Below are positions 1-64,000 of a stretch of DNA of 64,000 nucleotides, piece after piece. How positions within the stretch are numbered: the stretch's first letter is position 1; each line of letters opens with the position of its first letter. Under the pieces are notes generated by a model. It was not told where the DNA came from. It saw only the letters and a list, made by a program, of their open reading frames with translations, and ran no database searches. Origin of the DNA: Rhynochetos jubatus (lineage: Eukaryota > Chordata > Aves > Eurypygiformes > Rhynochetidae); assembly GCA_027574665.1 (NCBI GenBank), contig CM050673.1, positions 10,153,420 to 10,217,419 on the forward strand. The letters are read 5' to 3'. A program made the translations under genes and the position numbers.

Positions 1-13
1 GTTAGGTTTAGGG

Positions 14-194
14 TCCGGAGAACCAGAAAGCCCACAGCTCCAGGGATAATTGGGATTGCAAAGGCCTGCCAAGGAGCACGACACTGCACAGACATGGCTC
101 CTTCCCCAGCTTTCCTAGCCAGAACCCAGGGGGGGCCGTGGCCTGAAACCGCGGTCGGCAACTTCTAGGGTTAGGGTTAGGGTTAGGGTTAGGG
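14..194 (+). repeat. First complete unit, 181 bp: 183-bp type with a 2-bp deletion
   Basis: This unit has the extra TTAGGG of the 183-bp class but lacks 2 bp in the 'ccaagaggagc' segment (reads 'ccaaggagc'). It also has 'gtggcctgaaacc' instead of 'gtggccggaaacc'. The partial unit before it (1-13) shows only a degenerate telomeric tract containing 'taggttt'. The window starts mid-array, so no left boundary of the satellite is seen. Confidence 0.85.
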
Positions 195-902
195 TCCGGA
201 GAACCAGAAAGCCCACAGCTCCAGGGATGATTGGGATTGCAAAGGCCTGCCAAGAGGAGCACGACACTGCACAGACATGGCTCCTTACCCTACTTTCCTA
301 GCCAGAACCCAGGGGGGGCCGTGGCCGAAAACCGCGGTCGGCAACTTCTAGGGTTAGGGTTAGGGTTAGGGTCCGGAGAACCAGAAAGCCCACAGCTCCA
401 GGGATAATTGGGATTGCAAAGGCCTGCCAAGAGGAGCATGACACTGCACAGACATGGCTCCTTCCCCAGCTTTCCTAGCCAGAACCCAGGGGGGGCCGTG
501 GCCGGAAACCGCGGTCGGCAACTTCTAGGGTTAGGGTTAGGGTTAGGGTCCGGAGAACCAGAAAGCCCACAGCTCCAGGGATAATTGGGATTGCAAAGGC
601 CTGCCAAGAGGAGCACGACACTGCACAGACATGGCTCCTTCCCCAGCTTTCCTAGCCAGAACCCCAGGGGGGCCGTGGCCGGAAACCGCGGTCGGCAACT
701 TCTAGGGTTAGGGTTAGGGTTAGGGTCCGGAGAACCAGAAAGCCCACAGCTCCAGGGATAATTGGGATTGCAAAGGCCTGCCAAGAGGAGCACGACACTG
801 CACAGACATGCCTCCTTCCCCTGCTTTCCTATCCAGAACCCAGGGGGGGCCGTGGCCGGAAACCGCGGTCGGCCACTTCTAGGGTTAGGGTTAGGGTTAG
901 GG

Positions 903-1056
903 TCCGGAGAACCAGAAAGCCCACAGCTCCAGGGATAATTGGGATTGCAAAGGCCTGCCAAGAGGAGCACGACACTGCACAGACATGGCTCCTTCCCCTG
1001 CTTTCCTAGCCAGAACCCAGGGGGGGCCGTGGCCGGAAACCGCGGTCGGCAACTTC
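903..1056 (+). repeat. Non-telomeric 154-bp segment of the reference monomer
   Basis: This segment separates consecutive telomeric tracts and is present in every unit. Its length is nearly invariant apart from the G-run at about 1020-1026 (roughly 4 to 10 G across the array) and rare 1-2 bp deletions. I do not recognise it as a SINE, tRNA-derived element, LTR fragment or named satellite. I see no A-box/B-box pair, poly(A) tail or terminal repeats. It could descend from an ordinary subtelomeric sequence captured between short telomere seeds and then amplified. Its origin is unknown from sequence alone. Confidence 0.85.
1023..1050 (+). other. CpG-dense block directly 5' of the telomeric tract (representative)
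   Basis: Five of the monomer's seven CpGs lie in this 28-bp stretch, which includes the palindrome ACCGCGGT (SacII core CCGCGG). It sits immediately upstream of the telomeric tract in the same orientation. Across the array these CpGs are the commonest mutation sites, nearly always as transitions: 'ccgtggtcgg' at about 6570 and 32346, 'actgcgg' at about 1747, 'accacgg' at about 2646, 'gcggttggc' at about 1221, 'ccatggccgg' at about 26418, and 'ggccagaa' at about 22861. This suggests methylated cytosines. Promoter activity is only a possibility, by analogy with CpG-rich repeats upstream of human telomeres. Confidence 0.6.
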
Positions 1057-1079
1057 TAGGGTTAGGGTTAGGGTTAGGG
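1057..1079 (+). repeat. Embedded telomeric tract, four GGG runs (representative)
   Basis: The 23-bp tract is TAGGG followed by three TTAGGG units; the base before it is C. It therefore has exactly four GGG runs with 3-base loops, the minimum for an intramolecular telomeric G-quadruplex. It contains three overlapping matches to the TRF1/TRF2 duplex site YTAGGGTTR (one beginning CTAGGG, two beginning TTAGGG). The equivalent tract closes nearly every monomer; 183-bp units have five runs and 171-bp units three or fewer. TRF binding and G4 folding are inferences from motif matching. Confidence 0.9.
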
Positions 1080-3040
1080 TCCGGAGAACCAGAAAGCCCA
1101 CAGCTCCAGGGATAATTGGGATTGCAAAGGCCTGCCAAGAGGAGCACGACACTGCACAGACATGGCTCCTTCCCCAGCTTTCCTAGCCAGAACCCAGGGG
1201 GGGCCGTGGCCGGAAACCGCGGTTGGCACCTTCTAGGGTTAGGGTTAGGGTTAGGGTCCGGAGAACCAGAAAGCCCACAGCTCCAGGGATAATTGGGATT
1301 GCAAAGGCCTGCCAAGAGGAGCACGACACTGCACAGACATGGCTCCTTCCCCTGCTTTCCTAGCCAGAACATAGGGGGGGCCGTGGCCGGAAACCGCGGT
1401 CGGCCACTTCTAGGGTTAGGGTTAGGGTTAGGGTCCGGAGAACCAGAAAGCCCACAGCTCCAGGGATAATTGGGATTGCAAAGGCCTGCCAAGAGGAGCA
1501 CGACACTGCACAGACATGGCTCCTTCCCCTGCTTTCCTAACCAGAACCCAGGGGGGGGCCGTGGCCGGAAACCGCGGTCGGCCACTTCTAGGGTTAGGGT
1601 TAGGGTTAGGGTCCGGAGAACCAGAAAGCCCACAGCTCCAGGGATAATTGGGATTGCAAAGGCCTGCCAAGAGGAGCACGACACTGCACAGACATGGCTC
1701 CTTCCCCTGCTTTCCTAGCCAGAACCCAGGGGGGGCCGTGGCCGGAAACTGCGGTCGGCAACTTCTAGGGTTAGGGTTAGGGTTAGGGTCCGGAGAACCA
1801 GAAAGCCCACAGCTCCAGGGATAATTGGGATTGCAAAGGCCTGCCAAGAGGAGCACGACACTGCACAGACATGGCTCCTTCCCCAGCTTTCCTAGCCAGA
1901 ACCCGGGGGGGGCCGTGGCCGGAAACCGCGGTCGGCAACTTCTAGGGTTAGGGTTAGGGTTAGGGTTAGGGTCCGGAGAACCAGAAAGCCCACAGCTCCA
2001 GGGATAATTGGGATTGCAAAGGCCTGCCAAGAGGAGCACGACACTGCACAGACATGGCTCCTTCCCCAGCTTTCCTAGCCAGAACCCAGGGGGGGCCGTG
2101 GCCGAAAACCGCGGTCGGCAACTTCTAGGGTTAGGGTTAGGGTTAGGGTCCGGAGAACCAGAAAGCCCACAGCTCCAGGGATAATTGGGATTGCAAAGGC
2201 CTGCCAAGAGGAGCACGACACTGCACCGACATGGCTCCTTCCCCTGCTTTCCTAGCCAGAACCCCGGGGGGGCCGTGGCCGGAAACCGCGGTCGGCAACT
2301 TCTAGGGTTAGTGTTAGGGTTAGGGTTAGGGTCCGGAGAACCAGAAAGCCCACAGCTCCAGGGATAATTGGGATTGCAAAGGCCTGCCAAGAGGAGCACG
2401 ACACTGCACAGACATGGCTCCTTCCCCAGCTTTCCTAGCCAGAACCCAGGGGGGGCCGTGGCCGGAAACCGCGGTCGGCAACTTCTAGGGTTAGGGTTAG
2501 GGTTAGGGTCCGGAGAACCAGAAAGCCCACAGCTCCAGGGATAATTGGGATTGCAAAGGCCTGCCAAGAGGAGCACGACACTGCACCGACATGGCTCCTT
2601 CCCCTGCTTTCCTAGCCAGAACCCAGGGGGCGGCCGTGGCCGGAAACCACGGTCGGCAACTTCTAGGGTTAGGGTTAGGGTTAGGGTCCGGAGAACCAGA
2701 AAGCCCACAGCTCCAGGGATAATTGGGATTGCAAAGGCCTGCCAAGAGGAGCACGACACTGCACAGACATGGCTCCTTCCCCTGCTTTCCTAGCCAGAAC
2801 CCCGGGGGGGCCGTGGCCGGAAACCGCGGTCGGCAACTTCTAGGGTTAGGGTTAGGGTTAGGGTCCGGAGAACCAGAAAGCCCACAGCTCCAGGGATAAT
2901 TGGGATTGCAAAGGCCTGCCAAGAGGAGCCCGACACTGCACCGACATGACTCCTTCCCCAGCTTTCCTAGCCAGAACCCAGGGGGGGCCGTGGCCGAAAA
3001 CTGCGGTCGGCAACTTCTAGGGTTAGGGTTAGGGTTAGGG

Positions 3041-3925
3041 TCCGGAGAACCAGAAAGCCCACAGCTCCAGGGATGATTGGGATTGCAAAGGCCTGCCAAG
3101 AGGAGCACGACACTGCACAGACATGGCTCCTTATCCTACTTTCCTAGCCAGAACCCAGGGGGGGCCGTGGCCGAAAACCGCGGTCGGCAACTTCTAGGGT
3201 TAGGGTTAGGGTTAGGGTCCGGAGAACCAGAAAGCCCACAGCTCCAGGGATAATTGGGATTGCAAAGGCCTGCCAAGAGGAGCATGACACTGCACAGACA
3301 TGGCTCCTTCCCCAGCTTTCCTAGCCAGAACCCAGGGGGGGCCGTGGCCGGAAACCGCGGTCGGCAACTTCTAGGGTTAGGGTTAGGGTTAGGGTCCGGA
3401 GAACCAGAAAGCCCACAGCTCCAGGGATAATTGGGATTGCAAAGGCCTGCCAAGAGGAGCACGACACTGCACAGACATGGCTCCTTCCCCAGCTTTCCTA
3501 GCCAGAACCCCAGGGGGGCCGTGGCCGGAAACCGCGGTCGGCAACTTCTAGGGTTAGGGTTAGGGTTAGGGTCCGGAGAACCAGAAAGCCCACAGCTCCA
3601 GGGATAATTGGGATTGCAAAGGCCTGCCAAGAGGAGCACGACACTGCACAGACATGGCTCCTTCCCCTGCTTTCCAATCCAGAACCCAGGGGGGGCCGTG
3701 GCCGGAAACCGCGGTCGGCCACTTCTAGGGTTAGGGTTAGGGTTAGGGTCCGGAGAACCAGAAAGCCCACAGCTCCAGGGATAATTGGGATTGCAAAGGC
3801 CTGCCAAGAGGAGCACGACACTGCACAGACATGGCTCCTTCCCCTGCTTTCCTAGCCAGAACCCAGGGGGGGCCGTGGCCGGAAACCGCGGTCGGCAAAT
3901 TCTAGGGTTAGGGTTAGGGTTAGGG
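3041..3925 (+). repeat. Five-unit block, copy 2 (first copy 195-1079)
   Basis: Counterpart of the block at 195-1079, offset 2846 bp. The offset is 16 monomers plus net extra bases, mainly hexamer gains. Its leading marker unit recurs twice more, near 5632 and 7420, within the 1,788-bp duplication. Confidence 0.75.
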
Positions 3926-4279
3926 TCCGGAGAACCAGAAAGCCCACAGCTCCAGGGATAATTGGGATTGCAAAGGCCTGCCAAGAGGAGCACGACACTG
4001 CACCGACATGGCTCCTTCCCCTGCTTTCCTAACCAGAACCCGGGGGGGGCCGTGGCCGGAAACCGCGGTCGGCCACTTCTAGGGTTAGGGTTAGGGTTAG
4101 GGTCCGGAGAACCAGAAAGCCCACAGCTCCAGGGATAATTGGGATTGCAAAGGCCTGCCAAGAGGAGCACGACACTGCACAGACATGGCTCCTTCCCCTG
4201 CTTTCCTAGCCAGAACCCAGGGGGGGCCGTGGCCGGAAACTGCGGTCGGCAACTTCTAGGGTTAGGGTTAGGGTTAGGG

Positions 4280-4645
4280 TCCGGAGAACCAGAAAGCCCA
4301 CAGCTCCAGGGATAATTGGGATTGCAAAGACCTGCCAAGAGGAGCACGACACTGCACCGACATGGCTCCTTCCCCTGCTTTCCTAGCCAGAACCCCGGGG
4401 GGGCCGTGGCCGGAAACCGCGGTCGGCAACTTCTAGGGTTAGTGTTAGGGTTAGGGTTAGGGTCCGGAGAACCAGAAAGCCCACAGCTCCAGGGATAATT
4501 GGGATTGCAAAGACCTGCCAAGAGGAGCACGACACTGCACCGACATGGCTCCTTCCCCTGCTTTCCTAGCCAGAACCCCGGGGGGGCCGTGGCCGGAAAC
4601 CGCGGTCGGCAACTTCTAGGGTTAGTGTTAGGGTTAGGGTTAGGG
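4280..4645 (+). repeat. Identical doublet of 183-bp monomers
   Basis: Units 4280-4462 and 4463-4645 are identical by eye. They share a private 'caaagacctgcc' change, the 'ccgaca' and 'cctgc' states, 'accccgggg', and a telomeric tract with one TTAGTG. A sister unit at 2149-2331 is the same except that it has 'caaaggcctgcc'. Perfect identity of neighbours carrying a private variant points to a very recent one-unit duplication. Confidence 0.9.
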
Positions 4646-4822
4646 TCCGGAGAACCAGAAAGCCCACAGCTCCAGGGATAATTGGGATTGCAAAGGCCTG
4701 CCAAGAGGAGCACGACACTGCACAGACATGGCTCCTTCCCCAGCTTTCCTAGCCAGAACCCAGGGGGGGCCGTGGCCGGAAACCGCGGTCGGCAACTTCT
4801 AGGGTTAGGGTTAGGGTTAGGG

Positions 4823-5890
4823 TCCGGAGAACCAGAAAGCCCACAGCTCCAGGGATAATTGGGATTGCAAAGGCCTGCCAAGAGGAGCACGACACTGCAC
4901 CGACATGGCTCCTTCCCCTGCTTTCCTAGCCAGAACCCAGGGGGCGGCCGTGGCCAGAAACCACGGTCGGCAACTTCTAGGGTTAGGGTTAGGGTTAGGG
5001 TCCGGAGAACCAGAAAGCCCACAGCTCCAGGGATAATTGGGATTGCAAAGGCCTGCCAAGAGGAGCACGACACTGCACAGACATGGCTCCTTCCCCTGCT
5101 TTCCTAGCCAGAACCCCGGGGGGGCCGTGGCCGGAAACCGCGGTCGGCAACTTCTAGGGTTAGGGTTAGGGTTAGGGTCCGGAGAACCAGAAAGCCCACA
5201 GCTCCAGGGATAATTGGGATTGCAAAGGCCTGCCAAGAGGAGCCCGACACTGCACCGACATGGCTCCTTCCCCAGCTTTCCTAGACAGAACCCAGGGGGG
5301 GCCGTGGCCGAAAACTGCGGTCGGCAACTTCTAGGGTTAGGGTTAGGGTTAGGGTCCGGAGAACCAGAAAGCCCACAGCTCCAGGGATAATTGGGATTGC
5401 AAAGGCCTGCCAAGAGGAGCACGACACTGCACAGACATGGCTCCTTCCCCAGCTTTCCTAGCCAGAACCCAGGGGGGGCCGTGGCCTGAAACCGCGGTCG
5501 GCAACTTCTAGGGTTAGGGTTAGGGTTAGGGTTAGGGTCCACAGAACCAGAAAGCCCACAGCTCCAGGGATGATTGGGATTGCAAAGCCTGCCAAGAGGA
5601 GCACGACACTGCACAGACATGGCTCCTTACCCTACTTTCCTAGCCAGAACCCAGGGGGGGCCGTGGCCGAAAACCGCGGTCGGCAACTTCTAGGGTTAGG
5701 GTTAGGGTTAGGGTCCGGAGAACCAGAAAGCCCACAGCTCCAGGGATAATTGGGATTGCAAAGGCCTGCCAAGAGGAGCATGACACTGCACAGACATGGC
5801 TCCTTCCCCAGCTTTCCTAGCCAGAACCCCGGGGGGGCCGTGGCCGGAAACCGCGGTCGGCAACTTCTAGGGTTAGGGTTAGGGTTAGGG
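4823..5890 (+). repeat. Six-unit block of a 1,788-bp tandem duplication, copy 1
   Basis: Matches 6611-7678 at a 1788-bp offset, including rare shared markers: a 'gggcggccgtggccaga' unit, 'ctagacagaaccc' with 'ccgaaaactgcgg', a 'tccacagaacc' start, and a 1-bp deletion 'gcaaagcctgcc'. The offset is ten monomers plus three extra hexamers. The unit to the left (4646-4822) does not match its counterpart, so the left breakpoint lies near 4823. Confidence 0.85.
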
Positions 5891-6610
5891 TCCGGAGAAC
5901 CAGAAAGCCCACAGCTCCAGGGATAATTGGGATTGCAAAGGCCTGCCAAGAGGAGCACGACACTGCACAGACATGGCTCCTTCCCCAGCTTTCCTAGCCA
6001 GAACCCGGGGGGGGCCGTGGCCGGAAACCGCGGTCGGCAACTTCTAGGGTTAGGGTTATGGTTAGGGTTAGGGTCCGGAGAACCAGAAAGCCCACAGCTC
6101 CAGGGATAATTGGGATTGCAAAGGCCTGCCAAGAGGAGCACGACACTGCACAGACATGGCTCCTTCCCCTGCTTTCCTAGCCAGAACATAGGGGGGGCCG
6201 TGGCCGGAAACCGCGGTCGGCAAATTCTAGGGTTAGGGTTAGGGTTAGGGTCCGGAGAACCAGAAAGCCCACAGCTCCAGGGATAATTGGGATTGCAAAG
6301 GCCTGCCAAGAGGAGCACGACACTGCACCGACATGGCTCCTTCCCCTGCTTTCCTAACCAGAACCCGGGGGGGGCCGTGGCCGGAAACCGCGGTCGGCAA
6401 CTTCTAGGGTTAGGGTTAGGGTTAGGGTTAGGGTCCGGAGAACCAGAAAGCCCACAGCTCCAGGGATAATTGGGATTGCAAAGGCCTGCCAAGAGGAGCA
6501 CGACACTGCACCGACATGGCTCCTTCCCCTGCTTTCCTAGCCAGAACCCAGGGGGGGCCGTGGCCGGAAACCGTGGTCGGCAACTTCTAGGGTTAGGGTT
6601 AGGGTTAGGG

Positions 6611-8355
6611 TCCGGAGAACCAGAAAGCCCACAGCTCCAGGGATAATTGGGATTGCAAAGGCCTGCCAAGAGGAGCACGACACTGCACCGACATGGCTCC
6701 TTCCCCTGCTTTCCTAGCCAGAACCCAGGGGGCGGCCGTGGCCAGAAACCACGGTCGGCAACTTCTAGGGTTAGGGTTAGGGTTAGGGTCCGGAGAACCA
6801 GAAAGCCCACAGCTCCAGGGATAATTGGGATTGCAAAGGCCTGCCAAGAGGAGCACGACACTGCACAGACATGGCTCCTTCCCCTGCTTTCCTAGCCAGA
6901 ACCCCGGGGGGGCCGTGGCCGGAAACCGCGGTCGGCAACTTCTAGGGTTAGGGTTAGGGTTAGGGTCCGGAGAACCAGAAAGCCCACAGCTCCAGGGATA
7001 ATTGGGATTGCAAAGGCCTGCCAAGAGGAGCCCGACACTGCACCGACATGGCTCCTTCCCCAGCTTTCCTAGACAGAACCCAGGGGGGGCCGTGGCCGAA
7101 AACTGCGGTCGGCAACTTCTAGGGTTAGGGTTAGGGTTAGGGTCCGGAGAACCAGAAAGCCCACAGCTCCAGGGATAATTGGGATTGCAAAGGCCTGCCA
7201 AGAGGAGCACGACACTGCACAGACATGGCTCCTTCCCCAGCTTTCCTAGCCAGAACCCAGGGGGGGCCGTGGCCTGAAACCGCGGTCGGCAACTTCTAGG
7301 GTTAGGGTTAGGGTTAGGGTTAGGGTCCACAGAACCAGAAAGCCCACAGCTCCAGGGATGATTGGGATTGCAAAGCCTGCCAAGAGGAGCACGACACTGC
7401 ACAGACATGGCTCCTTACCCTACTTTCCTAGCCAGAACCCAGGGGGGGCCGTGGCCGAAAACCGCGGTCGGCAACTTCTAGGGTTAGGGTTAGGGTTAGG
7501 GTCCGGAGAACCAGAAAGCCCACAGCTCCAGGGATAATTGGGATTGCAAAGGCCTGCCAAGAGGAGCATGACACTGCACAGACATGGCTCCTTCCCCAGC
7601 TTTCCTAGCCAGAACCCCGGGGGGGCCGTGGCCGGAAACCGCGGTCGGCAACTTCTAGGGTTAGGGTTAGGGTTAGGGTCCGGAGAACCAGAAAGCCCAC
7701 AGCTCCAGGGATAATTGGGATTGCAAAGGCCTGCCAAGAGGAGCACGACACTGCACAGACATGGCTCCTTCCCCAGCTTTCCTAGCCAGAACCCCAGGGG
7801 GGCCGTGGCCGGAAACCGCGGTCGGCAACTTCTAGGGTTAGGGTTAGGGTTAGGGTCCGGAGAACCAGAAAGCCCACAGCTCCAGGGATAATTGGGATTG
7901 CAAAGGCCTGCCAAGAGGAGCACGACACTGCACAGACATGGCTCCTTCCCCAGCTTTCCTAGCCAGAACCCGGGGGGGGCCGTGGCCGGAAACCGCGGTC
8001 GGCAACTTCTAGGGTTAGGGTTATGGTTAGGGTTAGGGTCCGGAGAACCAGAAAGCCCACAGCTCCAGGGATAATTGGGATTGCAAAGGCCTGCCAAGAG
8101 GAGCACGACACTGCACAGACATGGCTCCTTCCCCTGCTTTCCTAGCCAGAACATAGGGGGGGCCGTGGCCGGAAACCGCGGTCGGCAAATTCTAGGGTTA
8201 GGGTTAGGGTTAGGGTCCGGAGAACCAGAAAGCCCACAGCTCCAGGGATAATTGGGATTGCAAAGGCCTGCCAAGAGGAGCACGACACTGCACCGACATG
8301 GCTCCTTCCCCTGCTTTCCTAACCAGAACCCGGGGGGGGCCGTGGCCGGAAACCG
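6611..8355 (+). repeat. 1,788-bp duplication, copy 2, with one extra monomer
   Basis: Positions 6611-7678 match 4823-5890 at 1788 bp. An extra 177-bp unit follows (7679-7855, with 'accccagggg'), after which 7856 to about 8355 matches 5891 to about 6390 at 1965 bp, including the TTATGG tract and the 'aacatagggg' unit. The offset step of exactly one monomer shows a single-unit insertion in this copy, or loss in the other. Confidence 0.82.
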
Positions 8356-11300
8356 CGGTCGGCCACTTCTAGGGTTAGGGTTAGGGTTAGGGTCCGGAGA
8401 ACCAGAAAGCCCACAGCTCCAGGGATAATTGGGATTGCAAAGGCCTGCCAAGAGGAGCACGACACTGCACAGACATGGCTCCTTCCCCTGCTTTCCTAGC
8501 CAGAACCCAGGGGGGGCCGTGGCCGGAAACTGCGGTCGGCAACTTCTAGGGTTAGGGTTAGGGTTAGGGTCCGGAGAACCAGAAAGCCCACAGCTCCAGG
8601 GATAATTGGGATTGCAAAGGCCTGCCAAGAGGAGCACGACACTGCACCGACATGGCTCCTTCCCCAGCTTTCCTAGCCAGAACCCAGGGGGGGGCCGTGG
8701 CCGGAAACCGCGGTCGGCAACTTCTAGGGTTAGGGTTAGGGTTAGGGTCCGGAGAACCAGAAAGCCCACAGCTCCAGGGATAATTGGGATTGCAAAGGCC
8801 TGCCAAGAGGAGCACGACACTGCACAGACATGGCTCCTTCCCCAGCTTTCCTAGCCAGAACCCAGGGGGGGCCGTGGCCGGAAACCGCGGTCAGCAACTT
8901 CTAGGGTTAGGGTTAGGGTTAGGGTCCGGAGAACCAGAAAGCCCACAGCTCCAGGGATAATTGGGATTGCAAAGGCCTGCCAAGAGGAGCACGACACTGC
9001 ACAGACATGGCTCCTTCCCCTGCTTTCCTAGCCAGAACCCAGGGGGGGCCGTGGCCGGAAACCGCGGTCGGCAACTTCTAGGGTTAGGGTTAGGGTTAGG
9101 GTCCGGAGAACCAGAAAGCCCACAGCTCCAGGGATAATTGGGATTGCAAAGGCCTGCCAAGAGGAGCACGACACTGCACCGACATGGCTCCTTCCCCAGA
9201 TTTCCTAGCCAGAACCCAGGGGGGGCCGTGGCCGGAAACCGCGGTCGGCAACTTCTAGGGTTAGGGTTGGGGTTAGGGTCCGGAGAACCAGAAAGCCCAC
9301 AGCTCCAGGGATAATTGGGATTGCAAAGGCCTGCCAAGAGGAGCACGATACTGCACAGACATGGCTCCTTCCCCAGCTTTCCTAGCCAGATCCCGGGGGG
9401 GGCCGTGGCCGGAAACCGCGGTCGGCAACTTCTAGGGTTAGGGTTAGGGTTAGGGTCCGGAGAACCAGAAAGCCCACAGCTCCAGGGATAATTGGGGTTG
9501 CAAAGGCCTGCCAAGAGGAGCACGACACTGCACCGACATGGCTCCTTCCCCAGCTTTCCTATCCAGAACCCGGGGGGGGGCCGTGGCCGGAAACCGCGGT
9601 CGGCAACTTCTAGGGTTAGGGTTAGGGTTAGGGTCCGGAGAACCAGAAAGCCCACAGCTCCAGGGATAATTGGGATTGCAAAGGCCTGCCAAGAGGAGCA
9701 CGACACTGCACCGACATGGCTCCTTCCCCTGCTTTCCTAGCCAGAACGCAGGGGGGGCCGTGGCCGGAAACCGCGGTCGGCCACTCCTAGGGTTAGGGTT
9801 AGGGTTAGGGTCCGGAGAACCAGAAAGCCCACAGCTCCAGGGATAATTGGGATTGCAAAGGCCTGCCAAGAGGAGCACGACACTGCACCGACATGGCTCC
9901 TTCCCCTGCATTCCTAGCCAGAACCCAGGGGGGGCCGTGGCCGGAAACCGCGGTCGGCAACTTCTAGGGTTAGGGTTAGGGTTAGGGTCCGGAGAACCAG
10001 AAAGCCCACAGCTCCAGGGATAATTGGGATTGCAAAGGCCTGCCAAGAGGAGCACGACACTGCACAGACATGGCTCCTTCCCCTGCTTTCCTAGCCAGAA
10101 CCCAGGGGGGGCCGTGGCCGGAAACCGCGGTTGGCAACTTCTAGGGTTAGGGTTGGGGTTAGGGTCCGGAGAACCAGAAAGCCCACAGCTCCAGGGATAA
10201 TTGGGATTGCAAAGGCCTGCCAAGAGGAGCACGACACTGCACCGACATGGCTCCTTCCCCAGCGTTCCTAGCCAGAACCCGGGGGGGGGCCGTGGCCGGA
10301 AACCGCGGTCGGCAACTTGTAGGGTTAGGCTTAGGGTCTGGAGAACCAGAAAGCCCACAGCTCCAGGGATAATTGGGATTGCAAAGGCCTGCCAAGAGGA
10401 GCACGACACTGCACCGACATGGCTCCTTCCCCAGCTTTCCTAGCCAGAACCCAGGGGAGGCCGTGGCCGGAAAACGCGGTCGGCAACTTCTAGGGTTAGG
10501 GTTAGGGTCCGGAGAACCAGAAAGCCCACAGCTCCAGGGATAATTGGGATTGCAAAGGCCTGCCAAGAGGAGCACGACACTGCACAGACATGGCTCCTTC
10601 CCCTGCTTTCCTAGCCAGAACCCAGGGGGGGCCGTGGCCGGAAACCGCGGTCGGCAACTTCTAGGGTTAGGGTTAGGGTTAGGGTCCGGAGAACCAGAAA
10701 GCCCACAGCTCCAGGGATAATTGGGATTGCAAAGGCCTGCCAAGAGGAGCACGACACTGCACAGACATGGCTCCTTCCCCAGCTTTCCTAGCCAGAACCC
10801 AGGGGGGGCCGTGGCCGGAAACTGTGGTCGGCAACTTCTAGGGTTAGGGTTAGGGTTAGGGTCCGGAGAACCAGAAAGCCCACAGCTCCAGGGATAATTG
10901 GGATTGCAAAGGCCTGCCAAGAGGAGCACGACACTGCACCGACATGGCTCCTTCCCCAGCTTTCCTAGCCAGAACCCAGGGGAGGCCGTGGCCGGAAACC
11001 GCGGTCGGCAACTTCTAGGGTTAGGGTTAGGGTTAGGGTCCGGAGAACCAGAAAGCCCACAGCTCCAGGGATAATTGGGATTGCAAAGGCCTGCCAAGAG
11101 GAGCACGACACTGCACAGACATGGCTCCTTCCCCAGCTTTCCTAGCCAGAACCCAGGGGGGGCCATGCCCAGAAACCGCGGTCGGCAACTTCTAGGGTTA
11201 GGGTTAGGGTTAGGGTTCGGAGAACCAGAAAGCCCACAGCTCCAGGGATAATTGGGATTGCAAAGGCCTGCCAAGAGGAGCACGACACTGTACAGACATG

Positions 11301-11746
11301 GCTCCTTCCCCTGCTTTCCTAGCCAGAACCCAGGGGGGGCCGTGGCCGGAAACCGCGGTCGGCAACTTCTAGGGTTAGGGTTAGGGTTAGGGTCCGGAGA
11401 ACCAGAAAGCCCACAGCTCCAGGGATAATTGGGATTGCAAAGGCCTGCCAAGAGGAGCACGACACTGCATCGACATGGCTCCTTCCCCTGCTTTCCTAGC
11501 CAGAACCCAGGGGGGGCCGTGGCCGGAAACCGCGGTCGGCAACTTCTAGGGTTAGGGTTAGGGTTAGGGTCCGGAGAACCAGAAAGCCCACAGCTCCAGG
11601 GATAATTGGGATTGCAAAGGCCTGCCAAGAGGAGCACGACACTGCACAGACATGGCTCCTTCCCCTGCTTTCCTAGCCAGAACCCAGGGGGGGCCGTGGC
11701 CGGAAACCGCGGTCGGCAACTTCTAGGGTTAGGGTTGGGGTTAGGG

Positions 11747-14700
11747 TCCGGAGAACCAGAAAGCCCACAGCTCCAGGGATAATTGGGATTGCAAAGGCCT
11801 GCCAAGAGGAGCACGACACTGCACCGACATGGCTCCTTCCCCAGCTTTCCTAGCCAGAACCCAGGGGAGGCCGTGGCCGGAAACCGCGGTCGGCAACTTC
11901 TAGGGTTAGGCTTAGGGTCTGGAGAACCAGAAAGCCCACAGCTCCAGGGATAATTGGGATTGCAAAGGCCTGCCAAGAGGAGCACGACACTGCACCGACA
12001 TGGCTCCTTCCCCAGCTTTCCTAGCCAGAACCCAGGGGAGGCCGTGGCCGGAAAACGCGGTCGGCAACTTCTAGGGTTAGGGTTAGTTTTAGGGTCCGGA
12101 GAACCAGAAAGCCCACAGCTCCAGGGATAATTGGGATTGCAAAGGCCTGCCAAGAGGAGCACGACACTGCACAGACATGGCTCCTTCCCCTGCTTTCCTA
12201 GCCAGAACCCAGCGGGGGCCGTGGCCGGAAACCGCGGTCGGCAACTTCTAGGGTTAGGGTTAGGGTTAGGGTCCGGAGAACCAGAAAGCCCACAGCTCCA
12301 GGGATAATTGGGATTGCAAAGGCCTGCCAAGAGGAGCACGACACTGCACAGACATGGCTCCTTCCCCAGCTTTCCTAGCCAGAACCCAGGGGGGGCCGTG
12401 GCCGGAAACCGCGGTCGGCCACTTCTAGGGTTAGGGTTAGGGTTAGGGTTAGGGTCCGGAGAACCAGAAAGCCCACAGCTCCAGGGATAATTGGGATTGC
12501 AAAGGCCTGCCAAGAGGAGCACGACACTGCATCGACATGGCTCCTTCCCCTGCTTTCCTAGCCAGAACCCAGGGGAGGCCGTGGCCGGAAACCGCGGTCG
12601 GCAACTTCTAGGGTTAGGGTTGGGGTTAGGGTCCTTAGAACCAGAAAGCCCACAGCTCCAGGGATACTTGGGATTGCAAAGGCCTGCCAAGAGGAGCACG
12701 ACACTGCACCGACATGGCTCCTTCCCCAGCGTTCCTAGCCAGAACCCGGGGGGGGGCCGTGGCCGGAAACCGCGGTCGGCAACTTGTAGGGTTAGGCTTA
12801 GGGTCTGGAGAACCAGAAAGCCCACAGCTCCAGGGATAATTGGGATTGCAAAGGCCTGCCAAGAGGAGCACGACACTGCACAGACATGGCTCCTTCCCCT
12901 GCTTTCCTAACCAGAACCCGGGGGGGGTCGTGGCCGGAAACCGCGGTCGGCCACTTCTAGGGTTAGGGTTAGGGTTAGGGTCCGGAGAACCAGAAAGCCC
13001 ACAGCTCCAGGGATAATTGGGATTGCAAAGGCCTGCCAAGAGGAGCACGACACTGCACAGACATGGCTCCTTCCCCTGCTTTCCTAGCCAGAACCCAGGG
13101 GGGGCCGTGGCCGGAAACTGCGGTCGGCAACTTCTAGGGTTAAGGTTAGGGTTAGGGTCCGGAGAACCAGAAAGCCCACAGCTCCAGGGATAATTGGGAT
13201 TGCAAAGGCCTGCCAAGAGGAGCACGACACTGCACCGACATGGCTCCTTCCCCAGCTTTCCTAGCCAGAACCCAGGGGGGGGCCGTGGCCGGAAACCGCG
13301 GTCGGCAACTTCTAGGGTTAGGGTTAGGGTTAGGGTCCGGAGAACCAGAAAGCCCACAGCTCCAGGGATAATTGGGATTGCAAAGGCCTGCCAAGAGGAG
13401 CACGACACTGCACAGACATGGCTCCTTCCCCAGCTTTCCTAGCCAGAACCCAGGGGGGGCCATGCCCAGAAACCGCGGTCGGCAACTTCTAGGGTTAGGG
13501 TTAGGGTTAGGGTCCGGAGAACCAGAAAGCCCACAGCTCCAGGGATAATTGGGATTGCAAAGGCCTGCCAAGAGGAGCACGACACTGTACAGATATGGCT
13601 CCTTCCCCTGCTTTCCTAGCCAGAACCCAGGGGGGGCCGTGGCCGGAAACCGCGGTCGGCAACTTCTAGGGTTAGGGTTAGGGTTAGGGTCCGGAGAACC
13701 AGAAAGCCCACAGCTCCAGGGATAATTGGGATTGCAAAGGCCTGCCAAGAGGAGCACGACACTGCACAGACATGGCTCCTTCCCCTGCTTTCCTAGCCAG
13801 AACCCAGGGGGGGCCGTGGCCGGAAACCGCGGTCGGCAACTTCTAGGGTTAGGGTTAGGGTTAGGGTCCGGAGAACCAGAAAGCCCACAGCTCCAGGGAT
13901 AATTGGGATTGCAAAGGCCTGCCAAGAGGAGCACGACACTGCACAGACATGGCTCCTTCCCCTGCTTTCCTAGCCAGAACCCAGGGGGGGCCGTGGCCGG
14001 AAACCGCGGTCGGCAACTTCTAGGGCTAGGGTTGGGGTTAGGGTCCGGAGAACCAGAAAGCCCACAGCTCCAGGGATAATTGGGATTGCAAAGGCCTGCC
14101 AAGAGGAGCACGACACTGCACCGACATGGCTCCTTCCCCAGCTTTCCTAGCCAGAACCCAGGGGAGGCCGTGGCCGGAAACCGCGGTCGGCAACTTCTAG
14201 GGTTAGGGTTAGGGTTAGGGTCCGGAGAACCAGAAAGCCCACAGCTCCAGGGATAATTGGGATTGCAAAGGCCTGCCAAGAGGAGCACGACACTGCACAG
14301 ACATGGCTCCTTCCCCTGCTTTCCTAGCCAGAACCCAGGGGGGGCCGTGGCCGGAAACCGCGGTCGGCAACTTCTAGGGTTAGGGTTAGGGTTAGGGTCC
14401 GGAGAACCAGAAAGCCCACAGCTCCAGGGATAATTGGGATTGCAAAGGCCTGCCAAGAGGAGCACGACACTGCACAGACATGGCTCCTTCCCCAGCTTTC
14501 CTAGCCAGAACCCAGGGGGGGCCGTGGCCGGAAACCGCGGTCGGCAACTTCTAGGGTTAGGGTTAGGGTTAGGGTTAGGGTCCGGAGAACCAGAAAGCCC
14601 ACAGCTCCAGGGATAATTGGGATTGCAAAGGCCTGCCAAGAGGAGCACGACACTGCATCGACATGGCTCCTTCCCCTGCTTTCCTAGCCAGAACCCAGGG

Positions 14701-15106
14701 GAGGCCGTGGCCGGAAACCGCGGTCGGCAACTTCTAGGGTTAGGGTTGGGGTTAGGGTCCGGAGAACCAGAAAGCCCACAGCTCCAGGGATACTTGGGAT
14801 TGCAAAGGCCTGCCAAGAGGAGCACGACACTGCACCGACATGGCTCCTTCCCCAGCGTTCCTAGCCAGAACCCGGGGGGGGGCCGTGGCCGGAAACCGCG
14901 GTCGGCAACTTGTAGGGTTAGGCTTAGGGTCTGGAGAACCAGAAAGCCCACAGCTCCAGGGATAATTGGGATTGCAAAGGCCTGCCAAGAGGAGCACGAC
15001 ACTGCACAGACATGGCTCCTTCCCCTGCTTTCCTAACCAGAACCCGGGGGGGGCCGTGGCCGGAAACCGCGGTCGGCCACTTCTAGGGTTAGGGTTAGGG
15101 TTAGGG
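11747..15106 (+). repeat. 19-unit higher-order block, copy 1 (second copy 15638-18997)
   Basis: This 3,360-bp stretch matches 15638-18997 at a constant 3891-bp offset. Comparing by eye I found two differences: 'cagcggggg' near 12213 where the other copy has 'caggggggg', and a T near 12928 in the G-rich run where the other has C. Shared rare markers are 'gttagttttag' (about 12086), 'gtccttagaacc' (about 12633), 'taaggttag' (about 13141), 'ccatgcccag' (about 13460), 'tacagatatgg' (about 13590) and 'gggctagggttgggg' (about 14025). The flanking units differ. Confidence 0.9.
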
Positions 15107-15637
15107 TCCGGAGAACCAGAAAGCCCACAGCTCCAGGGATAATTGGGATTGCAAAGGCCTGCCAAGAGGAGCACGACACTGCACAGACATGGCTCCTTCC
15201 CCTGCTTTCCTAGCCAGAACCCAGGGGGGGCCGTGGCCGGAAACCGCGGTCGGCAACTTCTAGGGTTAGGGTTAGGGTTAGGGTCCGGAGAACCAGAAAG
15301 CCCACAGCTCCAGGGATAATTGGGATTGCAAAGGCCTGCCAAGAGGAGCACGACACTGCACCGACATGGCTCCTTCCCCTGCTTTCCTAGCCAGAACCCA
15401 GGGGGGGCCGTGGCCGGAAACCGCGGTCGGCAACTTCTAGGGTTAGGGTTGGGGTTAGGGTCCGGAGAACCAGAAAGCCCACAGCTCCAGGGATAATTGG
15501 GATTGCAAAGGCCTGCCAAGAGGAGCACGACACTGCACCGACATGGCTCCTTCCCCTGCTTTCCTAGCCAGAACCCAGGGGAGGCCGTGGCCGGAAACCG
15601 CGGTCGGCAACTTCTAGGGTTAGGGTTGGGGTTAGGG

Positions 15638-18600
15638 TCCGGAGAACCAGAAAGCCCACAGCTCCAGGGATAATTGGGATTGCAAAGGCCTGCCAAGAGG
15701 AGCACGACACTGCACCGACATGGCTCCTTCCCCAGCTTTCCTAGCCAGAACCCAGGGGAGGCCGTGGCCGGAAACCGCGGTCGGCAACTTCTAGGGTTAG
15801 GCTTAGGGTCTGGAGAACCAGAAAGCCCACAGCTCCAGGGATAATTGGGATTGCAAAGGCCTGCCAAGAGGAGCACGACACTGCACCGACATGGCTCCTT
15901 CCCCAGCTTTCCTAGCCAGAACCCAGGGGAGGCCGTGGCCGGAAAACGCGGTCGGCAACTTCTAGGGTTAGGGTTAGTTTTAGGGTCCGGAGAACCAGAA
16001 AGCCCACAGCTCCAGGGATAATTGGGATTGCAAAGGCCTGCCAAGAGGAGCACGACACTGCACAGACATGGCTCCTTCCCCTGCTTTCCTAGCCAGAACC
16101 CAGGGGGGGCCGTGGCCGGAAACCGCGGTCGGCAACTTCTAGGGTTAGGGTTAGGGTTAGGGTCCGGAGAACCAGAAAGCCCACAGCTCCAGGGATAATT
16201 GGGATTGCAAAGGCCTGCCAAGAGGAGCACGACACTGCACAGACATGGCTCCTTCCCCAGCTTTCCTAGCCAGAACCCAGGGGGGGCCGTGGCCGGAAAC
16301 CGCGGTCGGCCACTTCTAGGGTTAGGGTTAGGGTTAGGGTTAGGGTCCGGAGAACCAGAAAGCCCACAGCTCCAGGGATAATTGGGATTGCAAAGGCCTG
16401 CCAAGAGGAGCACGACACTGCATCGACATGGCTCCTTCCCCTGCTTTCCTAGCCAGAACCCAGGGGAGGCCGTGGCCGGAAACCGCGGTCGGCAACTTCT
16501 AGGGTTAGGGTTGGGGTTAGGGTCCTTAGAACCAGAAAGCCCACAGCTCCAGGGATACTTGGGATTGCAAAGGCCTGCCAAGAGGAGCACGACACTGCAC
16601 CGACATGGCTCCTTCCCCAGCGTTCCTAGCCAGAACCCGGGGGGGGGCCGTGGCCGGAAACCGCGGTCGGCAACTTGTAGGGTTAGGCTTAGGGTCTGGA
16701 GAACCAGAAAGCCCACAGCTCCAGGGATAATTGGGATTGCAAAGGCCTGCCAAGAGGAGCACGACACTGCACAGACATGGCTCCTTCCCCTGCTTTCCTA
16801 ACCAGAACCCGGGGGGGGCCGTGGCCGGAAACCGCGGTCGGCCACTTCTAGGGTTAGGGTTAGGGTTAGGGTCCGGAGAACCAGAAAGCCCACAGCTCCA
16901 GGGATAATTGGGATTGCAAAGGCCTGCCAAGAGGAGCACGACACTGCACAGACATGGCTCCTTCCCCTGCTTTCCTAGCCAGAACCCAGGGGGGGCCGTG
17001 GCCGGAAACTGCGGTCGGCAACTTCTAGGGTTAAGGTTAGGGTTAGGGTCCGGAGAACCAGAAAGCCCACAGCTCCAGGGATAATTGGGATTGCAAAGGC
17101 CTGCCAAGAGGAGCACGACACTGCACCGACATGGCTCCTTCCCCAGCTTTCCTAGCCAGAACCCAGGGGGGGGCCGTGGCCGGAAACCGCGGTCGGCAAC
17201 TTCTAGGGTTAGGGTTAGGGTTAGGGTCCGGAGAACCAGAAAGCCCACAGCTCCAGGGATAATTGGGATTGCAAAGGCCTGCCAAGAGGAGCACGACACT
17301 GCACAGACATGGCTCCTTCCCCAGCTTTCCTAGCCAGAACCCAGGGGGGGCCATGCCCAGAAACCGCGGTCGGCAACTTCTAGGGTTAGGGTTAGGGTTA
17401 GGGTCCGGAGAACCAGAAAGCCCACAGCTCCAGGGATAATTGGGATTGCAAAGGCCTGCCAAGAGGAGCACGACACTGTACAGATATGGCTCCTTCCCCT
17501 GCTTTCCTAGCCAGAACCCAGGGGGGGCCGTGGCCGGAAACCGCGGTCGGCAACTTCTAGGGTTAGGGTTAGGGTTAGGGTCCGGAGAACCAGAAAGCCC
17601 ACAGCTCCAGGGATAATTGGGATTGCAAAGGCCTGCCAAGAGGAGCACGACACTGCACAGACATGGCTCCTTCCCCTGCTTTCCTAGCCAGAACCCAGGG
17701 GGGGCCGTGGCCGGAAACCGCGGTCGGCAACTTCTAGGGTTAGGGTTAGGGTTAGGGTCCGGAGAACCAGAAAGCCCACAGCTCCAGGGATAATTGGGAT
17801 TGCAAAGGCCTGCCAAGAGGAGCACGACACTGCACAGACATGGCTCCTTCCCCTGCTTTCCTAGCCAGAACCCAGGGGGGGCCGTGGCCGGAAACCGCGG
17901 TCGGCAACTTCTAGGGCTAGGGTTGGGGTTAGGGTCCGGAGAACCAGAAAGCCCACAGCTCCAGGGATAATTGGGATTGCAAAGGCCTGCCAAGAGGAGC
18001 ACGACACTGCACCGACATGGCTCCTTCCCCAGCTTTCCTAGCCAGAACCCAGGGGAGGCCGTGGCCGGAAACCGCGGTCGGCAACTTCTAGGGTTAGGGT
18101 TAGGGTTAGGGTCCGGAGAACCAGAAAGCCCACAGCTCCAGGGATAATTGGGATTGCAAAGGCCTGCCAAGAGGAGCACGACACTGCACAGACATGGCTC
18201 CTTCCCCTGCTTTCCTAGCCAGAACCCAGGGGGGGCCGTGGCCGGAAACCGCGGTCGGCAACTTCTAGGGTTAGGGTTAGGGTTAGGGTCCGGAGAACCA
18301 GAAAGCCCACAGCTCCAGGGATAATTGGGATTGCAAAGGCCTGCCAAGAGGAGCACGACACTGCACAGACATGGCTCCTTCCCCAGCTTTCCTAGCCAGA
18401 ACCCAGGGGGGGCCGTGGCCGGAAACCGCGGTCGGCAACTTCTAGGGTTAGGGTTAGGGTTAGGGTTAGGGTCCGGAGAACCAGAAAGCCCACAGCTCCA
18501 GGGATAATTGGGATTGCAAAGGCCTGCCAAGAGGAGCACGACACTGCATCGACATGGCTCCTTCCCCTGCTTTCCTAGCCAGAACCCAGGGGAGGCCGTG

Positions 18601-18997
18601 GCCGGAAACCGCGGTCGGCAACTTCTAGGGTTAGGGTTGGGGTTAGGGTCCGGAGAACCAGAAAGCCCACAGCTCCAGGGATACTTGGGATTGCAAAGGC
18701 CTGCCAAGAGGAGCACGACACTGCACCGACATGGCTCCTTCCCCAGCGTTCCTAGCCAGAACCCGGGGGGGGGCCGTGGCCGGAAACCGCGGTCGGCAAC
18801 TTGTAGGGTTAGGCTTAGGGTCTGGAGAACCAGAAAGCCCACAGCTCCAGGGATAATTGGGATTGCAAAGGCCTGCCAAGAGGAGCACGACACTGCACAG
18901 ACATGGCTCCTTCCCCTGCTTTCCTAACCAGAACCCGGGGGGGGCCGTGGCCGGAAACCGCGGTCGGCCACTTCTAGGGTTAGGGTTAGGGTTAGGG
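15638..18997 (+). repeat. 19-unit higher-order block, copy 2 (first copy 11747-15106)
   Basis: Near-identical partner of 11747-15106. Three non-shared units lie between the copies (15107-15637), so the duplicated period is 22 monomers. Identity at this level, against the many differences among neighbouring monomers, marks a recent event. Within each copy, 12.3-12.95 kb also resembles 14.43-15.08 kb at 2126 bp (12 units), so duplications are nested. Confidence 0.9.
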
Positions 18998-21900
18998 TCC
19001 GGAGAACCAGAAAGCCCACAGCTCCAGGGATAATTGGGATTGCAAAGGCCTGCCAAGAGGAGCACGACACTGCACCGACATGGCTCCTTCCCCTGCTTTC
19101 CTAGCCAGAACCCAGGGGGGGCCGTGGCCGGAAACTGCGGTCGGCCACTCCTAGGGTTAGGGTTAGGGTTAGGGTCCGGAGAACCAGAAAGCCCACAGCT
19201 CCAGGGATAATTGGGATTGCAAAGGCCTGCCAAGAGGAGCACGACACTGCACAGACATGGCTCCTTCCCCAGCTTTCCTAGCCAGAACACAGGGGGGGGC
19301 CGTGGCCGGAAACCGCGGTCGGCAACTTCTAGGGTTAGGGTTAGGGTTAGGGTCCGGAGAACCAGAAAGCCCACAGCTCCAGGGATAATTGGGATTGCAA
19401 AGGCCTGCCAAGAGGAGCACGACACTGTACAGACATGGCTCCTTCCCCTGCTTTCCTAGCCAGAACCCCGGGGGGGCCGTGGCCGGAAACTGCGGTCGGC
19501 AACTTCTAGGGTTAGGGTTAGGGTTAGGGTCCGGAGAACCAGAAAGCCCACAGCTCCAGGGATAATTGGGATTGCAAAGGCCTGCCAAGAGGAGCACGAC
19601 ACTGCACAGACATGGCTCCTTCCCCTGCTTTCCTAGCCAGAACCCAGGGGGGGCCGTGGCCGGAAACCGCGGTCGGCAACTTCTAGGGTTAGGGTTAGGG
19701 TTAGGGTCCGGAGAACCAGAAAGCCCACAGCTCCAGGGATAATTGGGATTGCAAAGGCCTGCCAAGAGGAGCACGACACTGCACCGACATGGCTCCTTCC
19801 CCTGCTTTCCTAGCCAGAACCCAGGGGGGGCCGTGGCCGGAAACCGCGGTCGGCAACTTCTAGGGTTAGGGTTGGGGTTAGGGTCCGGAGAACCAGAAAG
19901 CCCACAGCTCCAGGGATAATTGGGATTGCAAAGGCCTGCCAAGAGGAGCACGACACTGCACCGACATGGCTCCTTCCCCAGCTTTCCTAGCCAGAACCCA
20001 GGGGAGGCCGTGGCCGGAAAACGCGGTCGGCAACTTCTAGGGTTAGGGTTAGGGTTAGGGTCCGGAGAACCAGAAAGCCCACAGCTCCAGGGATAATTGG
20101 GATTGCAAAGGCCTGCCAAGAGGAGCACGACACTGCACAGACATGGCTCCTTCCCCTGCTTTCCTAGCCAGAACCCAGGGGGGGCCGTGGCCGGAAACCG
20201 CGGTCGGCAACTTCTAGGGTTAGGGTTAGGGTTAGGGTCCGGAGAACCAGAAAGCCCACAGCTCCAGGGATAATTGGGATTGCAAAGGCCTGCCAAGAGG
20301 AGCACGACACTGCACAGACATGGCTCCTTCCCCAGCTTTCCTAGCCAGAACCCAGGGGGGGCCGTGGCCGGAAACCGCGGTCGGCCACTTCTAGGGTTAG
20401 GGTTAGGGTTAGGGTTAGGGTCCGGAGAACCAGAAAGCCCACAGCTCCAGGGATAATTGGGATTGCAAAGGCCTGCCAAGAGGAGCACGACACTGCATCG
20501 ACATGGCTCCTTCCCCTGCTTTCCTAGCCAGAACCCAGGGGAGGCCGTGGCCGGAAACCGCGGTCGGCAACTTCTAGGGTTAGGGTTAGGGTTAGGGTCC
20601 GGAGAACCAGAAAGCCCACAGCTCCAGGGATAATTGGGATTGCAAAGGCCTGCCAAGAGGAGCACGACACTGCACAGACATGGCTCCTTCCCCAGCTTTC
20701 CTAGCCAGATCCCGGGGGGGGCCGTGGCCGGAAACCGCGGTCGGCAACTTCTAGGGTTAGGGTTGGGGTTAGGGTCCGGAGAACCAGAAAGCCCACAGCT
20801 CCAGGGATAATTGGGATTGCAAAGGCCTGCCAAGAGGAGCACGACACTGCACCGACATGGCTCCTTCCCCAGCGTTCCTAGCCAGAACCCGGGGGGGGGC
20901 CGTGGCCGGAAACTGCGGTCGGCAACTTGTAGGGTTAGGCTTAGGGTCTGGAGAACCAGAAAGCCCACAGCTCCAGGGATAATTGGGATTGCAAAGGCCT
21001 GCCAAGAGGAGCACGACACTGCACCGACATGGCTCCTTCCCCAGCTTTCCTAGCCAGAACCCAGGGGGGGCCGTGGCCGGAAAACGCGGTCGGCAACTTC
21101 TAGGGTTAGGGTTAGGGTTAGGGTCCGGAGAACCAGAAAGCCCACAGCTCCAGGGATAATTGGGATTGCAAAGGCCTGCCAAGAGGAGCACGACACTGCA
21201 CCGACATGGCTCCTTCCCCTGCTTTCCTAGCCAGAACCCAGGGGGGGCCGTGGCCGGAAACCGCGGTCGGCAACTTCTAGGGTTAGGGTTAGGGTTAAGG
21301 TCCGGAGAACCAGAAAGCCCACAGCTCCAGGGATAATTGGGATTGCAAAGGCCTGCCAAGAGGAGCACGACACTGCACAGACATGGCTCCTTCCCCAGCT
21401 TTCCTAGCCAGAACCCAGGGGGGGCCGTGGCCGGAAACCGCGGTCGGCCACTTCTAGGGTTAGGGTTAGGGTTAGGGTTAGGGTCCGGAGAACCAGAAAG
21501 CCCACAGCTCCAGGGATGATTGGGATTGCAAAGGCCTGCCAAGAGGAGCACGACACTGCACCGACATGGCTCCTTCCCCTGCTTTCCTAGCCAGAACCCA
21601 GGGGGGGCCGTGGCCGGAAACCGCGGTCGGCAACTTCTAGGGTTAGGGTTAGGGTTAGGGTCCGGAGAACCAGAAAGCCCACAGCTCCAGGGATAATTGG
21701 GATTGCAAAGGCCTGCCAAGAGGAGCACGACACTGCACCGACATGGCTCCTTCCCCTGCTTTCCTAGCCAGAACCCAGGGGGGGCCGTTGCCGGAAACCG
21801 CGGCCGGCAACTTCTAGGGTTAGGGTTAGGGTTAGGGTCCGGAGAACCAGAAAGCCCACAGCTCCAGGGATAATTGGGATTGCAAAGGCCTGCCAAGAGG

Positions 21901-23967
21901 AGCACGACACTGCACAGACATGGCTCCTTCCCCTGCTTTCCTAGCCAGAACCCAGGGGGGGCCGTGGCCGGAAACCGCGGTCGGCAACTTCTAGGGTTAG
22001 GGTTAGGGTTAGGGTCCGGAGAACCAGAAAGCCCACAGCTCCAGGGATAATTGGGATTGCAAAGGCCTGCCAAGAGGAGCACGACACTGCACAGACATGG
22101 CTCCTTCCCCTGCTTTCCTAGCCAGAACCCCGGGGGGGCCGTGGCCGGAAACCGCGGTTGGCAACTTCTAGGGTTACGGTTGGGGTTAGGGTCCGGAGAA
22201 CCAGAAAGCCCACAGCTCCAGGGATAATTGGGATTGCAAAGGCCTGCCAAGAGGAGCACGACACTGCACAGACATGGCTCCTTCCCCAGCTTTCCTAGCC
22301 AGATCCCGGTGGGGCCGTGGCCGGAAACCGCGGTCGGCAACTTCTAGGGTTAGGGTTAGGGTTAGGGTTAGGGTCCGGAGAACCAGAAAGCCCACAGCTC
22401 CAGGGATAATTGGGATTGCAAAGGCCTGCCAAGAGGAGCACGACACTGCACAGACATGGTTCCTTCCCCTGCTTTCCTAGCCAGAACCCAGGGGAGGCCG
22501 TGGCCGGAAACCGCGGTCGGCAACTTCTAGGGTTAGGGTTAGGGTTAGGGTCCGGAGAACCAGAAAGCCCACAGCTCCAGGGATAATTGGGATTGCAAAG
22601 GCCTGCCAAGAGGAGCACGACACTGCACCGACATGGCTCCTTCCCCTGCTTTCCTAGCCAGAACCCAGGGGGGGCCGTGGCCGGAAACCGCGGTCGGCAA
22701 CTTCTAGGGTTAGGGTTAGGGTTAGGGTCCGGAGAACCAGAAAGCCCACAGCTCCAGGGATACTTGGGATTGCAAAGGCCTGCCAAGAGGAGCACGACAC
22801 TGCACCGACATGGCTCCTTCCCCAGCTTTCCTAGCCAGAACCCGGGGGGGGGCCGTGGCCAGAAACCGCGGTCGGCAACTTGTAGGGTTAGGGTTAGGGT
22901 CTGGAGAACCAGAAAGCCCACAGCTCCAGGGATAATTGGGATTGCAAAGGCCTGCCAAGAGGAGCACGACACTGCACAGACATGGCTCCTTCACCTGCTT
23001 TCCTAGCCAGAACCCAGGGGGGGCCGTTGCCGGAAACCGCGGTCGGCACCTTCTAGGGTTAGGGTTAGGGTTAGGGTCCGGAGAACCAGAAAGCCCACAG
23101 CTCCAGGGATAATTGGGATTGCAAAGGCCTGCCAAGAGGAGCACGACACTGCACAGACATGGCTCCTTCCCCTGCTTTCCTAGCCAGAACCCAGGGGGGG
23201 CCGTGGCCGGAAACCGCGGTCGGCAACTTCTAGGGTTAGGGTTAGGGTTAGGGTCCGGAGAACCAGAAAGCCCACAGCTCCAGGGATAATTGGGATTGCA
23301 AAGGCCTGCCAAGAGGAGCACGACACTGCACAGACATGGCTCCTTCCCCTGCTTTCCTAGCCAGAACCCAGGGGGGGCCGTGGCCGGAAACCGCGGTCGG
23401 CAACTTCTAGGGTTACGGTTGGGGTTAGGGTCCGGAGAACCAGAAAGCCCACAGCTCCAGGGATAATTGGGATTGCAAAGGCCTGCCAAGAGGAGCACGA
23501 CACTGCACAGACATGGCTCCTTCCCCAGCTTTCCTAGCCAGATCCCGGTGGGGGTCGTGGCCGGAAACCGCGGTCGGCAACTTCTAGGGTTAGGGTTAGG
23601 GTTAGGGTTAGGGTCCGGAGAACCAGAAAGCCCACAGCTCCAGGGATAATTGGGATTGCAAAGGCCTGCCAAGAGGAGCACGACACTGCACCGACATGGC
23701 TCCTTCCCCAGCTTTCCTAGCCAGAACCCAGGGGGGGCCGTGGCCGGAAACCGCGCTCGGCAACTTCTAGGGTTAGGGTTAGGGTTAGGGTCCGGAGAAC
23801 CAGAAAGCCCACAGCTCCAGGGATAATTGGGATTGCAAAGGCCTGCCAAGAGGAGCACGACACTGCACCGACATGGCTCCTTCCCCTGCTTTCCTAGCCA
23901 GAACCCAGGGGGGGCCGTGGCCGGAAACCGCGGTCGGCAACTTCTAGGGTTAGGGTTAGGGTTAGGG

Positions 23968-25395
23968 TCCGGAGAACCAGAAAGCCCACAGCTCCAGGGA
24001 TAATTGGGATTGCAAAGGCCTGCCAAGAGGAGCACGACACTGCACCGACATGGCTCCTTCCCCTGCTTTCCTAGCCAGAACCCAGGGGGGGCCGTGGCCG
24101 GAAACCGCGGTCGGCAACTTCTAGGGTTAGGGTTAGGGTTAGGGTTAGGGTCCGGAGAACCAGAAAGCCCACAGCTCCAGGGATAATTGGGATTGCAAAG
24201 GCCTGCCAAGAGGAGCACGACACTGCACAGACATGGCTCCTTCCCCTGCTTTCCTAGCCAGATCCCGGTGGGGGTCGTGGCCGGAAACCGCGGTCGGCAA
24301 CTTCTAGGGTTAGGGTTAGGGTTAGGGTCCGGAGAACCAGAAAGCCCACAGCTCCAGGGATAATTGGGATTGCAAAGGCCTGCCAAGAGGAGCACGACAC
24401 TGCACCGACATGGCTCCTTCCCCTGCTTTCCTAGCCAGAACCCAGGGGGGGCCGTGGCCGGAAACCGCGCTCGGCAACTTCTAGGGTTAGGGTTAGGGTT
24501 AGGGTCCGGAGAACCAGAAAGCCCACAGCTCCAGGGATAATTGGGATTGCAAAGGCCTGCCAAGAGGAGCACGACACTGCACAGACATGGCACCTTCCCC
24601 TGCTTTCCTAGCCAGAACCCAGGGGGGGCCGTTGCCGGAAACCGCGGTCGGCACCTTCTAGGGTTAGGGTTAGGGTTAGGGTCCGGAGAACCCGAAAGCC
24701 CACAGCTCCAGGGATAATTGGGATTGCAAAGGCCTGCCAAGAGGAGCACGACACTGCACCGACATGGCTCCTTCCCCTGCTTTCCTAGCCAGAACCCAGG
24801 GGGGGCCGTGGCCGGAAACCGCGGTCGGCAACTTCTAGGGTTAGGGTTAGGGTTAGGGTTAGGGTCCGGAGAACCAGAAAGCCCACAGCTCCAGGGATAA
24901 TTGGGATTGCAAAGGCCTGCCAAGAGGAGCACGACACTGCACAGACATGGCTCCTTCCCCTGCTTTCCTAGCCAGATCCCGGTGGGGGTCGTGGCCGGAA
25001 ACCGCGGTCGGCAACTTCTAGGGTTAGGGTTAGGGTTAGGGTCCGGAGAACCAGAAAGCCCACAGCTCCAGGGATAATTGGGATTGCAAAGGCCTGCCAA
25101 GAGGAGCACGACACTGCACCGACATGGCTCCTTCCCCTGCTTTCCTAGCCAGAACCCAGGGGGGGCCGTGGCCGGAAACCGCGCTCGGCAACTTCTAGGG
25201 TTAGGGTTAGGGTTAGGGTCCGGAGAACCAGAAAGCCCACAGCTCCAGGGATAATTGGGATTGCAAAGGCCTGCCAAGAGGAGCACGACACTGCACAGAC
25301 ATGGCACCTTCCCCTGCTTTCCTAGCCAGAACCCAGGGGGGGCCGTTGCCGGAAACCGCGGTCGGCACCTTCTAGGGTTAGGGTTAGGGTTAGGG
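23968..25395 (+). repeat. Tandem duplication of a 714-bp four-monomer unit
   Basis: Copies 23968-24681 and 24682-25395 are directly adjacent. Each comprises a 183-bp unit, a 'gatcccggtggggg' unit, a 'gcgctcggc' unit and a 'catggcacc'/'ccgttgccgg'/'ggcacctt' unit, in that order. The only difference I found is 'gaacccgaaag' at about 24690 against 'gaaccagaaag'. 714 is four times 177 plus one hexamer. Confidence 0.9.
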
Positions 25396-26475
25396 TCCGG
25401 AGAACCAGAAAGCCCACAGCTCCAGGGATAATTGGGATTGCAAAGGCCTGCCAAGAGGAGCACGACACTGCACAGACATGGCTCCTTCCCCTGCTTTCCT
25501 AGCCAGAACCCAGGGGGGGCCGTGGCCGGAAACCGCGGTCGGCAACTTCTAGGGTTAGGGTTAGGGTTAGGGTCCGGAGAACCAGAAAGCCCACAGCTCC
25601 AGGGATAATTGGGATTGCAAAGGCCTGCCAAGAGGAGCACGACACTGCACAGACATGGCTCCTTCCCCAGCTTTCCTAGCCAGATCCCGGGGGGGGTCGT
25701 GGCCGGAAACCGCGGTCGGCAACTTCTAGGGTTAGGGTTAGGGTTAGGGTTAGGGTCCGGAGAACCAGAAAGCCCACAGCTCCAGGGATAATTGGGATTG
25801 CAAAGGCCTGCCAAGAGGAGCACGACACTGCACAGACATGGCTCCTTCCCCTGCTTTCCTAGCCAGATCCCGGTGGGGGTCGTGGCCGGAAACCGCGGTC
25901 GGCAACTTCTAGGGTTAGGGTTAGGGTTAGGGTTAGGGTCCGGAGAACCAGAAAGCCCACAGCTCCAGGGATAATTGGGATTGCAAAGGCCTGCCAAGAG
26001 GAGCACGACACTGCACCGACATGGCTCCTTCCCCAGCTTTCCTAGCCAGAACCCAGGGGGGGCCGTGGCTGGAAACCGCGGTCGGCAACTTCTAGGGTTA
26101 GGGTTAGGGTTAGGGTCCGGAGAACCAGAAAGCCCACAGCTCCAGGGATAATTGGGATTGCAAAGGCCTGCCAAGAGGAGCACGACACTGCACCGACATG
26201 GCTCCTTCCCGGGCTTTCCTAGCCAGAACCCAGGGGGGGCCGTGGCCGGAAACCGCGGTCGGCAACTTCTAGGGTTAGGGTTAGGGTTAGGGTCCGGAGA
26301 ACCAGAAAGCCCACAGCTCCAGGGATAATTGGGATTGCAAAGGCCTGCCAAGAGGAGCACGACACTGCACAGACATGGCTCCTTCCCCTGCTTTCCTAGC
26401 CAGAACCCAGGGGGGGCCATGGCCGGAAACCGCGGTCGGCAACTTCTAGGGTTAGGGTTAGGGTTAGGGTTAGGG

Positions 26476-27013
26476 TCCGGAGAACCAGAAAGCCCACAGC
26501 TCCAGGGATAATTGGGATTGCAAAGGCCTGCCAAGAGGAGCACGACACTGCACAGACATGGCTCCTTCCCCTGCTTTCCTAGCCAGAACCCAGGGGGGGC
26601 CGTGGCCGGAAACCGCGGTTGGCACCTTCTAGGGTTAGGGTTAGGGTTAGGGTCCGGAGAACCAGAAAGCCCACAGCTCCAGGGATAATTGGGATTGCAA
26701 AGGCCTGCCAAGAGGAGCACGACACTGCACAGACATGGCTCCTTCCCCTGCTTTCCTAGCCAGAACCCGGGGGGGGCCGTGGCCGGAAACCGCGGTCGGC
26801 AACTTCTAGGGTTAGGGTTAGGGTTAGGGTCCGGAGAACCAGAAAGCCCACAGCTCCAGGGATAATTGGGATTGCAAAGGCCTGCCAAGAGGAGCACGAC
26901 ACTGCACAGACATGGCTCCTTCCCCTGCTTTCCTAGCCAGATCCCGGGGGGGGGCCGTGGCCGGAAACCGCGGTCGGCAACTTCTAGGCTTAGGGTTATG
27001 GTTAGGGTTAGGG
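26476..27013 (+). repeat. Three-unit block repeated at 28820-29357
   Basis: Three units match 28820-29357 at a 2344-bp offset: one ending 'ggttggcacc', one with 'acccggggggggcc', and one with 'gatcccgggg' followed by an unusual tract TTAGGC-less start 'taggcttagggttatgg'. Units outside the block differ on both sides, so this is a short shared segment within a longer spacing of about 13 monomers. Confidence 0.8.
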
Positions 27014-28819
27014 TCCGGAGAACCAGAAAGCCCACAGCTCCAGGGATAATTGGGATTGCAAAGGCCTGCCAAGAGGAGCACGACACTGCACAGACATGGC
27101 TCCTTCCCCAGCTTTCCTAGCCAGATACCGGTGGGGGTCGTGGCCGGAAACCGCGGTCGGCAACTTCTAGGGTTAGGGTTAGGGTTAGGGTTAGGGTCCG
27201 GAGAACCAGAAAGCCCACAGCTCCAGGGATAATTGGGATTGCAAAGGCCTGCCAAGAGGAGCACGACACTGCACCGACATGGCTCCTTCCCCAGCTTTCC
27301 TAGCCAGAACCCAGGGGGGGCCGTGGCCGGAAACCGCGCTCGGCAACTTCTAGGGTTAGGGTTAGGGTTAGGGTCCGGAGAACCAGAAAGCCCACAGCTC
27401 CAGGGATAATTGGGATTGCAAAGGCCTGCCAAGAGGAGCACGACACTGCACAGACATGGCTCCTTCCCCTGCTTTCCTAGCCAGAACCCAGGGGGGGCCG
27501 TGGCCGGAAACCGCGGTCGGCAACTTCTAGGGTTAGGGTTAGGGTTAGGGTCCGGAGAACCAGAAAGCCCACAGCTCCAGGGATAATTGGGATTGCAAAG
27601 GCCTGCCAAGAGGAGCACGACACTGCACCGACATGGCTCCTTCCCCTGCTTTCCTAGCCAGAACCCAGGGGGGGCCGTGGCCGGAAACCGCGGTCGGCAA
27701 CTTCTAGGGTTAGGGTTAGGGTTAGGGTTAGGGTCCGGAGAACCAGAAAGCCCACAGCTCCAGGGATAATTGGGATTGCAAAGGCCTGCCAAGAGGAGCA
27801 CGACACTGCACAGACATGGCTCCTTCCCCTGCTTTCCTAGCCAGAACCCAGGGGGGGCCGTGGCCGGAAACCGCGCTCGGCAACTTCTAGGGTTAGGGTT
27901 AGGGTTAGGGTTAGGGTCCGGAGAACCAGAAAGCCCACAGCTCCAGGGATAATTGGGATTGCAAAGGCCTGCCAAGAGGAGCACGACACTGCACAGACAT
28001 GGCTCCTTCCCCTGCTTTCCTAGCCAGAACCCAGGGGGGGCCGTGGCCGGAAACCGCGCTCGGCAACTTCTAGGGTTAGGGTTAGGGTTAGGGTCCGGAG
28101 AACCAGAAAGCCCACAGCTCCAGGGATAATTGGGATTGCAAAGGCCTGCCAAGAGGAGCACGACACTGCACAGACATGGCTCCTTCCCCAGCTTTCCTAG
28201 CCAGATCCCGGTGGGGGTCGTGGCCGGAAACCGCGGTCGGCAACTTCTAGGGTTAGGGTTAGGGTTAGGGTTAGGGTCCGGAGAACCAGAAAGCCCACAG
28301 CTCCAGGGATAATTGGGATTGCAAAGGCCTGCCAAGAGGAGCACGACACTGCACAGACATGGCTCCTTCCCCTGCTTTCCTAGCCAGATCCCGGTGGGGG
28401 TCGTGGCCAGAAACCGCGGTCGGCAACTTCTAGGGTTAGGGTTAGGGTTAGGGTTAGGGTCCGGAGAACCAGAAAGCCCACAGCTCCAGGGATAATTGGG
28501 ATTGCAAAGGCCTGCCAAGAGGAGCACGACACTGCACCGACATGGCTCCTTCCCCTGCTTTCCTAGCCAGAACCCAGGGGGGGCCGTGGCCGGAAACCGC
28601 GGTCGGCAACTTCTAGGGTTAGGGTTAGGGTTAGGGTTAGGGTCCGGAGAACCAGAAAGCCCACAGCTCCAGGGATAATTGGGATTGCAAAGGCCTGCCA
28701 AGAGGAGCACGACACTGCACAGACATGGCTCCTTCCCCTGCTTTCCTAGCCAGAACCCAGGGGGGGCCGTGGCCGGAAACCGCGGTCGGCCACTTCTAGG
28801 GTTAGGGTTAGGGTTAGGG

Positions 28820-29357
28820 TCCGGAGAACCAGAAAGCCCACAGCTCCAGGGATAATTGGGATTGCAAAGGCCTGCCAAGAGGAGCACGACACTGCACAGA
28901 CATGGCTCCTTCCCCTGCTTTCCTAGCCAGAACCCAGGGGGGGCCGTGGCCGGAAACCGCGGTTGGCACCTTCTAGGGTTAGGGTTAGGGTTAGGGTCCG
29001 GAGAACCAGAAAGCCCACAGCTCCAGGGATAATTGGGATTGCAAAGGCCTGCCAAGAGGAGCACGACACTGCACAGACATGGCTCCTTCCCCTGCTTTCC
29101 TAGCCAGAACCCGGGGGGGGCCGTGGCCGGAAACCGCGGTCGGCAACTTCTAGGGTTAGGGTTAGGGTTAGGGTCCGGAGAACCAGAAAGCCCACAGCTC
29201 CAGGGATAATTGGGATTGCAAAGGCCTGCCAAGAGGAGCACGACACTGCACAGACATGGCTCCTTCCCCTGCTTTCCTAGCCAGATCCCGGGGGGGGGCC
29301 GTGGCCGGAAACCGCGGTCGGCAACTTCTAGGCTTAGGGTTATGGTTAGGGTTAGGG
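28820..29357 (+). repeat. Three-unit block, second copy of 26476-27013
   Basis: Partner of 26476-27013. The following unit diverges: here 'ctagacagaacatagggg', a zone-A-like marker, against 'gataccggtggggg' after the first copy. The boundary therefore joins sequence of different subfamily affinity. Confidence 0.8.
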
Positions 29358-30499
29358 TCCGGAGAACCAGAAAGCCCACAGCTCCAGGGATAATTGGGAT
29401 TGCAAAGGCCTGCCAAGAGGAGCACGACACTGCACAGACATGGCTCCTTCCCCTGCTTTCCTAGACAGAACATAGGGGGGGCCGTGGCCGGAAACCGCGG
29501 TCGGCAACTTCTAGGGTTAGGGTTAGGGTTAGGGTCCGGAGAACCAGAAAGCCCACAGCTCCAGGGATAATTGGGATTGCAAAGGCCTGCCAAGAGGAGC
29601 ACGACACTGCACCGACATGGCTCCTTCCCCTGCTTTCCTAGCCAGAACCCGGGGGGGGCCGTGGCCGGAAACCGCGGTCGGCCACTTCTAGGGTTAGGGT
29701 TAGGGTTAGGGTCCGGAGAACCAGAAAGCCCACAGCTCCAGGGATAATTGGGATTGCAAAGGCCTGCCAAGAGGAGCACGACACTGCACCGACATGGCTC
29801 CTTCCCCTGCTTTCCTAGCCAGAACCCAGGGGGGGCCGTGGCCGGAAACCGCGGTCGGCAACTTCTAGGGTTAGGGTTAGGGTTAGGGTCCAGAGAACCA
29901 GAAAGCCCACAGCTCCAGGGATAATTGGGATTGCAAAGGCCTGCCAAGAGGAGCACGACACTGCACAGACATGGCTCCTTCCCCTGCTTTCCTAGCCAGA
30001 ACCCGGGGGGGGGCCGTGGCCGGAAACCGCGGTCGGCAACTTCTAGGGTTAGGGTTAGGGTTAGGGTCCGGAGAACCAGAAAGCCCACAGCTCCAGGGAT
30101 AATTGGGATTGCAAAGGCCTGCCAAGAGGAGCACAACACTGCACAGACATGGCTCCTTCCCCAGCTTTCCTAGCCAGATCCCTGGGGGGGCCGTGGCCGG
30201 AAACTGCGGTCGGCAACTTCTAGGCTTAGGGTTAGGGTTAGGGTTAGGGTCCGGAGAACCAGAAAGCCCACAGCTCCAGGGATAATTGGGATTGCAAAGG
30301 CCTGCCAAGAGGAGCACGACACTGCACAGACATGGCTCCTTCCCCTGCTTTCCTAGCCAGAAACCAGGGGGGACCGTGGCCGGAAACTGCGGTCGGTAAC
30401 TTCTAGGGTTAGGGTTAGGGTTAGGGTCCGGAGAACCAGAAAGCCCACAGCTCCAGGGATAATTGGGATTGCAAAGGCCTGCCAAGAGGAGCACGACAC

Positions 30500-33400
30500 T
30501 GCACCGACATGGCTCCTTCCCCAGCTTTCCTAGCCAGAACCCAGGGGGGGGGCCGTGGCCGGAAACCGCGGCCGGCAACTTCTAGGGTTAGGGTTAGGGT
30601 TAGGGTCCGGAGAACCAGAAAGCCCACAGCTCCAGGGATAATTGGGATTGCAAAGGCCTGCCAAGAGGAGCACGACACTGCACAGACATGGCTCCTTCCC
30701 CAGCTTTCCTAGCCAGAACCCAGGGGGGGCCATGCCCAGAAACCGCGGTCGGCAACTTCTAGGGTTAGGGTTAGGGTTAGGGTCCGGAGAACCAGAAAGC
30801 CCACAGCTCCAGGGATAATTGGGATTGCAAAGGCCTGCCAAGAGGAGCACGACACTGTACAGACATGGCTCCTTCCCCTGCTTTCCTAGCCAGAACCCAG
30901 GGGGGGCCGTGGCCGGAAACCGCGGTCGGCAACTTCTAGGGTTAGGGTTAGGGTTAGGGTCCGGAGAACCAGAAAGCCCACAGCTCCAGGGATAATTGGG
31001 ATTGCAAAGGCCTGCCAAGAGGAGCACGACACTGCACAGACATGGCTCCTTCCCCTGCTTTCCTAGCCAGAACCCAGGGGGGGCCGTGGCCGGAAACCGC
31101 GGTCGGCAACTTCTAGGGTTAGGGTTAGGGTTAGGGTCCGGAGAACCAGAAAGCCCACAGCTCCAGGGATAATTGGGATTGCAAAGGCCTGCCAAGAGGA
31201 GCACGACACTGCACAGACATGGCTCCTTCCCCTGCTTTCCTAGCCAGAACCCAGGGGGGGCCGTGGCCGGAAACCGCGGTCGGCAACTTCTAGGGCTAGG
31301 GTTGGGGTTAGGGTCCGGAGAACCAGAAAGCCCACAGCTCCAGGGATAATTGGGATTGCAAAGGCCTGCCAAGAGGAGCACGACACTGCACAGACATGGC
31401 TCCTTCCCCAGCTTTCCTAGCCAGATCCCGGGGGGGGCCGTGGCCGGAAACCGCGGTCGGCAACTTCTAGGGTTAGGGTTAGGGTTAGGGTTAGGGTCCG
31501 GAGAACCAGAAAGCCCACAGCTCCAGGGATAATTGGGATTGCAAAGGCCTGCCAAGAGGAGCACGACACTGCACCGACATGGCTCCTTCCCCAGCTTTCC
31601 TAGCCAGAACCCGGGGGGGGGCCGTGGCCGGAAACCGCGGTCGGCCACTCCTAGGGTTAGGGTTAGGGTTAGGGTCCGGAGAACCAGAAAGCCCACAGCT
31701 CCAGGGATAATTGGGATTGCAAAGGCCTGCCAAGAGGAGCACGACACTGCACCGACATGGCTCCTTCCCCTGCTTTCCTAGCCAGAACGCAGGGGGGGGC
31801 GTGGCCGGAAACCGCGGTCGGCCACTCCTAGGGTTAGGGTTAGGGTTAGGGTCCGGAGAACCAGAAAGCCCACAGCTCCAGGGATAATTGGGATTGCAAA
31901 GGCCTGCCAAGAGGAGCACGACACTGCACCGACATGGCTCCTTCCCCTGCTTTCCTAGCCAGAACCCAGGGGGGGCCGTGGCCGGAAACCGCGGTTGGCA
32001 ACTTCTAGGGTTAGGGTTAGGGTTAGGGTCCGGAGAACCAGAAAGCCCACAGCTCCAGGGATAATTGGGATTGCAAAGGCCTGCCAAGAGGAGCACGACA
32101 CTGCACAGACATGGCTCCTTCCCCTGCTTTCCTAGCCAGAACCCAGGGGGGGCCGTGGCCGGAAACCGCGGTTGGCAACTTCTAGGGTTAGGGTTGGGGT
32201 TAGGGTCCGGAGAACCAGAAAGCCCACAGCTCCAGGGATAATTGGGATTGCAAAGGCCTGCCAAGAGGAGCACGACACTGCACCGACATGGCTCCTTCCC
32301 CAGCGTTCCTAGCCAGAACCCAGGGGGGGGCCGTGGCCGGAAACCGTGGTCGGCAACTTGTAGGGTTAGGCTTAGGGTCTGGAGAACCAGAAAGCCCACA
32401 GCTCCAGGGATAATTGGGATTGCAAAGGCCTGCCAAGAGGAGCACGACACTGCACCGACATGGCTCCTTCCCCAGCTTTCCTAGCCAGAACCCAGGGGAG
32501 GCCGTGGCCGGAAAACGCGGTCGGCAACTTCTAGGGTTAGGGTTAGGGTTAGGGTCCGGAGAACCAGAAAGCCCACAGCTCCAGGGATAATTGGGATTGC
32601 AAAGGCCTGCCAAGAGGAGCACGACACTGCACAGACATGGCTCCTTCCCCTGCTTTCCTAGCCAGAACCCAGGGGGGGCCGTGGCCGGAAACCGCGGTCG
32701 GCAACTTCTAGGGTTAGGGTTAGGGTTAGGGTCCGGAGAACCAGAAAGCCCACAGCTCCAGGGATAATTGGGATTGCAAAGGCCTGCCAAGAGGAGCACG
32801 ACACTGCACAGACATGGCTCCTTCCCCAGCTTTCCTAGCCAGAACCCAGGGGGGGCCGTGGCCGGAAACCGCGGTCGGCCACTTCTAGGGTTAGGGTTAG
32901 GGTTAGGGTTAGGGTCCGGAGAACCAGAAAGCCCACAGCTCCAGGGATAATTGGGATTGCAAAGGCCTGCCAAGAGGAGCACGACACTGCATCGACATGG
33001 CTCCTTCCCCTGCTTTCCTAGCCAGAACCCAGGGGAGGCCGTGGCCGGAAACCGCGGTCGGCAACTTCTAGGGTTAGGGTTGGGGTTAGGGTCCGGAGAA
33101 CCAGAAAGCCCACAGCTCCAGGGATAATTGGGATTGCAAAGGCCTGCCAAGAGGAGCACGACACTGCACAGACATGGCTCCTTCCCCAGCTTTCCTAGCC
33201 AGATCCCGGGGGGGGCCGTGGCCGGAAACCGCGGTCGGCAACTTCTAGGGTTAGGGTTGGGGTTAGGGTCCGGAGAACCAGAAAGCCCACAGCTCCAGGG
33301 ATACTTGGGATTGCAAAGGCCTGCCAAGAGGAGCACGACACTGCACCGACATGGCTCCTTCCCCAGCGTTCCTAGCCAGAACCCGGGGGGGGGCCGTGGC

Positions 33401-33600
33401 CGGAAACCGCGGTCGGCAACTTCTAGGGTTAGGGTTAGGGTCTGGAGAACCAGAAAGCCCACAGCTCCAGGGATAATTGGGATTGCAAAGTCCTGCCAAG
33501 AGGATCACGACACTGCACCGACATGGCTCCTTCCCCAGCTTTCCTAGCCAGAACCCAGGGGAGGCCGTGGCCGGAAACCGCGGTCGGCAACTTCTAGGGT
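30500..33600 (+). repeat. Second island of zone-B-type monomers
   Basis: Zone-B markers reappear here: 'ccatgcccag' (about 30730), 'ctgtacaga' (about 30855), 'gggctagggttgggg' (about 31293), a TTAGGC/'gtctgg' unit (about 32370) and a 'catcgacatgg' unit (about 32990). The spacing from the first to the third (563 bp) equals that at 13460-14023 and 17352-17915, so the segment about 30.70-31.31 kb is a third copy of a zone-B block about 17.3 kb from the first. Confidence 0.7.
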
Positions 33601-35034
33601 TAGGGTTAGGGTTAGGGTCTGGAGAACCAGAAAGCCCACAGCTCCAGGGATAATTGGGATTGCAAACGCCTGCCAAGAGGAGCACGACACTGCACAGACA
33701 TGGCTCCTTCCCCTGCTTTCCTAGCCAGAACCCAGGGGGGGCCGTGGCCGGAAACCGCGGTCGGCAACTTCTAGGGTTAGGGTTAGGGTTAGGGTCCGGA
33801 GAACCAGAAAGCCCACAGCTCCAGGGATAATTGGGATTGCAAAGGCCTGCCAAGAGGAGCACGACACTGCACAGACATGGCTCCTTCCCCTGCTTTCCTA
33901 GCCAGAACCCAGGGGGGGCCGTGGCCGGAAACCGCGGTTGGCAACTTCTAGGGTTACGGTTGGGGTTAGGGTCCGGAGAACCAGAAAGCCCACAGCTCCA
34001 GGGATAATTGGGATTGCAAAGGCCTGCCAAGAGGAGCACGACACTGCACAGACATGGCTCCTTCCCCAGCTTTCCTAGCCAGATCCCGGTGGGGGCCGTG
34101 GCCGGAAACCGCGGTCGGCAACTTCTAGGGTTAGGGTTAGGGTTAGGGTTAGGGTCCGGAGAACCAGAAAGCCCACAGCTCCAGGGATAATTGGGATTGC
34201 AAAGGCCTGCCAAGAGGAGCACGACACTGCACCGACATGGCTCCTTCCCCTGCTTTCCTAGCCAGAACCCAGGGGAGGCCGTGGCCGGAAACCGCGGTCG
34301 GCAACTTCTAGGGTTAGGGTTAGGGTTAGGGTCCGGAGAACCAGAAAGCCCACAGCTCCAGGGATAATTGGGATTGCAAAGGCCTGCCAAGAGGAGCACG
34401 ACACTGCACCGACATGGCTCCTTCCCCTGCTTTCCTAGCCAGAACCCAGGGGGGGCCGTGGCCGGAAACCGCGGTCGGCAACTTCTAGGGTTAGGGTTAG
34501 GGTTAGGGTCCGGAGAACCCGAAAGCCCACAGCTCCAGGGATACTTGGGATTGCAAAGGCCTGCCAAGAGGAGCACGACACTGCACCGACATGGCTCCTT
34601 CCCCTGCTTTCCTAGCCAGAACCCGGGGGGGGGCCGTGGCCAGAAACCGCGGTCGGCAACTTGTAGGGTTAGGGTTAGGGTCTGGAGAACCAGAAAGCCC
34701 ACAGCTCCAGGGATAATTTGGATTGCAAAGGCCTGCCAAGAGGAGCACGACACTGCACAGACATGGCTCCTTCCCCTGCTTTCCTAGCCAGAACTCAGGG
34801 GGGGCCGTGGCCGGAAACCGCGGTTGGCACCTTCTAGGGTTAGGGTTAGGGTTAGGGTCCGGAGAACCAGAAAGCCCACAGCTCCAGGGATAATTGGGAT
34901 TGCAAAGGCCTGCCAAGAGGAGCACGACACTGCACCGACATGGCTCCTTCCCCTGCTTTCCTAGCCAGAACCCAGGGGGGGCCGTGGCCGGAAACCGCGG
35001 TCGGCAACTTCTAGGGTTAGGGTTAGGGTTAGGG

Positions 35035-36639
35035 TCCGGAGAACCAGAAAGCCCACAGCTCCAGGGATAATTGGGATTGCAAAGGCCTGCCAAGAGGAGC
35101 ACGACACTGCACAGACATGGCTCCTTCCCCTGCTTTCCTAGCCAGAACCCAGGGGGGGCCGTGGCCGGAAACCGCGGTCGGCAACTTCTAGGGTTAGGGT
35201 TGGGGTTAGGGTCCGGAGAACCAAAAAGCCCACAGCTCCAGGGATAATTGGGATTGCAAAGGCCTGCCAAGAGGAGCACGACACTGCACAGACATGGCTC
35301 CTTCCCCAGCTTTCCTAGCCAGATCCCGGTGGGGGTCGTGGCCGGAAACCGCGGTCGGCAACTTCTAGGGTTAGGGTTAGGGTTAGGGTTAGGGTCCGGA
35401 GAACCAGAAAGCCCACAGCTCCAGGGATAATTGGGATTGCAAAGGCCTGCCAAGAGGAGCACGACACTGCACCGACATGGCTCCTTCCCCAGCTTTCCTA
35501 GCCAGAACCCAGGGGAGGCCGTGGCCGGAATCCGCGGTCGGCAACTTCTAGGGTTAGGGTTAGGGTTAGGGTCCGGAGAACCAGAAAGCCCACAGCTCCA
35601 GGGATAATTGGGATTGCAAACGCCTGCCAAGAGGAGCACGACACTGCACAGACATGGCTCCTTCCCCTGCTTTCCTAGCCAGAACCCAGGGGGGGCCGTG
35701 GCCGGAAACCGCGGTCGGCAACTTCTAGGGTTAGGGTTAGGGTTAGGGTCCGGAGAACCAGAAAGCCCACAGCTCCAGGGATAATTGGGATTGCAAAGGC
35801 CTGCCAAGAGGAGCACGACACTGCACAGACATGGCTCCTTCCCCAGCTTTCCTAGCCAGAACCCAGGGGGGGCCGTGGCCGGAAACCGCGGTCGGCCACT
35901 TCTAGGGTTAGGGTTAGGGTTAGGGTTAGGGTCCGGAGAACCAGAAAGCCCACAGCTCCAGGGATGATTGGGATTGCAAAGGCCTGCCAAGAGGAGCACG
36001 ACACTGCACCGACATGGCTCCTTCCCCTGCTTTCCTAGCCAGAACCCAGGGGGGGCCGTGGCCGGAAACCGCGGTCGGCAACTTCTAGGGTTAGGGTTAG
36101 GGTTAGGGTCCGGAGAACCAGAAAGCCCACAGCTCCAGGGATAATTGGGATTGCAAAGGCCTGCCAAGAGGAGCACGACACTGCACCGACATGGCTCCTT
36201 CCCCTGCTTTCCTAGCCAGAACCCAGGGGGGGCCGTTGCCGGAAACCGCGGTCGGCAACTTCTAGGGTTAGGGTTAGGGTTAGGGTCCGGAGAACCAGAA
36301 AGCCCACAGCTCCAGGGATAATTGGGATTGCAAAGGCCTGCCAAGAGGAGCACGACACTGCACAGACATGGCTCCTTCCCCTGCTTTCCTAGCCAGAACC
36401 CAGGGGGGGCCGTGGCCGGAAACCGCGGTCGGCAACTTCTAGGGTTAGGGTTAGGGTTAGGGTCCGGAGAACCAGAAAGCCCACAGCTCCAGGGATAATT
36501 GGGATTGCAAAGGCCTGCCAAGAGGAGCACGACACTGCACAGACATGGCTCCTTCCCCTGCTTTCCTAGCCAGAACCCAGGGGGGGCCGTGGCCGGAAAC
36601 CGCGGTTGGCAACTTCTAGGGTTACGGTTGGGGTTAGGG
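35035..36639 (+). repeat. Nine-unit block repeated at 37000-38604
   Basis: Matches 37000-38604 at 1965 bp. Shared markers: TTGGGG tract then 'gatcccggtggggg' (about 35320 and 37285), 'aggggaggcc' (about 35512 and 37477), 'ggccacttc' 183-bp unit, 'gatgattggg' (about 35964 and 37929), 'ccgttgccgg' (about 36233 and 38198) and the TTACGG-TTGGGG tract. Differences include 'ggaatccgcgg' near 35529, 'caaacgcctgcc' near 35619, and 'gatatttggg' near 37391 in the other copy. Confidence 0.82.
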
Positions 36640-36999
36640 TCCGGAGAACCAGAAAGCCCACAGCTCCAGGGATAATTGGGATTGCAAAGGCCTGCCAAGA
36701 GGAGCACGACACTGCACAGACATGGCTCCTTCCCCAGCTTTCCTAGCCAGAACCCAGGGGGGGCCGTGGCCGGAAACCGCGGTCGGCAACTTCTAGGGTT
36801 AGGGTTAGGGTTAGGGTTAGGGTCCGGAGAACCAGAAAGCCCACAGCTCCAGGGATAATTGGGATTGCAAAGGCCTGCCAAGAGGAGCACGACACTGCAC
36901 AGACATGGTTCCTTCCCCTGCTTTCCTAGCCAGAACCCAGGGGAGGCCGTGGCCGGAAACCGCGGTCGGCAACTTCTAGGGTTAGGGTTAGGGTTAGGG

Positions 37000-38604
37000 T
37001 CCGGAGAACCAGAAAGCCCACAGCTCCAGGGATAATTGGGATTGCAAAGGCCTGCCAAGAGGAGCACGACACTGCACAGACATGGCTCCTTCCCCTGCTT
37101 TCCTAGCCAGAACCCAGGGGGGGCCGTGGCCGGAAACCGCGGTCGGCAACTTCTAGGGTTAGGGTTGGGGTTAGGGTCCGGAGAACCAGAAAGCCCACAG
37201 CTCCAGGGATAATTGGGATTGCAAAGGCCTGCCAAGAGGAGCACGACACTGCACAGACATGGCTCCTTCCCCAGCTTTCCTAGCCAGATCCCGGTGGGGG
37301 TCGTGGCCGGAAACCGCGGTCGGCAACTTCTAGGGTTAGGGTTAGGGTTAGGGTTAGGGTCCGGAGAACCAGAAAGCCCACAGCTCCAGGGATATTTGGG
37401 ATTGCAAAGGCCTGCCAAGAGGAGCACGACACTGCACCGACATGGCTCCTTCCCCAGCTTTCCTAGCCAGAACCCAGGGGAGGCCGTGGCCGGAAACCGC
37501 GGTCGGCAACTTCTAGGGTTAGGGTTAGGGTTAGGGTCCGGAGAACCAGAAAGCCCACAGCTCCAGGGATAATTGGGATTGCAAAGGCCTGCCAAGAGGA
37601 GCACGACACTGCACAGACATGGCTCCTTCCCCTGCTTTCCTAGCCAGAACCCAGGGGGGGCCGTGGCCGGAAACCGCGGTCGGCAACTTCTAGGGTTAGG
37701 GTTAGGGTTAGGGTCCGGAGAACCAGAAAGCCCACAGCTCCAGGGATAATTGGGATTGCAAAGGCCTGCCAAGAGGAGCACGACACTGCACAGACATGGC
37801 TCCTTCCCCAGCTTTCCTAGCCAGAACCCAGGGGGGGCCGTGGCCGGAAACCGCGGTCGGCCACTTCTAGGGTTAGGGTTAGGGTTAGGGTTAGGGTCCG
37901 GAGAACCAGAAAGCCCACAGCTCCAGGGATGATTGGGATTGCAAAGGCCTGCCAAGAGGAGCACGACACTGCACCGACATGGCTCCTTCCCCTGCTTTCC
38001 TAGCCAGAACCCAGGGGGGGCCGTGGCCGGAAACCGCGGTCGGCAACTTCTAGGGTTAGGGTTAGGGTTAGGGTCCGGAGAACCAGAAAGCCCACAGCTC
38101 CAGGGATAATTGGGATTGCAAAGGCCTGCCAAGAGGAGCACGACACTGCACAGACATGGCTCCTTCCCCTGCTTTCCTAGCCAGAACCCAGGGGGGGCCG
38201 TTGCCGGAAACCGCGGTCGGCAACTTCTAGGTTTAGGGTTAGGGTTAGGGTCCGGAGAACCAGAAAGCCCACAGCTCCAGGGATAATTGGGATTGCAAAG
38301 GCCTGCCAAGAGGAGCACGACACTGCACAGACATGGCTCCTTCCCCTGCTTTCCTAGCCAGAACCCAGGGGGGGCCGTGGCCGGAAACCGCGGTCGGCAA
38401 CTTCTAGGGTTAGGGTTAGGGTTAGGGTCCGGAGAACCAGAAAGCCCACAGCTCCAGGGATAATTGGGATTGCAAAGGCCTGCCAAGAGGAGCACGACAC
38501 TGCACAGACATGGCTCCTTCCCCTGCTTTCCTAGCCAGAACCCAGGGGGGGCCGTGGCCGGAAACCGCGGTTGGCAACTTCTAGGGTTACGGTTGGGGTT
38601 AGGG
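37000..38604 (+). repeat. Nine-unit block, second copy of 35035-36639
   Basis: Partner of 35035-36639; two non-shared units (36640-36999) lie between the copies. Its right end coincides with the left end of the 4,631-bp duplication at 38605, just after a TTACGG-TTGGGG tract. Confidence 0.82.
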
Positions 38605-41600
38605 TCCGGAGAACCAGAAAGCCCACAGCTCCAGGGATAATTGGGATTGCAAAGGCCTGCCAAGAGGAGCACGACACTGCACAGACATGGCTCCTTCCCC
38701 AGCTTTCCTAGCCAGATCCCGGTGGGGCCGTGGCCGGAAACCGCGGTCGGCAACTTCTAGGGTTAGGGTTAGGGTTAGGGTTAGGGTCCGGAGAACCAGA
38801 AAGCCCACAGCTCCAGGGATAATTGGGATTGCAAAGGCCTGCCAAGAGGAGCACGACACTGCACAGACATGGCTCCTTCCCCTGCTTTCCTAGCCAGAAC
38901 TCAGGGGGGGCCGTGGCCGGAAACCGCGGTTGGCACCTTCTAGGGTTAGGGTTAGGGTTAGGGTCCGGAGAACCAGAAAGCCCACAGCTCCAGGGATAAT
39001 TGGGATTGCAAAGGCCTGCCAAGAGGAGCACGACACTGCACAGACATGGCTCCTTCCCCAGCTTTCCTAGCCAGAACCCAGGGGGGGCCGTGGCCGGAAA
39101 CCGCGGTCGGCCACTTCTAGGGTTAGGGTTAGGGTTAGGGTTAGGGTCCGGAGAACCAGAAAGCCCACAGCTCCAGTTATGATTGGGATTGCAAAGGCCT
39201 GCCAAGAGGAGCACGACACTGCACCGACATGGCTCCTTCCCCTGCTTTCCTAGCCAGAACCCAGGGGGGGCCGTTGCCGGAAACCGCGGTCGGCAACTTC
39301 TAGGGTTAGGGTTAGGGTTAGGGTCCGGAGAACCAGAAAGCCCACAGCTCCAGGGATAATTGGGATTGCAAAGGCCTGCCAAGAGGAGCACGACACTGCA
39401 CAGACATGGCTCCTTCCCCTGCTTTCCTAGCCAGAACCCAGGGGGGGCCGTGGCCGGAAACCGCGCTCGGCAACTTCTAGGGTTAGGGTTAGGGTTAGGG
39501 TCCGGAGAACCAGAAAGCCCACAGCTCCAGGGATAATTGGGATTGCAAAGGCCTGCCAAGAGGAGCACGACACTGCACAGACATGGCTCCTTCCCCTGCT
39601 TTCCTAGCCAGAACCCAGGGGGGGCCGTGGCCGGAAACCGCGGTTGGCAACTTCTAGGGTTACGGTTGGGGTTAGGGTCCGGAGAACCAGAAAGCCCACA
39701 GCTCCAGGGATAATTGGGATTGCAAAGGCCTGCCAAGAGGAGCACGACACTGCACCGACATGGCTCCTTCCCCAGCTTTCCTAGCCAGATCCCGGTGGGG
39801 CCGTGGCCGGAAACCGCGGTCGGCAACTTCTAGGGTTAGGGTTAGGGTTAGGGTTAGGGTCCGGAGAACCAGAAAGCCCACAGCTCCAGGGATAATTGGG
39901 ATTGCAAAGGCCTGCCAAGAGGAGCACGACACTGCACCGACATGGTTCCTTCCCCTGCTTTCCTAGCCAGAACCCAGGGGAGGCCGTGGCCGGAAACCGC
40001 GGTCGGCAACTTCTAGGGTTAGGGTTAGGGTTAGGGTCCGGAGAACCAGAAAGCCCACAGCTCCAGGGATAATTGGGATTGCAAAGGCCTGCCAAGAGGA
40101 GCACGACACTGCACCGACATGGCTCCTTCCCCTGCTTTCCTAGCCAGAACCCAGGGGGGGCCGTGGCCGGAAACCGCGGTCGGCAACTTCTAGGGTTAGG
40201 GTTAGGGTTAGGGTCCGGAGAACCAGAAAGCCCACAGCTCCAGGGATACTTGGGATTGCAAAGGCCTGCCAAGAGGAGCACGACACTGCACCGACATGGC
40301 TCCTTCCCCAGCTTTCCTAGCCAGAACCCGGGGGGGGGCCGTGGCCAGAAACCGCGGTCGGCAACTTGTAGGGTTAGGGTTAGGGTCTGGAGAACCAGAA
40401 AGCCCACAGCTCCAGGGATAATTGGGATTGCAAAGGCCTGCCAAGAGGAGCACGACACTGCACAGACATGGCTCCTTCCCCTGCTTTCCTAGCCAGAACT
40501 CAGGGGGGGCCGTGGCCGGAAACCGCGGTTGGCACCTTCTAGGGTTAGGGTTAGGGTTAGGGTCCGGAGAACCAGAAAGCCCACAGCTCCAGGGATAATT
40601 GGGATTGCAAAGGCCTGCCAAGAGGAGCACGACACTGCACCGACATGGCTCCTTTCCCTGCTTTCCTAGCCAGAACCCAGGGGGGGCCGTTGCCGGAAAC
40701 CGCGGTCGGCACCTTCTAGGGTTAGGGTTAGGGTTAGGGTCCGGAGAACCCGAAAGCCCACAGCTCCAGGGATAATTGGGATTGCAAAGGCCTGCCAAGA
40801 GGAGCACGACACTGCACAGACATGGCTCCTTCCCCTGCTTTCCTAGCCAGAACCCAGGGGGGGCCGTGGCCGGAAACCGCGGTCGGCAACTTCTAGGGTT
40901 AGGGTTAGGGTTAGGGTCCGGAGAACCAGAAAGCCCACAGCTCCAGGGATAATTGGGATTGCAAAGGCCTACCAAGAGGAGCACGACACTGCACAGACAT
41001 GGCTCCTTCCCCTGCTTTCCTAGCCAGAACCCAGGGGGGGCCGTGGCCGGAAACCGCGGTCGGCAACTTCTAGGGTTAGGGTTGGGGTTAGGGTCCGGAG
41101 AACCAGAAAGCCCACAGCTCCAGGGATAATTGGGATTGCAAAGGCCTGCCAAGAGGAGCACGACACTGCACAGACATGGCTCCTTCCCCAGCTTTCCTAG
41201 CCAGATCCCGGTGGGGGTCGTGGCCGGAAACCGCGGTCGGCAACTTCTAGGGTTAGGGTTAGGGTTAGGGTTAGGGTCCGGAGAACCAGAAAGCCCACAG
41301 CTCCAGGGATAATTGGGATTGCAAGGGCCTGCCAAGAGGAGCACGACACTGCACCGACATGGCTCCTTCCCCAGCTTTCCTAGCCAGAACCCAGGGGGGG
41401 CCGTGGCCGGAAACCGCGGTCGGCAACTTCTAGGGTTAGGGTTAGGGTTAGGGTCCGGAGAACCAGAAAGCCCACAGCTCCAGGGATAATTGGGATTGCA
41501 AAGGCCTGCCAAGAGGAGCACGACACTGCACAGACATGGCTCCTTCCCCTGCTTTCCTAGCCAGAACCCAGGGGGGGCCGTGGCCGGAAACTGCGGTCGG

Positions 41601-43235
41601 CAACTTCTAGGGTTAGGGTTAGGGTTAGGGTCCGGAGAACCAGAAAGCCCACAGCTCCAGGGATAATTGGGATTGCAAGGGCCTGCCAAGAGGAGCACGA
41701 CACTGCACCGACATGGCTCCTTCCCCAGCTTTCCTAGCCAGAACCCAGGGGGGGCCGTGGCCGGAAACCGCGGTCGGCAACTTCTAGGGTTAGGGTTAGG
41801 GTTAGGGTCCGGAGAACCAGAAAGCCCACAGCTCCAGGGATAATTGGGATTGCAAAGGCCTGCCAAGAGGAGCACGACACTGCACAGACATGGCTCCTTC
41901 CCCTGCTTTCCTAGCCAGAACCCAGGGGGGGCCGTGGCCGGAAACTGCGGTCGGCAACTTCTAGGGTTAGGGTTAGGGTTAGGGTCCGGAGAACCAGAAA
42001 GCCCACAGCTCCAGGGATAATTGGGATTGCAAAGGCCTGCCAAGAGGAGCACGACACTGCACAGACATGGCTCCTTCCCCTGCTTTCCTAGCCAGAACCC
42101 AGGGGGGGCCGTGGCCGGAAACCGCGGTCGGCAACTTCTAGGGTTAGGGTTAGGGTTAGGGTTAGGGTCCGGAGAACCAGAAAGCCCACAGCTCCAGGGA
42201 TAATTGGGATTGCAAAGGCCTGCCAAGAGGAGCACGACACTGCACAGACATGGCTCCTTCCCCTGCTTTCCTAGCCAGAACCCAGGGGGGGCCGTGGCCG
42301 GAAACCGCGCTCGGCAACTTCTAGGGTTAGGGTTAGGGTTAGGGTCCGGAGAACCAGAAAGCCCACAGCTCCAGGGATAATTGGGATTGCAAAGGCCTGC
42401 CAAGAGGAGCACGACACTGCACCGACATGGCTCCTTCCCCAGCTTTCCTAGCCAGAACCCAGGGGGGGCCGTGGCCGGAAACCGCGGTCGGCAACTTCTA
42501 GGGTTAGGGTTAGGGTTAGGGTCCGGAGATCCAGAAAGCCCACAGCTCCAGGGATAATTGGGATTGCAAAGGCCTGCCAAGAGGAGCACGACACTGCACA
42601 GACATGGCTCCTTCCCCTGCTTTCCTAGCCAGAACCCAGGGGGGGCCGTGGCCGGAAACCGCGGTCGGCAACTTCTAGGGTTAGGGTTAGGGTTAGGGTC
42701 CGGAGAACCAGAAAGCCCACAGCTCCAGGGATAATTGGGATTGCAAAGGCCTGCCAAGAGGAGCACGACACTGCACAGACATGGCTCCTTCCCCTGCTTT
42801 CCTAGCCAGAACCCAGGGGGGGCCATGGCCGGAAACCGCGGTCGGCAACTTCTAGGGTTAGGGTTGGGGTTAGGGTCCGGAGAACCAGAAAGCCCACAGC
42901 TCCAGGGATAATTGGGATTGCAAAGGCCTGCCAAGAGGAGCATGACACTGCACAGACATGGCTCCTTCCCCAGCTTTCCTAGCCAGATCCCGGTGGGGGT
43001 CGTGGCCGGAAACCGCGGTCGGCAACTTCTAGGGTTAGGGTTAGGGTTAGGGTTAGGGTCCGGAGAACCAGAAAGCCCACAGCTCCAGGGATAATTGGGA
43101 TTGCAAAGGCCTGCCAAGAGGAGCACGACACTGCACCGACATGGCTCCTTCCCCAGCTTTCCTAGCCAGAACCCAGGGGGGGCCGTGGCCGGAAACCGCG
43201 GTCGGCAACTTCTAGGGTTAGGGTTAGGGTTAGGG
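38605..43235 (+). repeat. 4,631-bp (26-monomer) tandem duplication, copy 1
   Basis: Directly abuts copy 2 (43236-48581). Offset is 4631 bp at the start and 5346 bp after about 39.8 kb because copy 2 gained 714 bp plus 1 bp. Shared rare markers include 'gaactcagg' (about 38900), 'ctccagttatgattggg' (about 39175), 'ccgttgccgg' (about 39272), TTACGG-TTGGGG (about 39661), 'gatacttggg' with a shortened 'gtctgg' unit (about 40250-40390), 'gctcctttccc' (about 40652) and 'ggagatccag' (about 42528). I noted about seven substitutions, for example 'gcgctcggc' at about 39468 and 'ctaccaag' at about 40970 only here. Confidence 0.9.
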
Positions 43236-46200
43236 TCCGGAGAACCAGAAAGCCCACAGCTCCAGGGATAATTGGGATTGCAAAGGCCTGCCAAGAGGAG
43301 CACGACACTGCACAGACATGGCTCCTTCCCCTGCTTTCCTAGCCAGATCCCGGTGGGGCCGTGGCCGGAAACCGCGGTCGGCAACTTCTAGGGTTAGGGT
43401 TAGGGTTAGGGTTAGGGTCCGGAGAACCAGAAAGCCCACAGCTCCAGGGATAATTGGGATTGCAAAGGCCTGCCAAGAGGAGCACGACACTGCACAGACA
43501 TGGCTCCTTCCCCTGCTTTCCTAGCCAGAACTCAGGGGGGGCCGTGGCCGGAAACCGCGGTTGGCACCTTCTAGGGTTAGGGTTAGGGTTAGGGTCCGGA
43601 GAACCAGAAAGCCCACAGCTCCAGGGATAATTGGGATTGCAAAGGCCTGCCAAGAGGAGCACGACACTGCACAGACATGGCTCCTTCCCCAGCTTTCCTA
43701 GCCAGAACCCAGGGGGGGCCGTGGCCGGAAACCGCGGTCGGCCACTTCTAGGGTTAGGGTTAGGGTTAGGGTTAGGGTCCGGAGAACCAGAAAGCCCACA
43801 GCTCCAGTTATGATTGGGATTGCAAAGGCCTGCCAAGAGGAGCACGACACTGCACCGACATGGCTCCTTCCCCTGCTTTCCTAGCCAGAACCCAGGGGGG
43901 GCCGTTGCCGGAAACCGCGGTCGGCAACTTCTAGGGTTAGGGTTAGGGTTAGGGTCCGGAGAACCAGAAAGCCCACAGCTCCAGGGATAATTGGGATTGC
44001 AAAGGCCTGCCAAGAGGAGCACGACACTGCACAGACATGGCTCCTTCCCCTGCTTTCCTAGCCAGAACCCAGGGGGGGCCGTGGCCGGAAACCGCGGTCG
44101 GCAACTTCTAGGGTTAGGGTTAGGGTTAGGGTCCGGAGAACCAGAAAGCCCACAGCTCCAGGGATAATTGGGATTGCAAAGGCCTGCCAAGAGGAGCACG
44201 ACACTGCACAGACATGGCTCCTTCCCCTGCTTTCCTAGCCAGAACTCAGGGGGGGCCGTGGCCGGAAACCGCGGTTGGCACCTTCTAGGGTTAGGGTTAG
44301 GGTTAGGGTCCGGAGAACCAGAAAGCCCACAGCTCCAGGGATAATTGGGATTGCAAAGGCCTGCCAAGAGGAGCACGACACTGCACAGACATGGCTCCTT
44401 CCCCAGCTTTCCTAGCCAGAACCCAGGGGGGGCCGTGGCCGGAAACCGCGGTCGGCCACTTCTAGGGTTAGGGTTAGGGTTAGGGTTAGGGTCCGGAGAA
44501 CCAGAAAGCCCACAGCTCCAGTTATGATTGGGATTGCAAAGGCCTGCCAAGAGGAGCACGACACTGCACCGACATGGCTCCTTCCCCTGCTTTCCTAGCC
44601 AGAACCCAGGGGGGGCCGTTGCCGGAAACCGCGGTCGGCAACTTCTAGGGTTAGGGTTAGGGTTAGGGTCCGGAGAACCAGAAAGCCCACAGCTCCAGGG
44701 ATAATTGGGATTGCAAAGGCCTGCCAAGAGGAGCACGACACTGCACAGACATGGCTCCTTCCCCTGCTTTCCTAGCCAGAACCCAGGGGGGGCCGTGGCC
44801 GGAAACCGCGGTCGGCAACTTCTAGGGTTAGGGTTAGGGTTAGGGTCCGGAGAACCAGAAAGCCCACAGCTCCAGGGATAATTGGGATTGCAAAGGCCTG
44901 CCAAGAGGAGCACGACACTGCACAGACATGGCTCCTTCCCCTGCTTTCCTAGCCAGAACCCAGGGGGGGCCGTGGCCGGAAACCGCGGTTGGCAACTTCT
45001 AGGGTTACGGTTGGGGTTAGGGTCCGGAGAACCAGAAAGCCCACAGCTCCAGGGATAATTGGGATTGCAAAGGCCTGCCAAGAGGAGCACGACACTGCAC
45101 CGACATGGCTCCTTCCCCAGCTTTCCTAGCCAGAACCCAGGGGGGGCCGTGGCCGGAAACCGCGGTCGGCAACTTCTAGGGTTAGGGTTAGGGTTAGGGT
45201 TAGGGTCCGGAGAACCAGAAAGCCCACAGCTCCAGGGATAATTGGGATTGCAAAGGCCTGCCAAGAGGAGCACGACACTGCACCGACATGGTTCCTTCCC
45301 CTGCTTTCCTAGCCAGAACCCAGGGGAGGCCGTGGCCGGAAACCGCGGTCGGCAACTTCTAGGGTTAGGGTTAGGGTTAGGGTCCGGAGAACCAGAAAGC
45401 CCACAGCTCCAGGGATAATTGGGATTGCAAAGGCCTGCCAAGAGGAGCACGACACTGCACCGACATGGCTCCTTCCCCTGCTTTCCTAGCCAGAACCCAG
45501 GGGGGGCCATGGCCGGAAACCGCGGTCGGCAACTTCTAGGGTTAGGGTTAGGGTTAGGGTCCGGAGAACCAGAAAGCCCACAGCTCCAGGGATACTTGGG
45601 ATTGCAAAGGCCTGCCAAGAGGAGCACGACACTGCACCGACATGGCTCCTTCCCCAGCTTTCCTAGCCAGAACCCGGGGGGGGGCCGTGGCCAGAAACCG
45701 CGGTCGGCAACTTGTAGGGTTAGGGTTAGGGTCTGGAGAACCAGAAAGCCCACAGCTCCAGGGATAATTGGGATTGCAAAGGCCTGCCAAGAGGAGCACG
45801 ACACTGCACAGACATGGCTCCTTCCCCTGCTTTCCTAGCCAGAACTCAGGGGGGGCCGTGGCCGGAAACCGCGGTTGGCACCTTCTAGGGTTAGGGTTAG
45901 GGTTAGGGTCCGGAGAACCAGAAAGCCCACAGCTCCAGGGATAATTGGGATTGCAAAGGCCTGCCAAGAGGAGCACGACACTGCACCGACATGGCTCCTT
46001 TCCCTGCTTTCCTAGCCAGAACCCAGGGGGGGCCGTTGCCGGAAACCGCGGTCGGCACCTTCTAGGGTTAGGGTTAGGGTTAGGGTCCGGAGAACCCGAA
46101 AGCCCACAGCTCCAGGGATAATTGGGATTGCAAAGGCCTGCCAAGAGGAGCACGACACTGCACAGACATGGCTCCTTCCCCTGCTTTCCTAGCCAGAACC

Positions 46201-48581
46201 CAGGGGGGGCCGTGGCCGGAAACCGCGGTCGGCAACTTCTAGGGTTAGGGTTAGGGTTAGGGTCCGGAGAACCAGAAAGCCCACAGCTCCAGGGATAATT
46301 GGGATTGCAAAGGCCTGCCAAGAGGAGCACGACACTGCACAGACATGGCTCCTTCCCCTGCTTTCCTAGCCAGAACCCAGGGGGGGCCGTGGCCGGAAAC
46401 CGCGGTCGGCAACTTCTAGGGTTAGGGTTGGGGTTAGGGTCCGGAGAACCAGAAAGCCCACAGCTCCAGGGATAATTGGGATTGCAAAGGCCTGCCAAGA
46501 GGAGCACGACACTGCACAGACATGGCTCCTTCCCCAGCTTTCCTAGCCAGATCCCGGTGGGGGTCGTGGCCGGAAACCGCGGTCGGCAACTTCTAGGGTT
46601 AGGGTTAGGGTTAGGGTTAGGGTCCGGAGAACCAGAAAGCCCACAGCTCCAGGGATAATTGGGATTGCAAGGGCCTGCCAAGAGGAGCACGACACTGCAC
46701 CGACATGGCTCCTTCCCCAGCTTTCCTAGCCAGAACCCAGGGGGGGCCGTGGCCGGAAACCGCGGTCGGCAACTTCTAGGGTTAGGGTTAGGGTTAGGGT
46801 CCGGAGAACCAGAAAGCCCACAGCTCCAGGGATAATTGGGATTGCAAAGGCCTGCCAAGAGGAGCACGACACTGCACAGACATGGCTCCTTCCCCTGCTT
46901 TCCTAGCCAGAACCCAGGGGGGGCCGTGGCCGGAAACTGCGGTCGGCAACTTCTAGGGTTAGGGTTAGGGTTAGGGTCCGGAGAACCAGAAAGCCCACAG
47001 CTCCAGGGATAATTGGGATTGCAAGGGCCTGCCAAGAGGAGCACGACACTGCACCGACATGGCTCCTTCCCCAGCTTTCCTAGCCAGAACCCAGGGGGGG
47101 CCGTGGCCGGAAACCGCGGTCGGCAACTTCTAGGGTTAGGGTTAGGGTTAGGGTCCGGAGAACCAGAAAGCCCACAGCTCCAGGGATAATTGGGATTGCA
47201 AAGGCCTGCCAAGAGGAGCACGACACTGCACAGACATGGCTCCTTCCCCTGCTTTCCTAGCCAGAACCCAGGGGGGGCCGTGGCCGGAAACCGCGGTCGG
47301 CAACTTCTAGGGTTAGGGTTAGGGTTAGGGTCCGGAGAACCAGAAAGCCCACAGCTCCAGGGATAATTGGGATTGCAAAGGCCTGCCAAGAGGAGCACGA
47401 CACTGCACAGACATGGCTCCTTCCCCTGCTTTCCTAGCCAGAACCCAGGGGGGGCCGTGGCCGGAAACCGCGGTCGGCAACTTCTAGGGTTAGGGTTAGG
47501 GTTAGGGTTAGGGTCCGGAGAACCAGAAAGCCCACAGCTCCAGGGATAATTGGGATTGCAAAGGCCTGCCAAGAGGAGCACGACACTGCACAGACATGGC
47601 TCCTTCCCCTGCTTTCCTAGCCAGAACCCAGGGGGGGCCGTGGCCGGAAACCGCGCTCGGCAACTTCTAGGGTTAGGGTTAGGGTTAGGGTCCGGAGAAC
47701 CAGAAAGCCCACAGCTCCAGGGATAATTGGGATTGCAAAGGCCTGCCAAGAGGAGCACGACACTGCACCGACATGGCTCCTTCCCCAGCTTTCCTAGCCA
47801 GAACCCAGGGGGGGCCGTGGCCGGAAACCGCGGTCGGCAACTTCTAGGGTTAGGGTTAGGGTTAGGGTCCGGAGATCCAGAAAGCCCACAGCTCCAGGGA
47901 TAATTGGGATTGCAAAGGCCTGCCAAGAGGAGCACGACACTGCACAGACATGGCTCCTTCCCCTGCTTTCCTAGCCAGAACCCAGGGGGGGCCGTGGCCG
48001 GAAACCGCGGTCGGCAACTTCTAGGGTTAGGGTTAGGGTTAGGGTCCGGAGAACCAGAAAGCCCACAGCTCCAGGGATAATTGGGATTGCAAAGGCCTGC
48101 CAAGAGGAGCACGACACTGCACAGACATGGCTCCTTCCCCTGCTTTCCTAGCCAGAACCCAGGGGGGGCCATGGCCGGAAACCGCGGTCGGCAACTTCTA
48201 GGGTTAGGGTTGGGGTTAGGGTCCGGAGAACCAGAAAGCCCACAGCTCCAGGGATAATTGGGATTGCAAAGGCCTGCCAAGAGGAGCATGACACTGCACA
48301 GACATGGCTCCTTCCCCAGCTTTCCTAGCCAGATCCCGGTGGGGGTCGTGGCCGGAAACCGCGGTCGGCAACTTCTAGGGTTAGGGTTAGGGTTAGGGTT
48401 AGGGTCCGGAGAACCAGAAAGCCCACAGCTCCAGGGATAATTGGGATTGCAAAGGCCTGCCAAGAGGAGCACGACACTGCACCGACATGGCTCCTTCCCC
48501 AGCTTTCCTAGCCAGAACCCAGGGGGGGCCGTGGCCGGAAACCGCGGTCGGCAACTTCTAGGGTTAGGGTTAGGGTTAGGG
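43236..48581 (+). repeat. 4,631-bp tandem duplication, copy 2, expanded to 5,346 bp
   Basis: Copy 2 of 38605-43235, carrying the same marker series ('ctccagttatgattggg' at about 43806 and again at 44520; 'gctcctttccc' at about 45998; 'ggagatccag' at about 47874). The extra length comes from the four-unit duplication at 43418-44845. Copy-specific changes include 'ccatggccgg' near 45508 and 'agaaccca' in place of 'gatcccggtgggg' near 45132. Confidence 0.9.
43418..44845 (+). repeat. 714-bp four-monomer duplication inside copy 2
   Basis: Copies 43418-44131 and 44132-44845 are adjacent and appear identical: a 'gaactcagg'/'ggcacctt' unit, a 'ggccacttc' 183-bp unit, a 'ctccagttatg' unit with 'ccgttgccgg', and a plain unit. 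Copy 1 of the large duplication (near 38.8-39.5 kb) has this set once, so this event came after, or accompanied, the 4,631-bp duplication. Confidence 0.88.
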
Positions 48582-48935
48582 TCCGGAGAACCAGAAAGCC
48601 CACAGCTCCAGGGATAATTGGGATTGCAAAGGCCTGCCAAGAGGAGCACGACACTGCACAGACATGGCTCCTTCCCCTGCTTTCCTAGCCAGAACCCAGG
48701 GGGGGCCGTGGCCGGAAACCGCGGTCGGCAACTTCTAGGGTTAGGGTTAGGGTTAGGGTCCGGAGAACCAGAAAGCCCACAGCTCCAGGGATAATTGGGA
48801 TTGCAAAGGCCTGCCAAGAGGAGCACGACACTGCACAGACATGGCTCCTTCCCCTGCTTTCCTAGCCAGAACCCAGGGGGGGCCATGGCCGGAAACCGCG
48901 GTCGGCAACTTCTAGGGTTAGGGTTGGGGTTAGGG
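47691..48935 (+). repeat. Partial third 714-bp step: 47691-48221 repeated at 48405-48935
   Basis: Three units match at 714 bp, ending in a 'ccatggccgg' unit with a TTGGGG tract (about 48171 and 48885); 'ggagatccag' marks only the left copy. The fourth unit differs. The step straddles the right end of the 4,631-bp duplication, near 48581. Confidence 0.7.
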
Positions 48936-49199
48936 TCCGGAGAACCAGAAAGCCCACAGCTCCAGGGATAATTGGGATTGCAAAGGCCTGCCAAGAGGAG
49001 CACGACACTGCACAGACATGGCTCCTTCCCCAGCTTTCCTAGCCAGAACCCAGGGGGGGCCGTGGCCGGAAACCGCGGTCGGCAACTTCTAGGGTTAGGG
49101 TTAGGGTTAGGGTTAGGGTCCGGAGAACCAGAAAGCCCACAGCTCCAGGGATAATTGGGATTGCAAAGGCCTGCCAAGAGGAGCACGACACTGCACAGA

Positions 49200-52100
49200 C
49201 ATGGCTCCTTCCCCAGCTTTCCTAGCCAGAACCCGGGGGGGGCCGTGGCCGGAAACCGTGGTCGGCAACTTCTACGGTTAGGGTTAGGGTTAGGGTCTGG
49301 AGAACCAGAAGGCCCACAGCTCCAGGGATAATTGGGATTGCAAAGGCCTGCCAAGAGGAGCACGACACTGCACAGACATGGCTCCTTCCCCTGCTTTCCT
49401 AGCCAGAACCCAGGGGGGGCCGTGGCCAGAAACCGCGGTCGGCAACTTCTAGGGTTAGGGTTAGGGTTAGGGTCCGGAGAACCAGAAAGCCCACAGCTCC
49501 AGGGATAATTGGGATTGCAAAGGCCTGCCAAGAGGAGCACGACACTGCATCGACATGGCTCCTTCCCCAGCTTTCCTAGCCAGAACCCAGGGGAGGCCGT
49601 GGCCGGAAACCGCGGTCGGCAACTTCTAGGGTTAGGGTTAGGGTTAGGGTCCGGAGAACCAGAAAGCCCACAGCTCCAGGGATAATTGGGATTGCAAAGG
49701 CCTGCCAAGAGGAGCACGACACTGCACCGACATGGCTCCTTCCCCTGCTTTCCTAGCCAGAACCCCGGGGGGGCCGTGGCCGGAAACCGCGGTCGGCAAC
49801 TTCTAGGGTTAGGGTTAGGGTTAGGGTCCGGAGAACCAGAAAGCCCACAGCTCCAGGGATAATTGGGATTGCAAAGGCCTGCCAAGAGGAGCACGACACT
49901 GCACAGACATGGCTCCTTCCCCAGCTTTCCTAGCAGATCCCGGGGGGGGCCGTGGCCGGAAACCGCGGTCGGCAACTTCTAGGGTTAGGGTTAGGGTTAG
50001 TGTCCGGAGAACCAGAAAGCCCACAGCTCCAGGGATAATTGGGATTGCAAAGGCCTGCCAAGAGGAGCACGACACTGCACAGACATGGCTCCTTCCCCTG
50101 CTTTCCTAGCCAGAACCCAGGGGGGGCCGTGGCCGGAAACCGCGCTCGGCAACTTCTAGGGTTAGGGTTAGGGTTAGGGTCCGGAGAACCAGAAAGCCCA
50201 CAGCTCCAGGGATAATTGGGATTGCAAAGGCCTGCCAAGAGGAGCACGACACTGCACAGACATGGCTCCTTCCCCTGCTTTCCTAGCCAGAACCCAGGGG
50301 GGGCCGTGGCCGGAAACCGCGGTCGGCAACTTCTAGGGTTAGGGTTAGGGTTAGGGTCCGGAGAACCAGAAGGCCCACAGCTCCAGGGATAATTGGGATT
50401 GCAAAGGCCTGCCAAGAGGAGCACGACACTGCACAGACATGGCTCCTTCCCCTGCTTTCCTAGCCAGAACCCAGGGGGGGCCGTGGCCGGAAACCGCGGT
50501 CGGCAACTTCTAGGGTTAGGGTTAGGGTTAGGGTCCGGAGAACCAGAAAGCCCACAGCTCCAGGGATAATTGGGATTGCAAACGCCTGCCAAGAGGAGCA
50601 CGACACTGCACCGACATGGCTCCTTCCCCAGCTTTCCTAGCCAGAACCCGGGGGGGCCGTGGCCGGAAACCGCGGTCGGCAACTTCTAGTGTTAGGGTTA
50701 GGGTCCGGAGAACCAGAAAGCCCACAGCTCCAGGGATAATTGGGATTGCAAAGGCCTGCCAAGAGGAGCACGACACTGCACCGACATGGGTCCTTCCCCA
50801 GCTTTCCTAGCCCGAACCCAGGGGGGGCCGTGGCCGGAAACCGCGGTCGGCAACTTCTAGGGTTAGGGTTAGGGTTAGGGTCCGGAGAACCAGAAAGCCC
50901 ACAGCTCCAGGGATAATTGGGATTGCAAAGGCCTGCCAAGAGGAGCACGACACTGCACAGACATGGCTCCTTCCCCTGCTTTCCTAGCCAGAACCCAGGG
51001 GGGGCCGTGGCCGGAAACCGCGGTCGGCAACTTCTAGGGTTAGGGTTAGGGTTAGGGTCCGGAGAACCAGAAAGCCCACAGCTCCAGGGATAATTGGGAT
51101 TGCAAAGGCCTGCCAAGAGGAGCACGACACTGCACAGACATGGCTCCTTCCCCAGCTTTCCTAGCCAGAACCCGGGGGGGGCCGTGGCCGGAAACCGCGG
51201 TCGGCAACTTCTAGGGTTAGGGTTAGGGTTAGGGTCCGGAGAACCAGAAAGCCCACAGCTCCAGGGATAATTGGGATTGCAAAGGCCTGCCAAGAGGAGC
51301 ACGACACTGCACAGACATGGCTCCTTCCCCAGCTTTCCTAGCCAGAACCCAGGGGGGGCCGTGCCCAGAAACCGCGGTCGGCAACTTCTAGGGTTAGGGT
51401 TAGGGTTAGGGTCCGGAGAACCAGAAAGCCCACAGCTCCAGGGATAATTGGGATTGCAAAGGCCTGCCAAGAGGAGCACGACACTGCACAGACATGGCTC
51501 CTTCCCCTGCTTTCCTAGCCAGAACCCAGGGGGGGCCGTGGCCGGAAACCGCGGTCGGCAACTTCTAGGGTTAGGGTTGGGTTTAGGGTCCGGAGAACCA
51601 GAAAGCCCACAGCTCCAGGGATAATTGGGATTGCAAAGGCCTGCCAAGAGGAGCACGACACTGCACAGACATGGCTCCTTCCCCTGCTTTCCTAGCCAGA
51701 ACCCAGGGGGGGCCGTGGCCGGAAACCGCGGTCGGCAACTTCTAGGGTTAGGGTTAGGGTTAGGGTCCGGAGAACCAGAAAGCCCACAGCTCCAGGGACA
51801 CTTGGGATTGCAAAGGCCTGCCAAGAGGAGCACGACACTGCACCGACATGGCTCCTTCCCCTGCTTTCCTAGCCAGAACCCAGGGGGGGCCGTGGCCGGA
51901 AACCGCGGTCGGCAACTTCTAGGGTTAGGGTTAGGGTTAGGGTCCGGAGAACCAGAAAGCCCACAGCTCCAGGGATAATTGGGATTGCAAAGGCCTGCCA
52001 AGAGGAGCATGACACTGCACCGACATGGCTCCTTCCCCAGCTTTCCTAGCCAGAACCCAGGGGGGGCCGTGGCCGGAAACCGCGGTCGGCAACTTCTAGG

Positions 52101-53600
52101 GTTAGGGTTAGGGTTAGGGTCCGGAGAACCAGAAAGCCCACAGCTCCAGGGATAATTGGGATTGCAAAGGCCTGCCAAGAGGAGCACGACACTGCACAGA
52201 CATGGCTCCTTCCCCAGCTTTCCTAGCCAGAACCCAGGGGGGGCCGTGGCCGGAAACCGCGGTCGGCAACTTCTAGGGTTAGGGTTAGGGTTAGGGTCCG
52301 GAGAACCAGAAAGCCCACAGCTCCAGGGATAATTGGGATTGCAAAGGCCTGCCAAGAGGAGCACGACACTGCACAGACATGGCTCCTTCCCCTGCTTTCC
52401 TAGCCAGAACCCAGGGGGGGCCGTGGCCGGAAACCGCGCTCGGCAACTTCTAGGGTTAGGGTTAGGGTTAGGGTCCGGAGAACCAGAAAGCCCACAGCTC
52501 CAGGGATAATTGGGATTGCAAAGGCCTGCCAAGAGGAGCACGACACTGCACAGACATGGCTCCTTCCCCTGCTTTCCTAGCCAGAACCCAGGGGGGGCCA
52601 TGGCCGGAAACCGCGGTCGGCAACTTCTAGGGTTAGGGTTGGGGTTAGGGTCCGGAGAACCAGAAAGCCCACAGCTCCAGGGATAATTGGGATTGCAAAG
52701 GCCTGCCAAGAGGAGCACGACACTGCACAGACATGGCTCCTTCCCCAGCTTTCCTAGCCAGATCCCGGGGGGGGCCGTGGCCGGAAACCAAGGTCGGCAA
52801 CTTTTAGGGTTAGGGTTAGGGTTAGGGTTAGTGTCCGGAGAACCAGAAAGCCCACAGCTCCAGGGATAATTGGGATTGCAAAGGCCTGCCAAGAGGAGCA
52901 CGACACTGCACCGACATGGCTCCTTCCCCTGCTTTCCTAGACAGAACCCAGGGGGGGCCGTGGCCGGAAACCGCGGTCGGCCACTCCTAGGGTTAGGGTT
53001 AGGGTTAGGGTCCGGAGAACCAGAAAGCCCACAGCTCCAGGGATAATTGGGATTGCAAAGGCCTGCCAAGAGGAGCACGACACTGCACCGACATGGCTCC
53101 TTCCCCAGCTTTCCTAGCCAGAACCCAGGGGGGGCCGTGGCCGGAAACCGCGGTCGGCAACTTCTAGGGTTAGGGTTAGGGTTAGGGTCCGGAGAACCAG
53201 AAAGCCCACAGCTCCAGGGATAATTGGGATTGCAAAGGCCTGCCAAGAGGAGCACGACACTGCACCGACATGGCTCCTTCCCCTGCTTTCCTAGCCAGAA
53301 CCCAGGGGGGGCCGTGGCCGGAAACCGCGGTCGGCAACTTCTAGGGTTAGGGTTAGGGTTAGGGTCCGGAGAACCAGAAAGCCCACAGCTCCAGGGATAA
53401 TTGGGATTGCAAAGGCCTGCCAAGAGGAGCACGACACTGCACAGACATGGCTCCTTCCCCTGCTTTCCTAGCCAGAACCCAGGGGGGGCCGTGGCCGGAA
53501 ACCGCGGTCATCAACTTCTAGGGTTAGGGTTAGGGTTAGGGTTAGGGTCCGGAGAACCAGAAAGCCCACAGCTCCAGGGATAATTGGGATTGCAAAGGCC
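49200..53600 (+). repeat. Zone E: relatively uniform monomers with isolated private variants
   Basis: Mostly plain 177-bp units. Private or rare changes: 'tctacggttag' with 'gtctgg' and 'agaaggccc' (about 49272-49310, seen again only near 63475-63515), 'gaaggccc' (about 50369), 'ctagcagatccc' with a 1-bp deletion (about 49931), a shortened tract beginning 'ctagtgttag' (about 50688), 'tagcccgaaccc' (about 50811), 'gggacacttggg' (about 51794), 'aaccaaggtcgg' with 'cttttaggg' (about 52787-52808) and 'ggtcatcaac' (about 53507). I found no long internal duplication here. Confidence 0.6.
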
Positions 53601-54074
53601 TGCCAAGAGGAGCACGACACTGCACCGACATGGCTCCTTCCCCAGCTTTCCTAACCAGAACCCGGGGGGCGGCCGTGGCCGGAAACCGCGGTCGGCAACT
53701 TCTAGGGTTAGGGTTAGGGTTAGGGTCCGGAGAACCAGAAAGCCCACAGCTCCAGGGATACTTGGGATTGCAAAGGCCTGCCAAGAGGAGCACGACACTG
53801 CACCGACATGGCTCCTTCCCCTGCTTTCCTAGCCAGAACCGGGGGGGGGGCCGTGGCCGGAAACCGCGGTCGGCAACTTGTAGGGTTAGGCTTAGGGTCT
53901 GGAGAACCAGAAAGCCCACAGCTCCAGGGATAATTGGGATTGCAAAGGCCTGCCAAGAGGAGCACGACACTGCACCGACATGGCTCCTTCCCCAGCTTTC
54001 CTAGCCAGAACCCAGGGGAGGCCGTGGCCGGAAAACGCGGTCGGCAACTTCTAGGGTTAGGGTTAGGGTTAGGG

Positions 54075-55500
54075 TCCGGAGAACCAGAAAGCCCACAGCT
54101 CCAGGGATAATTGGGATTGCAAACGCCTGCCAAGAGGAGCACGACACTGCACAGACATGGCTCCTTCCCCTGCTTTCCTAGCCAGAACCCAGGGGGGCCG
54201 TGGCCGGAAACCGCGCTCGGCAACTTCTAGGGTTAGGGTTAGGGTTAGGGTCCGGAGAACCAGAAAGCCCACAGCTCCAGGGATAATTGGGATTGCAAAG
54301 GCCTGCCAAGAGGAGCACGACACTGCACAGACATGGCTCCTTCCCCTGCTTTCCTAGCCAGAACCCAGGGGGGGCCGTGGCCGGAAACCGCGGTCGGCCA
54401 CTTCTAGGGTTAGGGTTAGGGTTAGGGTTAGGGTCCGGAGAACCAGAAAGCCCACAGCTCCAGGGATAATTGGGATTGCAAAGGCCTGCCAAGAGGAGCA
54501 CGACACTGCACCGACATGGCTCCTTCCCCAGCTTTCCTAGCCAGAACCCAGTGGAGGCCGTGGCCAGAAACCGCGGTCGGCAACTTCTAGGGTTAGGGTT
54601 AGGGTTAGGGTCCGGAGAACCAGAAAGCCCACAGCTCCAGGGATAATTGGGATTGCAAAGGCCTGCCAAGAGGAGCACGACACTGCACAGACATGGCTCC
54701 TTCCCCTGCTTTCCTAGCCAGAACCCAGGGGGGGCCGTGGCCGGAAACCGCGGTCGGCAACTTCTAGGGTTAGGGTTAGGGTTAGGGTCCGGAGAACCAG
54801 AAAGCCCACAGCTCCAGGGATAATTGGGATTGCAAAGGCCTGCCAAGAGGAGCACGACACTGCACAGACATGGCTCCTTCCCCTGCTTTCCTAGCCAGAA
54901 CCCAGGGGGGGCCGTGGCCGGAAACCGCGGTTGGCAACTTCTAGGGTTACGGTTGGGGTTAGGGTCCGGAGAACCAGAAAGCCCACAGCTCCAGGGATAA
55001 TTGGGATTGCAAAGGCCTGCCAAGAGGAGCACGACACTGCACAGACATGGCTCCTTCCCCAGCTTTCCTAGCCAGATCCCGGTGGGGCCGTGGCCGGAAA
55101 CCGCGGTCGGCAACTTGTAGGGTTAGGGTTAGGGTTAGGGTTAGGGTCCGGAGAACCAGAAAGCCCACAGCTCCAGGGATAATTGGGATTGCAAAGGCCT
55201 GCCAAGAGGAGCACGACACTGCACAGACATGGCTCCTTCCCCTGCTTTCCTAGCCAGAACCCAGGGGGGGCCGTGGCCGGAAACCGCGGTCGGCAACTTC
55301 TAGGGTTAGGGTTGGGGTTAGGGTCCGGAGAACCAGAAAGCCCACAGCTCCAGGGATAATTGGGATTGCAAAGGCCTGCCAAGAGGAGCACGACACTGCA
55401 CAGACATGGCTCCTTCCCCAGCTTTCCTAGCCAGATCCCGGGGGGGGCCGTGGCCGGAAACCGCGGTTGGCAACTTCTAGGGTTAGGGTTAGGGTTAGGG
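54075..55500 (+). repeat. Eight-unit block, copy 1 of 3 (others 56206-57631 and 58869-60111)
   Basis: Matches 56206-57631 at 2131 bp and 58869 to about 60111 at 4794 bp (4788 after loss of one hexamer). Shared order: a G6 'caggggggccg' unit with 'gcgctcggc', a 'ggccacttc' 183-bp unit, a 'cagtggaggcc' unit, two plain units of which the second carries 'ggttggcaac' and TTACGG-TTGGGG, a 'gatcccggtgggg' unit, and a TTGGGG unit. The 4794-bp match continues leftwards to about 53.7 kb. Confidence 0.8.
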
Positions 55501-56205
55501 TCCGGAGAACCAGAAAGCCCACAGCTCCAGGGATAATTGGGATTGCAAAGGCCTGCCAAGAGGAGCACGACACTGCACCGACATGGCTCCTTCCCCAGCT
55601 TTCCTAGCCAGAACCCGGGGGGGGGCCGTGGCCGAAAACCGCGGTCGGCAACTTCTAGGGTTAGGGTTGGGGTTAGGGTCCGGAGAACCAGAAAGCCCAC
55701 AGCTCCAGGGATACTTGGGATTGCAAAGGCCTGCCAAGAGGAGCACGACACTGCACAGACATGGCTCCTTCCCCAGCGTTCCTAGCCAGAACCCGGGGGG
55801 GGGCCGTGGCCGGAAACCACGGTCGGCAACTTGTAGGGTTAGGCTTAGGGTCTGGAGAACCAGAAAGCCCACAGCTCCAGGGATAATTGGGATTGCAAAG
55901 GCCTGCCAAGAGGAGCACGACACTGCACCGACATGGCTCCTTCCCCAGCTTTCCTAGCCAGAACCCAGGGGAGGCCGTGGCCGGAAACCGCGGTCGGCAA
56001 CTTCTAGGGTTAGGGTTAGGGTTAGGGTCCGGAGAACCAGAAAGCCCACAGCTCCAGGGATAATTGGGATTGCAAAGGCCTGCCAAGAGGAGCACGACAC
56101 TGCACCGACATGGCTCCTTCCCCAGCTTTCCTAGCCAGAACCCGGGGGGGGGCCGTGGCCGGAAACCGCGGTCGGCAACTTCTAGGGTTAGGGTTAGGGT
56201 TAGGG

Positions 56206-57631
56206 TCCGGAGAACCAGAAAGCCCACAGCTCCAGGGATAATTGGGATTGCAAAGGCCTGCCAAGAGGAGCACGACACTGCACAGACATGGCTCCTTCCC
56301 CTGCTTTCCTAGCCAGAACCCAGGGGGGCCGTGGCCGGAAACCGCGCTCGGCAACTTCTAGGGTTAGGGTTAGGGTTAGGGTCCGGAGAACCAGAAAGCC
56401 CACAGCTCCAGGGATAATTGGGATTGCAAAGGCCTGCCAAGAGGAGCACGACACTGCACAGACATGGCTCCTTCCCCAGCTTTCCTAGCCAGAACCCAGG
56501 GGGGGCCGTGGCCGGAAACCGCGGTCGGCCACTTCTAGGGTTAGGGTTAGGGTTAGGGTTAGGGTCCGGAGAACCAGAAAGCCCACAGCTCCAGGGATAA
56601 TTGGGATTGCAAAGGCCTGCCAAGAGGAGCACGACACTGCATCGACATGGCTCCTTCCCCTGCTTTCCTAGCCAGAACCCAGTGGAGGCCGTGGCCGGAA
56701 ACCGCGGTCGGCAACTTCTAGGGTTAGGGTTAGGGTTAGGGTCCGGAGAACCAGAAAGCCCACAGCTCCAGGGATAATTGGGATTGCAAAGGCCTGCCAA
56801 GAGGAGCACGACACTGCACCGACATGGCTCCTTCCCCTGCTTTCCTAGCCAGAACCCAGGGGGGGCCGTGGCCGGAAACCGCGGTCGGCAACTTCTAGGG
56901 TTAGGGTTAGGGTTAGGGTCCGGAGAACCAGAAAGCCCACAGCTCCAGGGATAATTGGGATTGCAAAGGCCTGCCAAGAGGAGCACGACACTGCACCGAC
57001 ATGGCTCCTTCCCCTGCTTTCCTAGCCAGAACCCAGGGGGGGCCGTGGCCGGAAACCGCGGTTGGCAACTTCTAGGGTTACGGTTGGGGTTAGGGTCCGG
57101 AGAACCAGAAAGCCCACAGCTCCAGGGATAATTGGGATTGCAAAGGCCTGCCAAGAGGAGCACGACACTGCACAGACATGGCTCCTTCCCCAGCTTTCCT
57201 AGCCAGATCCCGGTGGGGCCGTGGCCGGAAACCGCGGTCGGCAACTTCTAGGGTTAGGGTTAGGGTTAGGGTTAGGGTCCGGAGAACCAGAAAGCCCACA
57301 GCTCCAGGGATAATTGGGATTGCAAAGGCCTGCCAAGAGGAGCACGACACTGCACAGACATGGCTCCTTCCCCTGCTTTCCTAGCCAGAACCCAGGGGGG
57401 GCCGTGGCCGGAAACCGCGGTCGGCAACTTCTAGGGTTAGGGTTGGGGTTAGGGTCCGGAGAACCAGAAAGCCCACAGCTCCAGGGATAATTGGGATTGC
57501 AAAGGCCTGCCAAGAGGAGCACGACACTGCACAGACATGGCTCCTTCCCCAGCTTTCCTAGCCAGATCCCGGGGGGGGCCGTGGCCGGAAACCGCGGTTG
57601 GCAACTTCTAGGGTTAGGGTTAGGGTTAGGG
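56206..57631 (+). repeat. Eight-unit block, copy 2 of 3
   Basis: Partner of 54075-55500 at 2131 bp. Copy-specific states include 'catcgacatgg' near 56640 and 'caaaggcctgcc' where copies 1 and 3 have 'caaacgcctgcc' (about 54121 and 58915), so copies 1 and 3 are the closer pair at that site. Confidence 0.8.
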
Positions 57632-58868
57632 TCCGGAGAACCAGAAAGCCCACAGCTCCAGGGATAATTGGGATTGCAAAGGCCTGCCAAGAGGAGCACG
57701 ACACTGCACCGACATGGCTCCTTCCCCAGCGTTCCTAGCCAGAACCCGGGGGGGGGCCGTGGCCGGAAACCGCGGTCGGCAACTTGTAGGGTTAGGCTTA
57801 GGGTCTGGAGAACCAGAAAGCCCACAGCTCCAGGGATAATTGGGATTGCAAAGGCCTGCCAAGAGGAGCACGACACTGCACCGACATGGCTCCTTCCCCA
57901 GCTTTCCTAGCCAGAACCCAGGGGAGGCCGTGGCCGGAAACCGCGGTCGGCAACTTCTAGGGTTAGGGTTAGGGTTAGGGTCCGGAGAACCAGAAAGCCC
58001 ACAGCTCCAGGGATAATTGGGATTGCAAAGGCCTGCCAAGAGGAGCACGACACTGCACCGACATGGCTCCTTCCCCAGCTTTCCTAGCCAGAACCCGGGG
58101 GGGGGCCGTGGCCGGAAACCGCGGTCGGCAACTTCTAGGGTTAGGGTTAGGGTTAGGGTTAGGGTCCGGAGAACCAGAAAGCCCACAGCTCCAGGGATAA
58201 TTGGGATTGCAAAGGCCTGCCAAGAGGAGCACGACACTGCACCGACATGGCTCCTTCCCCAGCTTTCCTAGCCAGAACCCAGGGGGGGCCGTGGCCGGAA
58301 ACCGCGGTTGGCAACTTCTAGGGTTAGGGTTAGGGTTAGGGTCCGGAGAACCAGAAAGCCCACAGCTCCAGGGATAATTGGGATTGCAAAGGCCTGCCAA
58401 GAGGAGCACGACACTGCACCGACATGGCTCCTTCCCCAGCTTTCCTAGCCAGAACCCGGGTGGGGGCCGTGGCCGAAAACCGCGGTCGGCAACTTCTAGG
58501 GTTAGGGTTGGGGTTAGGGTCCGGAGAACCAGAAAGCCCACAGCTCCAGGGATACTTGGGATTGCAAAGGCCTGCCAAGAGGAGCACGACACTGCACCGA
58601 CATGGCTCCTTCCCCAGCGTTCCTAGCCAGAACCGGGGGGGGGGCCGTGGCCGGAAACCGCGGTCGGCAACTTGTAGGGTTAGGCTTAGGGTCTGGAGAA
58701 CCAGAAAGCCCACAGCTCCAGGGATAATTGGGATTGCAAAGGCCTGCCAAGAGGAGCACGACACTGCACCGACATGGCTCCTTCCCCAGCTTTCCTAGCC
58801 AGAACCCAGGGGAGGCCGTGGCCGGAAAACGCGGTCGGCAACTTCTAGGGTTAGGGTTAGGGTTAGGG

Positions 58869-60111
58869 TCCGGAGAACCAGAAAGCCCACAGCTCCAGGG
58901 ATAATTGGGATTGCAAACGCCTGCCAAGAGGAGCACGACACTGCACAGACATGGCTCCTTCCCCTGCTTTCCTAGCCAGAACCCAGGGGGGCCGTGGCCG
59001 GAAACCGCGCTCGGCAACTTCTAGGGTTAGGGTTAGGGTTAGGGTCCGGAGAACCAGAAAGCCCACAGCTCCAGGGATAATTGGGATTGCAAAGACCTGC
59101 CAAGAGGAGCACGACACTGCACAGACATGGCTCCTTCCCCAGCTTTCCTAGCCAGAACCCAGGGGGGGCCGTGGCCGGAAACCGCGGTCGGCCACTTCTA
59201 TGGTTAGGGTTAGGGTTAGGGTTAGGGTCCGGAGAACCAGAAAGCCCACAGCTCCAGGGATAATTGGGATTGCAAACGCCTGCCAAGAGGAGCACGACAC
59301 TGCATCGACATGGCTCCTTCCCCTGCTTTCCTAGCCAGAACCCAGTGGAGGCCGTGGCCGGAAACCGCGGTCGGCAACTTCTAGGGTTAGGGTTAGGGTT
59401 AGGGTCCGGAGAACCAGAAAGCCCACAGCTCCAGGGATAATTGGGATTGCAAAGGCCTGCCAAGAGGAGCACGACACTGCACAGACATGGCTCCTTCCCC
59501 TGCTTTCCTAGCCAGAACCCAGGGGGGGCCGTGGCCGGAAACCGCGGTCGGCAACTTCTAGGGTTAGGGTTAGGGTTAGGGTCCGGAGAACCAGAAAGCC
59601 CACAGCTCCAGGGATAATTGGGATTGCAAAGGCCTGCCAAGAGGAGCACGACACTGCACAGACATGGCTCCTTCCCCTGCTTTCCTAGCCATAACCCAGG
59701 GGGGGCCGTGGCCGGAAACCGCGGTTGGCAACTTCTAGGGTTACGGTTGGGGTTAGGGTCCGGAGAACCAGAAAGCCCACAGCTCCAGGGATAATTGGGA
59801 TTGCAAAGGCCTGCCAAGAGGAGCACGACACTGCACAGACATGGCTCCTTCCCCAGCTTTCCTAGCCAGATCCCGGTGGGGCCGTGGCCGGAAACCGCGG
59901 TCGGCAACTTCTAGGGTTAGGGTTAGGGTTAGGGTCCGGAGAACCAGAAAGCCCACAGCTCCAGGGATAATTGGGATTGCAAAGGCCTGCCAAGAGGAGC
60001 ACGACACTGCACAGACATGGCTCCTTCCCCTGCTTTCCTAGCCAGAACCCAGGGGGGGCCGTGGCCGGAAACCGCGGTCGGCAACTTCTAGGGTTAGGGT
60101 TGGGGTTAGGG
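58869..60111 (+). repeat. Eight-unit block, copy 3 of 3 (shortened)
   Basis: Partner of 54075-55500 at 4794 bp. The unit starting at 59759 has one hexamer fewer than its counterparts, and the final 'gatcccgggg' unit is displaced by an extra plain TTGGGG unit (60112-60288). Private changes include 'ctatggttag' near 59198 and 'agccataaccc' near 59690. Confidence 0.78.
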
Positions 60112-60999
60112 TCCGGAGAACCAGAAAGCCCACAGCTCCAGGGATAATTGGGATTGCAAAGGCCTGCCAAGAGGAGCACGACACTGCACAGACATGGCTC
60201 CTTCCCCTGCTTTCCTAGCCAGAACCCAGGGGGGGCCGTGGCCGGAAACCGCGGTCGGCAACTTCTAGGGTTAGGGTTGGGGTTAGGGTCCGGAGAACCA
60301 GAAAGCCCACAGCTCCAGGGATAATTTGGATTGCAAAGGCCTGCCAAGAGGAGCACGACACTGCACAGACATGGCTCCTTCCCCAGCTTTCCTAGCCAGA
60401 TCCCGGGGGGGGCCGTGGCCGGAAACCGCGGTCGGCAACTTCTAGGGTTAGGGTTAGGGTTAGGGTCCGGAGAACCAGAAAGCCCACAGCTCCAGGGATA
60501 ATTGGGATTGCAAACGCCTGCCAAGAGGAGCACGACACTGCACCGACATGGCTCCTTCCCCTGCTTTCCTAGCCAGAACCCAGGGGGGGCCGTGGCCGGA
60601 AACCGCGGTTGGCAACTTCTAGGGTTAGGGTTGGGGTTAGGGTCCGGAGAACCAGAAAGCCCACAGCTCCAGGGATACTTGGGATTGCAAAGGGCTGCCA
60701 AGAGGAGCACGACACTGCACCGACATGGCTCCTTCCCCAGCGTTCCTAGCCAGAACCCGGGGGGGGGCCGTGGCCGGAAACCACGGTCGGCAACTTGTAG
60801 GGTTAGGCTTAGGGTCTGGAGAACCAGAAAGCCCACAGCTCCAGGGATAATTGGGATTGCAAAGGCCTGCCAAGAGGAGCACGACACTGCACCGACATGG
60901 CTCCTTCCCCTGCTTTCCTAGCCAGAACCCAGGGGGGGCCGTGGCCGAAAACCGCGGTCGGCAACTTCTAGGGTTAGGGTTAGGGTTAGGGTCCGGAGA

Positions 61000-63900
61000 A
61001 CCAGAAAGCCCACAGCTCCAGGGATAATTGGGATTGCAAAGGCCTGCCAAGAGGAGCACGACACTGCACCGACATGGCTCCTTCCCCAGCTTTCCTAGCC
61101 AGATCCCGGTGGGGGTCGTGGCCGGAAACCGCGGTCGGCAACTTTTAGGGTTAGGGTTAGGGTTAGGGTTAGGGTCCGGAGAACCAGAAAGCCCACAGCT
61201 CCAGGGATAATTGGGATTGCAAAGGCCTGCCAAGAGGAGCACGACACTGCACCGACATGGCTCCTTCCCCAGCTTTCCTAGCCAGAACCCAGGGGGGGCC
61301 GTGGCCGGAAACCGCGGTCGGCAACTTCTAGGGTTAGGGTTAGGGTTAGGGTCCGGAGAACCAGAAAGCCCACAGCTCCATGGATAATTGGGATTGCAAA
61401 GGCCTGCCAAGAGGAGCACGACACTGCACCGACATGGCTCCTTCCCCTGCTTTCCTAGCCAGAACCCAGGGGGGGCCGTGGCCGGAAACCGCGGTCGGCA
61501 ACTTCTAGGGTTAGGGTTAGGGTTAGGGTCCGGAGAACCAGAAAGCCCACAGCTCCAGGGATAATTGGGATTGCAAAGGCCTGCCAAGAGGAGCACGACA
61601 CTGCACCGACATGGCTCCTTCCCCTGCTTTCCTAGCCAGAACCCGGGGGGGGCCATGGCCGGAAACCGCGGTCGGCAACTTCTAGGGTTAGGGTTAGGGT
61701 TAGGGTTAGGGTCCGGAGAACCAGAAAGCCCACAGCTCCAGGGATAATTGGGATTGCAAAGGCCTGCCAAGAGGAGCACGACACTGCACAGACATGGCTC
61801 CTTCCCCTGCTTTCCTAGCCAGAACCCAGGGGGTCCGTGGCCGGAAACCGCGCTCGGCAACTTCTAGGGTTAGGGTTAGGGTTAGGGTTAGGGTCCGGAG
61901 AACCAGAAAGCCCACAGCTCCAGGGATAATTGGGATTGCAAAGGCCTGCCAAGAGGAGCACGACACTGCACCAACATGGCACCTTCCCCTGCTTTCCTAG
62001 CCAGAACCCAGGGGGGGCCGTTGCCGGAAACCGCGGTCGGCACCTTCTAGGGTTAGGGTTAGGGTTAGGGTCCGGAGAACCCGAAAGCCCACAGCTCCAG
62101 GGATAATTGGGATTGCAAAGGCCTGCCAAGAGGAGCACGACACTGCACAGACATGGCTCCTTCCCCTGCTTTCCTAGCCAGAACCCAGGGGGGGCCGTGG
62201 CCGGAAACCGCGGTCGGCAACTTCTAGGGTTAGGGTTAGGGTTAGGGTCCGGAGAACCAGAAAGCCCACAGCTCCAGGGATAATTGGGATTGCAAAGGCC
62301 TGCCAAGAGGAGCACGACACTGCACAGACATGGCTCCTTCCCCTGCTTTCCTAGCCAGAACCCAGGGGGGGCCGTGGCCGGAAACCGCGGTCGGCAACTT
62401 CTAGGGTTAGGGTTGGGGTTAGGGTCCGGAGAACCAGAAAGCCCACAGCTCCAGGGATAATTGGGATTGCAAAGGCCTGCCAAGAGGAGCACGACACTGC
62501 ACAGACATGGCTCCTTCCCCAGCTTTCCTAGCCAGAACCCAGGGGGGGTCGTGGCCGGAAACCGCGGTCGGCAACTTCTAGGGTTAGGGTTAGGGTTAGG
62601 GTCCGGAGAACCAGAAAGCCCACAGCTCCAGGGATAATTGGGATTGCAAAGGCCTGCCAAGAGGAGCACGACACTGCACCGACATGGCTCCTTCCCCTGC
62701 TTTCCTAGCCAGAACCCAGGGGGGGCCGTGGCCGGAAACCGCGGTCGGCAACTTCTAGGGTTAGGGTTAGGGTTAGGGTTAGGGTCCGGAGAACCAGAAA
62801 GCCCACAGCTCCAGGGATAATTGGGATTGCAAAGGCCTGCCAAGAGGAGCACGACACTGCACAGACATGGCTCCTTCCCCTGCTTTCCTAGCCAGAACCC
62901 AGGGGGGGCCGTGGCCGGAAACCGCGCTCGGCAACTTCTAGGGTTAGGGTTAGGGTTAGGGTCCGGAGAACCAGAAAGCCCACAGCTCCAGGGATAATTG
63001 GGATTGCAAAGGCCTGCCAAGAGGAGCACGACACTGCACAGACATGGCTCCTTCCCCTGCTTTCCTAGCCAGAACCCAGGGGGGGCCATGGCCGGAAACC
63101 GCGGTCGGCAACTTCTAGGGTTAGGGTTGGGGTTAGGGTCCGGAGAACCAGAAAGCCCACAGCTCCAGGGATAATTGGGATTGCAAAGGCCTGCCAAGAG
63201 GAGCACGACACTGCACAGACATGGCTCCTTCCCCAGCTTTCCTAGCCAGATGCCGGGGTGGGCCGTGGCCGGAAACCGCGGTCGGCAACTTCTAGGGTTA
63301 GGGTTAGGGTTAGGGTTAGGGTCCGGAGAACCAGAAAGCCCACAGCTCCAGGGATAATTGGGATTGCAAAGGCCTGCCAAGAGGAGCACGACACTGCACC
63401 GACATGGCTCCTTCCCCAGCTTTCCTAGCCAGAACCCAGGGGGGGCCGTGGCCGGAAACCGTGGTCGGCAACTTCTACGGTTAGGGTTAGGGTTAGGGTC
63501 TGGAGAACCAGAAGGCCCACAGCTCCATGGATAATTGGGATTGCAAAGGCCTGCCAAGAGGAGCACGACACTGCACCGACATGGCTCCTTCCCCTGCTTT
63601 CCTAGCCAGAACCCAGGGGGGGCCGTGGCCGGAAACCGCGGTCGGCAACTTCTAGGGTTAGGGTTGGGGTTAGGGTCCGGAGAACCAGAAAGCCCACAGC
63701 TCCAGGGATAATTGGGATTGCAAAGGCCTGCCAAGAGGAGCACGACACTGCACAGACATGGCTCCTTCCCCAGCTTTCCTAGCCAGATGCCGGGGGGGGC
63801 CGTGGCCGGAAACCGCGGTCGGCAACTTCTAGGGTTAGGGTTAGGGTTAGGGTCCGGAGAACCAGAAAGCCCACAGCTCCAGGGATAATTGGGATTGCAA

Positions 63901-64000
63901 AGGCCTGCCAAGAGGAGCACGACACTGCACCGACATGGCTCCTTCCCCAGCTTTCCTAGCCAGAACCCAGGGGGGGCCGTGGCCGGAAACCGCGGTCGGC
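61000..64000 (+). repeat. Right-hand segment: return of zone C/D-type monomers, open at the window edge
   Basis: Contains 'gatcccggtggggg' (about 61103), 'gcgctcggc' (about 61850, 62926), 'catggcacc' with 'ccgttgccgg', 'ggcacctt' and 'gaacccgaaag' (about 61978-62090), and two 'gatgccgggg' units (about 63250 and 63787) found nowhere else. The array continues through base 64000; no transition to pure TTAGGG or to unique DNA is seen. Confidence 0.65.

Follow-up and report, generated by a model that had tools for sequence, protein, structure and literature searches.

The locus raises the question of what kind of sequence carries a short telomeric tract in every unit of a long tandem array. The window, which is the whole stretch of 64,000 nucleotides that was analysed, probably lies on a small chromosome of a bird-like genome and forms the homogeneous core of a (peri)centromeric satellite block, in which a founding monomer captured telomeric repeats and was spread by concerted evolution. 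Rather than a telomere, the tract is most likely a passenger that was inherited and is maintained by concerted evolution.

The repeat unit and its telomeric tract

Positions 1-64000 form a single array with a period of 177, 359.9 copies and 95% matches (TRF), and the sequences sampled on both sides of the window (L010 and L011) carry units in the same orientation. The units lie head to tail and are homogenised within the array (mean pairwise divergence of 2.5%), as is characteristic of satellite DNA. A fuzzy unit anchor occurs 360 times in the window and 207 of the 359 spacings measure 177; the others are 183, 176, 178, 173 and more, since units have gained or lost whole hexamers and single bases, and the perfectly regular spacing claimed by the earlier note is incorrect. 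A second parser found 347 anchors with 13 double spacings, giving 346 pieces, with one tract read per double piece. A telomeric tract is present in all 346, which bears out the description of a composite satellite of about 360 same-orientation units. The array had been put at 64 kb; the window is indeed wholly one array, but this is the length of the window only and the block extends over approximately 550 kb by sampling. Positions 1-4000 match no RNA family in Rfam at E values up to 1.

Table 1. Features of the window (type A is the homogeneous core form with a perfect tract)
Feature	Positions	Strand	Basis
Type-A satellite array, ~360 head-to-tail units mostly of 177 bp	1..64000	+	TRF
First complete unit of 181 bp, made of a non-telomeric segment and a 30-nt tract	14..194	+	sequence, parser
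Telomeric tract of the first complete unit, CTAGGG(TTAGGG)4	165..194	+	sequence
Typical 177-bp unit: 153-bp non-telomeric segment and 24-nt tract	195..371	+	sequence, spacing
Typical tract CTAGGG(TTAGGG)3: three YTAGGGTTR 9-mers, four GGG runs	348..371	+	sequence, tract census

TTAGGG occurs 1039 times in the window and CCCTAA never, and therefore the tracts keep one orientation throughout. The consensus tract has 24 nt, CTAGGG(TTAGGG)3, not the 23 bp first proposed, and is exact in 214 of the 346 pieces. Parsed tracts have 18 nt (n=11), 24 nt (n=267), 30 nt (n=67) or, in a single case that includes non-telomeric flank, 37 nt. They make up 8,653 of 63,839 parsed bases (13.6%), close to the eighth estimated before. 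The uninterrupted hexamer array of a telomere is not found, the hexamers being confined mostly to 18-30-nt tracts between segments of approximately 154 bp. TTAGGG repeats are present at non-terminal sites, as in interstitial telomeric sequences; the short in-register tract of each unit, always in one orientation, distinguishes this composite family from ordinary interstitial telomere blocks, as the earlier note proposed.

Genomic abundance, position and layering

In the bird-like assembly of 1.33 Gb (1,331 Mb), a 21-mer from the core of the unit has 119,554 exact copies, corresponding to approximately 21 Mb, while a reversed-pattern control has none. Such a high copy number is typical of satellite DNA. 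Contigs C1 to C7, which hold half of the assembly (674 of 1,331 Mb), contain 40 of these copies, in scattered short runs. Because these contigs lack large arrays, the satellite cannot supply the centromeres of all chromosomes, unless the arrays of C1 to C7 sit on other contigs.

Sampled blocks on the smaller contigs are mostly internal. On C13, which is 26.2 Mb long, the block spans 8.33 Mb to 9.875 Mb or beyond, and units are found at 13.25-13.60 of 31.6 Mb on C12, at 8.76-9.20 of 34.9 Mb on C11, with a second place at 13.75 Mb, and at 25.87-26.10 of 42.6 Mb on C8. Blocks lie well inside nine contigs (C8, C11, C12, C13, C14, C24, C25, C27 and C34), and four others (C20, C21, C23 and C28) have them no more than about 0.8 Mb from a contig end. 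On C28, the 10.3-Mb contig bearing the window, the block occupies about 9.74-10.29 Mb, its right boundary approximately 13 kb short of the end. The location at most chromosome ends envisaged by the earlier note does not hold for this distribution. That the family is a telomere-associated or telomere-replacing sequence of chromosome ends is very improbable: the vertebrate hexamers within the units and the four near-terminal blocks agree with it, but a terminal location is rejected for the nine contigs with internal blocks, and telomeric hexamer runs free of units exist close to the end of C4 and within the initial 3 kb of C5 and of C60. The latter two belong to a sample of 13 contig starts, 3 kb of each, in which the probe used detected no unit, and no satellite unit lies in the 3 kb surrounding the point where the C4-end run begins.

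Among the matches listed (100 of 280 places), a rare variant of type B, the subfamily with a degenerate tract, forms one cluster per contig on C13, C14, C20, C21, C23, C24, C25, C27, C28 and C34, and likewise on C55 and C116; the remaining 180 places are on C117 or later contigs, and sampling hardly extended to the contigs after C38 (roughly 200 Mb). One block per chromosome is accordingly a partial result: the listed matches form single clusters, but C11 has units in two places and C1 to C7 have no large array.

Perfect tracts were sampled on C11, C13, C14, C23, C24, C27 and C28, and degenerate ones on C8, C12, C20, C21, C25 and C34. On C13 and C28 a type-A core is flanked on both sides by type B. 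On C13, type B occupies 8.329-8.336 Mb, type A is present at 8.338 Mb and in samples as far as 9.60 Mb, and type B returns at 9.830-9.875 Mb; the samples at 8.30 and 9.95 Mb have no units. The layers of C28 are B at 9.740-9.851, A at 9.862-10.227, B at 10.232, A at 10.240 and B at 10.250-10.292 Mb, followed mostly by other sequence. Identity to the own type in the C28 samples is 97.4-99.2% for A (n=9) and 93.7-98.6% for B (n=9). B is on average more divergent than A, yet the B samples adjoining the core (L021 and L022) reach 98.3-98.6% and are as uniform as A. The layering is not clean, because A and B alternate at the right edge of the C28 block and six isolated B junctions occur within the C13 core. 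A core between more divergent layers, the arrangement of centromeric satellites, is therefore seen on both contigs with some alternation, and this layout suggests that the blocks are centromeric or flank centromeres. The nucleosome-sized unit with its tract and the near absence from C1 to C7 also point to the centromeric reading.

False expansion or misjoining during assembly is extremely improbable as the source of the array. Assembly of long tandem arrays is difficult and the first 5 kb of C28 are N, but the units differ by approximately 2.5% with patterned variants, two contigs share a similar layout of A core and B flanks, and old copies stand in otherwise different sequence.

Homogenisation, origin and role of the tract

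No higher-order repeat is seen in the window, where mean divergence is flat at 2.3-2.5% for lags of 1 to 40 units. Long identical stretches, such as one of 2,893 bp at offset 3,891, indicate that exchange is still ongoing. The tract-bearing composite is of old origin, as dispersed old fragments share the same structure. Of 91 unit starts across 19 dispersed loci, 68 are immediately preceded by a match to (TTAGGG)2 at 10 or more of its 12 positions, compared with 1 of 91 random positions. Unit spacing in the sampled dispersed loci is mostly 160-182 bp. Dispersal as extrachromosomal circles of integral unit number was rejected, since the whole-number unit counts suggested by eye did not hold up in 16 loci (Rayleigh p of 0.69 and 0.45). 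Insert ends fall inside the tract in 6 of 32 cases (4.9 expected) and 10 of 32 cases (5.5 expected) in two tests, which is not robust. The unit-number and insert-end tests excluded L044, an inverted pair, and L051 and L061, both cut at the edge of the retrieved sequence.

The founding monomer may have been a segment of roughly 150 bp joined to a few TTAGGG repeats, either at a telomere-subtelomere junction or by insertion of telomeric repeats at a break. Amplification and homogenisation of the entire composite would have followed through unequal exchange and conversion, the tract length being set by gains and losses of whole hexamers, and the resulting blocks would serve as centromeres or flank them.

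The tract could instead be functional, providing in each unit a TRF1/TRF2-type binding site and so a regular pericentromeric shelterin lattice that aids cohesion, silencing or recombination, which is quite unlikely. The 9-mer YTAGGGTTR, the binding motif of telomere proteins of the TRF1/TRF2 type, occurs 1014 times in the window, whereas 20 single-base shuffles average 0.4 occurrences. There are three such sites in the A and C11 consensus units and two in those of B, C12 and the older copies, so at least two remain in each of the five while hexamers and GGG runs decay. Within the window, at least two are present in 327 of 346 pieces, but 19 pieces have none or one. Random substitution would leave at least two sites with a probability of 0.35 after two changes (B) and 0.12 after three (C12), and jointly the retention is not significant. 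Nor is the tract unusually conserved: its substitution rate per site is 0.99%, compared with 1.53% outside it, and 31% of 24-bp windows have a still lower rate, in a comparison of 333 of the 346 pieces that drops double-length ones and whose anchoring on the core slightly favours the conservation of the core. Neither of these two tests of selection, on substitution rate in the array and on retained sites in the consensus units, is positive. A G-quadruplex role was also rejected; GGG runs number four in type-A tracts but three in B and two in C12, and therefore the requirement for four is not conserved.

A regular TRF1/TRF2-type lattice at the centromere block of small bird chromosomes, formed by the short telomeric site in every nucleosome-length unit of a centromere-type satellite, is thus distinctly improbable. 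If the lattice existed, the role of shelterin away from chromosome ends could be asked directly. Contigs with perfect and with degenerate tracts offer a natural comparison for the action of telomere proteins at centromeres.

Comparison with known systems

Identity with an already described avian satellite is unlikely. One candidate, an owl centromeric satellite, reportedly has a 174-bp unit, was cloned in the form of HaeIII monomers and is present on every macro- and microchromosome. It is similar to the present family in unit length (dispersed units here being mostly 160-182 bp apart), in avian origin, in abundance and in the probable centromeric location of the latter. On the other hand, presence at all macrochromosome centromeres does not agree with the 40 copies on C1 to C7, unless arrays lie on unlisted contigs, and three GGCC sites are found in the type-A consensus, at odds with the reported cloning as HaeIII monomers. 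The owl satellite is not known to have a telomeric tract, and the two are set apart by description. A search of 5.39 million papers with six strings of the unit found no printed match. The owl satellite is cited as Yamada et al. 2004 in PMC12455985 and PMC5629816. Nothing resembling the unit appears in the accessible portions of PMC11375038, PMC8687609, PMC8466491, PMC8022941 and PMC12134992, and a thrush satellite table lists no family of 177 bp. Exact searches with a 28-mer in viral contigs and a 22-mer in prokaryote genome contigs, collections not meant for vertebrates, gave no match.

Satellites containing telomeric motifs were known before, and the present family would be a variant of that kind. 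According to PMC12467311, CpeSat05-72 and CpeSat02-24 of the bat Carollia perspicillata contain telomeric repeats and are located in pericentromeric heterochromatin. Their units have 72 and 24 bp, the 24-bp one being the telomeric repeat, whereas here a nucleosome-sized unrelated segment and a tract form a fixed composite. The same source describes the DraI satellite of the fish Pagellus erythrinus and RUSI of Rumex induratus, both associated with telomeric motifs and subtelomeric, RUSI also at some centromeres and with degenerate motifs; the present family differs by its many internal blocks and by the perfect tract of its main subfamily. Clustered interstitial telomeric sequences, as outlined in part of PMC9498494, also place telomeric motifs inside chromosomes, often in pericentromeric regions and sometimes mixed with other repeats, but usually include a large share of degenerate motifs, in contrast to the single short in-register tract per unit seen here.

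In woodpeckers, TTAGGG FISH signals are found at the centromeres of Colaptes pairs 1-3 and Melanerpes pairs 1, 2 and 5, and the excerpted text of PMC5230766 discusses them as possible fusion remnants or repeat accumulation. No satellite sequence accompanies the signals in that text; a satellite like the present one could produce such a signal. If the blocks described here are centromeric, a tract-bearing satellite may be the source of telomere-probe signals at the centromeres of birds, signals that are open to interpretation as scars of fusion.

Array structure of the window

The window is a single unbroken tandem array from position 1 to 64000, with a period of 177 and 359.9 copies in Tandem Repeats Finder; a fuzzy anchor is found in it 360 times, which bears out the earlier note's estimate of about 360 units. 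The single orientation claimed there also holds, with TTAGGG occurring 1039 times in the window and CCCTAA never. Unit parsing anchored on a conserved block gives 347 anchors and, with 13 double spacings, 346 pieces, and the telomeric tract claimed for each unit is present in all 346, only one tract being read in each of the 13 double pieces. The commonest tract is CTAGGG(TTAGGG)3 (214/346 pieces), one extra hexamer is found in 55/346, and tract bases make up 8,653 of the 63,839 parsed bases. Spacing is indeed regular, but not perfectly so as had been stated: it shifts both by whole hexamers and by single bases.

Fourteen open frames of at least 600 codons, all on the minus strand and the longest of 1,473 aa, cross many units of the window. 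They are probably meaningless because 177 is a multiple of 3, although read-through transcripts of the array could encode repeats.

Abundance, subfamilies and chromosomal position

The assembly has 1,331,379,947 bases in 148 contigs, numbered here from C1, and the contig of the window, C28, has 10,305,424, of which the window takes up 10153420-10217419. Sampled contigs among C1-C38 decrease in length from 148.6 to 2.3 Mb, except the small C9 and C10; an estimated 200 Mb lies in sparsely sampled contigs after C38, so some of these may be larger than members of C1-C7. What we take to be avian CR1 is present at two of the sampled loci, and on this ground the genome is considered bird-like. A 22-mer of the core, the conserved block of the unit, has 54,978 exact copies in the assembly and a core 21-mer has 119,554, with none for a reversed-pattern control. 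At about 177 bp per copy of the 21-mer, the satellite occupies about 21 Mb, or 1.6% of the assembly, a figure that excludes units with altered core. C1-C7 (674 Mb) hold 40 copies of this 21-mer in short scattered runs, a count that is complete because the matches, listed in contig order, extend to C8, where a longer array starts at 25.872 Mb.

Subfamilies were assigned from samples, one to several for each contig. Type A, with a perfect tract, is sampled on C13, C14, C23, C24, C27, and C28, and its junction between TTAGGGTTAGGG and TCCGGAGAACCAGAAAG has 46,577 exact copies in the assembly; the type-B junction has 21,627. The type-B tract is degenerate, TTAGGGTTAGGGCTAGGGTTAGCG, and is found on C20, C21, C25, C34, C55, and C116 and in flanks on C13 and C28, where B samples of C28 have about 82-85% identity to A. 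The C12 type, sampled on C8 and C12, has the tract TTAGGGTTACGCTTAGGGTTAGCG, and the C11 type has a perfect one.

Along C13, an A core lies between two B flanks, with no units beyond either flank; the core was sampled across about 1.5 Mb and has six isolated exact B junctions within it. C28, mapped by sampling along the contig, resembles this B-A-B layout, with one alternation close to the right edge (see the table). Among the matches listed (100 of 280), a rare variant of type B falls into one cluster per contig on ten contigs from C13 to C34 and also on C55 and C116; the remaining 180 places are on C117 or later contigs. The blocks on C20, C21, C23, and C28 lie at most about 0.8 Mb from a contig end. 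The block layout is as expected of a centromere-type satellite.

On both C28 and C24, a second satellite, with a 92-bp period, lies close to the blocks. The B-type cluster at C34:3.450 Mb (L128) is adjoined by a very GC-rich (77%) short tandem repeat, GGGGCGGGGCTTAAGGGGCGAGG-like. The opening bases of two sampled loci, C28:1-5000 (L009) and C6:1-3000 (L030), read N, either as a gap or as withheld sequence.

Locations of open frames and satellite segments
Feature	Location	Strand	Basis or extent
Open frame	window 22722-27086	minus	spanning many units
Open frame	window 34503-38753	minus	spanning many units
Open frame	window 45554-49975	minus	spanning many units
92-bp satellite (L015)	C28 9.153 Mb		by eye
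92-bp satellite (L100, L014, L019, L092)	C28 9.60-9.715 Mb		sampled, autocorrelation
Other sequence	C28 9.73 Mb		sampled
Type-B units	C28 9.740-9.851 Mb		sampled
Type-A units	C28 9.862-10.227 Mb		sampled
Type B	C28 10.232 Mb		sampled
Type A	C28 10.240 Mb		sampled
Type B	C28 10.250-10.292 Mb		sampled
Mostly other sequence, few inverted, decayed units	C28 last 10 kb		sampled
92-bp satellite (L122)	C24 3.20 Mb		by eye

The location at most chromosome ends that the earlier note expected is contradicted by nine blocks well within their contigs and by telomeric hexamer runs that lack units, about 4.5 kb from the C4 end and within 3 kb of the start of C5 and of C60. The probe used finds no unit at any of 13 sampled contig starts, 11 of which also lack a telomeric hexamer run. 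The satellite as telomere is rejected on these unit-free runs and starts. Near the C4 end (L006, 79.184 Mb), a short tandem repeat, some 60 bp in size and containing TTCCCGGCATGC, was seen by eye beside the telomeric repeats and is possibly subtelomeric. An interstitial tract of about 1 kb at C2:134.516 Mb (L004) mixes TTAGGG, TTCGGG, TTTGGG, and TTCAGG and has no match to satellite units.

Age and possible role of the telomeric tract

Short runs of one to about a dozen units are embedded in sequence of other kinds on the large contigs; stretches of them are on average 82-90% identical to a consensus built from older copies. Directly upstream of 68/91 unit starts at 19 dispersed loci there are at least 10/12 matches to (TTAGGG)2, as against 1/91 random positions, and therefore the tract, as part of the unit, is older than the present form of the arrays. 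Dispersal as re-inserted circles predicts whole-number unit counts in short runs, a prediction that failed, and a preference of short-run ends for the tract was not upheld in the dispersed loci. In two dispersed arrays (L053 and L054, C2:28.89 and 31.79 Mb), LTR-like sequence starting TGTCRTGG is found at the identical unit position, which points to a common origin or to a favoured site of insertion.

The tract has 0.99% substitutions per site versus 1.53% elsewhere, but 31% of 24-bp windows have still fewer; the most conserved part of the unit is TTGCAAAGGCCTGCCAAGAGGAGC and the bases around it, mildly favoured by the use of this part as the anchor. Each of five consensus units has two or three YTAGGGTTR 9-mers, and random substitution leaves at least two with probability 0.35 in B and 0.12 in the C12 type. 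Since such sites can be retained by chance and the substitution rate of the tract is not exceptional, a protein-binding role, which the sequence would allow, is not supported. A needed quadruplex is spoken against by the decrease of GGG runs to three in B and two in the C12 type.

Comparison with known satellites

The satellite is genuine, abundant, and of unusual regularity, and is best seen as (peri)centromeric, its telomeric segment being inherited. For six strings of the unit, the papers searched gave no match. The major centromeric satellite of owls (Yamada, 2004) is reportedly a 174-bp family found on all chromosomes and cloned as HaeIII monomers. These described traits fit poorly, so the present satellite is kept apart from that family. 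Both PMC12455985 and PMC5629816 cite the 2004 owl study, and the former also cites a preprint on new centromeres in the snowy owl. The satellite raises the presence of telomere proteins at centromeres as a testable question. A bat, a fish, and a plant are known to have satellites that go together with telomeric repeats (PMC12467311), and woodpeckers show telomere FISH signals at their centromeres (PMC5230766).
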